From contig NW_024883027.1 of NCBI RefSeq assembly GCF_019059575.1, positions 87,206 to 151,205 of the forward strand: 64,000 nucleotides of DNA, in the 5' to 3' direction. The translations under genes were made by a program, and so were the position numbers. This document shows positions 1 through 64,000 of this stretch, piece by piece. The stretch's first letter is position 1. The number at the start of each line of letters is the position of its first letter. Origin of the DNA: Amphibalanus amphitrite. Lineage: Eukaryota; Arthropoda; Thecostraca; Balanomorpha; Balanidae. Under the pieces are notes generated by a model. It saw only the letters and a program-made list of their open reading frames with translations. It did not search any database and was not told where the DNA came from.

Positions 1-232
1 CCATGGCAAAAATTGTCTTACCAAAGTTTAAGTAAATCGGTGATGTCAACATTAAGAGGGGGCATCCAAATGCATTAGCCCCTCTGAATCCAAAGTGCTG
101 CAACTTTGAATCTAAATATTTTCGATCTAAGGCATTTCTCGATGTTGCGAGTGTCGAAACCGGTGATTTCCAGCCAAGGACCCCAATTTGGGTATCTCAA
201 CTCAAAACTAATGTTAACGTGAGAGGGTCCCT
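1..232. mobile_element. Left, truncated copy of a TTAA-type MITE
   Basis: The sequence from about 50 to 232 is the near-perfect inverted complement of 237 to about 415, joined at TTTAAA (232-237). Read against the complete copy on its right, this is a second copy in opposite orientation whose far end lies left of the window. Both copies end in GAGGGTCCCTTTAA or its complement at one shared TTAA. A diverged relative lies at 55781-55963. No coding potential is seen. Confidence 0.7.
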
Positions 233-708
233 TTAAAGGGACCCTCCCACCTTAACATTAGATTTGAGTTGAGATAGCCAAAATGGGGTCCCTGGCTCAC
301 AATTACCAGTTTCGGCACTCACAACATCGAGAAATGCCTCAAATCGGAAATATTGAATTTCAAAATTGCAGCAGTTTGATTCCGAGGGGCTAATGCATAG
401 GAATACCCCTCTGAATGTGTGACGTCATCGCAGATATCTAACGAATTTTAAATGTTTGACTAAAACGTTTTGTAGCACGTGGTGGTATATGTTGCTTTGA
501 GCTGCCGAACTATTGCTTCCAAATAAAGTCGCTAGGAACAGCGGAGATCCCAAAAAGTAAAAACAAAAGTAAAAGTCCAATATCTTGAAAACCGGTGAAT
601 ATTTTTCGGTGAAATTTGGTAGATATTCGTTTTCGCTCTTTCTGAACCGAGCGACATCACTTTCATGCCAATTCATAAACTTTTTTGAAGGTGGGAGGGT
701 CCCTTTAA
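233..708. mobile_element. TTAA-flanked MITE, complete copy
   Basis: The element is bounded by TTAA at 233-236 and 705-708. Its terminal inverted repeats are AAGGGACCCTCCCACCTT on the left and the complement AAGGTGGGAGGGTCCCTT on the right. TTAA target duplications are typical of piggyBac and Kolobok superfamilies. With about 470 bp and no transposase it is non-autonomous. Together with the copy at 1-232 it forms a ~360-bp fold-back centred at 234/235. Confidence 0.7.
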
Positions 709-3700
709 TCGTATTTGTGTTAATTAACGTATTCTGTCAAATACCGGCGTCCTACTTTGGTGCCGTCCATTCTTAAAATCATCAGTTCACTTGCAGACGA
801 TGATTAGAAGCTTTGCTTCCAATGAAATGCACGAAGCAATGACTGCATAATGCATTCTTTGTTTTAAAAACAAAACTGTGCAATAAAAATTGCACAAAAC
901 TTGTTCGATATCTAATCTACCTTTGGTGGCTTCAGCTTACCTGACAGTTCATTTATGTATCCACATTGCTAGGAAGCATATCATCCGTCTAATCCAAACA
1001 TAAACTATTCTCGTTGTTGAAACTGGTGACGCACAAGCTGACGTAACGTTAGTGGAGACTTCATCTCAAAAAACAGCCTGCATGGGCTAAAATCCCGGGG
1101 GGCGCGTATGGCTCGTATCATTTGCGAGGCACGCGACGGGAGCCTTGAGGAGCTTTCCATGCTAGAGCGCCTCTAAACCCAGGTCTCACTTGGAGATCGA
1201 TCTCACTCGGAGATCATGAGTCTGTTGTAGAGTGGCGTCATTTTACGTCCAGTCCACCGAACCAGTGTGCACAATTGCTGGCGGTGGATACCAGACTCCC
1301 CCCACGGGTCGTCATGTGCGAGGCAAGGTCGGGGATAAGATATCACGGCAGCAATTGAAGATAAAATTGAGTTTATTCATGTAAATGCTATTAGGCTGCT
1401 ACATTTGCACAATGAGTGAGTGCAAAGCTTCTCTTTAATTGATATTTATCATTATCCAAGCAGACTATTGCCTGATACGTCTGAGTCTACATTCACTTCA
1501 TCCAGGAAAATGCTTCAAAATCGCGTTTTTCGTCGGTAAATAGCATTGCAACCTTGCGTCAGTTGACACAAGCTTTCACTGCCGCATCCGGAATCTCAGT
1601 GCATAGGTGTCTATGCATCATGAGCTTAGGTATTGTTTCCTTTTTCGTTAGATCATGCTTCAACTTATAGCGCTTAATCGTTCATGCCAAACAAAGTTTG
1701 CGGACTTGTGATATATTTCCTTCAACAAATGTCCGTCAAATGAGGCTACAAATGAGCTGCTTTCTTCTGCCAATTATGTTACTATAGCACGTTGCTAATG
1801 GAAGGTGGTTATGAATAAGACTATTTGCAGTTGTGCCTCATCATCACTTATTTGCCAAATGCAATTTCAATTGCTGCTGTTATCCCCGGCTATAGTGTCT
1901 ACGGTGGCGAGCTTTCTCCGCGGACCTTCAACTTCAAGACCTTCTACTTCAAGACCTTCAATTTCTAGACAACTAAAGGGATATTCTCGTCATACTGTAC
2001 TCTCGATGACCTGCATGTCGGGCGTGCCATGTCCTGAGGAGCGTTGTTTTCAATACCCTCAGTGCACATACTGCACCAGACTATATTTACGGACGTTGAC
2101 TGTTTGCTTTAGGCACTGTTTCAAGCATTGTACGATGGCCGAAAACAATAGTATTTGGTAACGTTTTCAAGTGCCATTTGGAGTATCCGAAACTACGACG
2201 CAATGTTAGTCGGAAATAACGTATCTAGTTAATCATGTTATCGCATGATGTTCTTGTTCATTGGCAAACATTATTTCAGCAGTCGATACGTCCTCCAAAC
2301 TTCAGTAACCGTTACTATATAGTCCCCGTTCGTCACAAACAACCGTTGACATTTCGTCAACCTCAAATTCGAATATATTAACCGTTTACACGCACGAGAA
2401 TATCCCTTTATCCAAACTAGCAAGTGTGTCTACTGTTTTCTTACTAGGCAAACAAAAGTTTGTCACAGCATGTGCGCAGTTCACTTTACCTATGTGCATT
2501 CATACTAAAAGCCATTCGTCCACAAGCAAGTTATTTGCGCAATTGACGTAAGCTTTCATGAAGGCCAAACCAATGCTGATTCGTCAATGCTGATTGTCAG
2601 CTTGAAAGTAAAGATGAGCAAAGTGGTTCAACTGAATCTTATGGTTGCAGTAGGGCATATTAGAAGTAAGTAAGTGACAAGTATGTGTCAGCAATTGCTT
2701 ATGCTTCTTAACCCTAGATACTTTTGATTCAATCCTTTTGGTGATGACGTAATGTGGCAGAAAACAGTAGACACGCTTCATCTTATCGGAAACCCTGAAT
2801 GATTGGTATTTGTGAGCATGTGTGCCTGTGAGTGTGTAAGGGTGGATGTGGGTGTGTGGGTATGTATGTGCGTATGTGAGGGTGTGCGTGTCATCTTACA
2901 AGTAATTTAGTGAATGAGTGCATAGGTACTAGTTTTCAAGTAAATACGTGCATGAGTGCATGTAGTCAGTGGTGTATGGAACTCGCATTGTGCCTGCCTG
3001 CTGCCAACGAAATATGCAAGCCCACACAGAGAAAACAGTTTTGTTGTGCGAAACTTCATGCTGCTGGCAGGGTTTACATGCAAGTCACATATTGCAGGTC
3101 TACCATAAGCAGAGCAATGTGACATCTGATAAGTAACTCACAGCAACACATACTCTGCATGTCCAGGGAAAGTGAGTTGTGCTCGGAACACATTGGCCAG
3201 ACAGTTTTGTCCTATCAAATTCAGAATTGTTTTATCCTCCTCACAGTTGTCATTAACACTTCATGAGCACACATTATTGCTAGATCTGAATGCCAGCTGC
3301 CTATTGCACTGCTGGCACGTAGTTGGAGACAAAGGTGCCGCCAGTTTTCCACCTCGCTGCTGATACAATGCAATACTGCTACAAAATGTCCGTGTTCTGT
3401 GTTTTTAGTGTTGTATGTTTGTATATGTGTCTTGCGTCGTATGCGCATTACCTACATAAGTTTTAAGTGTTCCCGCGAAAGTAGGTACTGAATTAGCTCA
3501 AGCCAGGATTGCGTTGCGGAGATATTTGTAGCCCATACAATGTTTTATGGCGTCATTTACGACACTTTCTGTTTTTTCTTGTCATTGTATGCACGTGAGT
3601 TGTGCCGCATGTTGCGCTTGCAAATCATGTTCTCAATGCCATTTTCTTTTGATACAATTGGTCACCACTACACATCACTCGCATACACTCGCCCAAGCAA

Positions 3701-3724
3701 GTCGGATATCAATCACTGTCCAGA
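709..3724. other. Unassigned sequence
   Basis: No gene, RNA or terminal-repeat element could be supported here. Open frames are short, lack homology that I recognise and have no good splice context. A GT-rich imperfect simple-repeat patch is listed separately. Confidence 0.5.
2815..2893. repeat. GT-rich imperfect microsatellite
   Basis: A run of TGTG, TATG and GGTG steps, clearly biased to G and T on the plus strand. It is imperfect rather than a pure (TG)n tract. Confidence 0.5.
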
Positions 3725-3737
3725 AGTGCATGATGCA

Positions 3738-4436
3738 TTCAACCACGCATAGAACACTGGCACACCAAGAACATGAACTCACGCAAAAACGAGAGGACTA
3801 TTACACGACTTCGCATTGGACACACCGCTATCACACACAACTACATCATCACAAGAAGCCCGAGACCGAAATGCAACACCTGCAACACTTTCATCACTGT
3901 CAAACATCTGCTACTCACATGCCCACAATACCAACACCACAGGACAAACATACAAACATACTGCAGAGACGCCAACATCCCACTAACACTCACAACACTG
4001 CTCGGGGACTTACACCCCGAGCTAACAACACTACTCATCCACTAAAGACACAACACTGGGCTGATAAATGACCTGTAAATCTCCTCCCCTAGAGCCAAGG
4101 ACAAAAAAGCCAAAAAAAAAAGCCAAAAAAGAAGCCAAAAAGAAAAAAACAACATTCAAAACAATAAGAATCAAAATAAAAGACCCCAGAATGGCAAAAT
4201 GGCAAAAAAAAAAACAAAAAACGAAAAAAAAAAACAATAGAAGGGGCAATCCGGCTAACCGGGAGGAGATAGCTAGGAACCCTGACCCACCTCTCAGCCC
4301 ACCCTTACGAGCCAAGAAGACGACGGACACTTCAAGACAATGGACGGACCAACAACGAAGACGGACGACAGAACCGGGCCCAAATACAGAACGCTGTGGT
4401 GGCCCGTAAGCCACAAATACCATACCATACCATACC
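3738..4436 (+). mobile_element. 5'-truncated LINE (non-LTR retrotransposon) 3' end
   Basis: An ORF at 3773-4045 contains RLRIGHT followed by a CxxC...H...C module (CNTC, then HLLLTCPQY). This is the typical C-terminal end of Jockey/R1/I-type LINE ORF2 proteins, downstream of the reverse transcriptase. It is followed by an A-rich 3' UTR (4090-4240) and a tail of CATAC repeats (4417-4436). A 13-nt direct repeat, AGTGCATGATGCA at 3725-3737 and AGTGCATCATGCA at 4437-4449 (one mismatch), flanks it and reads as the target-site duplication. Only the last ~700 bp inserted, so this is a dead copy. Confidence 0.75.
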
Positions 4437-4689
4437 AGTGCATCATGCAGCAGAAGAAGCTTCATTGAACACACTCGTCATCATGAACGGCATCTTAGGA
4501 GCTTCATGAGTTTGGATCTGTGACCAGTAAGTGGAATGGGAGCATAATGGTACACGCTACCCAACCAGATTTTGTTATAAACAAAAACATTACGTTTATT
4601 ACCGTTTGGAGGTGATTTGTTTTATTTGGTCATTGTGTCAATGTCATGTTTGATCATATAGGTAACGAAAAGCGTACCTATTCAAAACG

Positions 4690-4695
4690 TTTATT
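4690..4695 (-). promoter_or_regulatory. Possible polyadenylation signal
   Basis: AATAAA on the minus strand, five bases after the TGA of the candidate terminal exon. It is absent from the diverged duplicate at the matching place. Confidence 0.3.
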
Positions 4696-4700
4696 CCTTG

Positions 4701-5337
4701 TCATGATGTGCCTGCAGGTTGTTTTCGCAGTATCCAATAGCAACCGTGTATGACCAGGCGCCGCTTGGACGCCTTGTCCAGCCACGTCTTCCGGGACTGT
4801 GTGATGACTGCCTCTGCAATCTCAAGTGCCAGTTTCTGCCTCCGGCCTATTTCTTTATCAAAGGATGTTGGTAACTGAACGACCAGCTCTGCTCCAAGAT
4901 TCCAAATCGTTTTACGGTATTTTATCCCTACAAAACGTTAATATTTGCTGGACGCGTTGATGCCCGAATAGGATGACCTTTATTCCTAGATACAGGCATT
5001 CAACGTTGAATCAATTACGCTTCTAGCCTTCTGTTTATTGGCTTTACATACTTTTTATTAATATTTATCATGTGTCTAGCCTGCAATTCATTTTACTCAC
5101 CACCATCGGACGTCACAACTATAAGCTTATAACTACTATATACAACTATAAGCTATAAGCAGCTATTCGCTGACTTGACATATGATATTTTCGCGACGAC
5201 TCGTTTCGCCCTTCCGCCATGTTAACTAATCATCCGTTACATCTTTATGTCAACAGGTATAGTACAAGTCATCCTTACCGTCGATACCGTAGAAGAATTT
5301 GCCGTCGACCACGGAACACATATTGTGCTTCCCGTTG
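4701..5337 (-). CDS. Candidate two terminal exons of an unrecognised gene, intact copy
   Basis: On the minus strand a 59-nt block (5337-5279) lies between an AG acceptor and a strong donor (GACG then GTAAGG). A second block (4927-4701) follows TTTTGTAG. The joining phase is consistent (G plus GG gives a Gly codon). The second block reads 74 codons from IKYRKTIWNLG through GRRQKLALEIAEAVITQS to a TGA at 4701-4703. AATAAA lies a few bases after the stop (4695-4690). No family is recognised. The duplicate has the same splice sites and phase but mostly non-synonymous differences and a stop. This could therefore be a decaying gene or an exon-like piece of a transposon. Upstream exons were not identified; a 46-nt candidate at 9013-8968 is phase-compatible but weak. 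Confidence 0.35.
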
Positions 5338-5816
5338 CTGGTAATTTTTTATTTGTCACTTAGGTGACAGTTACTATAGTTCGTTTTCTTTTTAAAGTTC
5401 GGCCCTGACTGTAAACATCTTTTTGAACACAGCACGAGAATTACTGAGAAAATTGGTTAGCGCCCATTGATACCGTTGTGTTAAACGCGGTGCGATTTAT
5501 TAATTAGTTCAGTTATCACTCCTGACAAATCGTCTATCCCTGTGGGGTTGTAAATATGAGCAAATACGAGCTGAGGGGTCTGGGAAATAGGAGCCAGAAA
5601 GAAATAACTTTGATAAAGTTTTTCATCAGTGAAATTCAACGTGCGACAACCATTTTCCTCTTCTTAGTAATTCAGCTAGCAATTCTCGTGCTGTGTTCGA
5701 AGAGACGTTTACAGTGAGGGTCGAACTTAGGACGAACTATGGCACCTATCAGCAGATATACGTTCATAATGCAACAAGGGAACGAAAAGCGTGTTCAAAA
5801 CTTTAACTCATTGTCC

Positions 5817-6414
5817 TTATGTGCCTGCAGGCTGATTTCGCAGTATCCAATGGCAACCGTGTATGACCAGGCGCCGCTTGGACGCCTTGTCCAGTCACGT
5901 CTTCTGGGACTGTGTGATGACTGCCTCTGCACTCTCAAGTGCCAGTTTCTGCCTCCGGCCTATTTCATTATCAAAGGATGCTGTTAGCTGAACGAACAGC
6001 TCTGCTCCAAGATTCCAAACGTTTTTACGGTATTGTATGCCTACAAAACGTTAGTATTTTTTGAAGGCGGTAATACTCGGATGAACTGACCTATATGGGT
6101 GGGTATTCAACGTTGAATCAAGTAGGCTTGTAGCCCTCTGCCTATTGACTTCTAAGGGTTTTAGTAAAATTTATATAATATCTCATCTGATCAGCATTTT
6201 CACTCTCAGTCGTCGAAATTGAAAAATCATAAGCTTAGAAATCCGCGGACTTGACATATTATATTTTCTCGACGATTCGTTTCGACTTGCCGTCATGTCA
6301 GCTAATCATCCGCTGCTTCTCCTATTTTCACAGGTGAATTACCAGTCGTCTTTACCGTCGATACCGTTGAAGATTTTACCGTCGATCAGGGAGCACCCAT
6401 TGCGCTGGCCGTTG
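5817..6414 (-). pseudogene. Diverged duplicate of the two-exon block, broken by a stop
   Basis: The 59-nt exon-like block (6414-6356, donor GACG then GTAAAG) and a second block (6040-5817, acceptor TTTTGTAG) match the copy at 4701-5337 with the same lengths and phase. A Trp codon has become TGA about halfway through the second block, and the frame resumes to a TAA at 5817-5819. Differences from the intact copy are mainly amino-acid changing, which suggests lack of constraint. Confidence 0.4.
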
Positions 6415-6429
6415 CTGGCACTTTTTTAT

Positions 6430-9400
6430 TTGTCACTAGCTATTAGTTATCTGCAGATATACATTAGCCACCTGTGCACCCGCTTACACAAGCTCTCAGC
6501 ATCTAGTTCTACGTATGTGTGTGTTTGTTTTAATTGAATTGCCAATGAATTCGGTAGACATGCTCCGCCCGCAAACATGTACCACATGATGCAGTCCACT
6601 GAATGTAGCAGTTAATCTCTCGTAAAAAGCAGTCATGTTTTCGTATAGTGTAGGTTTGCATCTATGTAAGCATGTGTTCACACTCATGAGCGATCCACAC
6701 ATGATATTGCATTTCCTGTTCAGTTACATTTTTTAACACGATGCTCATACACTGCGTTGTTATCTTTCTTTTTTTTCGCCTGCTCCTTCCTCCAACTTGT
6801 GTCTTTGAGTATTTCAGTCACATGCTCAAACGTTCTTAAATGCTCTCGCCATCGGTTTACGCATGCGTTGAAAACGGACACGTGTTGACCAAATTTAACA
6901 ATATGCGGACAATGGATCGACTTCTTGAAGCCTGTGGACGTGATAAACCTTCTCCATCACCATCAAGAGATCAACATTTTCGAAGACACTTGCGTACGGC
7001 TGGTATGTGTTCATATTTGAATGTCCATTGTCAACACGTTGCAGAATGCTTTACATTTTGTGTGATCATTTACTGTCCTCATTCCTACACAATGCCAACC
7101 TTGCCTATATTGCCTTGGCAAGTTCTTTGAGCACTTAATACTGGACTTGGGCTGCGAAAGCTAATGACAATTTGGGGAGCTTGATATTGCAATGGCTATG
7201 ATGTGAATGTCCAATATGGCGAACAGCTCGACTATTCACCATTGTCAACGCTTATGATAGCTAAATATCATTTTGCTTGGTGTACATTCACGTCTCGTTT
7301 CCTTGCTCCATTTGTACCTCACCGGTCTTCCGTCCCCACAGGCTTCGGCTGCAGCACAAGCCACATTCATCGGCCCAATCATCAGTTATTCATCCTGCAA
7401 GTTTTAAGTCACTTCGTTGTGACCCGGACATCGTCATCTTTCAACGACTTCAAATGACTATTTCATTCATCATCGTCGATCAGACTCATCATGTAAAGAC
7501 ACTTCCATAATGCTATCTGCCATCTACGTTTGTGCAGGAAGCAAATATCAGGTTGTTATTAGCTGCAGGCTACTCAGTACCGACTGAACTACTGGCAGTA
7601 GTGTGCGAGCACCTAATACTTGTATTGTGATACCAAAGTAAAACGGATGATAGCTTAGCGCATAGCGCCCTACCGCTTTCCACACACACATAAACAAAAC
7701 TTGACTTTGGGCATTAGCACGATGGCAAGATTAACAGGCAGTTTCGCTGTTTTTCACTGCTTTCATTGGCAGGTGTTACTGCTCATTCCCGTTTCATGTG
7801 ATGTTAGAACAGCCTTCACCATAGTCCTGTTTTCTCCTTTGCCGTTTTCCATAGACATCCGATGCGACATGCACTCCAACGATCGGTCAGGCGCATCACC
7901 GTCAATCCGGTCGCCTGTTAATCAGTTCGTAATCACCGTCAGTCTTCGACATCTGTCAACACACTTGTTCACATTATCGCCTTACTTTTGATCTTATCAA
8001 TATGCAAGAATGAGTGCAAAATGCATTGCAATATTGCATCAGTTGATGTTGTATCGCAATGACACCGCGTCCTCACCTCACATCTGTTGTGCATACTTGA
8101 TCACGAATGCCAGTTATACGCAGATTCACATGGTGAAGTTTTACTCCGTTGACGTTTTCTTTCCATTCTTGTAGTCTATCAAGAGTGGTTACAGTTGCAT
8201 ATGCGGCCTTACACATGCGTCCTTACATGCTAGCTGATTGATATGTTGGACACATTGGTTCCTGTAACTCCAAGTAGTTCTGCATTGGTATTGCTTCACT
8301 TTATATGTTCTACCCAAAGATCGTTTCTAGTTTTGTCTTAGCTTGCAGCTGTATGCCATGAACATACAGGGTACTGCGCATCTTTATCGTGACATTCCTG
8401 TAGTTTCGTCGCTTTCGCGGATGATTAGGACCATGAGCTCAGTTGCAGATGCGTCCAGCAGCCACCGACATTTCTACACTTTAAATTCCTAGTCTCGGTT
8501 CTTATCCACATACCAACATGATTTGAACATTTCACACGATTAGTGATGAAATGAACAGGTATCATCTACTACATTATATTTTCATGTAAAGCACACTCCA
8601 GTCTGTGAAAAAAGAAAACCATTAGGAGCAACAATCATGCCTTAGACAGTATAGTTGCCATAGATATTATATTACGTTGTGTAGCGGGCAGGCCGGTGCA
8701 CGAAATGGCGAGTGTGAATGCAGGAATGCGTGTGAAAAACTGCCTAGGTGTGGAGTGGCTGGTTTGTCTTCCGTTACATCGTAACGGGCTCTTGACGTAG
8801 TCTTTTTAGTAACACCAATCATCTTTCGAACTTGAATTAACGTAATTGAAAGTTGGCTATCACATTTGGAGCCAACTTATTTGCTAATTGCGTCAAGGGC
8901 GGGCAGCGCGGTGCGTGGATGCCTTTTGGTAAAGCTCACGTCCTAATATACTATCCTGCCCTTACCAAGCGTGCATCCATGTTTCCTCCATCCGGCTCCT
9001 CGTGCCGCTGCCTGGAATATTAGCCTACGGCTAATATACCAAGAGATGGAAAACTTTTCGTTGGTATGGAATATGGATGCCTCGTGGTTCAACTGGTGAT
9101 GTTCAAAACAACTGTCCCGTGTGTCAGGTAGGTCTTACTTACTCACTTCCCGCTTCATTTTTTTTCGGCCGCGTCCAGTGTCGTAGAAATCTATTTACCG
9201 TGATTCACAGTACACGTATTTATCGAGAACATTATGAACAGTGGCTTATTACTAGTGTCGGAGCGCCGGGAGACGCGAGCAATGACGTCATCGATGACTG
9301 ACGTCAGCCAAAGGTGATTAAATACAAAATAATACAATCCATTTTCGACTGCTGTGCTCCGTGACGCCATTTTCAGGCTGGTGGAGTACATAAATCGGAA

Positions 9401-10089
9401 ACCATAGATAGACGCACGAGACACATTACTTACATTACAGGCTTTCCAGGTGTGTAATGTGTATGCACATGGAGACATATGTGGTCACCTTGCATACCTG
9501 GGGGGAGTTTTTTTAATGCTTCATGGCTGCTGCTGGACTTGTAATGATGAATACCCCAATATAATTATTCTTAGATTGTATGCCTCCAAATGTATGCATG
9601 TAGCTACTACTTACAACTGCATGTGAACGCTAAGGAGTTGTGCCACGTGTTGAAATCAGACACGAACTCAAAATGTCGGCAAAACAACCTCTACCTGGCA
9701 CACCACTGCTGCGCTACTTTTTATCTGATGCATAATAAATCTATCTTACCTCTTGCTCAAAAGAAAATAATTACCTACAGGACTTGTCAATGTTAAAGCT
9801 GCTCGGATGTGAGTATATGACACGCAACCGTGCGGCGAGACTGGCGTAAAAATAGGTACGTCCATTCCGTTCAATAAACGCTCGATCATGACCCTGACCG
9901 TGTCCAGTGCAACAACATTTGCGGCTACTAGCACTCCGTTTTCATGGTTACTGATTAGCAGGTTCGGGAGTGTCGACTTGCGAACTGCGCTAGCAGACAC
10001 ACACGCCTTCCATCGAATAGGATCCAGAATATCGTTAAATAGGAAATATGATTTGACGGTAATATGATTTCGTGTAGTTAGTTTGCCAC
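6430..10089. other. Unassigned sequence
   Basis: No supported gene. Two exon-like fragments were noted but not called: a minus-strand 46-nt block ending in a GTAAGG donor near 8968-9013, and a plus-strand fragment at 9077-9127 ending CPVCQ before GTAGGT. Both lack partners. Confidence 0.4.
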
Positions 10090-10664
10090 ATTGATTTGTG
10101 CCGTGCACAAATCAGATGGGACTCATTTTGCACGTGCGCACGTGCAGGACGACGCTTCCAGATCTCGAGAACGGCCGGGCCGATTGCACTCAAATTCGGT
10201 ACACTTCTAGAGACCGATCAGAAGGGTGCCGTGCACAAGTCAGTTAGTATGTATTTGCATGTGTCACGGTTTGATTGCAACTGCACGTGCGCACGTGCAG
10301 GGGTCGCTCCCAGATCTTAATATTGACTGGGCCTATTGAGTTCAAATTTGGTACACCGCTAGAGACCGGCGAATAGGGTCCCAACTCCCATGCACAAGTC
10401 AATTGGACACAGCTTGCACGTGCGCACGTGCAGGATGACGCTTCCAGATCTCAAAAACGGCCGGGTCGATTGCACTCAAATTTGGCACACCGCTAGAGAC
10501 CGGTTAGTAGAGTGCAGTGCACGTCAGTTCGTAGCACACCCACTCCGGTCTGCACGTGCAAGGCTCATCCTCTCGTTTGGCGGCGGGCGTTTTTGCGGCG
10601 TTACAGAGGTGCTTGCTCAAACAACCTGCGGTCCCGCGATGCGGAGCCCAGCATCGCAGATGCT
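10090..10664 (+). mobile_element. Array element copy A (3' part only)
   Basis: Contains three palindromic subrepeats (TGCACGTGCGCACGTGCA or variants near 10128, 10279, 10414). The 3' module follows: the subterminal repeat TCAAACAACCTGCGGT and the terminal hairpin CAGCATCGCAGATGCTG ending near 10664. The 5' part of the unit is missing. A 30-bp spacer separates it from copy B. Confidence 0.7.
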
Positions 10665-11855
10665 GGTTTACAAATGTGATGGGTAACGGCGCAGCGTAAC
10701 CGCAGGTTGTTTGAAAAGACAAACACTATTCGTTAGAATTGTGTTTTTCTATTGAAAAACAACCGGAGCGGTCCTTCTCCGGGCTATGTTTGGCATGGTT
10801 GGCAGCGAATTGGGGCAACTTGATTGGGGCCTAAACGCGTCGCTCAATCTTCGTAAAAATTTCAGGGTACGGGCTCCCGGCGGTGATCTACCTGATGGCA
10901 CCGGTCGCTACTCGCTCAGAAATCTTTTGCGCGTGGCACGTGCAATTCCATTTTTCCCATAGTAAGTCAATGGGGCTTTGAGACACTTTTTGCGCGATCG
11001 CGAATGGCGGAAAAAATAGCCGTAGAAGGGGTGGTTTGGTTCCCACCGTCTCGTAGCCCACACGTTCAGGTGCACGCCCGTGTGCGCGGTGTACCCGTCA
11101 GAACTCATTAACTTGAGCTGCACGACTTTGAAGTTGAACTTTTTTCGCTCCCCATGTAAAGTCAATGGGCGTTTTTGCAGAGACATTTTCATTCGCTCAT
11201 TGTACAAAATTATATGATACGATTTTGTTTAAACTTGCAGGACTTGTTGAGAACAGGTCGCAGAACATGTTGTGATGCTTCTTTAAGCTGTGCAAATTCG
11301 TTTCTTCTTTTTAACCTCGTTTAAAAAAGAAAAAATTTAACATGGAAAGTCAATGGGAGCGTCTTTGTTGCTTAATAACTTTTTACAGTTGAGATATATT
11401 TAAGTGAAAAGTTGATAGGTTATACAAATTTTGATGCTCTTTCCAGTGATATATAGAACGTCATTGCACGTTGTGCCGTTTTCGAGAAATTTAGTAAAAA
11501 AGCACGACATTACCGAGATTTGAGCTCACACCTATTATGGCCTTGGCTCAGACAGTATACGAACAGGTGACAGGGATACCTCCCATAGAAGGATGCGACA
11601 CGAATTTAATGCTAAATATTAGCGGCCGGCCGCCGTGGGGACGTTTTTGCACGACTTATATCTCCGCAGCCACTGGACCGATACACTTGCGGTTTTTTGT
11701 GTGGGGTAGGGTATACCCTTCTTACAAGTATTTTACTATGCACGATGCATGCGGGTGACCCCTACTGCACGTGACACGTGTACAGCGGAGAGGTGTCACT
11801 TTTGTTGTAATGACAATACCACGGTAATTCCTGAGGAGATTCTGCTGAAACTACA

Positions 11856-11859
11856 CAAG
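11856..11859. repeat. Target-site duplication CAAG, left
   Basis: CAAG lies directly before the left LTR (TGTAGGCG...) and again directly after the right LTR (22297-22300). A 4-bp duplication fits a Ty3/Gypsy integrase. Confidence 0.8.
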
Positions 11860-12509
11860 TGTAGGCGTCTATCCCCGGCCGCTGGCGTCAGAGGCAAACG
11901 CCGAACTCGGAGCCAACCAAGCGTGTATCCAGCACAAGCAGACAACAAACAAATTGAAACGCCCTAGAAAGAAAAGACAAACAACTGTCACAATCCCGAC
12001 ACATACAAAGCCGGCACGAAATATCAAAACCCGTTATTAGAGAATGTGAAATAAAATAAACAGTAATTATCACGAAAGTTGAAACCCACCGTTCAAGCAG
12101 GCGCAATCCAAGCACATCTCGATCCTCGCCATGTCGCGGCGCACCGAATTCCCGCTCTGGACGCGACGGGGGCTCAACGGAAATTCGGCTGCTCTCTCAT
12201 TGGTCAGAATAAGCGGTTACCTGATTGGCTCTCGCGTGGCGCGCAGCTACATCATTGGACGAAATCATTACAGGAAGTCTAAAACTCTTCGGATAAGAAA
12301 TATGACACATAACTAAAGAAACATTGGTACCGATCAATATCAAATAATAAAATAGTCATTACAAATCAGTATCATAACTAAATAGCACTAAACACGCGAC
12401 AACAAACCAAGGACATTATTGCAGCGCAGGACGAATTTAGAGTTGCCACTTTCACTTCTGGTAGGCCCAGTATCCGCTCGCATAACATGTAAGCGGAAAT
12501 CCGCTTACA
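11860..12509 (-). repeat. 3' LTR of the Gypsy element
   Basis: 650 bp, starting TGTAGGCG and ending CTTACA on the plus strand. Read by eye it appears identical to 21647-22296, implying a young insertion. Confidence 0.93.
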
Positions 12510-12521
12510 CCCTTCCTCCCT
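12510..12521 (-). other. Polypurine tract of the Gypsy element
   Basis: Reads AGGGAGGAAGGG on the minus strand immediately upstream of the 3' LTR, the expected position for plus-strand DNA priming. Confidence 0.8.
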
Positions 12522-12861
12522 AACGCGAAGAAACTTCTCGATTATTTACACATACAAAACGCATCGACCTACGAACAAAGGAACTTTTTTTTTTTTTTTT
12601 TACTGGACGGCTAAACATGTTCGGTCTCAACTGAATAACTCCGTATTGCAGCTCAGCTCGTGCGCTTCTCCATTCGCTAGAGAACTACCTAGGTGCCCAT
12701 TGTACAGAGGTAACACTAAGGCTCGCTTGCAGCTGTTCTTACTACGATAGGAATCTCAAGTCAAGTTATCGCCCAATGTCATTGCCTTTCACCCAGTATT
12801 AAACATTAAAAACGACAGCAGCACACAGCAGCTCTGTGTGATAGGTACCCACAACGGAAAA

Positions 12862-13132
12862 TCACGGCGAATACCTGTCGGGAGGAATGACTACTCGTGT
12901 TGACCTACGCAATTCGGGACTGCGCATATCTGCGGTAACCTGAGTGTTCGCCACGTCGGGCGGCACCTCTGCTGCTCCAGTCGGAGCTGAACCTGCTATC
13001 GGTTCTGCGACTCCCTCTGGCGTCTCACGTGTCTCACGCGCTGTCTCTGTCTGAACTGGGAGTGTCTGCGGGGCGAAAGATATGGCGAACGGATTCAGCA
13101 GGGACAGGGCCGGCGGTCCTGAGTCGTCAAGA
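12862..13132 (-). CDS. C-terminal end of Gypsy pol, separated by an insertion
   Basis: This continues the pol reading frame downstream of the hAT-like insertion. It ends in LRRSTRVVIPPDRYSP, a basic and proline-rich tail common at the end of Gypsy Pol proteins, followed by a stop at 12862. The insertion plus its 8-bp duplication is 1,536 bp, a multiple of three, so the frame is the same as that of the main pol ORF. Because the insertion carries a stop, the main ORF terminates inside it and this tail is not translated with pol in the present copy. Confidence 0.7.
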
Positions 13133-14660
13133 CATAGACCCGGGAACAGGGGGGGCAGCGGGGGCGCTTGCCCCCCCAACTTGAGAGCCGAGGGGGCGGC
13201 GCCCCCTCAACATTGAGGCAGCGTGAAAGGATCTTTCCTCCCTTTTCCGGGCTTCTTTCCTTCTTATTTCCTTTATACATCTAAACATCAACACACGGCA
13301 TTTTCCTAGCCATCTGAATGGTTTCTGCTGATACAGTATCGATTTGACAACATCTACTAATTGCTATTGCCATCCCGCTTAGGTTTGGGCCTGGCCTTGG
13401 CCATAAGTTCGGCAGGCCAGATTTTATACTGGACCATTTTGAGTCAACTTTGAGAAATACATAACGTGCAACGGTGGTAAAATCGTTGTTATTATAGGTA
13501 TAACACAGTTTACCCGCTCCGGGTGTGAGGGAGGGGTGTGGGGCAATGAGTGCACTGACGTGGCGCCCTCGGAAGTCCGGTATGGGATTAAAGCTCAGCG
13601 ACACTAAGGGCTTGGTGTGGTGCCTTCGGCTATCGGTAGCACCCTCAGAATCACCGGCGTAGGGCCCACAGAGCCGCCGGTAAGGGGCCTTAAGAGGCAC
13701 TGGTGTGGGGCCGCCATGCAGGTGCCGGTGTGGTCGCTCAGAGGTGCTAGTGTGATTCTCTCAGAGTCGCCGGTGAGGGTCCTTACAGGCGTTGCTGTGG
13801 GCCCTTATAGACGCTGGTGTGGAGCCGTTACAGACGGATGGGGTCTTTATAGCTGATGATGCGAAGTTGCGAACCCTCTGGCCTCTACACGCCGGCAGCC
13901 GGCAGGGGGTTCTCAGTGACCGGCAAGGGGCCCTTAGGTCGGCATAAGAAGTCTTGTGGGGTCCTTTAGGACCAGCATGGTACTGTTAGACGCCAGTGGG
14001 GCCCTCAGGGCTCAGAGTCACCGGTGTGGGGCCCTCAAAATTCACCAGTGGGTGGCCTTTAGATGCGCAGGTGGTTGACTGTTGGGTCCTCAGAGCCACC
14101 GATATAGGACTTTAAAAGGCACTGGTGTAGACACTCAGAGTTGGGGGTGTGAAACGGTCAGAGATACCGGTGTGGGCCCTCATAGGCGCCGATGAGGGCC
14201 CCCACAATTGCCGTTATGGGACCCTCAGAAAAATAGGTAAGTGTTTGACAATCACAGGCGGGAAATTTCCCTAGAACTGGCCCCTCACTACCGGCCCCTC
14301 AGGCCGGTAAGAACTCTCAGAGACCAGTAACGGGCCTTTGGAGACCACCGAGGGGCCCTTAAAATCGGCAAGAGGCCCTCAGAAGCCGGCGTTGGGCCCT
14401 TATGGAGATCTAAGTGTGGTTATTTAGGGCCCATGAGGTGCTCTAACGAGCCCCATGGGGCTAGTCGAAATATGGCCATCGTTAACCCTCAGCGGTCAAA
14501 TGGCGCCGCAGGGCCTCTCGGACCCGAAGGTCCCTTTGAACCCGATGGGGGGGGGGGGTACGTGTCCCCTTAGACCCCTAGCTACGCCACTGCTTCATAT
14601 GCATCATGTCAGGTATTTTAGTCTCGCCCCCCCAACTTGAAAATCGTTCCCGGGCCCCTG
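13133..14660. mobile_element. hAT-like non-autonomous DNA transposon inside pol
   Basis: An 8-bp duplication, CGTCAAGA, flanks it (13125-13132 and 14661-14668). The termini are CATAGACCCGGGAAC on the left and, inverted, CAGGGGCCCGGGAAC on the right. An 8-bp duplication with CAGGGG-type ends is the hAT hallmark. At ~1.53 kb it has no transposase; the interior is a degenerate minisatellite. A CCCCCCCAACTTGA motif lies near both ends in the same orientation. Confidence 0.72.
13600..14440. repeat. Degenerate minisatellite rich in GGTGTGGGGCCCTCAGA
   Basis: About 25-35-bp units built on ACCGGTGTGGGGCCCTCAGA variants recur with spacing drift through most of the hAT-like insertion. The short ORFs here are by-products of the repeat. 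Confidence 0.6.
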
Positions 14661-17600
14661 CGTCAAGACTAGCGGCGTCAGCTGGTTGGCAACTAGGCCT
14701 ACCTTCACACTGCGCACCACTTACCCGCTGATTGTCACTGACACCATCCATCCTCCTTCGGCCTGTCGGAAAGGTCACGCCTGCTGCTGTCCCGACAGCC
14801 GGCTGTGGTCTCGCGGCGGGGTCCGCCCGTGAGACGGACGCTGTCGGTGCGGTCACCGGTGACTCACCTTCTCCGGTATCCACTCGAGGCTTCAACCTGT
14901 TGTGGTGTACGATGAGCGTAGACCTAGCTCCTTCTAGTCTGATCCTATAGTTCAGAGGACCGACCTGATCTACTACTACTGCTCTCTTCCAAGGACGCAA
15001 AAACTTGTAATACTGACCGCGCGGAACGATTCCCTTATGCAGATACACTTTGTCTCCGGGTAGGTAACTATTCTCATTTAGCTTTCTATCATAAATCTCC
15101 TTGTTCTTCTGATGACTTCTGTTCGAGTTCTCTAGTGCTACTTTGTGCAGAGCACGCAGATTGGTCTGCAGCCTCTCTAGATACTCCGTGATGGGTCGGG
15201 TCCTGCACCGAGTAGGACCGGCGTACTCGGCATCGGCGGGCAGCCTTGGCTCCCTGCCAAAAAGTACGCAGTACGGTGACACGCCGAGGGAGCGGTGCAC
15301 CTGACTGCGGAGCCCGAGCATCAAAAGGGGCAGGTGGATGTCCCAGTCTGAGTGCTCGTGATCCTCAAGGAATTTAGACAGCATACCAAGCACAGTACGA
15401 TTGATTCTTTCACAGATTGAATTACCCATCGGATGGAATGCCGTGGTATGTGACTGCTCTATCCCCAGTAACTGGCACGTGAGCTTCATAACTTCCCCGG
15501 TGAAGCAGCCACCCAAATCCGAATGGATCGTCTTTGGCACCCCATACCGAGACACAAACTCTCTGACAAACGCCTGAGCTACCTCAGTCGCCTCTTGTGT
15601 CTTCAACGGAATACACTCTACAAATCGCGAAAAATGATCGATAACTACGAGCAAGTGTCTGTGCCCCTGCGACGTCACTGGCAGGCCAGACAAAATGTCG
15701 AGCGCTACTACCTCCATGGGCGATGAGGCTGGCAGCTGGCCCAGGGACGCTCGCGGGGCGGGAACCGGCTTGTTCCGCTCGCCGCAGCGGTGACACGACT
15801 TACAGAACTTTTCTATATCTACAGCCATGCCGGGCCACCAGAACCTTAACCTAGCTTGAGCTAACAACTTATCACTAGCGAAATGACCTCCCGTGGGTCC
15901 GGCGTGCAGAGAAGTCAGCGCCCCTGAGATCAGACTCTTGGGCAGCACTACCTGTAGCTGATCAGAATCGCCAGGCCTTCTTCTGTACACGCGGAACAGA
16001 ACTCCGCCTACCAGTCGCAATCTGGACCACTGCGACAAGTATTTGCGACACGACTGGGGTAGATCCTTAGCTTTAGGCTTGGTTCCCGCGGAGACGCACT
16101 TCGATATTTCCGCGATATCCTCATCCTTGTCTTGCTCCGAGCGAATGTAGCTGGTCGACCAATCGTCTGACCTTACCTGAAAGCAGTATTCAGTCTCTGG
16201 GTCCGTCTGACATGACTGATCAGTCTGCTCGTCTGGTCTGCGGGAGAGAGCGTCTGGCACTGTGTGGAGGGCGCCTGGGCGATACTCGATGGTGAAGTGG
16301 AACTGAGACAAGATCTGGAACCAGCGGGCAAACATGCCAGTCGGGTTGCGGAAATTGAGCAGCCATCGGAGACTCGCGTGATCACTCCGTACTTTAAATT
16401 CCTTACCTTCCAGGTACGCAGAAAACTTTTGCACGAAGATCACTACCGCTAGCAGTTCTTTCTGAGTGGTACCGTAATTCATCTGCGATTTTGACAGCTT
16501 CTGACTCCCATACGCGATCACTTTCTCCACGCCACCCTGAACCTGTAGCAGCACGGCGCCCGCCTGGGTGTCAGAACTATCACAATCAAGAATAAAAGGA
16601 CCTGCGTCTCGGCTGAAATCGGGCAGCGTCAGCACTGGGGCTTCACTGAGGGCTTTGCGAAGCTGGTCGAACGAGAACTGCGCCTCCTCTGACCACTGGA
16701 ACTTCACGTCTTTCTGCAACAGCTTGAAGAGCGGTGCAGAGATGCTCGCAAAATTTTTGACAAATTTGCGCATGTAACCAGCCAGCCCTAGGAATGAGGA
16801 GAGCTGCTTGGCTGTCCGCGGAATCGGCCAGTCGCGCACTTTGCTCACACGGTCGGGGTCGAGAGACAAGCCACTCTCATCCACCACATGTCCCAAGAAT
16901 TTGACACTCGAACGGAACAGGGAGCACTTTTCCAGATTGATCGTGAGACCGGCTCGGTGGAGCCTGTCTAGAACTAGCTCGAGCTTCTCAAGTGTCTCCT
17001 CGAACGTCTTACCACCCAAACAAACATCATCAAAGTAGGAATGACACGTGCCCTTGGGAAGATCGCGCAAAACAATATCGAGCATGCGGGCGCAGCTAGC
17101 CGCGGCACCATTGAGTCCCATCGGGAGCCGAAGGTGCTGCCAAGCGCCGAACGGGGTGACGATAGTCGTTTTAGGACGATCCTCTTCTCTCACACCGATT
17201 TGAAAATAACACATGCGAAGATCAAGCACACAGAACATTGAATTTCCACCCAGGGAATCTAGAATCGTATCTATTCTGGGGACAGGATAAGCAGGCATCT
17301 TAGTCACAGCGTTAACCTTTCGGAGGTCAGCACAGATCCGGACTCGTCCATCTTTCTTTGCGACAAAGCATGCAGGACTACTCCAATATCCATTCGACTC
17401 TTCCAGAACCCCTAGATCCACCAAGCGTTGTATCTCGGCCCTTACCTTATCCTCCAGGAATGGTGGGACGCGATGGGGTGCTGAACGTATCGGCGGACTG
17501 TCACCTGTGTCGATGTGATGCTCCACCGCGGATGTGAAGCCCAACCGACCATCAAACATGTCACTATATTTGGTCAGCAGCTCGGTCACCTTCTCCTTCT

Positions 17601-18624
17601 GCTCCTTACTGAGGTCTGTGTCTGACAGGTCTATCTTTTCACGCCAATTGGGATCTGCGTCACCTGAAGGGACTGGAAACTCAGCCACGCCCACTTCCAG
17701 TCTACCGATCTCCGCACGCTTTGGGATCGTGACCGGCTCAGTTGTAATGTTTCTCACAAGGCACGGAACACTCTGACCGTTTACCTGCACCATGGAAGGA
17801 ACCAACTCGAGTCCCGGGACTTCAAGCAATGGCTCGCACAGTGCTGGCCCTCTGAAGTCGACGTTTGGAACAAAACCTGGAAAGAAAACCTCGTGTCCGG
17901 CCGGAACCGCGATGTCTCTCTGACAAATCACCTTACCCACCGAGAAGACTGAAGCGGAGATGGTTCTGACCATTTTCGCAGAGCTGAGGATCAGCTGACT
18001 CTTGGTGAGATCCAGAACACACGGGCACACGCCAAAGAACTCCAATCCCAACAAAACAGTGCAGTCAATCTGATCCGAAACATAGAATGGAACCACCACT
18101 ACTTCTCCAGCAATTTTAACGGCAATCTGTGTACGACCGATCAGTGGTAGGGGGTCCCTGCTAACCGTGTGTGCCACTGTGGCCGTAGTGAAAAGGGGAG
18201 GGGCCTTGGGGAGCACATCAAAAACGGATTTGTGAATGATATTAATGCTGCTGCCGGTGTCCAGCGTCACTGAACACGTCACGCCTCCCACATCAGCGTC
18301 AAATGTCATGTCAGCATTCAAGTGGACTGTCCTCTCATCTGCTCGGGCTGCAACGACTGGGCCATCCGGGGCGGCTGCAACGGCTGCGGCCGCTGGTCCT
18401 GTGGTCTGGCATCCCACTGATGTGGACCTGGTCCCCGCTGGAACCCTGAGACTGGGGTCCGCTGCTGCTCGGGTCTGGGGTCGGGGCCGGGCCCAGCCCG
18501 CTGGGGGTTTACCTGCTGCGTGCACATCCGGGCCAAGTGTCCTTTGGTCCCACACACATGACACGGCAGGTGCCTTTGCCGACACCGCGCCTGGTTGTGA
18601 CCGGGCCTCCCACAACAGAAGCAA
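14578..18624 (-). CDS. pol: Gypsy pol polyprotein (protease, RT, RNase H, integrase)
   Basis: The open frame is 1,348 codons. It begins without an ATG and overlaps the nucleocapsid frame, so it is expected to be reached by ribosomal frameshifting. The first ~100 residues are overlap. The aspartic protease motif LDTGSS is at residues 121-126. Reverse transcriptase follows, with its YFDD catalytic box. The RNase H region includes CDSSDTQAG and a terminal RRPD. The integrase has an HHCC-like zinc end (GHFASDK ... CKSCHRC). Its catalytic Asp is in VALDIL, the second Asp in HSDLGG and the Glu in ICERINRT. A GPY/F-like stretch (VGPLNYRI) closes the domain. All catalytic residues appear present. The last ~27 codons come from the hAT-like insertion, which truncates the natural C-terminus; the displaced tail lies at 12862-13132. 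Confidence 0.93.
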   Translation of the reverse strand: MLLLWEARSQPGAVSAKAPAVSCVWDQRTLGPDVHAAGKPPAGWARPRPQTRAAADPSLRVPAGTRSTSVGCQTTGPAAAAVAAAPDGPVVAARADERTVHLNADMTFDADVGGVTCSVTLDTGSSINIIHKSVFDVLPKAPPLFTTATVAHTVSRDPLPLIGRTQIAVKIAGEVVVVPFYVSDQIDCTVLLGLEFFGVCPCVLDLTKSQLILSSAKMVRTISASVFSVGKVICQRDIAVPAGHEVFFPGFVPNVDFRGPALCEPLLEVPGLELVPSMVQVNGQSVPCLVRNITTEPVTIPKRAEIGRLEVGVAEFPVPSGDADPNWREKIDLSDTDLSKEQKEKVTELLTKYSDMFDGRLGFTSAVEHHIDTGDSPPIRSAPHRVPPFLEDKVRAEIQRLVDLGVLEESNGYWSSPACFVAKKDGRVRICADLRKVNAVTKMPAYPVPRIDTILDSLGGNSMFCVLDLRMCYFQIGVREEDRPKTTIVTPFGAWQHLRLPMGLNGAAASCARMLDIVLRDLPKGTCHSYFDDVCLGGKTFEETLEKLELVLDRLHRAGLTINLEKCSLFRSSVKFLGHVVDESGLSLDPDRVSKVRDWPIPRTAKQLSSFLGLAGYMRKFVKNFASISAPLFKLLQKDVKFQWSEEAQFSFDQLRKALSEAPVLTLPDFSRDAGPFILDCDSSDTQAGAVLLQVQGGVEKVIAYGSQKLSKSQMNYGTTQKELLAVVIFVQKFSAYLEGKEFKVRSDHASLRWLLNFRNPTGMFARWFQILSQFHFTIEYRPGALHTVPDALSRRPDEQTDQSCQTDPETEYCFQVRSDDWSTSYIRSEQDKDEDIAEISKCVSAGTKPKAKDLPQSCRKYLSQWSRLRLVGGVLFRVYRRRPGDSDQLQVVLPKSLISGALTSLHAGPTGGHFASDKLLAQARLRFWWPGMAVDIEKFCKSCHRCGERNKPVPAPRASLGQLPASSPMEVVALDILSGLPVTSQGHRHLLVVIDHFSRFVECIPLKTQEATEVAQAFVREFVSRYGVPKTIHSDLGGCFTGEVMKLTCQLLGIEQSHTTAFHPMGNSICERINRTVLGMLSKFLEDHEHSDWDIHLPLLMLGLRSQVHRSLGVSPYCVLFGREPRLPADAEYAGPTRCRTRPITEYLERLQTNLRALHKVALENSNRSHQKNKEIYDRKLNENSYLPGDKVYLHKGIVPRGQYYKFLRPWKRAVVVDQVGPLNYRIRLEGARSTLIVHHNRLKPRVDTGEGESPVTAPTASVSRADPAARPQPAVGTAAGVTFPTGRRRMDGVSDNQRVSGAQCEGRPSCQPADAASLDAGARERFSSWGGETKIPDMMHMKQWRS

Positions 18625-18788
18625 GTACGGCCGCTGCTGGACACTGGGGAGAACGAGCGCTTACCTGCGGACGCTCCAGTCGCGAGAGTTTCAACTCCAG
18701 CTCCTGAACTTTCCGACGAAGTAGGTCTGTCTCGTCTGTGGCCGCTACCTGCCGAACCGTCTGGCTCGCTGCCACCTTCGCGGCGCAC
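18318..18788 (-). CDS. gag: Gypsy nucleocapsid with two zinc knuckles, separate frame
   Basis: This frame contains two CX2CX4HX4C knuckles, CFCCGRPGHNQARC and CHVCGTKGHLARMC. They are followed by a proline- and glutamine-rich tail. The nucleocapsid binds genomic RNA during particle assembly. It lies one step (-1) off the capsid frame upstream, and pol is a further -1 step away. Either two shifts are used or, more likely, a one-base indel separates capsid from nucleocapsid in this copy. The crossing would have to occur around 18640-18790. Confidence 0.8.
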   Translation of the reverse strand: MRREGGSEPDGSAGSGHRRDRPTSSESSGAGVETLATGASAGKRSFSPVSSSGRTCFCCGRPGHNQARCRQRHLPCHVCGTKGHLARMCTQQVNPQRAGPGPDPRPEQQRTPVSGFQRGPGPHQWDARPQDQRPQPLQPPRMAQSLQPEQMRGQST

Positions 18789-19276
18789 GAGAGGTTTCTC
18801 ACCTTTGCCACCGCACTGTCGAACGTCTGGATGCCCTCGCCTATTAGCGCTTGTTGATATGTCGGTGGCAGTGATTGGAGGAAGTAATTGTACAGCAAGG
18901 GGTCATGATCGGTATGTCGGGTGTCGGGAAATGCGCGACTGACTAGCCCTCGAAGCTTCACCACAAAAGCATCAAGGCTGTCATCTGTTGTGAGTCTCAA
19001 AGACCGGAGCTGGACCTGTGCCTCGACTTTGTCGCCGGAGGGGAAAGCCAGTTCCAATCTCTTGCACGCGTCGCCTACCTTCTTCTTGCACTCGGTCGGG
19101 AAGGCATCGTAGGCGTCCCTCGCAATTCCGGACAAGCACAGAGGCAGCAGAGCTACTTTTTTATCGTCATCCCATCCTTGTAGGACTGCAAACGTGTCAA
19201 AGTCCGCGATGAAACGAGAGACACTGCCCTTACCGGCGAAAGACGGCAGACCGACCGATAGTGACTGCGTCGCCAT
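18509..19276 (-). CDS. gag: Gypsy gag, capsid part
   Basis: From the ATG at 19276 (MATQSLSVGLPSF) it reads a Ty3/Gypsy capsid-like helical protein (FIADFDTFAVLQGWDDDKK, LPLCLSGIARDAYDAF, YFLQSLPPTYQQ). A coiled-coil stretch follows (TDLLRRKVQELELKLSRLE). After about 18665 the frame loses homology because the zinc knuckles continue in another frame. The last ~55 residues are therefore probably not authentic. Confidence 0.85.
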   Translation of the reverse strand: MATQSLSVGLPSFAGKGSVSRFIADFDTFAVLQGWDDDKKVALLPLCLSGIARDAYDAFPTECKKKVGDACKRLELAFPSGDKVEAQVQLRSLRLTTDDSLDAFVVKLRGLVSRAFPDTRHTDHDPLLYNYFLQSLPPTYQQALIGEGIQTFDSAVAKVRNLSCAAKVAASQTVRQVAATDETDLLRRKVQELELKLSRLERPQVSARSPQCPAAAVLASVVGGPVTTRRGVGKGTCRVMCVGPKDTWPGCARSR

Positions 19277-20025
19277 GCTGAATGTCAAATTTGGCACACT
19301 TCCAACGGAAAAAAAAAATCGGTGATGTAAGGGGAACCGCAGAGTCGTTAATACGGAGAGTAATTCAACAAGTTACGCTAAAATTAAATGCTCAAATTAC
19401 TGCGAGAAAGGCGATGGAAAGGACGTTTTACAATGGAAAAAGAAATCGTAGAGCCAGCATTACCTCGTTACAGTGAGACCGCAACACTTTACCAGCAACC
19501 AACATCACACCTTCCCAAACCAAGCACATACATGACACACAGTATCAATGAAACACCCTTGTCACCACTCATATCCCCAACCACCAAATGTTTATGTCCA
19601 CGTCAGCCCAGTTTGGCACACCTCAGCTTCAAATGTCCACGTGCGTCTTCATAAGGGGGGGGGGGGGAAGGGTAGTGCGCGCATTGTCACCGGAGAATAC
19701 CACGCACGGCGTCCTCGGCAGGGGGGGGGGAGCACCTGAGTCTCCGGGGGGTCAGAAGGTGCTCGTGTCCGCAACAGGGGGGAGTGCACTCGTCCCAGTC
19801 TCCATCGGGAGTGGCCGGTAGTCCTCGGACCGCGAGGCAGGATTACCCGCTCCAACAATGGTCAAAGGGCGATCGCTTAGATCGGGTGACACAAACGTTC
19901 AGGCACATCCCGCTATCGGATTCAGGCACATCCCGCTATCGGATAAGTCCGAACTGGATAGGTCTCACCGGCGTGTAGACGCTGAGCAGTCAGCTGTCGC
20001 GCTCGGAGAATCTTATACTGACGCC
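19277..20025 (-). other. Gypsy 5' leader, with a 23-bp tandem duplication
   Basis: Untranslated leader between gag and the nested element. A perfect 23-bp direct duplication lies at 19898-19920 and 19921-19943 (TTCAGGCACATCCCGCTATC plus GGA). G-rich tracts occur at 19657-19668 and 19721-19730. Confidence 0.6.
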
Positions 20026-20029
20026 AGAT

Positions 20030-21548
20030 CAGTAGGCGGAACTATGGTCATGAGTACCCAAATATAGGAACGTTCCCATTTTTGGGAACGGAGTTCCCAA
20101 ATATGGGAACGGGCGTTCCCATTTATGAGAACGGAAGGCAATTTTTCGGCCGTTCGCCCACTAAAACTCAAAAGTGCATCACGTCTCAAAAAAGTGCACG
20201 CTGATTTAAGTATCTACTAAATCTCCATAAAGTTATCTTTAATCTGACCGTGGAACAAGGAAATTGACCGTGGAATGATATTTTTAATGATTTTTTAAAG
20301 ATGACAGAATGGTGGAAATATGGGTTATACGACATTTAACATGCAATTTTAAGGAAAATGAAGCATTTTTTAGTTTGAGGTAAAGTATAATAATTTTCGC
20401 CTGGTTATGAACTTTCATACTATCGACACCAGATGCTGACATATGCAAGCGAACACGCGGACAGTCCCGAGGTAATATTGTTGACATTTGGTGTCGAGGC
20501 GGACGACCGCGTAGAACGTGCGTGATTTTACCGAACTACTGTTGTAAACTCAGTTTAAGTGGTCGAAAATTATTCAGCTGTATTTTATCAGCCCGGAAAG
20601 ACATATTTTATTTGGATGCTAGCTGTTTAGCATTATTTTATAAGGAGCGTCATGAGCGTGGTTTTTGTCTTCCGTGTTTCTAAGCATGATCGTTTTGGGG
20701 GAATTTCTCTTATATAGGTCGCTCTGGGTGGCTTATTTATAATTTCTATGCTGATTTCGATCATTCCTCGTGCCCATCCTACCAGGCCTTTTGTCACTTA
20801 CACTCATTAAGAAATGAAAAACTAGACTTTCATTGGGACTAGGTGTTTTGAGGGTGTAACATATTCAGCGTTCCCATTTTTGGATACTTTCTTGTACTCG
20901 TCAACTATCGGTGATAAACAGACAGGTGCTTGACATGTCTCCACCCTCGGCACGGACGGTGGATATAGGTATGGAAGACCTTGTTGAACATCGCTGAGCG
21001 TTGTGAATTACGTAAACCTGCAGAGGGGGGCGTGCCCGCTGCGAGATCGACGGGAATAAAAGCGCAGAAGACCGGGCGAAACATGCGACGGTCTTGCCGG
21101 AAAGGTCATCTGATGATTGTTGCGTTAACAATAATTTGCGGCGTTGGACGTGATGCTTGTTAATGAAAAGAGCCCCTGAAAGGCGTCGGTGAAATCGTTC
21201 CCAATTATGGGTACGCCGTTCCCATAATAAGGAACGCTTGCAGCGCCAGTGTACGAGAGCGTTCCCAAATTTGGGCTGGCGGCCCGGATGATGGACTGCT
21301 TTAGAAATAGGGGAACGATTTGAAACTACGATGGGCCTTACAATATCAAACTCTTTCCCAACAATATTGCGACAAATATCAGGCGGTTCACGATCGTTTT
21401 CTATTTTTTGGACGTCATTTAACGGTTCTTTTTCTTGTTTTAAATAATGCCTACATGGCGTTCCCATATTTGGGTTTATCGTTCCCAAACATGGGAACGA
21501 AAATGCGTTCCCGAAAATGGGTACGCTTGACCATAGTTCCGCCTACTG
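20030..21548. mobile_element. Palindrome-rich TIR element (4-bp AGAT duplication)
   Basis: The terminal repeats begin CAGTAGGCGGAACTATGGTC on both ends. AGAT is duplicated at 20026-20029 and 21549-21552. Just inside both ends lie several palindromes of the type CGTTCCCATTTTTGGGAACG (20072-20135; single or half copies near 21195, 21225, 21460, 21480-21515). No transposase could be read. The superfamily is uncertain; the 4-bp duplication is all that can be said. Confidence 0.78.
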
Positions 21549-21626
21549 AGATGTAGGCCGTCGCGCTCGGAGAATCCTACTGACGCCAGATGCAGGCCGT
21601 CAAGCTTAGGCCGTCGAGCTCAGAGC

Positions 21627-21644
21627 ATCCCACCGCTGCCACCA
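21627..21644 (-). other. Primer-binding site matching tRNA-Leu
   Basis: On the minus strand TGGTGGCAGCGGTGGGAT begins two bases after the 5' LTR. It is complementary to the 3' end (TCCCACCGCTGCCACCA) of animal tRNA-Leu(AAG)-type molecules, from my knowledge of that tRNA. Confidence 0.8.
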
Positions 21645-21646
21645 GA

Positions 21647-22296
21647 TGTAGGCGTCTATCCCCGGCCGCTGGCGTCAGAGGCAAACGCCGAACTCGGAGC
21701 CAACCAAGCGTGTATCCAGCACAAGCAGACAACAAACAAATTGAAACGCCCTAGAAAGAAAAGACAAACAACTGTCACAATCCCGACACATACAAAGCCG
21801 GCACGAAATATCAAAACCCGTTATTAGAGAATGTGAAATAAAATAAACAGTAATTATCACGAAAGTTGAAACCCACCGTTCAAGCAGGCGCAATCCAAGC
21901 ACATCTCGATCCTCGCCATGTCGCGGCGCACCGAATTCCCGCTCTGGACGCGACGGGGGCTCAACGGAAATTCGGCTGCTCTCTCATTGGTCAGAATAAG
22001 CGGTTACCTGATTGGCTCTCGCGTGGCGCGCAGCTACATCATTGGACGAAATCATTACAGGAAGTCTAAAACTCTTCGGATAAGAAATATGACACATAAC
22101 TAAAGAAACATTGGTACCGATCAATATCAAATAATAAAATAGTCATTACAAATCAGTATCATAACTAAATAGCACTAAACACGCGACAACAAACCAAGGA
22201 CATTATTGCAGCGCAGGACGAATTTAGAGTTGCCACTTTCACTTCTGGTAGGCCCAGTATCCGCTCGCATAACATGTAAGCGGAAATCCGCTTACA
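21647..22296 (-). repeat. 5' LTR of the Gypsy element
   Basis: 650 bp, with the same ends and apparently the same sequence as 11860-12509. It should carry the promoter that drives leftward transcription. No clear TATA element was assigned. Confidence 0.93.
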
Positions 22297-22300
22297 CAAG
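22297..22300. repeat. Target-site duplication CAAG, right
   Basis: Matches 11856-11859. Confidence 0.8.
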
Positions 22301-23148
22301 GATGTAGGCACACACTGGGCCATGCCTTTCCATGTGCTACGGCTGGGGTGCAACTGCACGTGCGCGCGTGCAGGGCGACGCTTCCAGATCTCGAGAACGG
22401 CCTGGCCGATTGAGTTCAAATTTGGTACACCGCTAGAGACCGGTTAGTAGGGTGCCGTGCACAAGTCAGATGGATCCATTTTGCACGTGCGCACGTGCAG
22501 GCTGACGCTTCCATAGCTAAAGACTGGCTGGACCGACTGTGCTCAAATTTGGCATACCACTAGAGACTGGGTAGTAGGGTGCTGTGAACAAGTCAGTTAG
22601 TATGTATTTTCATGTGCCACGGATGGGGTGCAGCTGCACGTGCGCACGTGTAGGGGTCGCTTCCATATCTTGAAAACGGCTTGGCCGATTGAGCTCAAAT
22701 TTGGTACACCGCTAGAGACCGGCGGATAGGGTGCCGTGCACAACTCAATAGGGACCCAGCTTGCACGTGCGCACGTGCAGAGTGGAGCTTCCAGATCTCG
22801 AAAACGGCTGCCGATTGCACTCAAATTTGGCACACCGCTATAGACCGGCAAATAGGGTGCCGTGCACGTCAGTTTGTAGCACACCCACTCCGGTCTGCAC
22901 GTGCAATGCTCGTCCTCTCGTTTGGCGGCGGGCGTTTTTGCTGCGCTTACAAAGGTGCTTGCTCAAACAACCTGCGGTCCCGCGATGCGGAGCCCAGCAT
23001 CGCAGATGCTGGTAGCACACCGACTCCCGTCTGCACGTGCAAGGCTCATCCTCTCGTTTGGCGGCGGGCGTTTTTGCGGCGTTGCACAGGTGCTTGCTCA
23101 AACAACCTGCGGTCCCGCGATGCGGAGCCCAGCATCGCAGATGCTGGT

Positions 23149-23936
23149 AACCGCAGGTTGTTTGAAAAGACAAACACTATTCGTTAGAATTGTGTTTTTC
23201 TATTGAAAAACAACCGGAGCGGTCCGTCTCCGGGCTATGTTTAGCAAGTCTGGCCGCGAATTGGGGCAAGTTGAGCCTCTCCTAAACGAATCCCTCAATC
23301 TTCGTAAAAATTTCAGGGTATGGGCTCCCGCAGGCGATCTACCTTATGGCACCGGTCGCTACTCGCTTAAAACCTCGTGGCACGTGGCACGTGCGATTCC
23401 ATTTTGCCCATGTTAAGTCAACGGGGTTTTGGACACTTTTTGCGCGATCGCCAATAGCGGAAAAACGAGCCAAGAAGGAGGTGGTTTTCTTCCCAGCATT
23501 TTATGGCAAACACGTTCAGGTACACGCTAGTGTGCGCCGTATACCCCTCAGAACTTCGTAACGTGTCTTTGCACGAGGTCAAAGTTGAACTTTTTTCGCT
23601 CCCCATGTTAAGTCAATGGGCGTTTTTGCAGAGGCATTTTCATTCGCTCATTGTACAAAATTATATGATACGATTTTGTTTAAACTTTCAGGACTTGTTG
23701 AGAAAAGACCATAGAACATGTTGTTATGCTTCGTTAAGCTGTGCAAATTCGTTTGTTCTTTTTAGGCTCGTTTAAATATGAAAAATTTTAACATGGAAAG
23801 TGAATGGGAGCGTCTTTGCTGCTTAATAACTTTTTACAGTTGAGATATATTTAAGTGAAAAGTTGATAGGTTATACAACTTTTGATGCTCTTTCCAATGA
23901 TATATAGAACGTTATTGCACGTTGTGCCGTTTTCCA
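23149..23936 (+). mobile_element. Array element copy C (5' part only)
   Basis: Starts TAACCGCAGGTTGTTTGA directly after the hairpin end of copy B. It breaks off at 23936 inside the conserved stretch before GAGAAATTTAG, where unrelated AT-rich DNA begins. Confidence 0.75.
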
Positions 23937-26382
23937 GGTGTTGTCCATCTGAACTTGTCAGTCACGTGACCTATTTGACCTTCGGATCCAATTCTGGTAG
24001 TCAATTCTGGCGCTTTTGTTACCATAGCGAAATATGTAACGCCGTGTTCACAGTTTCACTGACGACGAAGGTCCTGCTTAATCTGGCCAATGGCGTTCGA
24101 GAACTGCGGCCAAGCCCCGCTGATCTTGAACGTGATTGGTCGGTGGGCGTAAAGAATCTCCGTCGTCAGGGAGACTGCGAACACGGGGTAAACCAAGGGG
24201 TAAACAATCTGTGCGTGGAATGGGGAGTGGTGAATGTGGAACGGCGATGATAGGTGCTGATGTCGTCGATTTTTATTTATACTGTTATCCTTATTATACA
24301 TTCTGATCATTTTTTATGTTCAGGAGTTTTCTCTGTTGATTTAAGATAAAAACGGTGTGTTTTACTGTTATTGCCAAGTGCCATATTGATATTGAAATTG
24401 GGGTACAATTCAACATTCACTGGTTTTCTATGGCCTGTTGTGCATCATATTATTGGTAATGTGAACGTAGGTGCTCCATACACTGCTATTTTTGGGTATA
24501 TATTAATGTTTGACCTGATTTTACTTCACTTCACCTTATATTTTTTGCAGGAACAGTTATCACAGCATTATTGTGCAAAAATAAGGGTGGTGTATCACGG
24601 CACTCTGCCAGCCGCTTATGGCTTCCATAGAGACATCAACAAGCCTATACCTCCAACACTACCGGAGGTTGACGCTAGCTCACGCGGAATGAGCTGGCAG
24701 CGGCTGGCAGCGCGCCCATGAAACACAGCCAGGGGTTTCCTCTGTAAAGTCATTGTTGTCTAGGTACATGGGCCTTTACCAATTGTTAACAGCTATAAAA
24801 ATTGGAATTAAAAATGTTCAGGTATTATGAGCATCAGCTTAACAGGGAAGAGGATTCGGCTTCAGCCCATCTTGCAACACCTCAATGAAATTTAACGAGA
24901 AACTTAAATTGAGGGAGCAGCTACTTAACTGAGGTAAAGCCCATAAATCCTTGTGGATTTACCTACATACCTGAGGTAAATCCACAAGGCACCTTGAGTT
25001 CAAAATATTCACCTTATATTTTTTGCAGGAAAAGTTATCACAACATTATTGTGCAAAAATAAGGGTGGTGTATCACAGCACTCTGCCAGCCGCTTTTGGC
25101 TTCCATAGAGACATCAACAAGCCTATGCCTACAACACTACCGGAGGTTGACGCTAGCTCACGCGGAATGCGCTGGCAGCGGCTGGCAGTGCGCCCATGAA
25201 ACACAGCCTGGGGTTTCCTCTGTAAAGTCATTGTTGTCTAGGTACATACTACATGGGCCTTTACCAATTGTTAACAGCTACAAAAATTGGAATAAAAAAT
25301 GTTCAGGTATTATGAGCATCAGCTTAACAGGGAAGAGAATTCGGCTACAGCCCATCTTGCAACGCCTCAATGAAATTTAACGAGAAACTTAAATTGAGGG
25401 AGCAGCTACATAACTGAGATAAAGCCCATAAATCCTTGTGGATTTACCTACATACCTGAGGTAAATCCACAAGGCACCTTGAGTTCAAACTATGAAGTGA
25501 CTCCAAGCGAAATATAGCAGAAATTGGGACTTAAAGGAGCTTAGAAATAATCTGCTTAGTGCTGGATGAATGCTTTCACTTTAAATGAACACCATCATAT
25601 TTGAGTCATGAAAAAAGTGTTGAGTAAGCATAAGCTTGTAGCATAAAAAATGTTTGTGATAAGTCACTAGATTTTAAAGTGTTAGTCTCTGCACATTGAT
25701 TCTCTGATTGTTTGAATGATGAAGTCTCTGCACAGTCTCTGATTGACTGAATGAGCTCACTGACAATAATGAATTTCATGGGAAGATTTTATTTTGAATA
25801 AAAGAAGGTAATATTTTGAGTTGATTTTACCTATTCTGTGAAGATCATAGCATGTTTAACAGCATTCCAAACAGGGCATGTCAAATGTTGGATGGATCTT
25901 GGGATTTCCTTGAAGTGTTTACCATATGTTTTTTTTTTATTCAAAGTTATTGTATTGTTCATTATTGTAAAAGCCAATCAACTTTTGCAACATTGAGGAT
26001 CATACTTTAGCTTTGGATACAAGACATATGTAGTTATGCTGATCTTTTTTTCCAGAGTTTATCACTTAACTTCATTCACTTTTGATGTAGTGAAATTCAT
26101 GATCATTTTTTTGACAAGCTACATTTGAAGTGAATTGTTGCCCCCTTTTTTACCATGCATATTTTTGTGTCTTGTGAGGTCTCATATAGCAATAACAAGA
26201 GCAGTGACATGCATAGTTTGCTTGTGTTGTCACAACTTTGTACAATATTTCCAGCTTTATAATATGCACTATGCAGTTATCAGTCACATTGGGCATCACA
26301 CATATATTTTTTTCCTGCAGGAGGGAAGACACAGGAGGGAACTAGTGACTCATGTTTTTGCTTCTATCGCTTCGCCCCTGGG
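23937..26382. other. AT-rich non-array sequence between copies C and D
   Basis: About 2.4 kb with markedly lower GC than its surroundings. It holds a ~475-bp tandem duplication and no gene that I recognise. No terminal inverted repeats or flanking duplication were found, so whether it is an insertion or ancestral DNA is unclear. Confidence 0.5.
24528..25490 (+). repeat. Tandem duplication of an exon-like segment with a hairpin
   Basis: Two ~475-bp copies begin at TTCACCTTATATTTTTTGCAG (about 24529 and 25008). Each has a splice-acceptor-like start followed by a 56-codon open frame to a TGA (24551-24721 and 25030-25199) and a 16-bp perfect hairpin. The hairpin arms are CCTTGTGGATTTACCT and its complement, at 24949-24964/24974-24989 and 25434-25449/25459-25474. 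The frame is kept, but nearly all differences change amino acids, so I do not call a gene. Confidence 0.7.
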
Positions 26383-27180
26383 GTAACCGCAGGTTGTTTG
26401 AAAAGACAAACACTATTCGTTAGAATTGTGTTTTTCTATTGAAAAACAACCGGAGCGGTCCGTCTCCGGGCTATGTTTTGCAAGTCTGGCCGCGAATCGA
26501 GACATCTTGGTCGCAGCCTAGACGAATCGCTCAATCTTCGTAAAAATTTCAGGATATGGGCTCCCGGGGGCGATCTACCTGATGGCACCGGTCGCTACTC
26601 GCTTAAAACCTCGTGGCACGTGGCACGTGCGATTCCATTTTCCCCATGTTAAGTCAACGGGGTTTTGGACACTTTTTGCGCGATCGCCAATGGCGGGAAA
26701 ACGAGCCAAGGAAGAGGTGGTTTTCTTCCCAGCATTTTATGGCAAACACGTTTGGGTACACGCTAGTGTGCGCCGTATACCCCTCAAAACTTCGTAACGT
26801 GTCTTTGCACGAGGTCAAAGTTGAACTTTTTTCGCTCCCCATGTTAAGTCAATGGGCGTTTTTGCAGAGACTTTTTCATTCGCTCATTGTACAAAATTAT
26901 ATGATACGATTTTGCTTAAACTTTCAGGACTTGTTGAGAAAAGACCATAGAACATGTTGTTATGCTTCTTTAAGCTGTGCAAATTCGTTTGTTGTCTTTA
27001 GGCTTCTTTAAAAATGAAAAATTTTAACATGGAAAGTCAATGGGAGCGTCTTTGGTGCTTAATAACTTTGTACCTTGAAGACATATTCAAGTGAAAAGTT
27101 TATAGGTTATACAACTTTTGATGCTCTTTCCAATGATATACAGAGCGTTATTGCACGTTGTGCCGTTTTTGAGAAATTTA
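26383..27180 (+). mobile_element. Array element copy D (5' part only)
   Basis: From the standard 5' end to GAGAAATTTAG, where copy E begins immediately. It shows that the 5' end of the unit is a discrete terminus that can follow unrelated sequence. Confidence 0.75.
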
Positions 27181-29857
27181 GTAACCGCAGGTTGTTTGAA
27201 AAGACAAACACTATTCGTTAGAATTGTGTTTTTCTATTGAAAAACAACCGGAGCGGTCCGTCTCCGGGCTATGTTTTGCAAGTCTGGCCGCGAATTGGGG
27301 CAACTTGGGTCAGGCCTAAACTTGTGGCTCGATTTTCTTAAAAATTTCAGTGTATGGGCTCCCGCAGGCGATCTACCTGTTGGCACCGGTCGCTACTCGC
27401 TTAAAACCTCGTGGCACGTGGCACGTGCGATTCCATTTTCCCCATGTTAAGTCAACGGGGTTTTGGACACTTTTTGCGCAATCGCGAATAGCGGGAAAAC
27501 GAGCCAAGGAAGAGGTGGTTTTCTTCCCAGCATTTTATGGCAAACACGTTCAGGTACACGCTAGTGTGCGCCGTATACCCCTCAGAACTTCGTAACGTGT
27601 CTTTGCACGAGGTCAAAGTTGAACTTTTTTCGCTCCCCATGTTAAGTCAATGGGCGTTTTTGCAGAGACTTTTTCATTCGCTCATTGTACAAAATTATAT
27701 GATACGATTTTGTTTAAACTTTCAGGACTTGTTGAGAAAAGACCATAGAACATGTTGTTATGCTTCTTTAAGCTGTGCAAATTCGTTTGTTGTCTTTAGG
27801 CTTCTTTAAAAATGAAAAATTTTAACATGGAAAGTCAATGGGAGCGTCTTTGGTGCTTAATAACTTTGTACCTTGAAGACATATTCAAGTGAAAAGTTGA
27901 TATTTTATACAACTTTTGATGCTCTTTCCAATGATATATACAACTTTATTGCACGTGGTGCCGTTTTTGAGAAATATAGTAAAAAAGCACGACATTACCG
28001 AGATTTGAGCTCAGACCTATATCGTTACGGTGTCAGGCGGACACGAGGACAGGTGGCGCCGCCGCCGCCCGCATAGCGGCGGGAATGTGAACTAACCTGT
28101 TTACCATCTATGGTATGGTACCATCGGGGGACCGGCCGCCGTCGGCACCATTTCGGGACTTTGCATCGCAATAAAAGGCTTATTTACAATTGAAAATGGA
28201 CTAGCGAGAGTCGTTATGGAATCAGAATTTGATGCTGTACAAAACTAGGCGCCTATTTTCATTGTGATGGCATCACAGACTACACCGCTAACCCCAATAA
28301 AGCAGATTTATGTCGCGTCATCGATGATTACATATAATGTTTCTTTGATATATATGTAGTCGGGTCTTTCAGCTGCGTTCCTCCCCTCCCTCGCCGCGCC
28401 GGCGGGTCGGCCATCCGCGCCCTGCCGCCCGCCGGCTGCTGGCCGGTCAGCTGGCCGGTCAGCTGGTCGCCCGCGGCTGTCGGTGCAGTGCGGGATGCCT
28501 ACTTGCGGGGGGCCGTCGTGGCGGCGGCCCGGGTGGACTGGGCGAGCAGTGAGTTGGGGAGCGCTGCGCTGTCGGTGCTCTAGTTTGCATTGCGTTCGCA
28601 TGATACGGCTTGAGCCAATACAGAGTGAACTGATTGAGCTGAGCAAGTCTTTATATACATTGAAAAGTAAAGCACTTTTTACTGCATCTACGGTGAGATG
28701 CTAGATAAAATTTATGGTCTACCTAATGGTACCCATTACTTAACAATTAAGTGAATCATTTCGTCGCTAAACTCTCGTAAATTCGTATGTCCGCCTCACT
28801 ATGGAGTTTGGACCGTAACGTATGGTCTTTGCTCAGACAGTATACGAACAGGTGACGGGGATACCTCCCATAGAAGGATGCGACACGATTTTACTGCTAA
28901 ATAGCGGCCGGCCGCCGTGGGGACGTTTTTGTACGACTTATATCTCGGCAACCACTGGGCTGATACACGTGCGGTTTTTTGTGTTGGGTAGCTTTTTTCC
29001 TTCTTTCACATAGTGTGCTACTCTCGATGCATATGGGTGACCCCTAACGCACGTTCCACGTGCAAAGCCAAGAGGTGCCTGTTTTGTAATAAGTGCAATA
29101 GCTCGCGGTAATTACTGGGCCGATTGCGCTAAAACTTGGCATGGAGGTAGACACATTCCAGGCGATGCATTTCCACGTGTCTTGGTAGGGGTGCAACTGC
29201 ACGTGCGCACGGGCAGGGTGACGCTTCCAGATGTCGAGAACGGCTGGGCCGATTGTGATCAAACTTGGCACACCGCTAGAGGCTGGTAAGTAGGGTGCCG
29301 TGCACAAGTCAGATGGGACCCGCTATGCACGTGCGCACGTGCAGGCTGACGCTTCCAGATCTCAAGAACGGCTGGGCCGACTCTGCTGAAATTTGGCATA
29401 CCGCTAGAGACTGGTTAGTAGGGTGCCGTGCACAAGTCAGTTAGTATGTATTTTCATGTGCCACGGTTGGGGTGCAGTTGCACCAGCGCACGTGTAGGGG
29501 TCGCTTCCAGATCTTGAAATTGACGGGGCTGATTGAGCTCCAATTTGGTACACCGCTAGAAACCGGCGAATAGAGTGCCGTGCACAAGTCAATTGGGGCC
29601 TAGGCTGCACGTGCGCACGTGCAGGGTGTCGCTTCCAGATCTCGAAAACGACCGGGTCGATTGCACTCAAATTTGGCACACCGCTATAGACCGGCGAATA
29701 GGGTGCAGTGCACGTCAGTCCGTAGCACACCGACTCCGGTCTGCACGTGCAAGGCTCATTCTCTCGTTTGGTGGCGGGCGTTTTTGCTGCGTTTACAAAG
29801 GTGCTTGCTCAAACAACCTGCGGTCCCGCGATGCGGAGCCCGGCATCGCAGATGCCG
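27181..29857 (+). mobile_element. Array element copy E, full length, with nested TIR element
   Basis: Complete unit from TAACCGCAGG to the 3' hairpin, carrying the ~800-bp TIR element at 28023-28820. Four palindromic subrepeats occupy 29150-29700; two of them have mutated cores. Confidence 0.75.
28023..28820. mobile_element. Nested ~800-bp TIR element (3-bp TAT duplication)
   Basis: Ends are CGTTACGGT at the left and ACCGTAACG at the right, with a second shared block (GTSAGGCGGACA) slightly further in. TAT flanks it at 28020-28022 and 28821-28823. Copy B, at 11530-11537, shows the site without the element. No transposase is encoded. Two relatives sit at the identical position in copies F and H, so the insertion predates duplication of the array. 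Confidence 0.72.
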
Positions 29858-30782
29858 GTAACCGCAGGTTGTTTGAAAAGACAAACACTATTCGTTAGAA
29901 TTGTGTTTTTCTATTGAAAAACAACCGGAGCGGTCCTTCTCCGGGCTATGTTTTGCATGTCTGGCCGCGAATTGGGGCAACTTGGGTCAGGCCTAAACTT
30001 GTGGCTCGATTTTCTTAAAAATTTCAGTGTATGGGCTCCCGGAGGCGATCTACCTGATGGCACCGGTCGCTACTCGCTTAAAACCTCGTGGCACGTGGCA
30101 CGTGCGATTCCATTTTTCCCATAGTAAGTCAATGGGGGTTTGGGACACTTTTTGCGCAATCGCGAATAGCGGGAAAACGAGCCAAGGAAGGGGTGGTTTT
30201 CATCCCAGCATTTTATGGCAAACACGTTTGGGTACACGCTAGTGTGCGCCGTATACCCCTCAGAACTTCGTAACGTGTCTTTGCACGAGGTCAAAGTTGA
30301 ACTTTTTTCGCTCCCCATGTTAAGTCAATGGGCGTTTTTGCAGAGACTTTTTCATTCGCTCATTGTACAAAATTATATGATACGATTTTGTTTAAACTTT
30401 CAGGACTTGTTGAGAAAAGACCATAGAACATGTTGTTATGCTTCTTTAAGCTGTGCAAATTCGTTTGTTCTTTTTAGGCTCGTTTAAAAATGAAAAATTT
30501 TAACATGGAAAGTGAATGGGAGCGTCTTTGCTGCTTAATAACTTTTTACAGTTGAGATATATTTAAGTGAAAAGTTGATAGGTTATACAACTTTTGATGC
30601 TCTTTCCAATGATATATACAACTTTATTGCACGTGGTGCCGTTTTTGAGAAATATAGTAAAAAAGCACGACATTACCGAGATTTGAGCTCAGACCTATAT
30701 CGTTACGGTGTCAGGCGGACACGAGGACAGGTGGCGCCGCCGCCGCCCGCATAGCGGCGGGAATGTGAACTAACCTGTTTAC

Positions 30783-31036
30783 CAGAGGGGTGTTCACGGG
30801 CACCGCACACTGCTGCGTGCGCTGTGTGCGGTGCGTCCAGCAGGCGTGGGGGTAGGGGATGGGTAGGCGGTTCTGACGTCACGGCTGCGTGCGGTGGACG
30901 GTCCGCTGTGGCCAGTCCCGACCGGCCACAGCGATCGCTGTGTGCGGTGACGGAAGGCTGACGTAGGGACGCAGTGGGCGGAGCTTGGAGGCTATGTGCG
31001 GTCCGACCGCACACAGGGCCCGTGAACAGCCCTCTG
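30783..31036. mobile_element. 254-bp MITE with CAGAGGG ends
   Basis: Inverted ends are CAGAGGGGTGTTCACGGGC and CAGAGGGCTGTTCACGGGC. Interior CCGCACACAG and GTGTGCGGT inverted motifs are also present. Ends of this type occur in hAT MITEs. No 8-bp duplication is visible at this site. Confidence 0.65.
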
Positions 31037-31465
31037 ATCTATGGTATGGTACCATCGGGGGACCGGCCGCCGTCGGCACCATTTCGGGACTTTGCATCGC
31101 AATAAAAGGCTTATTTACAATTGAAAATGGACTAGCGAGAGTCGTTATGGAATCAGAATGTGATGCTCTACAAAACTAGGCTATTTTCATTGTGATGGCA
31201 TCACAGACTACACCGCTAAACCCAATAAAGCAGATTTATGTCGCGTCATCGATGATTACATATAATGTATCATTCTTTGATATATATGTAGTCGGGTCTT
31301 TCAGCTGCGTCCCTCCCCTCCCTCGCCGCGCCGGCGGGTCGGCCATCCGTGGCTTGCCGCCCGCCGGCTGCTGGCCGGTCAGCTGGCCGGTCAGCTGGTC
31401 GCCCGCGGCTGTCGGTGCAGTGCGGGATGCCTACTTGCGGGGGGGGGGGGGCCGTCGTGGCGGCG

Positions 31466-33223
31466 CACACTGGTCGGAAACGCTCCAGCGAGAGGCCAGC
31501 GGCCTTTCCGCAAACGTTTTTTGCTTGTTATTCCACAACTAGTGAAGCAAACTTCATAAAACTTTGCATACCTTCTCTGTCATATGTAAGCTATCATTTG
31601 GATGTCAAGCACTAAATATATGACGTGAATCTGTTAAGTTATGACGTCATAATTGAGTATAATACAGGATCTAGCACCACTTTAAGTCAACAAGGGAAAT
31701 TGGGAGCTGCTATTCGGGCACCGGGAATGGTTTCATGCACTCCTTGCAAGGTCCAGTGCTTCACTTTAGCATTGTTGACTTTGCGTGACGTCATTTATGA
31801 CGTCACTAAGGCCATATAAGTTTTTCGTCAATAACTCCTGATCAAATGGAGCTAGAGAGTCGGGAAAGCCACCATTGGACTCAGGAAGACCTGCCGAATC
31901 GAATGATATGCGATATGACCTCCTTCAACCATTTTCATGACCTGAGGGGCTCCGACCTGACCTTGACCCGAGGTTAACACCTAAGTTGACTTCACCCGAA
32001 CACCAAGTATAGCATTCAACGCGCCTGAGCTAGAAAAACACGATGATGCCAAAATCGCGGCAGTGCGACCATTTTTGGCAAAGTAATTAACCTAAAACTG
32101 AGCCCGTCCCTTGTGGCACTTACCTGACCTAAGAGGCCACTGGCTGACCTAAGACCTTAAAATCGGGTAGTACCTAATTGTTGCGTCTTATAACGGCACA
32201 CAAGCTCGTTTTTTCCGCGAGGCTCTAGCTCAATTATAAGAGGCGAAACGGCGAGGAAGTTGTACCAACCCTCCCCGGTCAATATAGAAAACCAATCGGT
32301 CCGGCCAGGGTTAAATACCGGAATTGTGATCTAATGTAAAAAGACGGCCCAAGGTAACCCGACGTCAGTGACAGGTGTCCTATATTTGCAGCGTCTTATA
32401 TTCACGAAGGTTTCAATTTCCAATTTCTTCAGCCGAGTGATGGCTGTCAATAGCAAGGCTCTTTAAATGCAAGCCGAAATCGCCACGCAACATGTGGAAG
32501 GCTTTTGATGTCAATGCATACATAAATGCATACATAAAACGCGCTTTTCACAAAATTCATAAACTCAAGCGCATCTGTTTTTAATGACCAGTCAACTACG
32601 CATGGATGCGTGCAGGCCACACAGGTCAGCGTAAGCCGGGCGCGGCGGCCGAGCCGAAACTGGGGCGGGGCGGGCGGTACTTGGGTAGGAAGAGCGGCTC
32701 CTGCAAATTTTGCGCAAATATGCGCAGTTAGCTTTTATGTTGCCCTGGTGTAAATTTAAATCCTGCTTCATCTCACAAAAAATCAGAGTGGAACTAGATG
32801 GGACTACCTGTTGTTTCCTTACCTAAACTTTGCAGTTATATTCCAAAATCACTGTAGGAGAGCCGTCATAAAAAAGCTACAGTAAATCTTAGTTAGGGGA
32901 AAAGTATACCAAAAATTTTGCACTGACCAGTCGGCAACTTCATAACGAACATTTTGATGCATAATATGTGGGATTTCAATTTGGTGTCTATCAGCAATAA
33001 GACTCTGAATATCCGGCTCAAGAAACCTCTTGCTCCGCGTCAGTTTCCGAGTTCTGGGATACCCCATCTTCGGGGGCTGATTACAGTTATTTTTGGTCAC
33101 CCGGATTAGTTTTTTTGGCCTAAGTATAATAATTTGATCAATTTCAAATCGATCTATATAAAAAATAATCCGAAACTCCGGAATCGCCCGTGGCCTCTCG
33201 TGAGGGCGTTTCCGACCAGTGTG
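31466..33223. mobile_element. Transib-like non-autonomous element
   Basis: Both ends begin CACACTGGTCGGAAACG, and the similarity extends inward (GAGAGGCCA blocks). A 5-bp CGGCG duplication lies at 31461-31465 and 33224-33228; removing the element restores the sequence of copies E and H. A GC-rich 5-bp duplication and a CACWSTG-type start are Transib features, the superfamily related to RAG1. At 1,758 bp there is no readable transposase. It contains a fragment (about 31630-32314) related to the TTAA-type MITE at 60682-61719. Confidence 0.7.
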
Positions 33224-33889
33224 CGGCGGCCCGGGTGGACTGGGCGAGCAGTGAGTTGGGGAGCGCTGCGCTGTCGGTGCTCTAGTTTGTATTGCGTTCG
33301 CATGATACGGCTTGAGCCAATACAGAGTGAACTGATTGAGCTGAGCAAGTCTTTACATACATTGAAAAGTAAAGCACTTTTTACTGCATCTACGGTGAGA
33401 TGCTAGATAAAATTTATGGTCTACCTAATGGTACCCATTACTTAACAATTAAGTGAATCATTTCGTCGCTAAACTCTCGTAAATTCGTATGTCCGCCTCA
33501 CTATGGAGTTTGGACCGTAACGTATGGCCTTTGCTCAGACAGTATACGAACAGGTGACGGGGATACCTCTAATAGAAGGATGCGACACGATTTTACTGCT
33601 AAATAGCGGCCGGCCGCCGTGGGGACGTTTTTGTACGACTTATATCTCGGCAACCACTGGGCTGATACACGTGCGGTTTTTTTTGTGTGGGGTAGCTTTT
33701 TCCCTTCTTTCACATAGTGTGCTACTCTCGATGCATATGGGTGACCCCTAACGCACGTTCCACGTGCAAAGCCAAGAGGTGCCTGTTTTGTAATAAGCGC
33801 AATAGCTCGCGGTAATTACTGGGCCGATTGCGCTAAAACTTGGCATGGAGGTAGACACTTTCCAGGCGATGCATTTCCATGTGTCTTGG

Positions 33890-34560
33890 TAGGGGTGCAA
33901 CTGCACGTGCGCACGTGCAGGGTGACGCTTCCAGATCTCGAGAACGGCTGGACCGATTGTGTTCAAATTTGGCATAACGCTTGATACCGATCAGTAGGTT
34001 GCAGTCATTTAGTATGTATTTCCATGTGCCACGATTGGGGTGCAACTGCACGTGCGCACGTGCAGGGTGACGCTTCCAGATCTCGAGAACGGCCGGGCCG
34101 ATTGAGTTCAAATTTGGTACACCGCTAGAGACCGATTAGTAGGGTGCCGTGCGCAAGTCAGTTTGGACCCATCTTGCACGTGCGCACGTGCAGGGTGACG
34201 CTTCCAGATCTCAAGAACGGCTGGACCGATTGCACTCAAATTCGGCAAACAGCTAGAGATCGATCAGTAGGGTGCCGTGCACAAGTCAGTTAGTATGTAT
34301 TTCCATGTGTCACGGTTGAGATGCAACTGCACGTGCGCACGTGGAGGGGTCGTTTCAAGATCTTGAAAACGGCTGGGCCGATTGAGCTCGAATTTGGTAC
34401 ACCGCTAGGGACCGGCGAATAGGGTCCCATGCACAATGCAATTGGACACAGCTTGCACGTGCGCACGTGCAGGGTGTCGCTTCCAGATATCGAAAACGGT
34501 CGGGTCGATTGCACTCAAATTTGGCACACCGCTATAGACCGGCGAATAGGGTGCCGTGCA
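33890..34560 (+). repeat. Palindromic ~130-bp subrepeat block (representative)
   Basis: Five units at intervals of about 125-155 bp carry TGCACGTGCGCACGTGCA, an 18-bp perfect palindrome with two CACGTG E-boxes (one unit is slightly mutated). The palindrome is followed by GGGTGACGCTTCCAGATCTC and a conserved GGCCGATT...CAAATTTGG stretch. Equivalent blocks are at 10120-10500, 22345-22860, 29190-29700, 38510-38860, 40080-40590 and 41950-42470. Short ORFs here are repeat by-products. Confidence 0.85.
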
Positions 34561-34705
34561 CGTCAGTCCGTAGCACACCGACTCCGGTCTGCACGTGCAA
34601 GGCTCATCCTCTCGTTTGGCGGCGGGCGTTTTTGCTGCGTTTACAAAGGTGCTTGCTCAAACAACCTGCGGTCCCGCGATGCGCAGCCCAGCATCGCAGA
34701 TGCTG

Positions 34706-35120
34706 GTAACCGCAGGTTGTTTGAAAAGACAAACACTATTCGTTAGAATTGTGTTTTTCTATTGAAAAACAACCGGAGCGGTCGTTCTCCGGGCTATGTT
34801 TTGCAAGTCTGGCAGCGAATCGAGACATCTTGATTGGGGCCTAGACGAAATGTACAATCTTCGTAAAAAGTTCAGTGTATAGGCTCCCGGAGGCGATCTA
34901 CCTTATGGCATCGGTCGCTACTCGCTTAAAACCTCGTGGCACGTGGCACGTGCGATTCCATTTTCCCCGTGTTAAGTGAACGGGGTTTTGGACACTTTTT
35001 GCGCGATCGCCAATAGCGGGAAAACGAGCCAAGGAAGAGGTGGTTTTCTTCCCAGCATTTTATGGCAAACACGTTTGGGTACACGCTAGTGTGCGCTGTA
35101 TACCCCTCAGAATCTCGGAA
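34706..35120 (+). mobile_element. Array element copy G (5' fragment)
   Basis: Starts at the standard 5' end and stops after CAGAATCTCGGA, where copy H begins. Confidence 0.75.
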
Positions 35121-36598
35121 TAACCGCAGGTTGTTTGAAAAGACAAACACTATTCGTTAGAATTGTGTTTTTCTATTGAAAAACAACCGGAGCGGTCCTT
35201 CTCCGGGCTATGTTTTGCAAGTCTGGCCGCGAATTGGGGCAACTTGGGTCAGGCCTAAACGAATCGCTCAATCTTCGTAAAAATTTCAGGGTATGGGCTC
35301 CCGGAGGCGATCTACCTGATGGCACCGGTCGCTACTCGCTTAAAACCTCGTGGCACGTGGCACGTGCGATTCCATTTTCCCCATGTTAAGTCAACGGGGT
35401 TTTGGACACTTTTTGCGCGATCGCCAATAGCGGGAAAACGAGCCAAGAAAGAGGTGGTTTTCTTCCACGCATGTTATGGCAAACACGTTTGGGTACACGC
35501 TAGTGTGCGCCGTATAGCCCTCAGAACTTCGTAACGTGTCTTTGCACGAGGTCAAAGTTGAACTTTTTTCGCTCCCCATGTTAAGTCAATGGGCGTTTTT
35601 GCAGAGAGTTTTTCATTCGCTCATTGTACAAAATTATATGATACGATTTTGTTTAAACTTTCAGGACTTGTTGAGAAAAGACCATAGAACATGTTGTTAT
35701 GCTTCGTTAAGCTGTCAGAATTCGTTTGTTCTTTTTGAGCTCGTTTAAAGAAGATTTTTTTTAACATGCAAAGTCAATGGGAGCGTCTTTGCTGCTTTAT
35801 AACTTTTTACGTTATAGATATATTTCAGTGAAAAGTTGATAGGTTATACAACTTTTGATGCTCTTTCCAATGATACATACAACTTTATTGCACGTGGTGC
35901 CGTTTTTGAGAAATATAGTAAAAAAGCACGACATTACCGAGATTTGAGCTCAGACCTATATCGTTACGGTGTCAGGCGGACACGAGGACAGGTGGCGCCG
36001 CCGCCGCCCGCATAGCGGCGGGAATGTGAACTAACCTGTTTACCATCTATGGTATGGTATGGTACCATCGGGGGACCGGCCGCCGTCGGCACCATTTCGG
36101 GACTTTGCATCGCAATAAAAGGCTTATTTACAATTGAAAATGGACTAGCGAGAGTCGTTATGGAATCAGAATTTGATGCTCTACAAAACTTGGCTATTTT
36201 CATTGTGATGGCATCACAGACTACACCGCTAACCCCAATAAAGCAGATTTATGTCGCGTCATCGATGATTACATATAATGTTTCTTTGATATATATGTAG
36301 TCGGGTCTTTCAGCTGCGTCCCTCCCCTCCCTCGCCGCGCCGGCGGGTCGGCCATCCGCGGCTTGCCGCCCGCCGGCTGCTGGCCGGTCAAGTGGCCGGT
36401 CAGCTGGTCGCCCGCGGCTGTCGGTGCAGTGCGGGATGCCTACTTGCGGGGGGCCGTCGTGGCGGCGGCCCGGGTGGACTGGGCGAGCAGTGAGTTGGGG
36501 AGCGCTGCGCTGTCGGTGCTCTAGTTTGTATTGCGTTCGCATGATACGGCTTGAGCCAATACAGAGTGAACTGATTGAGCTGAGCAAGTCTTTATATA

Positions 36599-37976
36599 TG
36601 TTACAGGCCGTATGAAAACTCAGTCCGTTTGCAAAAGGCCTGGCCCGATTCAGGCCGTTTGCAAACGGCCTGGACAGCCCAGTCAGTATGCAAACGGTCT
36701 GAAAAGTCAGGCCGTTTGAATACGGGCTGAAATTCCAGGCTGTATGCAAACCACCTGAAATTTCAGGCCGTTTGGAAACCGTCTAGACCGTATGACAACT
36801 TTCCAGACACCAGGCCGTTTGCAAACGGTCTAGGCATTTTGAAAACAATCTGGTCTGCATGAAGCTATAGCTGGACAATGTTGAGTTTGTTGAAGCACGA
36901 CCGTTAATGATATTACATGGCACCATGAAATCCTGAGGTGCATTCGGCATCCCGAAAAATATTGTCACTAGGATATTATCCGTCGGAAAATTATTGGTGA
37001 GCGCCTATCTTCAGCATGTCTCGTTATCGCGATACCGTTCGTGATCCCCGATAATTCTCGCTAGTCCCGGATAATTCTCCGTGATTTTTCCGGATGCCGA
37101 ATGCAGGCCTGGTCAGTAAGAGATAAGCAGAACTGAGGCCCGGCCCGTACAGCGCCCGGGCCCTGTTTCACCGTCACGACGCTGCGCGCGCTGGAAGCTA
37201 CGGTATACCAGCGGCGTGTTAGGTTTCCGTGGAAATATAACAATCTCGGACGCCTCGCAATGCTGAAGCGTCGAGCCGAATTCGTCTCGAACGCCCACGA
37301 ACGCCGCACCAGCGCGCGCGCCGTCCGGGTGGTGAAACAGGGCCCCGGTCGACCCGGGCTTCCCCCGGACTTAAAGTTTCGCCTTCCACCGCAATGGTCA
37401 AGTATTGCCGGCGTACGCCACCGGCCAGCCGCCGGCGGTCGACCGGGCGCGGTGAGGACTCTAATGTGAACTCTGATGTCCATTGTGCGTTCCTGCGTTT
37501 TATGCCGCAAAATAATCGGTGAGTCTTGTAGTGATACGTTTCACCAGACTTCACCAGTAGCGGCTTCACCAGGCTCCATGAACTGGATGGCCGTAAGCAG
37601 GCGGACCGTGAACTTGTATAATTAGTAATATTGTCGGAAAACGGCCGGGTCGAGCATCTGCACAGTAAGAAAATGTTCGACGTAGACGAGTCATTCGGCA
37701 TGGAATGCGCAAGCATTGACATGGATGCAACCTGATCATCGACCAACCTGGATCCATTAAGTTATCTTCAGAGGCTGTTGTACTTCGCCAGACCGTTTGA
37801 AAACTGACTAGGCCGTTTTCAAACTGTCTAGGCCGTTTCAAACTGCCTAGGCCGTTTTCATACGGCCTGATATTTCAGGCGGTTTGCAAACGGCCGGCTT
37901 TTTCAGGCCGTTTTCAAACGGCCTAACTGGGCCAGGCCGTTTGCAAACGGACTGGGTTTTCATACGGTCTGTAACA
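36599..37976. mobile_element. Palindrome-rich TIR element (TATA duplication)
   Basis: The ends are TGTTACAGGCCGTATGAAAA and TGTTACAGACCGTATGAAAA, inverted. TATA is duplicated at 36595-36598 and 37977-37980. Clusters of palindromes such as CAGGCCGTTTGCAAACGGCC fill both subterminal regions (36640-36835 and 37790-37960). The GC-rich centre (37110-37480) has open frames on both strands but no recognisable transposase. Its architecture parallels that of 20030-21548. Confidence 0.75.
36939..37105. mobile_element. Small MITE, GCATTCGGCATCC family
   Basis: TGCATTCGGCATCCCGAAAA at the left and the inverted TGCATTCGGCATCCGGAAAA at the right, 167 bp apart. Relatives are at 42752-43313 and 47081-47303. 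It is nested inside the palindrome-rich element. Confidence 0.6.
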
Positions 37977-38876
37977 TATACATTGAAAAGTAAAGCACTT
38001 TTTACTGCATCTACGGTGAGATGCTAGATAAAATTTATGGTCTACCTAATGGTACCCATTACTTAACAATTAAGTGAATCATTTCGTCGCTAAACTCTAG
38101 TAAATTCGTTTGTCCGCCTCACTATGGAGTTTGGACCGTAACGTATGGCCTTTGCTCAGACAGTATACGAACAGGTGACGGGGATACCTCCCATAGAAGG
38201 ATGCGACACGATTTTACTGCCAAATAGCGGCCGGCCGCCGTGGGGACGTTTTTGTACGACTTATATCTCGGCAACCACTGGGCTGATACACGTGCGGTTT
38301 TTTGTGTGGGGTAGCTTTTTCCCTTCTTTCACATAGTGTGCTACTCTCGATGCATATGGGTGACCCCTAACGCACGTTCCACGTGCAAAGCCAAGAGGTG
38401 CCTGTTTTGTAATAAGCGCAATAGCTCGCGGTAATTACTGGGCCGATTGCGCTAAAACTTGGCATGGAGGTAGACACTTTCCAGGCGATGCATTTCCATG
38501 TGTCTTGGTAGGGGTGCAACTGCACGTGCGCACGTGCAGGGTGACGCTTCCAGATCTCGAGAACGGCTGGACCGATCGTGTTCAAATTTGGCATAACGCT
38601 TGATACCGATCAGTAGGTTGCAGTCATTTAGTATGTATTTCCATGTGCCACGATTGGGGTGCAACTGCACGTGCGCACGTGCAGGGTGACGCTTCCAGAT
38701 CTCGAGAACGGCCGGGCCAATTGTGCTCAGATTTGGCACACCGCTAGAGATCGCGTAGTAGGGTGTGTTGCACAGGTCTGCTGGGCCCCAGGTTGCACGT
38801 GCGCACGTGCAGGGTGACGCTTCCAGATCTCAGGAACGGCTGGGCCGATTGCATTCAAATTCGGCACACCTTTAGA

Positions 38877-40747
38877 GTAACCGCAGGTTGTTTGAAAAGA
38901 CAAACACTATTCGTTAGAATTGTGTTTTTCTATTGAAAAACAACCGGAGCGGTCGTTCTCCGGGCTATGTTTTGCAAGTCTGGCAGCGAATTGGGGCAAC
39001 TTGGTAGGGGCCTAGACGAAATGTACAATCTTCGTAAAAAGTTCAGTGTATGGGCTCCCGGAGGCGATCTACCTTATGGCACCGGTCGCTACTCGCTTAA
39101 AACCTCGTGGCACGTGGCACGTGCGATTCCATTTTCCCCGTGTTAAGTCAACGGGGTTTTGGACACTTTTTGCGCCATCGGGAATGGCGGAAAAACGAGT
39201 CAAGAAAGGGGTGGTTTTCATCCCAGCATTTTATGGCAAACACGTTTGGGTACACGCTAGTGTGCGCTGTATACCCCTCAGAATCTCGGAACGTGTCTTT
39301 GCACGAGGTCAAAGTTGGAATTTTGCTGTGTCCCATGTTAAGTCAATGGACGGCGATGTCGAGACTTTGCAGAGACATTTTCATTCGATCTTTGTACAAA
39401 ATTTTAGAGATAGATTTCGCCCAAACTCTTATATCTTGTAGAGGAAAGAGCATAGTACTTGCTGGTATGCTTCGTTAAGGTGGCAAAACTCATTTTTTCT
39501 TTTAAAGTTAATTTGAAATTTAAAATTTTTAACATGGAAAGTCAATGGGAGCGTCTTTATTTCTCTATAACTTTTATCTTTAGTAAGATGTATAGGTGAA
39601 AAGTTAATATAATATACAACTTTTGATGCTCTTTCCACTGATGCATTGGACGTCACTGCACGATGTGCCGTTTTTAAGAAAAGCTGTAAAAATTCAGGGC
39701 TCGACTGTGACTTGAACCCAACCACATTAGAGTATACGAACAGGTGACGGGGATACCTCCCGTGTGCGGATGCGACACTGATTATTGCTAAATATTAGCA
39801 TTCGGCCGCCTTGGGGGCGCCTTGCAAAGCTTCTATCTCCACAACTACTTGACCAATTCACTCGCGGTCTTTTGTGTGGGATAGCTTCTTCCTTTCTTAC
39901 ACGTAGTGCGCTATTCTCGATGCGTATGGGTGACCCCTAATGCACGTGCCACGTGCAAAACGATGAGAAGTCAGTTCAGTAACAAGTCTAATAACTCTGT
40001 AGTTAGTTTGCCGATTGCGCTGGTACTTTGCATGGATGTTGGCACGCACCCGGCAATGCATTTCCATGTGTCACGTTTGGGGTGCAGCTGCACGTGCGCA
40101 CGGGCAGGGTGACGCTTCCAGATCTCGAGAACGGCCGGGCCGATTGTGATCAAAGTTGGCACACCGCTAGGGATCGGCTAGTAGGGTGCCGTGCACAAGT
40201 CAGATGGGACCCAGTTTGCACGTGCGCACGTGCAGGCTGACGCTTCCAGATCTCAAGAACGGCTGGGCCGACTGTGCTCAAAATTGGCATACCGCTAGAG
40301 ACTGGTTAGTAGTGTGCCGTGCACAAGTCAGTTAGTATGTATTTTCATGTGCCACGGTTGGGGTGCAGCTGCACGTGCGCACGGGTAGGGGTCGTTTCCC
40401 GATCTTGGAAACGGCTGGGCCGATTCAGATTAAATTTGGTACATCGCTAGAAACCGGCGAATAGAGTGCCGTGCACAAGTCAATTGGGACCCAGGTTGCA
40501 CGTGCGCACGTGCAGGGTGTCACTTCCAGATCTCGAAAACGGCCGGGTCGATTGCACTCAAATTTGGCAAACCGCTAGAGACCGGTTAGTAGAGTGCAGT
40601 GCACGTCAGTTCGTGACACACCAGCTCCGGGCTGCACGTGCAAGGCTCATCCTCTCGTTTGGCGGCGGGCGTTTTTGCGGCGTTACAGAGGTGCTTGCTC
40701 AAACAACCTGCGGTCCCGCGATGCGGAGCCCAGCATCGCAGATGCTG
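38877..40747 (+). mobile_element. Array element copy I, full length and uninterrupted
   Basis: The cleanest unit, 1,871 bp. It starts TAACCGCAGGTTGTTTGA. The subterminal repeat TCAAACAACCTGCGGT is the exact complement of bases 3-18 of the unit. Hairpins CCGCGATGCGG and CAGCATCGCAGATGCTG follow at the 3' end. No ORF for a Rep-helicase exists, so it is non-autonomous. A start-proximal inverted repeat pairing with a subterminal one, followed by a 3' hairpin, fits Helentron/Helitron2-derived elements. Confidence 0.75.
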
Positions 40748-42589
40748 GTAACCGCAGGTTGTTTGAAAAGACAAACACTATTCGTTAGAATTGTGTTTTT
40801 CTATTGAAAAACAACCGGAGCGGTCGTTCTCCGGGCTATGTTTTGCAAGTCTGGCAGCGAATCGAGACATCTTGATTGGGGCCTAGACGAAATGTACAAT
40901 CTTCGTAAAAAGTTCAGTGTATAGGCTCCCGGAGGCGATCTACCTTATGGCATCGGTCGCTACTCGCTTAAAACCTCGTGGCACGTGGCACGTGCGATTC
41001 CATTTTCCCCGTGTTAAGTGAACGGGGTTTTGGACACTTTTTGCGCGATCGCCAATAGCGGGAAAACGAGCCAAGGAAGAGGTGGTTTTCTTCCCAGCAT
41101 TTTATGGCAAACACGTTTGGGTACACGCTAGTGTGCGCTGTATACCCCTCAGAATCTCGGAACGTGTCTTTGCACGAGGTCAAAGTTGGAATTTTGCTGT
41201 GTCCCATGTTAAGTCAATGGACGGCGATGTCGAGACTTTGCAGAGACATTTTCATTCGATCTTTGTACAAAATTTTAGAGATAGATTTCGCCCAAACTCT
41301 TATATCTTGTAAAGGAAAGAGCATAGTACATGCCGTTATGCTTCGTTAAGCTGGCAGAAATCGTTTTTTCTAATAAAGTTCGTTTGAAAATGAAAATTTT
41401 TAACATGGAAAGTCAATGGGAGCGTCTTTGTTGCTTAATAACTTTTTACGTTACAGATATATCAAAGTGAAAAGTTAATAAAACATACAACTTTCGATGC
41501 TCTTTCCAATAATGTATAGAACGTCACTGCACGATGTGCCGTTTTTAAGAAAAGTTGTAAAAAAGCAGGGCTCGACTGTGACTTGAACCCAACCACATTA
41601 GAGTATACGAATAGGTGACGGCGATACCTCCCGTGTGCGGATGCGACACTGATTATTGCTAAATATTAGCAGTAGGCCGCCTGTGGGGTGCCTGTACAAA
41701 CCTTATATCTCTGCAACCACTGGACCGATTCACTCGCGGTCTTTTGTGTGGGATAGCTCCTTCCTTTCTTACACGTAGTGTGCTACTCTCGATGCGTATG
41801 GGTGACCCCTAATGCACGTGCCACGTGCAAAACGAAAAGAAGTCAGTTCAGTAACAAGTCTAATAACTCTGTAGTTAGTTTGCCGATTGCGCTGATACTT
41901 GGCATGGTTGTAGGCACCCGCCGCGCAATGCATTTCCATGTGTCACGGTTGGGGTGCCGCTGCACGTGCGCACGGGCAGGGTGACGCTTCCAGATCTCGA
42001 GAACGACTGGGCCGATTGTGATCAAAGTTGGCACACCGTTAGGGCTCGGCGAGTAGGGTGCCGTGCACAAGTCAGATGGGACCCAGTTTGCACGTGCGCA
42101 CGTGCAGGCTGACGCTTCCATATCTCAAGAACGGTTGGACCGACTGTGCTCAAATTTGGCATACCACTAGAGACTAGTTAGTAGGGTGCCGTGCACAAGT
42201 CAGTAAGTATGTATTTTCATGTGCCGCGGTTGGGGTGCAGCTGCACGTGCGCACGTGTAGGGGTCGTTTCCCGATCTTGGAAACGGCTGGGCCGATTCAG
42301 ATTAAATTTGGTACATCGCTAGAAACCGGCGAATAGAGTGCCGTGCACAAGTCAATTAGGGCCCAGGCTGCACGTGCGCACGTGCAGGGTCACGCTTCCA
42401 GATCTCGAAAACGGCCGGGTCGATTGCACTCAAATTTGGCACACCGCTATAGACCGGCGAATAGGGTGCCGTGCACGTCAGTCCGTAGCACACCGACTCC
42501 GGTCTGCACGTGCAAGGCTCATCCTCTCGTTTGGCGGCGGGCGTTTTTGCTGCGTTTCCAAAGGTGCTTGCTCAAACAACCTGCGGTCC
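40748..42589 (+). mobile_element. Array element copy J, 3' hairpin missing
   Basis: Follows copy I directly and is very similar to it. It ends just after the subterminal CAACCTGCGGTCC at 42589, where unrelated sequence begins. This is the right edge of the array. Confidence 0.75.
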
Positions 42590-42751
42590 TACTCGCTGTG
42601 GTCCTCAGTGGATTCCGAGTTCTGGGATGGAATACATTTGCTTGTTGCGGTGACTCTTTTCACTTGAATTTACGTAAGCTCACCAATCTAAGAAAGCAAA
42701 CCTGTATATTGCATGGCTTTGTATAAGAAATATCAACTCTCGGACAATGTT

Positions 42752-43313
42752 GCGTGTTTTCGGCATCCAGACAATCAGGGATAATTTTCCATGATCACCG
42801 GGATGAATCGGTGTTTTAGGCTGACACCGTGAACGACGGACATAACAACGAGTAATAGAGCCATTGGCGAAACAATAGAAATGTGAAAAACATGACTAAT
42901 TGCATTGACGACCCCTGCTTGTTTGTTTGTTTGTTTTGTTGGGTTAGGCCCTTTCGGTCGACAAGACCATTGCAGAGCCGGAAGGATGATAGGAATTAGG
43001 GGGAGACATTGGTCTGGGCAGGCACCCTAGTGAGTCGCCGGGGCTGAGCCCGTCCAGAGGACAGGCCACCCAGCCCCAAGGCACTCACTGCACCCGGCTA
43101 CGGGGTGCGCTCCCTCGGGAGCAGCGGTGCCGCTCCAAGGGAGCAGCCCGCATGAGATAAAGTTGCCTGTCCAGCCCGGAGGAGGGTTGTGGCGTGGAGG
43201 AGAAGGATTTCAGTATCTTGAGGATAGAAGCACGGACGGATGACGACCCCTGCAATACCAAACAATTGACTGTGCTCCCGGAAATATCCCTCATTTTCCA
43301 GATGCCGAACGCA
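42752..43313. mobile_element. MITE of the GCATTCGGCATCC family, interrupted
   Basis: Inverted ends GTTTTCGGCATCCAGACAAT and GTGCGTTCGGCATCTGGAAA. The interior resembles the copy at 47081-47303. A retroposon insertion at 42919-43240 splits it. Confidence 0.6.
42919..43240 (-). mobile_element. Short retroposon with (CAAA)n tail
   Basis: TGACGACCCCTGC is repeated exactly at 42906-42918 and 43241-43253, a 13-bp target duplication. The plus strand starts with TTTG repeats, that is, a (CAAA)n 3' tail on the minus strand. The 322 bp between could be a SINE or the 5'-truncated 3' end of a LINE. Confidence 0.7.
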
Positions 43314-43391
43314 CTCGTGTACTCGGCTTTCGGACTGCCGCTGCCCTCTCGTGTTCGGCTGGTAACTACAGTTTCTCTATTCTGCCGCCAG

Positions 43392-46300
43392 GTGGTGTCT
43401 GTGCCCGGGGATAACGATATTGGCGGCGAGGGCTCGGAGCCGGTCAAACAGGACAAGGTGGCCGCCTTCCGGGCAGAGTTTGGGGGAAAGGACACTGCCC
43501 TGGTGGACTTTGTCCAGTTCTACAAGGTAGGGGTCGGGCTCGGACGACTCGGAGCCCAGGCCTGGGCGGTTGTGCTGGAATGTAAGGTGCCGGCAGGTCA
43601 GTTGATTTGACTATGTAAAACACTTCTTAGAAGGGACTGGGTGTCGTTTTTGGGCCCTATTCGTGAAAAATAAATAGTATTTATTTTTCAGAATCATGAT
43701 GGGATGAAGCATTAGGTTAATGTACTAGGTTAACGTTGAATAATGAATAAAGTAAGATACTGAAAGCAAAGCGATAATGCACCTGATTAAACCTGCCCAG
43801 CTTTGTTTCTTTTGATCTGCATGTCTTTTTATTCAATGGCAAATGTAGCCTGTTATAGGAACATTATCATTATTCGTAATGACGCCATTGAAGCCTTCTG
43901 CAGGTTGTGTATGTCGCTGTCGCCCCGCTGTGACGCTACCCCCCCCCCCCCCCCCCCCCCCTCAGATCGGCACCATCCCGCCGCGGTCGAACCACACGCG
44001 GCCACCGCTGTCGGACGGCATTAACGTCATGCTGAGCCACTTCCCGCTGACGGCTTCCGTGTCAGCGGTCAACCACGAGGTCAGAGGGGTCAGCCAAAAG
44101 GGTCAAATACTGGGTCAGAGGGATCAGAAATCTGGCCAGTGAGAAGGAAAATGCATTAGGCTGCTGGTGGTGTCATGGGACGATTACTACTGATTTGGGG
44201 GTTGGTTCGGTGGTGGCACGCGGCTCGAAAATTCCACGTGCTCTGAAGTTGCCAGAGAAGCTGACCTGATCTGTCAAAAGTAATGTTCCCGCCCGGGATC
44301 GAACCGGGGACCTTCCGCGTGTGAAGCGGACGTGATAACCACTACACTACGGAAACAACGAATACTTGCCGACCCTGATGCTGGAAAAATACATGTGTGG
44401 TAGAAACTTAATACCATGACGTCACTGATTCACGCAGAGTATATTCGCTAACCATTCTCCCGTTCCGCAGGCCCTAAGGCGCCTCCGGATCAACCTGATT
44501 TTCTCGGCACACTCGCACACTTCCTTTGTGGGTATAAGAAGGAAGGAGACGGGTCACAGTCTGAGGATGGAGGGCCTCAACTCGCCGGCACTCGAGAGCA
44601 TCAACCTCGAGGTGAGAGCCGGGATTGTTTACCAACTCTGATATACTATTGTTTTGTGTTTCGATCTATCTATTTATGATCGTTATTACGGCTTGGGTTT
44701 ATTTTGTTAGCGTGGCGTGTCTAATATACTGTAGCGTTCGTTTGAGCGCCCGAGTCGTAGTTTTTTTTTTCTACGTGTTCCGAGTTCTTTGCCGTCTTAT
44801 TCGCCGATCCTTCTCGCCCCCTCAATTCAGACCCAAAACGGGCTTAGCCAGCTTCGAAAGCAATTACTTACACACAATATTTACACTCGCCATCGGCTAT
44901 TCACAATAAGGGCCCGTTGGGCCTCACCTTCGTACATACATTCTGTTGCTGTGTCGCGCTCGATGGTCGGCGCACGCAACCACAAGTCTCTGGCACAGTA
45001 TTGCCGAGGCCTGCCCCAGTAGAGAGCAGAGAGTAGGGGTCCTACCTCGACGGCACTGAGGCGATATACCGCGCCTGCGGCTGATGGCCTTGCCTGGGTC
45101 GCGGCTCGCTAAATCTAGTCCCGCAGGACAGGTCAGGTCATACAGCTGAACGGATGAGAACAGAACAGCGCAGGACTCAGCCCGGGAAAGTGGACGGTGC
45201 TGCCGACTCGGCCTAGCCAGCAGTCCCTCTGGCCGCTCTGGCCTCATTATATTCAGAGATGCCCTAACGTCAAAATTCCCAACGTTTATTGGGCGTTTTC
45301 CAAGTAAGGTATATGTTCATCAACATCGTGCAATCATCACTTTCACTACCTCTATCTACCGATTTCTTCTTTGTTTTTTAATTTCTTTCCTCGAAGAAGT
45401 TTCCAGGAGCGAAACAGGGCACGGCTTAGCTCCAATAGTTTTCACATTGGATGTCAATGACCTTCCAGCAACTCATTTTTCTGATGTTCCTTCAAAGAAA
45501 AATGTTGTTTCGATCGATCACGAGCGTTAAATTGTCTGAAAAGGGAACTTAAAAAACGCACAATAAACCGCAATAAACCGATTAAAATTAAGTGTTTTAA
45601 CAATGGGATGGGTATCTATCTCTATAGATTATATCTCTATGGCGGCCTGCCTCGAGTGCTGCCTGGAGGTCGGGTTGCTGCTGTTGTTGTTGTTGTTGTT
45701 CCCCTCCAGTGGCAGGCGGCGCCGACCGATGGGAGTCGGCCGGCCAGTAACCTCCGAGTATTACAGAAAACATTGAGCTGGCAGGGGCGGTGTCAGGTGG
45801 CCCACCTGGCCCACCCGCGCCGGCGGAGGCCGTGGGGTCTCCCGGACCCTCCGCTGGTCGCGCTGCTGCGCCGGCCCGCGGGTCTCGCCGTGCCCGTCCT
45901 CCCCTGCGGATGTTTACGTGCCGCCGCCGCCGCCGCATTCCGCCCCCGGCCGACTCGGCGATGCGGGGCGGAAGGGATGACCCTGCGCCCATCAGCCGGT
46001 GGGGGGGGGGGGGGGGCGGTCCGGCGTAGCGGTCCCGTCGGCTCCTGCGCCTAGCCGTTACCGCGGTGTGGATGAGTCAGAGGGACGAAGTTTCTCATAC
46101 TACATATAGAGGGAAAAGTTGAGGCATTCCACCTCATCCTCATTCTTCATGCACAACCCATCATCATCCCTGACGATAATATACCCACTCATTCCGCTCA
46201 GAGATTATCCCTGGGGGGACGCACCCCCCCCCCCCCCTCATGAGTGACCGTTGAGGTCTGGGCGGCTACTGACCTGCCTCTCCGGGCTCGTCTTATTCCC

Positions 46301-48515
46301 AACGGGACGGTCCAGAAGGTGTATACGCTGCATATCCGACGCTCAGCTATTACCAGCACACCAGTCGTGGTCGAACCAACCCAATGTCTCACATCAGCCC
46401 GTCATTCACATTACCGTCCTAAGATGGACTAATAGGACAGAAATTACGGTTTAACCCGATCAAAACGAATGTGTAAAGGTTCAGATTTATATGACTGATT
46501 TGGGTACCCCTGTTTTAACTCGTAACTCTTTCTGATGAGTTCTGAGCAGCTGTGTTGGTTTTCCACAAAACATGCCCGGTATTTTGTCGATATAAACCGC
46601 TGCCCGAGCTGTGTTGCCTCAGTGGTATCCTCGGGTGTCCTATCACCGGTCCACGTTCGTAAACCGCTGCTGGGCTCAATCTTATAAATGCCCTGGAATG
46701 GATATGGCAGCACTGGCTGAAGTTCATATGCAGAAAACGGCCATCAAATGCAAAATGGTTTTCACGTATTTCAATCTATCGTTTGTCGACAGTCCAAAAA
46801 ATTATTTCATTGACTCGGATACCTAACCGTTTGTCGACACTGGTATCACTATGTTACCAATTGGCGTGAATAGAATAGTACGACATGTTTTAAGATTGTA
46901 CCCTGGGTGGTGTGTTTCAGGACGATAACACGGTGGAGATTGTCGTACCGACCTGTTCATACCGGATGGGCGTCAGAACAATGGGCTACGGAGCCGCCGT
47001 CATCGGTACGTAACCATGGCAACCGCCGCGTCACCGCGCGTCCGTGACCCCAGAGCCATACGGAGAATGACGCGTGGCGTGCGTTCGACATCCGGAAAAT
47101 GAGGGATAATTATCCGGTATCACCGGTAATAATTTGATATTGCAGGGACTATCGATGTAATTGGTCACATTATTAGATTGCCTTTGCTTCACTAATGGCT
47201 ATTTTACTCGTTGTCATGTCCGTTGTGCACGGTGTCAGCTTAAAACACCGAATGATCCCGGTTATCCCGGAAAATTATCCCTGATTGTCCGGATGTAGAA
47301 CGCATGCGTGGTTTGACTCGTTTTGGTCATATTTGTAAAAGGCTGGTCAGAGGGGCGGGGGCTCAGAATTGCATGCTTCGTCGGTTAAATTTGTATGATT
47401 TTACTGGATTTTACGGAACCCCATAATAGTTATGAGGCGTTTGTTGCATGTAAGCTGTGTGGTATTTGGATCTCTGTTGGTTGTATCATAACGACACTAT
47501 CATAAGCTGGCCAAAGTTATGTTACCATCGAGTTCGTCTTTGTGAACATTTGTCCAAGTGTATCTCCCATATCTCGTAACATCAACAGTGTGTGCCTTTA
47601 GAGGCTCTGCAGCTAATCTCTCTTGCGCCCCACTTATGAACTCAAACAGTGCTATCTCACAGTGAAGAGGCGGGTGAGGGTACGCCGGCCCCGCTGATTG
47701 TTTGGGTACTGAGACATACCGAGACAACAGGTCCGGCGCTATTCCACAGAGCGCCGCGGGCATTGTTTGTGGAGATAGCCGGCTTTGTGGCCGTTTTTTG
47801 ATGAGATCGGCTCAGGTCATCGACCCGAGCTCCTCCATCGCCGCTGTTCTGTTCTCTGTGGCTTAATATCTGCTTTGTGTATTGATACACGAAGAGTTGA
47901 CATCACGACCGATATAACGTTGAGTTTTTAGTGTGTCGTTCTACAATACGACATTTAAACCAAGTAATCCTTAACTGACCCTGGCTGTAACTCGGTCCCT
48001 TGTCTCTGAGCTGCTCTCACTTCCGTCACTGACCCCCCCCCCCCCCCCCGCCCCCGCCCTCCTCAGACCGTGCGGGCCGGGTGAGTTACGCGGTGCTCTG
48101 GCTGACCTCCCCCCCCTCCTCAGACCGTGCGGGCCGGGTGAGTTACGCGGTGCTGTGGCTGACCCCCCCCCCTCACTGACCCCCCCCCCCTCCGCTCCCC
48201 CCCCCCCTCCTCAGACCGTGCGGGCCGGGTGAGTTACGCGGTGCTCTGGCTGACCCCCCCCCCCCCGTCCTCCCTCCTCAGACCGTGCAGGCCGGGTGAG
48301 TTACGCGGTGCTCTGGCTGACCCCCCCCCCGTCCCCCCTCCTCAGACCGTGCGGGCCGGGTGAGTTACGCGGTGCTGTGGCTGCCGTCTCGGTTCAAACA
48401 CCTGCACATCTACCTGGCTGTGGCTCTTTGCGCCGGTGTGGTGCTGCTGGCCTGTCGGTGCTGCCGAACGGACCGACAGCGCGCCAGGAGCCGGGCCCGG
48501 CTCCCCGGCGTCTGA
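43392..48515 (+). CDS. Membrane metallophosphoesterase, MPPE1/PGAP5-like (five 3' exons)
   Basis: Exons at 43392-43526, 43966-44079, 44471-44611, 46921-47005 and 48346-48515 have GT-AG borders and matching phases. The first reads VPGDNDIGGEG, a calcineurin-type metal-binding motif. The second has INVMLSHFPL. The third has FSAHSHTS, the HxH metal ligand pair. The fourth has IVVPTCSYRMG. The last has a membrane segment (HIYLAVALCAGVVLLA), a basic Cys-rich tail and a TGA at 48513. MPPE1/PGAP5 relatives remodel GPI anchors in the secretory pathway; the family assignment comes from these motifs and the C-terminal anchor. The N-terminal exons, with the first metal motifs, were not found and may lie beyond the repeat array. 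The second exon's donor (GTCAGA) is weak and its pyrimidine tract is almost pure C. Confidence 0.8.
44276..44279 (-). terminator. Pol III terminator of the tRNA
   Basis: TTTT on the minus strand five bases beyond the tRNA 3' end. Confidence 0.6.
44285..44356 (-). tRNA. tRNA-Val(CAC)
   Basis: A 72-nt cloverleaf without an encoded CCA. The acceptor stem pairs GTTTCCG with CGGGAAC (one G-T pair). The A box is TAGTGTAGTGG, the B box GGTTCGATCCC, and the anticodon loop TTCACAC has anticodon CAC. It lies antisense within an intron of the metallophosphoesterase gene, with its own internal promoter and a T4 terminator. Confidence 0.95.
44612..46920 (+). other. Large intron of the metallophosphoesterase gene
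   Basis: A 2.3-kb intron with a GTGAGA donor and a TGTTTCAG acceptor. It contains a (TTG)n stretch near 45675-45702, a G15-type tract at 46001-46016 and a C tract at 46227-46237. A minus-strand open frame of 131 codons (45597-45992) has a poly-Gln run that comes from the microsatellite, and I do not call it a gene. Confidence 0.6.
47081..47303. mobile_element. Small MITE, GCATTCGGCATCC family
   Basis: GCGTTCGACATCCGGAAAAT at the left and the inverted GCGTTCTACATCCGGACAAT at the right, continuing with GAGGGATAAT-like similarity. 223 bp, within the last intron of the metallophosphoesterase gene. Confidence 0.68.
48035..48365 (+). repeat. Five-fold repeat of a 3' splice site and exon start
   Basis: CCTCCTCAG plus ACCGTGCGGGCCGGGTGAGT and TACGCGGTGCT(C/G)TGGCTG recur with the exon base at 48067, 48124, 48215, 48282 and 48346 (steps of 57, 91, 67 and 64 bp). 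C-rich spacers separate the copies. Only the last copy continues into the membrane-anchor exon. Each copy also contains a GTGAGT donor-like hexamer 14 bases after its acceptor. Confidence 0.9.
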
Positions 48516-48840
48516 CTCCCCGGCGACTCTGACTCTGGCGACTCTGACTCTGACTCCCGACTCTGGCGACTCTGACACTAACTCGACTCTAACTCCCGAC
48601 TCCCCGGCGTCTGACTCTCCGGCGACTCTGACTCTGGCGACTCTGACTCCCCGCCGTCTGACTCCCCGGCGACTCTGACTCTGACTCGACTCTGACTCCG
48701 ACTCTGACTCTAACTCTGACTAACTCCCGACTCCCCGGCGTCTGAGTCTCCGGCGACTCTGACTATGGCGACTCTGACTCTGACTCTGACTCTGACTCCC
48801 GACTCTGACTCTGACTCTCCGCCGTCTGACGCTGCCGCCA
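48516..48840. repeat. GACTCT minisatellite in the presumed 3' UTR
   Basis: CTGACTCTGACTCC and CTCCCCGGCGACTCTGACTC units are repeated many times immediately after the metallophosphoesterase stop codon. The repeat is likely transcribed in the 3' UTR. No polyadenylation signal was confidently assigned. Confidence 0.8.
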
Positions 48841-50834
48841 GCCGGGGTCTGAAGTCGTCCAGAGATTCTTCAGTGGTCGGTAGGACCGTTATCAATATCG
48901 TTATCGGTAGGATTGTTATCAGTTAACCAGCGGTGTAACGCTGGATAGGCTGTTAGGCATTGTTAGGGCCTCGGGGTTAGGTACACCAAATGCCGGTGTT
49001 TTAATCGGTGTTAACTCGTATATGAGGCGTTATTTAACACATTGATGTGTGTTGGGTGTCAACGTTTTTCGTACAAGGGGGTAACTTCTATCCGACCTTT
49101 GGCAATAGGAAGCTGTTGGCGTTTTATGGAGTCATGTTCATGTGTGCCTCTTGCTGTTGAGCGCAAGTGTGAAGAGGTTTAATTCACCTCCTATCGTGAG
49201 TCACAGGGATCTACACTCTACACGGTTATCTAGCGGTGGCATTAGGGGAATATGTCTTGGTGTGCTTTCCTCGTGTTGTTAGATGGCGTTAAATAAGTCG
49301 ATACCAACACTTTTAAACGAGCGTCGTCCCGGCAAGACACGAGAGTTAGATAACTCCCTTCGCTGGGCCGGCGAGTTCTCTCAGGGTAACTCTATGGTAA
49401 CTCTATGGTTACTATGGTAACTCTCCGACAATCCGTAAAATGTGTGCCAAATTCGTGGACATGCCTGTAATGGCCATCCTATTTTTCACGTTTGTGAAAA
49501 TGTTCACAGACGAACCGTTGGATCACACAGGGTCATTGGGCTAGATAAGGCATAAAGTGCGAAGGAATCCAGCAATACTTCCAGCAATCACAGTTGCCAA
49601 GCTCTCTCAGCTAGGTCTATATCTGGACGGGATGAATGTGTGGATACGGTGCAATAACCTGACGAGTTTCGGTAACTAAAGGGAAGTGTGTCATTCAGTG
49701 GATTTGGTGACTTACATTCGATTATACGTTAGTTGTTTATCCCTCGGATAACTTAAGAACGATTTTAAGTTAAAACGGCTTGCTACTGCCATGTATGTTT
49801 CCATTGTTCTTGAGGAAATTCAGTATAGTTCCCAACAACCGTGCAGTTCATTTCAGAGGGTCAGCCCAGATTTAGGTGCGTGCGCGTATGGCACTAGTTC
49901 TCGCCGTTCTGACGTAATTTTGTGTAAAATGCAGTCAGATGTTTTAGTGTTTTGTGGTACGATGTGCCCCATTGCTGCTGGTGTGGAAGGGGCATTTCGG
50001 TTCTAAGCCGGCATGTCATTTCTTAAAGTCGAGCTAGAGTCCCTCTAAGTTCGTTTGGTAGCCGGAACGCCGTATGTTCATGAAGTTCACATTGCGTACT
50101 TGGTCGTCCAGAGATGTTGCAACTGTTGCTAACCAAGTGTGTTTCGAGTGGCCTGCGGCAGTGCGTTGTCAGCACGTGCCATACAGGCCACAGATCTCCT
50201 GGTTTTTAATGTGACTTGTGTAGGGGTGCTGTACGTTTTGGCCCGTCCTACAGTGCGCACTGTTGTACGGAGTTGTGGTGTGTTTTCGAGGTAGATGATC
50301 TTAATATGACCGTTTGTTCGTGCGCTACCATTGTTTGAGCCGTTCTCCAGTGAAAAGACTAAGATCATGTGGACGATACAGTTTTTCCTCTTCAGACTGA
50401 CTCGGCTCTCGAAGCCGGCGATGGAGCTGTTTGTTTTGTTGGCGATAAGATACAGGCGATCGCTGAAAACTCCTCAGCCGTCACAGTGCCGCCCTGTCGG
50501 CGCTATCTAGCGGTGGTCACGCAGATCTCCCATCGCTGACCGATAGGGCACAGACCGCTGACAGGTCATTGACCCGCTCTGAACTCCCCTGTCGACCGCT
50601 ATCAGTAGTGTATATTTTAAAACACAGCGAACAAATCACATAAGATGAAAGCGGCTCAGCTCTGACCAAATCGTAATGCCGAAGAGAGTCGGCAAAGAAG
50701 TACATAACAAAATTAACAACCGTCCCATTGTAACTATGGCAATCAGTCAATCAAACACACGGCATACAAACACTGTACAAACACCACAAACAGCACTAAA
50801 ACATCACAAGCAGCGTCTGACCGTCACGACCCGG
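48841..50834. other. Intergenic, no feature recognised
   Basis: The sequence lies between the 3' ends of two convergent genes. No ORF, RNA or element could be supported. Confidence 0.5.
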
Positions 50835-52904
50835 TCAGGGTTTGGTGCTGGTCTTGTGCTCCCACCTGCCCTTCACGGCGCTCGTTTGCCAGCCGGCGGC
50901 CGGCCGGGCGGGGCACTGCTTCTTCTGCACCCCGGTGAAGTCGCCGGAGAACATGAGGTCGTCGGGCAGCAGCAGCTCCGGCATGTCAGTGCGCTGCGCC
51001 AGCGCCCAGTAGCGCGAGCGCAGTAGGTGCGCCGACATCTTGGGCTGTCGCTGACGGGTCAGCACCCCCTTCCGGTTCCCCACCACCCGAGTCGTATCCT
51101 GCTTGGTCATGAAGTCGGCGAAGTTCCAGATCATCTCCCCGACAAACCAGCCCTGCGCGCGCACCGCCTCAAAGGCGCGGAAGTTGGCGGCCATCAGCTG
51201 GGTCTGGTACTCCTCCGTGAAGACGAAGGTGGGCTGCTGGTGGAGACCGGCCACCGTGTCAGCTCCATACTCCGACTGAACCACCGGCTTGCCGAACGTG
51301 TCGCGCCAGAAGGTGAGGAAGTGCCGGGCCTGCAGGTCGATCAGCTCGGAGTGTCCGGTGTCCGAGTACCAGCCGAAGTAGCGGTTCACAAGGATCACGT
51401 CCAGCAGCGGCGCCACCAGTTCCGTGTCAGGGTAGGTGTTGAGCACGGCCGTCACGGGCCGTGTGCCGTCCTGGGCGCGCGCCAGCGCCACCAGCGTCTG
51501 GTAGTAAGGCACCGCCTCCGGCTGGCCCGTCTTGGCCTCGTTACTCAGCGACCACATCAGCACCGAGGGGCGGTTCTTGTCGCGCGCGATCAGGCCGGAG
51601 AGCGCCTCCGTGTGCGCCGTCAGGAGCCGGTCGTCGCCGCCCGTCTGCGAGTAGTCTAGCGACACGGCCGGTGTCTCGTCGATGACCATGATGCCGCGCG
51701 CGTCGGCCGCGTCCATGATCTCCTCGGCGTACGGGTAGTGGGACGTGCGGAAGCAGTTGGCGCCCAGCCACTCGATCAGGTTGAAGTCTTTGACGAGCAG
51801 CGGCAGGTCGAGGCCCTTGCCGCGGATGTCGCTGTCCTCGTGTTTGCCGAATCCTCGGATGTACACGGGACGGCCGTTGATGGAGACCGAGTCGGCATCC
51901 CACGTGATCTCCCTGATGCCGAACCTCTGCCGGAAGATGTCCCGCGCGCCGGAGGCGGCCAGCAGCTCGACGATCAGTGTGTACTGGCGGCCGGGCGAGG
52001 CGTCCATCAGGTAGGGCCACCACAGCTCCGGCTGAGTCACCGTCAACACGCCCTGGGCGCCGTCGGCCGCGCCCACCGGCTCTCCGCCGGGAGACACGAG
52101 CGTGACGTTCATCGTGACGTCGTCCTGCGTCAGCACGGTGGCCGCCGTGACGGCGTACGTGACGGCGGCCGAGCCGTCGGCGGCCAGTGTCGACGTCACG
52201 GTGACGTCCTCGACGAAGGTGTCAGCGGTGGTGTAGAGCAGCACGGGCCGGTGCAGGCCAGCGTAGTTGAAGAAATCGAAGTTGTACTCGAGCGTCTCGT
52301 AGCCCTCGGGGTAGACGTAGCTGGAGCTGTTGGCTTTGCGCACGGTGCGGCCCTGCGGCACAGTGATGTCGGTCAGAGTGTTGTTGACGCCGATGGAGAC
52401 TAGGTTGGCCTGACCGGGCAGTAGTAGGTCGGTGACGTCGGCCGCGAACGGCAGGTGACCCCCGCTGTGCTCGGCTGCCCGTGCGCCGTTTACGTAGACC
52501 ACGGCTGAGTAGTGGGCGCTGCCGACCCGCAGCACTGTCCGCCGCCCAGCCCAGGAGCGCGGAACCCACGCCTGCTGCCAGTACCAGGCCCAGCCGAGGT
52601 GGTCGCGCACGTCCGCCCGCTGCGTGATGTCGTTGTAGCTGGCCGGCACGGGCATGTCGAGCACCTCCGGGTCTTCGGCGCTCGGCATCGCGGCGAACCA
52701 CTGCTCGCGGAAGCCGCGCTCTGGGTCGTCGGTGGGGCACAGTTTGAACTGCCACAGGCCGTCCAGGGAGCGCACCTCTCGCCACTCGGAGTCCTGCGGC
52801 GGCAGGCCGGCGAACGGCGCCGCTCCGTCCGGCCGGCGCACCGCGGGGTCGGCGCACAGCGGCCCGGCGGCGCCCAGCACCAGCAACAGCGTTAGGGAAC
52901 GCAT
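50835..52904 (-). CDS. GUSB: Beta-glucuronidase (GH2), intronless
   Basis: A 689-residue open frame from ATG (52904) to TGA (50835). It hydrolyses terminal beta-D-glucuronic acid from glycosaminoglycans and glucuronides in lysosomes or outside the cell. An N-terminal signal peptide is evident (MRSLTLLLVLGAAGPLCA). The GH2 sugar-binding domain comes next (LDGLWQFKLCP near residue 48, YWQQAWVP near 108). An immunoglobulin-like domain and the TIM barrel follow. The acid/base Glu is residue 456 in WSLSNEAKTG and the nucleophile Glu is residue 545 in VVQSEYGAD, close to E451 and E540 of the human enzyme. Length is slightly above the human 651. Vertebrate GUSB genes have many introns, so the single exon is notable and may mean retroposition or intron loss. 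There is no sign of decay. Confidence 0.95.
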   Translation of the reverse strand: MRSLTLLLVLGAAGPLCADPAVRRPDGAAPFAGLPPQDSEWREVRSLDGLWQFKLCPTDDPERGFREQWFAAMPSAEDPEVLDMPVPASYNDITQRADVRDHLGWAWYWQQAWVPRSWAGRRTVLRVGSAHYSAVVYVNGARAAEHSGGHLPFAADVTDLLLPGQANLVSIGVNNTLTDITVPQGRTVRKANSSSYVYPEGYETLEYNFDFFNYAGLHRPVLLYTTADTFVEDVTVTSTLAADGSAAVTYAVTAATVLTQDDVTMNVTLVSPGGEPVGAADGAQGVLTVTQPELWWPYLMDASPGRQYTLIVELLAASGARDIFRQRFGIREITWDADSVSINGRPVYIRGFGKHEDSDIRGKGLDLPLLVKDFNLIEWLGANCFRTSHYPYAEEIMDAADARGIMVIDETPAVSLDYSQTGGDDRLLTAHTEALSGLIARDKNRPSVLMWSLSNEAKTGQPEAVPYYQTLVALARAQDGTRPVTAVLNTYPDTELVAPLLDVILVNRYFGWYSDTGHSELIDLQARHFLTFWRDTFGKPVVQSEYGADTVAGLHQQPTFVFTEEYQTQLMAANFRAFEAVRAQGWFVGEMIWNFADFMTKQDTTRVVGNRKGVLTRQRQPKMSAHLLRSRYWALAQRTDMPELLLPDDLMFSGDFTGVQKKQCPARPAAGWQTSAVKGRWEHKTSTKP

Positions 52905-52924
52905 CGCTGCTGCGGGTCAGGGAC

Positions 52925-53216
52925 CGGAAACACCGCTCCCGAGAGCCGGAAAACGCTGCTCCTGAGAGCCGGCAAACGCTGTTCCTGAGAGCCGGCAAAC
53001 GGTGTCTCAGAGCGCCGGCAAACGCTGTCTCCGAGTGCCGGCAAACACTGTCTCCGAGCGGCAGCAAACGCTTCCTCCGAGCGCCGGCAAACACTTACTC
53101 CGAGCGGCGGCAAACACCGCTCCCGAGCGCCGGCAAACGCTTCCTCCGAGCGCCGGCAAACGCTGCTTCCGAGCGCCGGCAAACGCTTCCTCCGAGCGGC
53201 GGCAAACGGTCTGAGA
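52925..53216. repeat. 23-bp minisatellite directly upstream of GUSB
   Basis: About 12 copies of GAGCGCCGGCAAACGCTTCC plus TCC (23 bp) with variants. They begin about 20 bp upstream of the start codon, so they occupy the 5' UTR or promoter. Confidence 0.85.
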
Positions 53217-53534
53217 GCTGGCCCAGCGCCGGTGAGACGGGAGGTAGTTCAGCGCTGCGCCGCGGCCCCGGCGGAGGAGAGCCTCCCGTACCGTCCGCCG
53301 CGGGGTCTAGCCGCGTACTGGGACGGTAGCGGCACGGAACGGTGTGCAGACCCACCGACGGACGGCGCGGTGGGTGGGCCCGAGTAATGTGATACCTCCG
53401 GCCGGGGGCAGTGGCCTGCCGACGGGGACGGGAGGGGGGGGGGCTCATGGAGGACAGAAGGCAGAACAGTGAGGGTACGACAGAGTGTAGAGGGAAATAT
53501 GAGAGTGCACTCTGCAGGGAATACAATGATAATA
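53217..53534. other. GC-rich region upstream of the minisatellite
   Basis: High-GC sequence that could hold the GUSB promoter. No TATA or initiator was assigned. Confidence 0.35.
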
Positions 53535-54320
53535 CAGGGTGTCCCAGAAGTCTTGAAGCTTTTTTATTTTTGTCGTGTGACCTTGCTATGCCACTGATTA
53601 AGGCAAATGACGCCTCAAACGAAAGAGAATGAACTGAAGTTTTGTATTTTCATGCCTAGAGCACCACTTAAGTCAGGTGGCCCCCGTTGTGAGTCGCACA
53701 AGATTGAACACGAGAGATCACGTTCTTCCCTGCCGCCAAGATCTCCCGGTTTGCGAAACACCGGTGTCGCCATGCCCGTTTCTGGTCAGCTTCAGAGCCT
53801 TATTTCATGAAGCGAGCCAGGAAACAGAGTATTGGATCTCCGAGAAAACATTAGCAACATAATGATTTACTGATCAGAAAGTCTCCTGACGTGTTTGCCT
53901 GCATCCATTACGAAAATAAGGCTCAGCTACTTGAGCGCGCTAAGCAACAGCCCGTTGAAATCCTTTGATTCGTCGCATTATTATGGTGCTAAAACAAATA
54001 TCAACCCGTCGCAAATATATGTCGCTAATATTATGTCGCTCGCTTCAGGGAATAAGACTCTGAAGCTGACAAGAAACGGGCATGGCGACACCGGTGTTTC
54101 GCAAACCGGGAGATCTTGGCGGCAGCGATAGATGTGATCTCTCGCGCTCGTTCTTGTGCGACTCACAACGGGGGCCACCTGACTAAAGTGGTGCTCTACG
54201 CATGAAAATACAAAATTTCAGTTCATTCTCTTTCGTTTGAGGCATGATTCGCCTTAATCGGTGGCATAGCAAGGTCACACGACAAAAATAACAAAGCTTC
54301 AAGACTTCTGGGACACCCTG
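53535..54320. mobile_element. Mariner-type MITE with ~280-bp inverted arms
   Basis: Both ends read CAGGGTGTCCCAGAAGTCTT and are flanked by TA (53533-53534 and 54321-54322). The arms 53535-53815 and about 54036-54320 are long near-perfect inverted repeats, so the element folds back over most of its 786 bp. TA duplications with CAGGGTGTCCCA ends are typical of Tc1/mariner elements in arthropods. No transposase is present. Confidence 0.85.
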
Positions 54321-54322
54321 TA

Positions 54323-55140
54323 TAATTAGAATGTGTTAGAGAATTGGGGCTGCGACTTTGCTTACGTTGAGTTTGATGTTGTCATGTTGAAAGAAAACTT
54401 GCCGTCACGGATTCGTCGGTGGCAGGTATCCAGCAACGCGTGACTAGCGGTGCCTTTGGTTCGGTTCGCGTCTTGGAAGAAGTGCCCGCCGCTGCACTGT
54501 TCCGCCGGGGCACGTGTCTTGCGGCACAGGGTGAGTTCAGGCGCTGTACTACTAGAGCCATCTAGGGGCAAGAGCGGCTACTTGTAGTTGTGGCCCCTTC
54601 TCGAGGTGGGGCAGCCGGCAGCTGGGCGCCAAAATCATGGGCTCCGCCACCGGGGGGGGGGGGGGGGGGGATTTTACATTGTTAACATTATGCCTATGGG
54701 TGCTGCATGGGAAGAATCGACTTCAAACGTCCGTCGTCCCCCCCCCCCAACCATCGGGTCGTGACGGACCTTTCCCAAATTGATATTTGACCGTCGCATT
54801 TTGTCTCAAGCGCGTCGATCAAGACACCACACCACTGCATATACATTCTTTGTCAGGTCCGACGCATGGTTTCAGAAATGGTTTGTTGACTTTCTGAAAT
54901 GCAACGGCGGTTGGAGGTTACCTATCGGAGTTTTTCGTCGATAAATCCGATCAAAGTCAACCACCGAATCCGGTGGGATCCTGCTTATATAGACCTACCT
55001 GCCGAGTGCCGACCCCCCCCTCCCCACCCCTTAACGTTCTATGGTTTTGGCCATTTACCCTAAATGCGCGCATAACTTACGCTGAATCACCATTCTGGAC
55101 ATGGTTCTGGAGGTCACAGGTCGAGGGTCGTTTGAACAGG
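54323..55140. other. Unassigned, with homopolymer tracts
   Basis: No gene. It contains a pure G tract at 54652-54670 and C tracts near 54740 and 55013. Confidence 0.5.
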
Positions 55141-55147
55141 AATAATA

Positions 55148-55222
<75 letters not shown>
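55141..55222. repeat. (AAT)n microsatellite
   Basis: About 27 AAT repeats with one GTA interruption. On the minus strand it is a (TTA)n tract following AATAAACCG, consistent with the tail of a retroposon. Confidence 0.9.
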
Positions 55223-55224
<2 letters not shown>

Positions 55225-55540
55225 GGTTTATTTCGTACCAAAATCGGTGCATATACACACAAAGTAGGTACACATTAGGCACCACAACACTTCAACAAAC
55301 AAAAAAAACACAGGAAGCGAGTGTAAAATGCGTGTTTCCCTAAATCCGGTACACAAACCGATCTGGAGCTTCAGCATTCTCCCTTCCACGCACAATTTCT
55401 TCGATCCAGGCACCAAAGACATTATGAAGCTCAGAAGGCGAGATAGCGGACAAATCCAAGTCATTGAGTTCATACTGCTGACGCAGTCGCAAATGCTGCT
55501 GCGCTGCCAGACCCCCCTGGCCAGCTGGACTATCTAACAC
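55223..55540 (-). mobile_element. Probable LINE 3' end with (TTA)n tail
   Basis: On the minus strand a short open frame (55540-55340, ending APDRFVYRI) is followed by a 3' UTR-like segment, AATAAA and the (TTA)n tract. A short C-terminal ORF fragment, AATAAA and a simple-repeat tail are usual for 5'-truncated LINE copies. I do not recognise the peptide, so a host retroposed transcript is an alternative. Confidence 0.4.
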
Positions 55541-55780
55541 GGCAGCAATCAGAGCATTGGGAGCATAGAAATAGATTTTCCATTTGATTTTAGATTTTAT
55601 ATTCCTAGATTTTGCTATACGTTAAAAAAACTAGCCGATCACCCCTCCCCCTAGTGATAAATAAATGTGATGTACCGCGCGTCGAGTCGCACTCGCGAGT
55701 GCGACTTTGCCCTCCCCCCCCTAGTTGCTAGCGGCTGCGACCGCCAGTGCTAGATCTGCGCTGACGTTACAAATTCAGAG

Positions 55781-55959
55781 GGGGCATTCAAATGCATTAT
55801 CCCCTCTGAACTGAATCCAAAGTGCTGCAACTTTGAAACTAAATATCTGCGAACCAAAGCCTTCCTCAATGCGGTGAGTTTCCAAACCGGTAAGTGCGAG
55901 CCAAATACCCCAATTTAGCTATCTCAATTCTAAGCTAATGTTAAGGTGGGATGATCACT
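55781..55959. mobile_element. Partial MITE related to 1-708
   Basis: GGGGGCATTCAAATGCATTA, CCAAAGTGCTGCAACTTTGA and the end AAGGTGGGATGATCACTTTAA match the left element at 50-236 with moderate divergence. It ends exactly at the TTAA where the next element begins. Confidence 0.65.
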
Positions 55960-56870
55960 TTAACCCCCGCTCGTATATGGGGGGGGGGGGGGGGAGATCG
56001 AACGAACCCACTCCCCTCGATTTTTCGCGAATATCTCGCGTAAAAAGCGGCCGATCGCGACGACACTTTCAGTACCTACCCACGAGTTTATAAATTTTAC
56101 ATCTACCCTGAAAATTTCATAACCCTGACCCAAATGACCTTTGACCTGTGACCTACTTTTCGACACCATGTTTGGCCGGAATCGCGATTCGTAGTATGTC
56201 GGCTCGCATTAGCCACGCGTTTGTAGTCTTTTCGCTGTTTCAAGCGTTCAAACATGTGAAATGATGTTGGTCCCATGCATTAGGGTGGGTGTCAAGGTCA
56301 CCTGAGGGTCAGCTCAGGCCACTGACCTTTGATGACCCCGGTTCACTTTTTCGAGTTTTACATATTTCTAGGCCAGTTTTTGGAGCTGAATTCGAATTTA
56401 GCAACCATATGAACATTTACGAAGTAGTTTTGGTGCCTTCGTAACATGTTACACGAAACTGTCAGAGGCGGTTGACACCTTTTTATACAATTACCCGGCA
56501 GGACCTCTACTGGTTGACCTGACCCGACCTGACCCGACCTGGCCTAAATGCATGAAGACATCATCTGTGATAAAAACTAACATGATATTCGTGATCAACA
56601 TCCCGACAAATTCCATAGCAGCCATACTTTACGACGTTCTAACAGGTCCCGATTTTCCCGACTTTTGGGTCACTGACCTATTCTAAAAGGTCAACCAATG
56701 ACCTAGGACCTTAAAATCGGGTATCATCGGCTTTCTCTCGTCACGGGCAACACGCTCGTTTTTTCCGCGAAGCTCTAGCTCGATCAGGGGCGCAACGGCA
56801 AGGGGGGAGTCCAACGGACCCCCTCTTATACGTTCGCGGCTGGAAAAACACCAAAACGGGCGAGGGTTAA
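55960..56870. mobile_element. TTAA-type MITE i (CCCTCGCC family)
   Basis: TTAA lies at 55960-55963 and 56867-56870, with ends TTAACCCCCGCTCG and (inverted) TTAACCCTCGCCCG. It carries many GACCT/AGGTC repeats (for example 56510-56545) and no ORF. Confidence 0.6.
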
Positions 56871-57001
56871 GCTGGTTCTATGCTGCATCGTAACTCGTAA
56901 GCTAATTCTCATCTAAAAAAAACAATTTGCAGGAATAACATTTGTTTGTAGTAATATCAATGTTTGTAGTAATAACAGAAAATTTAAAATAAATACCAAC
57001 T

Positions 57002-58519
57002 TTAACCCTCCCGGACCTATTGGTTTTTTACATACGCGCCGGCCGAGGGGGGAGGGGAGGAGTTAGGCGGGTACGACCCCTCTCGCCGTTTCGCCCCCTA
57101 ATAAAGCTATAGCGTCGCGGAAAAAACGAGCGTGTGCGCCGTTACGTGATGCAGCGATTGGTACCCGATTTTAGGGTCTCAGGTCAACCGGTGACCTCTG
57201 AGGTCACGTCAAGTGACCCAGTGTGCGGGTTCCGTTTTTGGTGAATAACTTCGCAAAAAGTGATCGCAAAGCCGCGATTTTGACAGCATCGTGTTCGCCT
57301 TGCTCAACCGCGTCGAAAAGTATACTTTTGGTTTGGGTGAGGTCAATTTTAGGTATTGACCTCGGGACATGGTCAGGTCAAAACCCCCAGGTCAAGAGCT
57401 TGGTCGAAGGAGATCATGTTAACCCGGCGGCCGCTGGGCCTCCGCGCCACCCGCCGGCCGCTGGGGGGGGGGGGGGCATATAGTTGCCCCCCCCCCCTTT
57501 ACTTCTGCGACGATATCGTCGCAACGCGAAGAGATAGAGAAGCGAAACTTTGCACACATCTTCCTGAATACCTAGCCGAGGTTGTGTCCAAATTTGGTGT
57601 TGATCCCATTTGAAATGACGTCACAGTGACGTCATATGTGAAATTATAGATTTGCGACTCTCATATTCCTCACGATACATCAGATATATGGGACCGAATA
57701 TAAAGGACCGATTATTGGTCAGAAGCTAGATGGAAGTGTAGTTAGGTGTTTTAGGATGACAGCAGGTGCTGTCTAGTTCATTTACAGTTGAGTTTCATGC
57801 TCAGCGTCGTCAGAAACGGTCCATATCGGAAAACGGCAAAACTTTATGACGTCACTGTGACGTCATCTTAGGTGCTACAACCACCAAACTTTCCTCAAAC
57901 ATTGCCTAGGTATTCATTTGAAGCTATGCCAAGTTTCACGTTCGTAGCTCATCAGCTTTCGGAGATATTTCACAAAACGTAAAGGGGGGGGGCAACTTTA
58001 TGCCCCCCCCCCCCCAGCGGCTCGTGGGTTAATACAAAAGTGAAGCATCAAAACTTGCAAGGATTGCATGAACTCACGATTCCGTGGGGTTGAGATAGTT
58101 TGAGATCGCTCCCGGCGCCAGAATAGCAGTTTTCATTTTTCCCCGTTGACTTATACCTAATGGTGAGGTCGCGAAAATGACCTCACCTCATAGGTATGAC
58201 CTTTAGGGAGAATCTGAGATACCCAATTTGTGAGAATCCTAATGGATACTAGGTCATGCAAGTTTCATTTCCCTGTGAAAGCTCCTCTGGCAGTGAGGGA
58301 GATGCGAAGTTGCGACATCTGAAGTCCGTGCAGGGGTTCACTTATGACGTCATAGGTCAGTGACCTTACCTGACCCGAAAATGCGGTTGGTGTCAGAAGA
58401 GCTGGCTTGAAGCAAAGGTCATGGTATGCCAAGTTTCAGCTCTCCATCGCCAGCGTGTTCGGAGCTATTGCAAAAAACCTATGGGGGGCGGCACCCCCCC
58501 TTCGGCCGGCGAGGGTTAA
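57002..58519. mobile_element. TTAA-type MITE ii (CCCTCGCC family)
   Basis: TTAA at 57002-57005 and 58516-58519, with inverted TTAACCCTC(G)CCGG ends. It is largely the reverse complement of 60682-61719. Four TGACGTCA sites lie at 57616, 57627, 57847 and 57858, and one at 58345. Confidence 0.68.
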
Positions 58520-58626
58520 AACATACCTACGTCCTACATAAGCATAATAACACATATGCAAAAATGACCTAAGCGTCCAAAAGGGGGTGCAACAAAGCAA
58601 TCGTAAAAAAAAAACAGTTCAAAGAA

Positions 58627-60437
<1,811 letters not shown>

Positions 60438-60681
60438 CTAGTGAATGACACTCGTCTGGAATTCTACTCTCGGCCACAACCGGCCGCTACAAGTATCCAA
60501 TGCAGAATAAAGGCTACCTCTGTGACTTACGGAGGGTGGGAATTCGCATAAAGCAGACGTTTTTAGGAAGATTAAATTAAAAATCAGGAACAAACTCCGT
60601 GAATGTGAGTTTAGTCCGCTCATTGGTATCAAACATGGTTTGCTTCATTTGAGTTATTCACCATTTTTCATGGTGCACACC

Positions 60682-61719
60682 CTAACCCTCGCCGGCCGAG
60701 GGGGGGGGGGGCGGGTGCCGCCCCCCCATAGGGTTTTTTTCGCGATAGCTCCGAACACGCTGGCGATAGAGAGCTGAAACTTGGCATACCTGACCTTTGA
60801 TCCAAGCCGGATCTTTTGACACCAACCGCATTTTTGGGTCAGGTCAGGTCACTGACCTATGACGTCATAAGTGAACCTCTGCACGGTCTTCAGATGTCGC
60901 AACTTCGCAACGCCCTCACTGCCAGAGGAGATGTCACAGGGAAATGAAACTTGCAGGATCTAGTATCCATTATGAGTCCCACAACTTGTATATCTCGGAT
61001 TTTTCCTAAAGGTCATATGAGGTCAGGTCATTTTCGTGACCTCACCATTATAAGTCAATGGGGAAAAATGAAAACTGCTATTCTGGCGCCGGGAACGATC
61101 TCCAACTATCTCAAGCACACAGAATCAGGATTTGATGCACTCCTTGCAAGGTTAGATGCGTCACTTTTGCAATGTTGACCTTGCGTGACGTCATTTATGA
61201 CATCATCAAGGTCATATTAGTTTTTCGTCAATAACTCTTGATCAAATTGAGCTAGCGAGTCGGGAAAGCCACCACTGGACTCAGGAAGATCTGCCGAATC
61301 GAATGATATGCGACATGACCTCTTTCGACCAACTTCGTGACCTGGGGGTGCTGACCTGACCTTGACCTGAGGTCAACACCCCAAGTTGACCTGACCCGGA
61401 CAAAAAGTATATCATTCGACGCGCCTGAGCGAGACGAACACGATGCTGCCAAAATCGGCGCTCTGCGGCCGTTTTTTGCGAAGTTATTCACCAAAAACTG
61501 AACCGTACCTTGGGGCACTTGACCTGACCTCAGAGGTCACCGGTTGACCTAGGACCTTAAAATCGGGTACCAATCTCTGCGTCTCGTAACGGCGCACACG
61601 CTCGTTTTTTCAGCGACGCGCTAGCTCCACCAGGGGCGAAACGGCGAGGGGGGGTCGTACCCGCCCCCCCCCCTCGGCCGGCGCGTATGTAGAAAACCAA
61701 TAGGTCCGGCGAGGGCTAA
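60682..61719. mobile_element. TTAA-like MITE (CCCTCGCC family), CTAA duplication
   Basis: CTAA lies at 60682-60685 and 61716-61719, with inverted CCCTCGCCGG ends. The interior holds G/C homopolymers near both ends, AGGTCA direct repeats (60836-60858) and TGACGTCA at 60860 and 61186. It is a relative of 57002-58519 in opposite orientation. Confidence 0.68.
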
Positions 61720-62414
61720 TTTAGGACTTGCAGACTGGAGGTGTTCCCGGCAACAATCGGTGACGTCACGCACCATTGCCGCCCGACACGAGGTGCGGCT
61801 GCAGCCACGCGCTGCCGAGAACACCCACAGAGCCCGGTCTGCGGCGCCTTTGTTACAGCGCTGTACGGGAATGGGACGGACTGCCATTGGACGTTTGACG
61901 GCACCAGCTCAAAATACATCTCATTGGAGGTCAATCAGTGTAACAATTGTCTGAAGAGTCAAATCGCGTCATTACTGCCGCGTCCCGTAAGGGGGCCGAA
62001 ACGGCCCCGCTATCTCCCTAAGCATTGCAGATATCGTCACCAAACTTCAAGGACCCGTTCGGGAATCGGGCATTATTTTCAAACATTGTGGCCAATTTGT
62101 TCATGCAGATTTCCAGTTTGTTTGCCACAGTATACTGTACGGTCTACATGCATTCCAATTTCCAAGTTTAATTTTTATGTCTAGGCTCGTTGAAAGATTG
62201 CCCTAATTCCTATTAATGTATACGTTATTAAATCCTGCTTGAGCCGAATTTCCCAGTGCAGGGTCAACACAGCAGCATGCTAATTTATACCGCACTACAT
62301 ATAACTACCATAGTGCTACTCCTGATTTCGCTGCCCTGCAGCGCGCCAGTCGCTGCCACTGGACGGACACGGCCACAGAGCGTTCCGTCTTATCTGTGTT
62401 CCTGTCGGGGTCGG
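61720..62414. other. Intergenic, upstream of the Mab-21-like gene
   Basis: No ORF or repeat was recognised apart from the promoter listed next. Confidence 0.5.
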
Positions 62415-62451
62415 TATATATCTACAGCGGCGTCGGCCGACCTCAGTCAGT
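62415..62451 (+). promoter_or_regulatory. TATA plus initiator core promoter
   Basis: TATATA at 62415-62420 lies 30 bp upstream of the A of TCAGT (62443-62447), which is repeated at 62447-62451. The spacing and the TCAGT initiator match arthropod core promoters. The ATG lies ~34 bp downstream, giving a very short 5' leader. Confidence 0.6.
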
Positions 62452-62478
62452 CCGGGAGAGTCGGAGCAGCCAGCAGCC

Positions 62479-63732
62479 ATGTCACGACCACAGACATATT
62501 GTGTGAGAAGAGCCGAGTGGATAAGGAATATGTATAGAGGTATTAATTGGAAAGTGAGAACTATTGTGGAGAAGTACGGATCGTGTGCACATTTGATACC
62601 GGACACTCTGCTGTTGACAGCCGACATTAGGGACAACCACTGCACCACATGGCAGGCCTACTGTGCCGCGTCTGAGGTAAGATACGCTGTCGACAGACTG
62701 GTAGATGAACCGCTCATGGCGGCCCTGCAGGATATCAATGACGCCGCCGCCGCCCGGTGTGGGCACTGCCAGCCCGACCAGCCTCTCAGGGTAACCTCCA
62801 TCAATGGATCGGGCAGCAGTGTCGAGGGGCTGACGGACACGAGAGTCGGCCGTGGGGGGACGTCTGATTTTGATCTGATGTTCGAGTTCGACGCACCATT
62901 CCAATGGGCGGCGCACGGAAAGAGAGAGGAGCCGGCCGTTATTACTCCACAGTCTGCACCACAGCTGTGGGCCCGGCCGACCCAAAACCCAGGCTTCGTG
63001 ACGCTGCACTGGGTCAAGACGACAAAGTGCTGCCACGGAAAGGCACTGGAGGCACTGCCGGCACACACCATGCGCAAGGTCATGCTGGACTTTTCTCGGG
63101 TTATTAGAGACGGTCTACTCACCACCGCCGGACCGGCGGTCAATGTCAGGTCATCACATGATATTTCAGACGGCGGCACTGACTACGTGCCCTGTATCCT
63201 TGTGCGTGGCTGGTGGCCGGCAGTAGACCAGCTCGACGGATGTCACCTGGAGCACGATTTTCCACCAGCGGCGGCACGGGATGACATCCGTCGATACGGA
63301 GTACACCTGGTGCCGACCGGCCGGCCTGGCAGTGACACCGAGTTTTTCGAGTTTCGGATTTCCTACTCACGGGCGGAGCTGGTCACCGTTCGCCACCTCG
63401 CTTCAGTCATACGAGCGGCTATCATGGCGTTAAAAGCGATTAAAAATATGTTGAAAAAGAACGAGGTGATGAGCGATGAGGTGAAATTGAAGTCTTATTT
63501 TATAAAGACAGCTGGCCTCTGGTTGGCCCAAACTACGCCCCCTCGAATGTGGAAAGGCATCGCTGATTGTGTCTACAAAATACTTGATTGGCTAGAGGAA
63601 TACCTTACCAATGGAAGACTACCCTGCTTTTTCGATCACGACATTGATGTGGCGGCTGAACTCGGCACAAAGGAGCGACAGGATATCATCGACACTATAC
63701 GTCTGATAAGGGAGCATTCCACGTCCTTCTGA
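62479..63732 (+). CDS. Mab-21 / cGAS-like nucleotidyltransferase, intronless
   Basis: 417 residues, single exon, ATG to TGA. The nucleotidyltransferase core shows NGSGSSVEG (residues 109-117), the metal-binding pair D130-F-D132 in SDFDLMFEFD and a third candidate Asp at 235 in GTDYVPCILV. These correspond to the GS, E/D-x-D and distal Asp of cGAS. The Mab-21 C-terminal region follows (YFIKTAGLWLA near 340, WLEEYLTNGRLPCFFDHDI at 371-389). cGAS-like receptors make cyclic dinucleotides on sensing nucleic acid; many Mab-21 proteins have no known activity. The cGAS zinc thumb is not present at its usual place, so a dsDNA ligand is not implied. Marine invertebrates often have many intronless Mab-21 paralogues, and catalysis here is inference from residues only. 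Confidence 0.85.
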   Translation: MSRPQTYCVRRAEWIRNMYRGINWKVRTIVEKYGSCAHLIPDTLLLTADIRDNHCTTWQAYCAASEVRYAVDRLVDEPLMAALQDINDAAAARCGHCQPDQPLRVTSINGSGSSVEGLTDTRVGRGGTSDFDLMFEFDAPFQWAAHGKREEPAVITPQSAPQLWARPTQNPGFVTLHWVKTTKCCHGKALEALPAHTMRKVMLDFSRVIRDGLLTTAGPAVNVRSSHDISDGGTDYVPCILVRGWWPAVDQLDGCHLEHDFPPAAARDDIRRYGVHLVPTGRPGSDTEFFEFRISYSRAELVTVRHLASVIRAAIMALKAIKNMLKKNEVMSDEVKLKSYFIKTAGLWLAQTTPPRMWKGIADCVYKILDWLEEYLTNGRLPCFFDHDIDVAAELGTKERQDIIDTIRLIREHSTSF

Positions 63733-64000
63733 CGGCAGTCTGTGAGGATCGGTGGGACATGAATCCGCTGCTGGAGGGCGGGACGGAGCGCTCTCAGAGC
63801 GTGAGTGCGGCTCCGTCTCGGACGAACTCTCGTCCGGGAGGCTGTGCTTGACGGTGTCCGTCGCCGCCCCACGGCTCCGTGGTGGGGTATGGTGGGAAGA
63901 AGACCTTCCCTGGCTGGTCCGCACGGCACACTACTACTACAGTGGTGGCACACTAACTACTCAGGAAACATACCGCCAGCAGTGTAACTGTTCATGGCGT
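63733..64000. other. 3' flank of the Mab-21-like gene
   Basis: No polyadenylation signal or further gene was recognised before the window ends. Confidence 0.5.

Follow-up and report, generated by a model that had tools for sequence, protein, structure and literature searches.

A tandem array of a non-coding repeat family

The window that we analyzed is a stretch of 64,000 nucleotides from Amphibalanus amphitrite (contig NW_024883027.1, positions 87,206 to 151,205). At 10098–42589 (the start is approximate) it contains an array of a non-coding repeat family, with 11 copies or fragments on the same strand (A, B, X, D, C', E, F, K, G, H and J; 12 pieces, because B is split). A previous description made from the letters alone (the sequence-only reading) had proposed about ten copies in one orientation; the array and its orientation are real, and the count is 11, with B split by an LTR element. 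Nine of the 11 open with an identical 5' end, TAACCGCAGGTTGTTTGA, which is present exactly at nine places in the window, all on the + strand. With up to 3 mismatches it has 16 matches, including both arms of the inverted repeat described below, compared to a mean of 0.01 in 100 shuffles.

All the array features that follow are on the + strand. Copy A (10098–10666) is the 3' part of a unit (H positions 1309–1871); its 3' end is complete, and 30 bp of other DNA come next. Copy B has an exact 5' end (10697–11859) and a complete 3' end (22298–23012), and is broken by an LTR retrotransposon of 10.4 kb (11860–22297) whose 651-bp LTRs are 100% identical. We considered the gene at 14578–18660 as a coding part of the array and rejected it, because it belongs to this retrotransposon. 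Next come X (23013–23147), an extra 135-bp 3' end (H positions ~1738–1871) that adjoins D, and D itself (23148–23934), which has an exact 5' end, is truncated near position 787 and gives way to 2.45 kb of unrelated DNA (~23935–26383), the second interruption of the array. C' (26384–27181) has an exact 5' end, is truncated at position 798 after a G, and is joined exactly to E (27182–29858), a complete unit of 2677 bp with a compensatory G-C pair in its terminal hairpin. F (29859–34706) is complete with other inserts inside it, K (34707–35120) is a 5' fragment of 414 bp equal to the first 414 bp of J, and G (35121–38877) has an exact 5' end, a 3' truncation (H position ~1579) and an inverted-repeat element within it. 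H (38878–40748) is a complete unit of 1871 bp, and J (40749–42589) has an exact 5' end and stops just past the 3' subterminal arm, without the hairpin.

Units abut exactly at four junctions (23147/23148, 29858/29859, 34706/34707 and 40748/40749). As the sequence-only reading had stated, unit starts also come directly after truncated copies (three junctions: 27181/27182, 35120/35121 and 38877/38878) and after other DNA (two junctions: 10696/10697 and 26383/26384), and there are tandem repeats inside the units, with periods of ~128 and ~280 bp. A Pfam search of six frames of 27182–34706 and 23148–27181 gave no match at E ≤ 0.001, the one weak match (DUF5535, E = 0.0034) being below the cut-off, so the family has no transposase coding in these scanned parts.

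Unit anatomy and classification

Complete units have the ends TAACC...CTGG. In unit H, the 5' terminus with its inverted-repeat arm is at 38878–38895, the 3' subterminal arm TCAAACAACCTGCGGTCC is at 40699–40716, and the terminal hairpin is at 40730–40748. The inverted repeat is 16 bp long, internally palindromic (ACC-GCA-GGT) and placed asymmetrically, 2 nt from the 5' end and, for the 3' arm, ending 32 bp before the 3' end. It had been described as an exact complement about 40 bp from the end, but the 3' arm matches the complement of the 5' arm at 16 of 18 bases (GGACCGC.. versus TAACCGC..). A 3' hairpin is present as predicted. Besides the 7-bp stem proposed for it, the last 19 nt, up to the very 3' end, can pair in an 8-bp stem around a GCA loop, and DNA folding chose this second structure. 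The 8-bp stem covaries among genomic copies; in the 100 copies listed of 1608, its variable pair is A-T in 79, G-C in 17, G.T in 4 and A.C in none.

The units are not canonical Helitrons (Helitron1), which have 5' TC, 3' CTRR and a hairpin 10–12 nt inside, as opposed to TAACC...CTGG and a flush hairpin. Nor are they cut-and-paste transposons with symmetric terminal inverted repeats, because the arms are asymmetric and 871 head-to-tail joints in the genome have no spacer. They do have the asymmetric inverted repeats of 12–16 bp and the hairpin near the 3' end of HINE/Helitron2-type elements, and judged by these sequence features the anatomy fits that type closely. The Helentron/Helitron2 identity first suggested for the array is supported in part, by the anatomy, but the TT target of Helentrons was not seen in the few flanks read. 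At the few sites with non-element flanks, the 5' end is preceded by G, A or T; in the three clear host cases, a T follows the complete 3' end. No direct repeat was seen at the edges of the C'-to-J cluster, where J is truncated.

The genome has 148 matches to the Rep domain PF14214, and in the part of them that we examined there was no Rep-helicase element with these ends, which the sequence-only reading had proposed to search for. None of the 23 matches on contigs C1–C31 has a listed 3' arm closer than 100 kb, and in five Rep families the DNA upstream of or between the genes has only two-mismatch matches to an 11-base core, none of them reaching the arm. Two candidate sources of a partner were rejected: an array of Rep genes on contig C2217 has only 128-bp internal repeats in common with the units (~70%) and no matching termini at the junctions inspected, and the viral contigs have no match to the 18-mer.

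Unit ends and junctions across the genome

We searched 807.5 Mb of genome sequence and found 3407 exact 5' ends (0 in a reversed control). Because of this number, the 5' end is a real terminus, as had been claimed. Exact 3' arms number 1876 (control 0), rising to 1944 when one mismatch is allowed, a relaxation applied to the 3' arm only. Since just 68 arms are gained in this way, decay is not hiding the missing 3' ends. The 871 exact junctions between a 3' end and a 5' end are all head-to-tail.

Many copies, some of them just 18–250 bp long, have a perfect start, stop early and are followed by a further perfect 5' end that points the same way. Such 5'-anchored ladders were merely hinted at in the sequence-only reading and are seen on many contigs; fragments of 18–74 bp with the next 5' end directly after them are likewise found on many contigs. 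Contigs C1–C13 have 76 intervals from one 5' end to the next, of which 42 lack an exact 3' arm; 22 of these 42 span 18–244 bp and the other 20 at least 797 bp. Pairs of 5' ends 18–48 bp apart occur in the same orientation at 30 places, and in inverted orientation at none. In two ladders (L051 and L052), 10–153 bp of upstream flank is repeated between 5' ends.

Larger periodicities also exist. On contig C16 a block of seven units (6.78 kb) starts over (read through one full period and into the next); we considered this ~6.8-kb period as a coding element and rejected it in favor of a higher-order repeat. On contig C9 there are three units of 2055 bp in a row, two of which differ by 1 base; the third was seen over 578 bp and is identical there. 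Contig C7 has a long gap between ends, and the 5 kb of it that were read contain an open frame resembling that of a retroelement and nothing of the units.

At the premature stops, G is the last base before the new 5' end in 20 of 30 breakpoints (P = 5 x 10−6; background 0.265), a small and non-random set of loci in which two are the same site in different units. After removal of breakpoints near the normal end, the proportion is 17 of 26 (P = 4 x 10−5). T is not overrepresented directly past the stop (10 of 30; P = 0.29), and at three breakpoints the sequence goes on with TAA, as an incoming end would. In two of six testable cases the truncated copy is identical to its immediate downstream neighbor and closer to it than to any other copy, and in the other four the closest copy is a different one; array neighbors are mutual closest relatives in some cases only.

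A second array on the same contig

Part of F (31169–34706) recurs at C1530:15201–18737 with no substitution and one homopolymer indel, and H and G are identical at C1530:18738–20608 and C1530:20609–24365, respectively. The identical blocks are 107 kb apart on this one contig. The slot between F and G contains a full H at the second locus versus the 414-bp K in the window, and G is followed by a unit M at the second locus versus H and then J in the window. M is a chimera: its first 236 bp are 12% different from E, and its next 2000 bp are 99.7% identical. As assembled, two otherwise identical arrays differ at the level of units.

How the arrays may have formed

We favor, at somewhat better than even chances, a model in which the family is a non-autonomous rolling-circle element of the HINE/Helitron2 type and its arrays are extended at the 5' ends of copies already in place. 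A Rep-type nuclease would nick between G and TAACC, and copying of the element would be primed from the free 3' end. The copy would stop at the terminal hairpin, giving a complete unit, or early, preferably after a G, giving a truncated one, and its 3' end would be linked to the T with which the resident copy begins. Either the resident copy itself (a local re-start) or a different copy that had inserted at this 5' end could be the donor, and blocks would later have spread, probably through unequal recombination, as higher-order repeats. The model is based on the exact 5' ends, their single orientation at short spacing, their excess over 3' ends, the G bias at the premature ends read, the hairpin covariation and the unit differences between the two arrays. 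The premature ends of Helraiser, described as CTTG with T next (PMC4778049, in part) and so likewise a G before a T, also count in its favor. Against it are the lack of T enrichment past the premature stops, the four of six truncated copies that are not closest to their immediate neighbor, and the failure to find a Rep-helicase element with these ends among the Rep matches examined. The flank repeats in L051 and L052 look like template switching and argue against a simple nick-and-rejoin.

If instead new elements had landed inside older ones, the truncated copies would be left halves of interrupted copies. New 5' ends do come after truncated copies, the TAA continuation at three breakpoints resembles an incoming end, and X and A could be orphan right halves. 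However, nested insertion predicts equal numbers of left and right halves, whereas 5' ends outnumber 3' arms; it also has to contend with the 18–74 bp fragments followed by another 5' end on many contigs, and with K, which has no right half in the window and is equal to the start of J. We regard it as improbable. An assembly artefact, with mis-joined repeats and with the two C1530 loci being two haplotypes in one contig, seems less probable still: repeats of this kind are hard to assemble and the identical blocks lie on a single contig, but ladders occur on many contigs, in different contexts where read, in one orientation and with a base preference at the joints. If the two loci were haplotypes, the unit differences would become polymorphisms and so support activity.

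An ordinary satellite built by unequal crossing-over or by slippage during replication, in which a transposase took no part once the first insertions had occurred, is unlikely but deserves more weight. The seven-unit block on C16, the near-identical units on C9 and the chimeric unit M are all in its favor, and such recombination is very probably superimposed on the main process. Junctions that already exist are copied in this way, but it would not easily join many different breakpoints exactly to the same 5' base or create the G preference.

Returning to growth at 5' ends, its most specific form would be satellite DNA built by abortive rolling-circle starts, in which Rep fires repeatedly at resident 5' ends, cuts early after G and reseals in place, leaving ladders of 5' fragments from 18 bp to kilobases that could be read like fossils of initiation and termination. 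The process would be recent or still under way, because the two arrays differ in their units and yet have no substitutions in the units that they share. This idea is tentative, and we put it slightly short of an even chance. The stacks of full and prematurely cut copies may be a record of the starting and stalling of rolling-circle elements and of their building of satellite DNA. They suggest that a transposon of this kind could possibly give rise directly to a satellite with higher-order repeats.

Comparison with known systems

Tandem Helitrons are known, but our literature searches found no report of 5'-anchored ladders on such a scale. Non-autonomous Helentrons (HINE/DINE-1) have palindromic subterminal inverted repeats of 12–15 bp, 2–4 nt from the 5' end, and share with our units (16 bp, 2 nt) this feature, a 3' palindrome, internal tandem repeats and the absence of coding sequence. 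They differ in having the 3' arm 38–60 nt from the end (32 nt here), the hairpin 8–35 bp from the 3' end (flush here) and a TT target, whereas we saw none in the flanks and found no Rep partner among the matches examined (PMC4067079, in part). Helitron2/FoHeli of Fusarium, as far as the cited account describes it, also has asymmetric terminal inverted repeats, whose 3' arm lies ~20–40 bp inside, together with 5' hairpins that have a GAA triloop, joined-end forms and one tandem insertion; unlike our family it has a known Rep-Hel gene, and its single tandem case compares to 871 exact joints and ladders of truncated copies (PMC5148889, in part). Many copies of Helitron-2 in Drosophila virilis are truncated and retain mainly the 928 bp at the 5' end, but the portion of the account used here does not describe them as ladders joined exactly to further 5' ends (PMC3833285, in part).

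The bat elements Helraiser and Helibat resemble our family in needing the 5' end but not strictly the 3' end and hairpin, in premature truncation, read-through and precise head-to-tail circles, and in copies inserted directly beside others in bats. They differ in their canonical ends (5' TC, 3' CTAG), and in the parts of the accounts used here the truncated Helraiser copies occupy new sites in the host instead of being stacked on the 5' ends of resident copies (PMC4778049, PMC5876387, both in part). Tandem arrays and failed termination of Helitrons have been studied experimentally with a reconstructed bat element; the 3407 exact 5' ends, 871 exact joints and ~30 premature stops described here are natural data on sites of initiation and termination.

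Organization of the array

The 18-base element start occurs nine times in the window, on the + strand only, and its inverted partner, the 3' arm, occurs seven times. The array (10098-42589) begins with unit A, the 3' part of a copy, followed by B (split by an LTR retrotransposon), X (a 135-bp 3' end), the truncated D, 2.45 kb of other DNA, C' (truncated at 798), the complete E (2677 bp), the complete F (with other inserts inside), K (414 bp), the truncated G, the complete H (1871 bp), and J, which stops just past the 3' arm. Four 5' ends are preceded exactly by a complete 3' end and three by a truncated copy, with other DNA before the remaining two. The sequence-only reading described the arm as an exact complement of the start and gave the 3' hairpin a 7-bp stem; arm and hairpin are both present, but the arm matches at 16 of 18 bases, and the DNA fold favours an 8-bp stem with a GCA loop, flush with the end. 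At abutting ends, the DNA fold gives a single structure in which the two arms form a 16-bp stem around the hairpins.

The retrotransposon inside B (11860-22297) looks complete, with reverse transcriptase, RNase H and integrase on the - strand; its 651-bp LTRs are 100% identical and its borders carry a CAAG repeat. It is a young insertion. Three stretches in F and G that are absent from E (30785-31036, 31466-33222 and 36599-37975), each flanked by inverted repeats (for example, CAGAGGGGTGTTCACGGG...CCCGTGAACAGCCCTCTG), are other inserted elements. The window also contains open frames at 50835-52916 (-) and 62326-63732 (+), matching a glycosyl hydrolase family 2 enzyme and a Mab-21 domain protein, and a tRNA gene at 44284-44356 (-).

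Excess of 5' ends and ladders of 5' fragments

We searched the genome (807.55 Mb in 2644 contigs; the window is C1530:87206-151205) and found 3407 exact 5' ends (1891+1516; reversed control 0) and 1876 exact 3' arms (1057+819; control 0), or 1944 arms with one mismatch (1094+850; control 5). Exact 3'|5' joints, GATGCYGG|TAACCGCAGGTTGTTTGA, number 871 (498+373; control 0). Because 5' ends and 3' arms have a common 16-bp core, unequal decay is an unlikely cause of the 5' excess; the 5' ends were counted as exact matches only. The hairpin sequence CCRGCATCGCAGATGCYGG occurs at 1608 places (898+710; control 0). Among 100 of these that were listed, the variable pair is A-T in 79, G-C in 17, G.T in 4 and A.C in none, which we read as selection on the hairpin, although the 17 G-C copies are not 17 independent events because the listed copies are related.

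On contigs C1-C13, for which both sets are complete, a script matched up 94 5' ends and 58 3' arms. Successive same-strand 5' ends define 76 intervals shorter than 6 kb: 34 with a 3' arm inside (in 25 the gap value is 0-2, where 1 is exact abutment) and 42 without. The latter comprise 22 of 18-244 bp and 20 of 797 bp or more; a mutated arm could lie in some of these longer intervals. Two 5' ends lie 18-48 bp from each other in the same orientation at 30 places, a few with foreign or flank letters between, and in inverted orientation at none. Five small loci read directly have fragments of 18, 36, 40+40, 45 and 74+45 bp, in differing host or element contexts. Seven units (120, 68, 1659, 1822, 320, 924 and 1868 bp), each with an exact 5' end, make up a 6.78-kb higher-order repeat at C16:250101-257200; the 120-bp mini-element consists of 34 bp of 5' end and 86 bp of 3' end.

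The loci read gave 57 distinct 40-bp contexts ahead of a 5' end: 3 canonical, 31 truncated-element and 23 of other kinds, namely host DNA, flank repeats, 3' ends with additional bases, and unplaced sequences. Collapsing the truncated joints by their last ten bases left 30. Their last base is G in 20 (background 0.265, p=5e-6), and in 17 of 26 when the 4 near the normal end are set aside (p=4e-5); T follows the breakpoint in 10 of 30, which is not an enrichment (p=0.29), and G|T occurs at 7 of 30 (p=0.005), all these p-values being only indicative because loci were partly picked for having ladders and one site, in different units, accounts for two of the 30. At the normal 3' end the last base is also G, followed by T in exact joints.

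Donors and turnover of units

Window units differ by 3-18% over roughly their first 430 aligned columns. K matches the start of J without a difference over 414 bp, and H (95.7%) is the next nearest window copy; the exact match totals 436 bp, with 22 further bp from the conserved 3' end of the unit before. Two copies outside the window (L006 and L007) differ from K by 1 base, so K is a fragment of a J-type copy, recent and anchored at its 5' end, whose donor need not be J itself. We compared six truncated copies of at least 100 bp, each joined directly to a longer neighbour, with all other copies read. Two are identical to that neighbour and nearest to it (L051:2378, 0 vs 5 mismatches; L053:4576, 0 vs 1); among the remaining four, K is identical to J instead and three are nearer to copies elsewhere. 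Local re-start therefore accounts for some truncated copies, not all.

A second locus, C1530:15201-24600, has the order F, H, G, M, compared to F, K, G, H, J in the window. F differs by one homopolymer indel and no substitutions (3537 vs 3538 bp), and H (1871/1871) and G (3757/3757) are identical. Between the same F and the same truncated G there is a full H at the second locus and the 414-bp K in the window, and downstream of G there is M at the second locus and H in the window, all with exact 5' borders. M, which has 28 differences from E in its first 236 bp and 6 in the next 2000, is a chimera. In these two arrays, which may be duplicate loci or two haplotypes placed on one contig, change in units, whole or cut, has outpaced point mutation.

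Search for an autonomous partner

The Rep-domain profile PF14214 has hits at 148 places in the genome, and the best of these lie in open frames that reach 1960 codons. A Rep-helicase element with the same ends, for which the sequence-only reading proposed a search, was looked for in a subset. For five Rep families (L054-L058), the DNA that precedes or separates the genes matches an 11-base arm core just weakly. Of the 148 Rep matches, the 23 on C1-C31 were compared by eye with the listed 3' arms, and none has one within 100 kb. The partner may be one of the remaining Rep matches, may have died out, or may be missing from the assembly. On C2217, C173 and C64, Helitron Rep matches come at intervals of 11-17 kb, so autonomous Helitrons of this genome may stand in tandem too. 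At C2217:9001-18000, a different array has ~1.5-kb units between Rep genes and the same kind of 128-bp internal repeat (~70% identity).

Comparison with known Helitrons

Helraiser requires its 5' end. Its 3' hairpin works as a terminator, past which copying can run or before which it can stop; the element also gives truncated copies, with CTTG next to T at the end of some, and precisely joined ends (PMC4778049; PMC5876387). The simplest extension of this behaviour would be that landing or re-starting usually takes place here at a resident 5' end, which is itself a cleavage site, so that complete and premature products would pile up upstream of it. Its support in the sequence is the precision of ends, the single orientation, the 5' excess, the G bias in the joints read, the hairpin covariation, and the unit differences between near-identical arrays; we infer the involvement of Rep, nicking, direction and resealing. 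Two ladders depart from the simplest scheme. On C9, by eye, the host flank recurs as 153, 15, 10 and 15 bp after 5' fragments of 32, 74, 32 and 74 bp, ahead of a row of 2055-bp units (the first two 2054/2055 identical, the third seen for 578 bp), and on C7, also by eye, there are repeats of a 98-bp host flank and of a 38-bp element flank. These flank repeats look as if a copying strand had jumped back to a site a little upstream of the nick.

Helitrons in tandem or directly abutting are already known (PMC4778049; PMC5876387; PMC5148889), as are, in D. virilis, many truncated copies that keep the 5' end (PMC3833285). In a mostly non-subscription literature surveyed by title or start of abstract, we found no description of ladders in which 5' fragments abut further 5' ends exactly, and such ladders appear to be a new form of this familiar arrangement.
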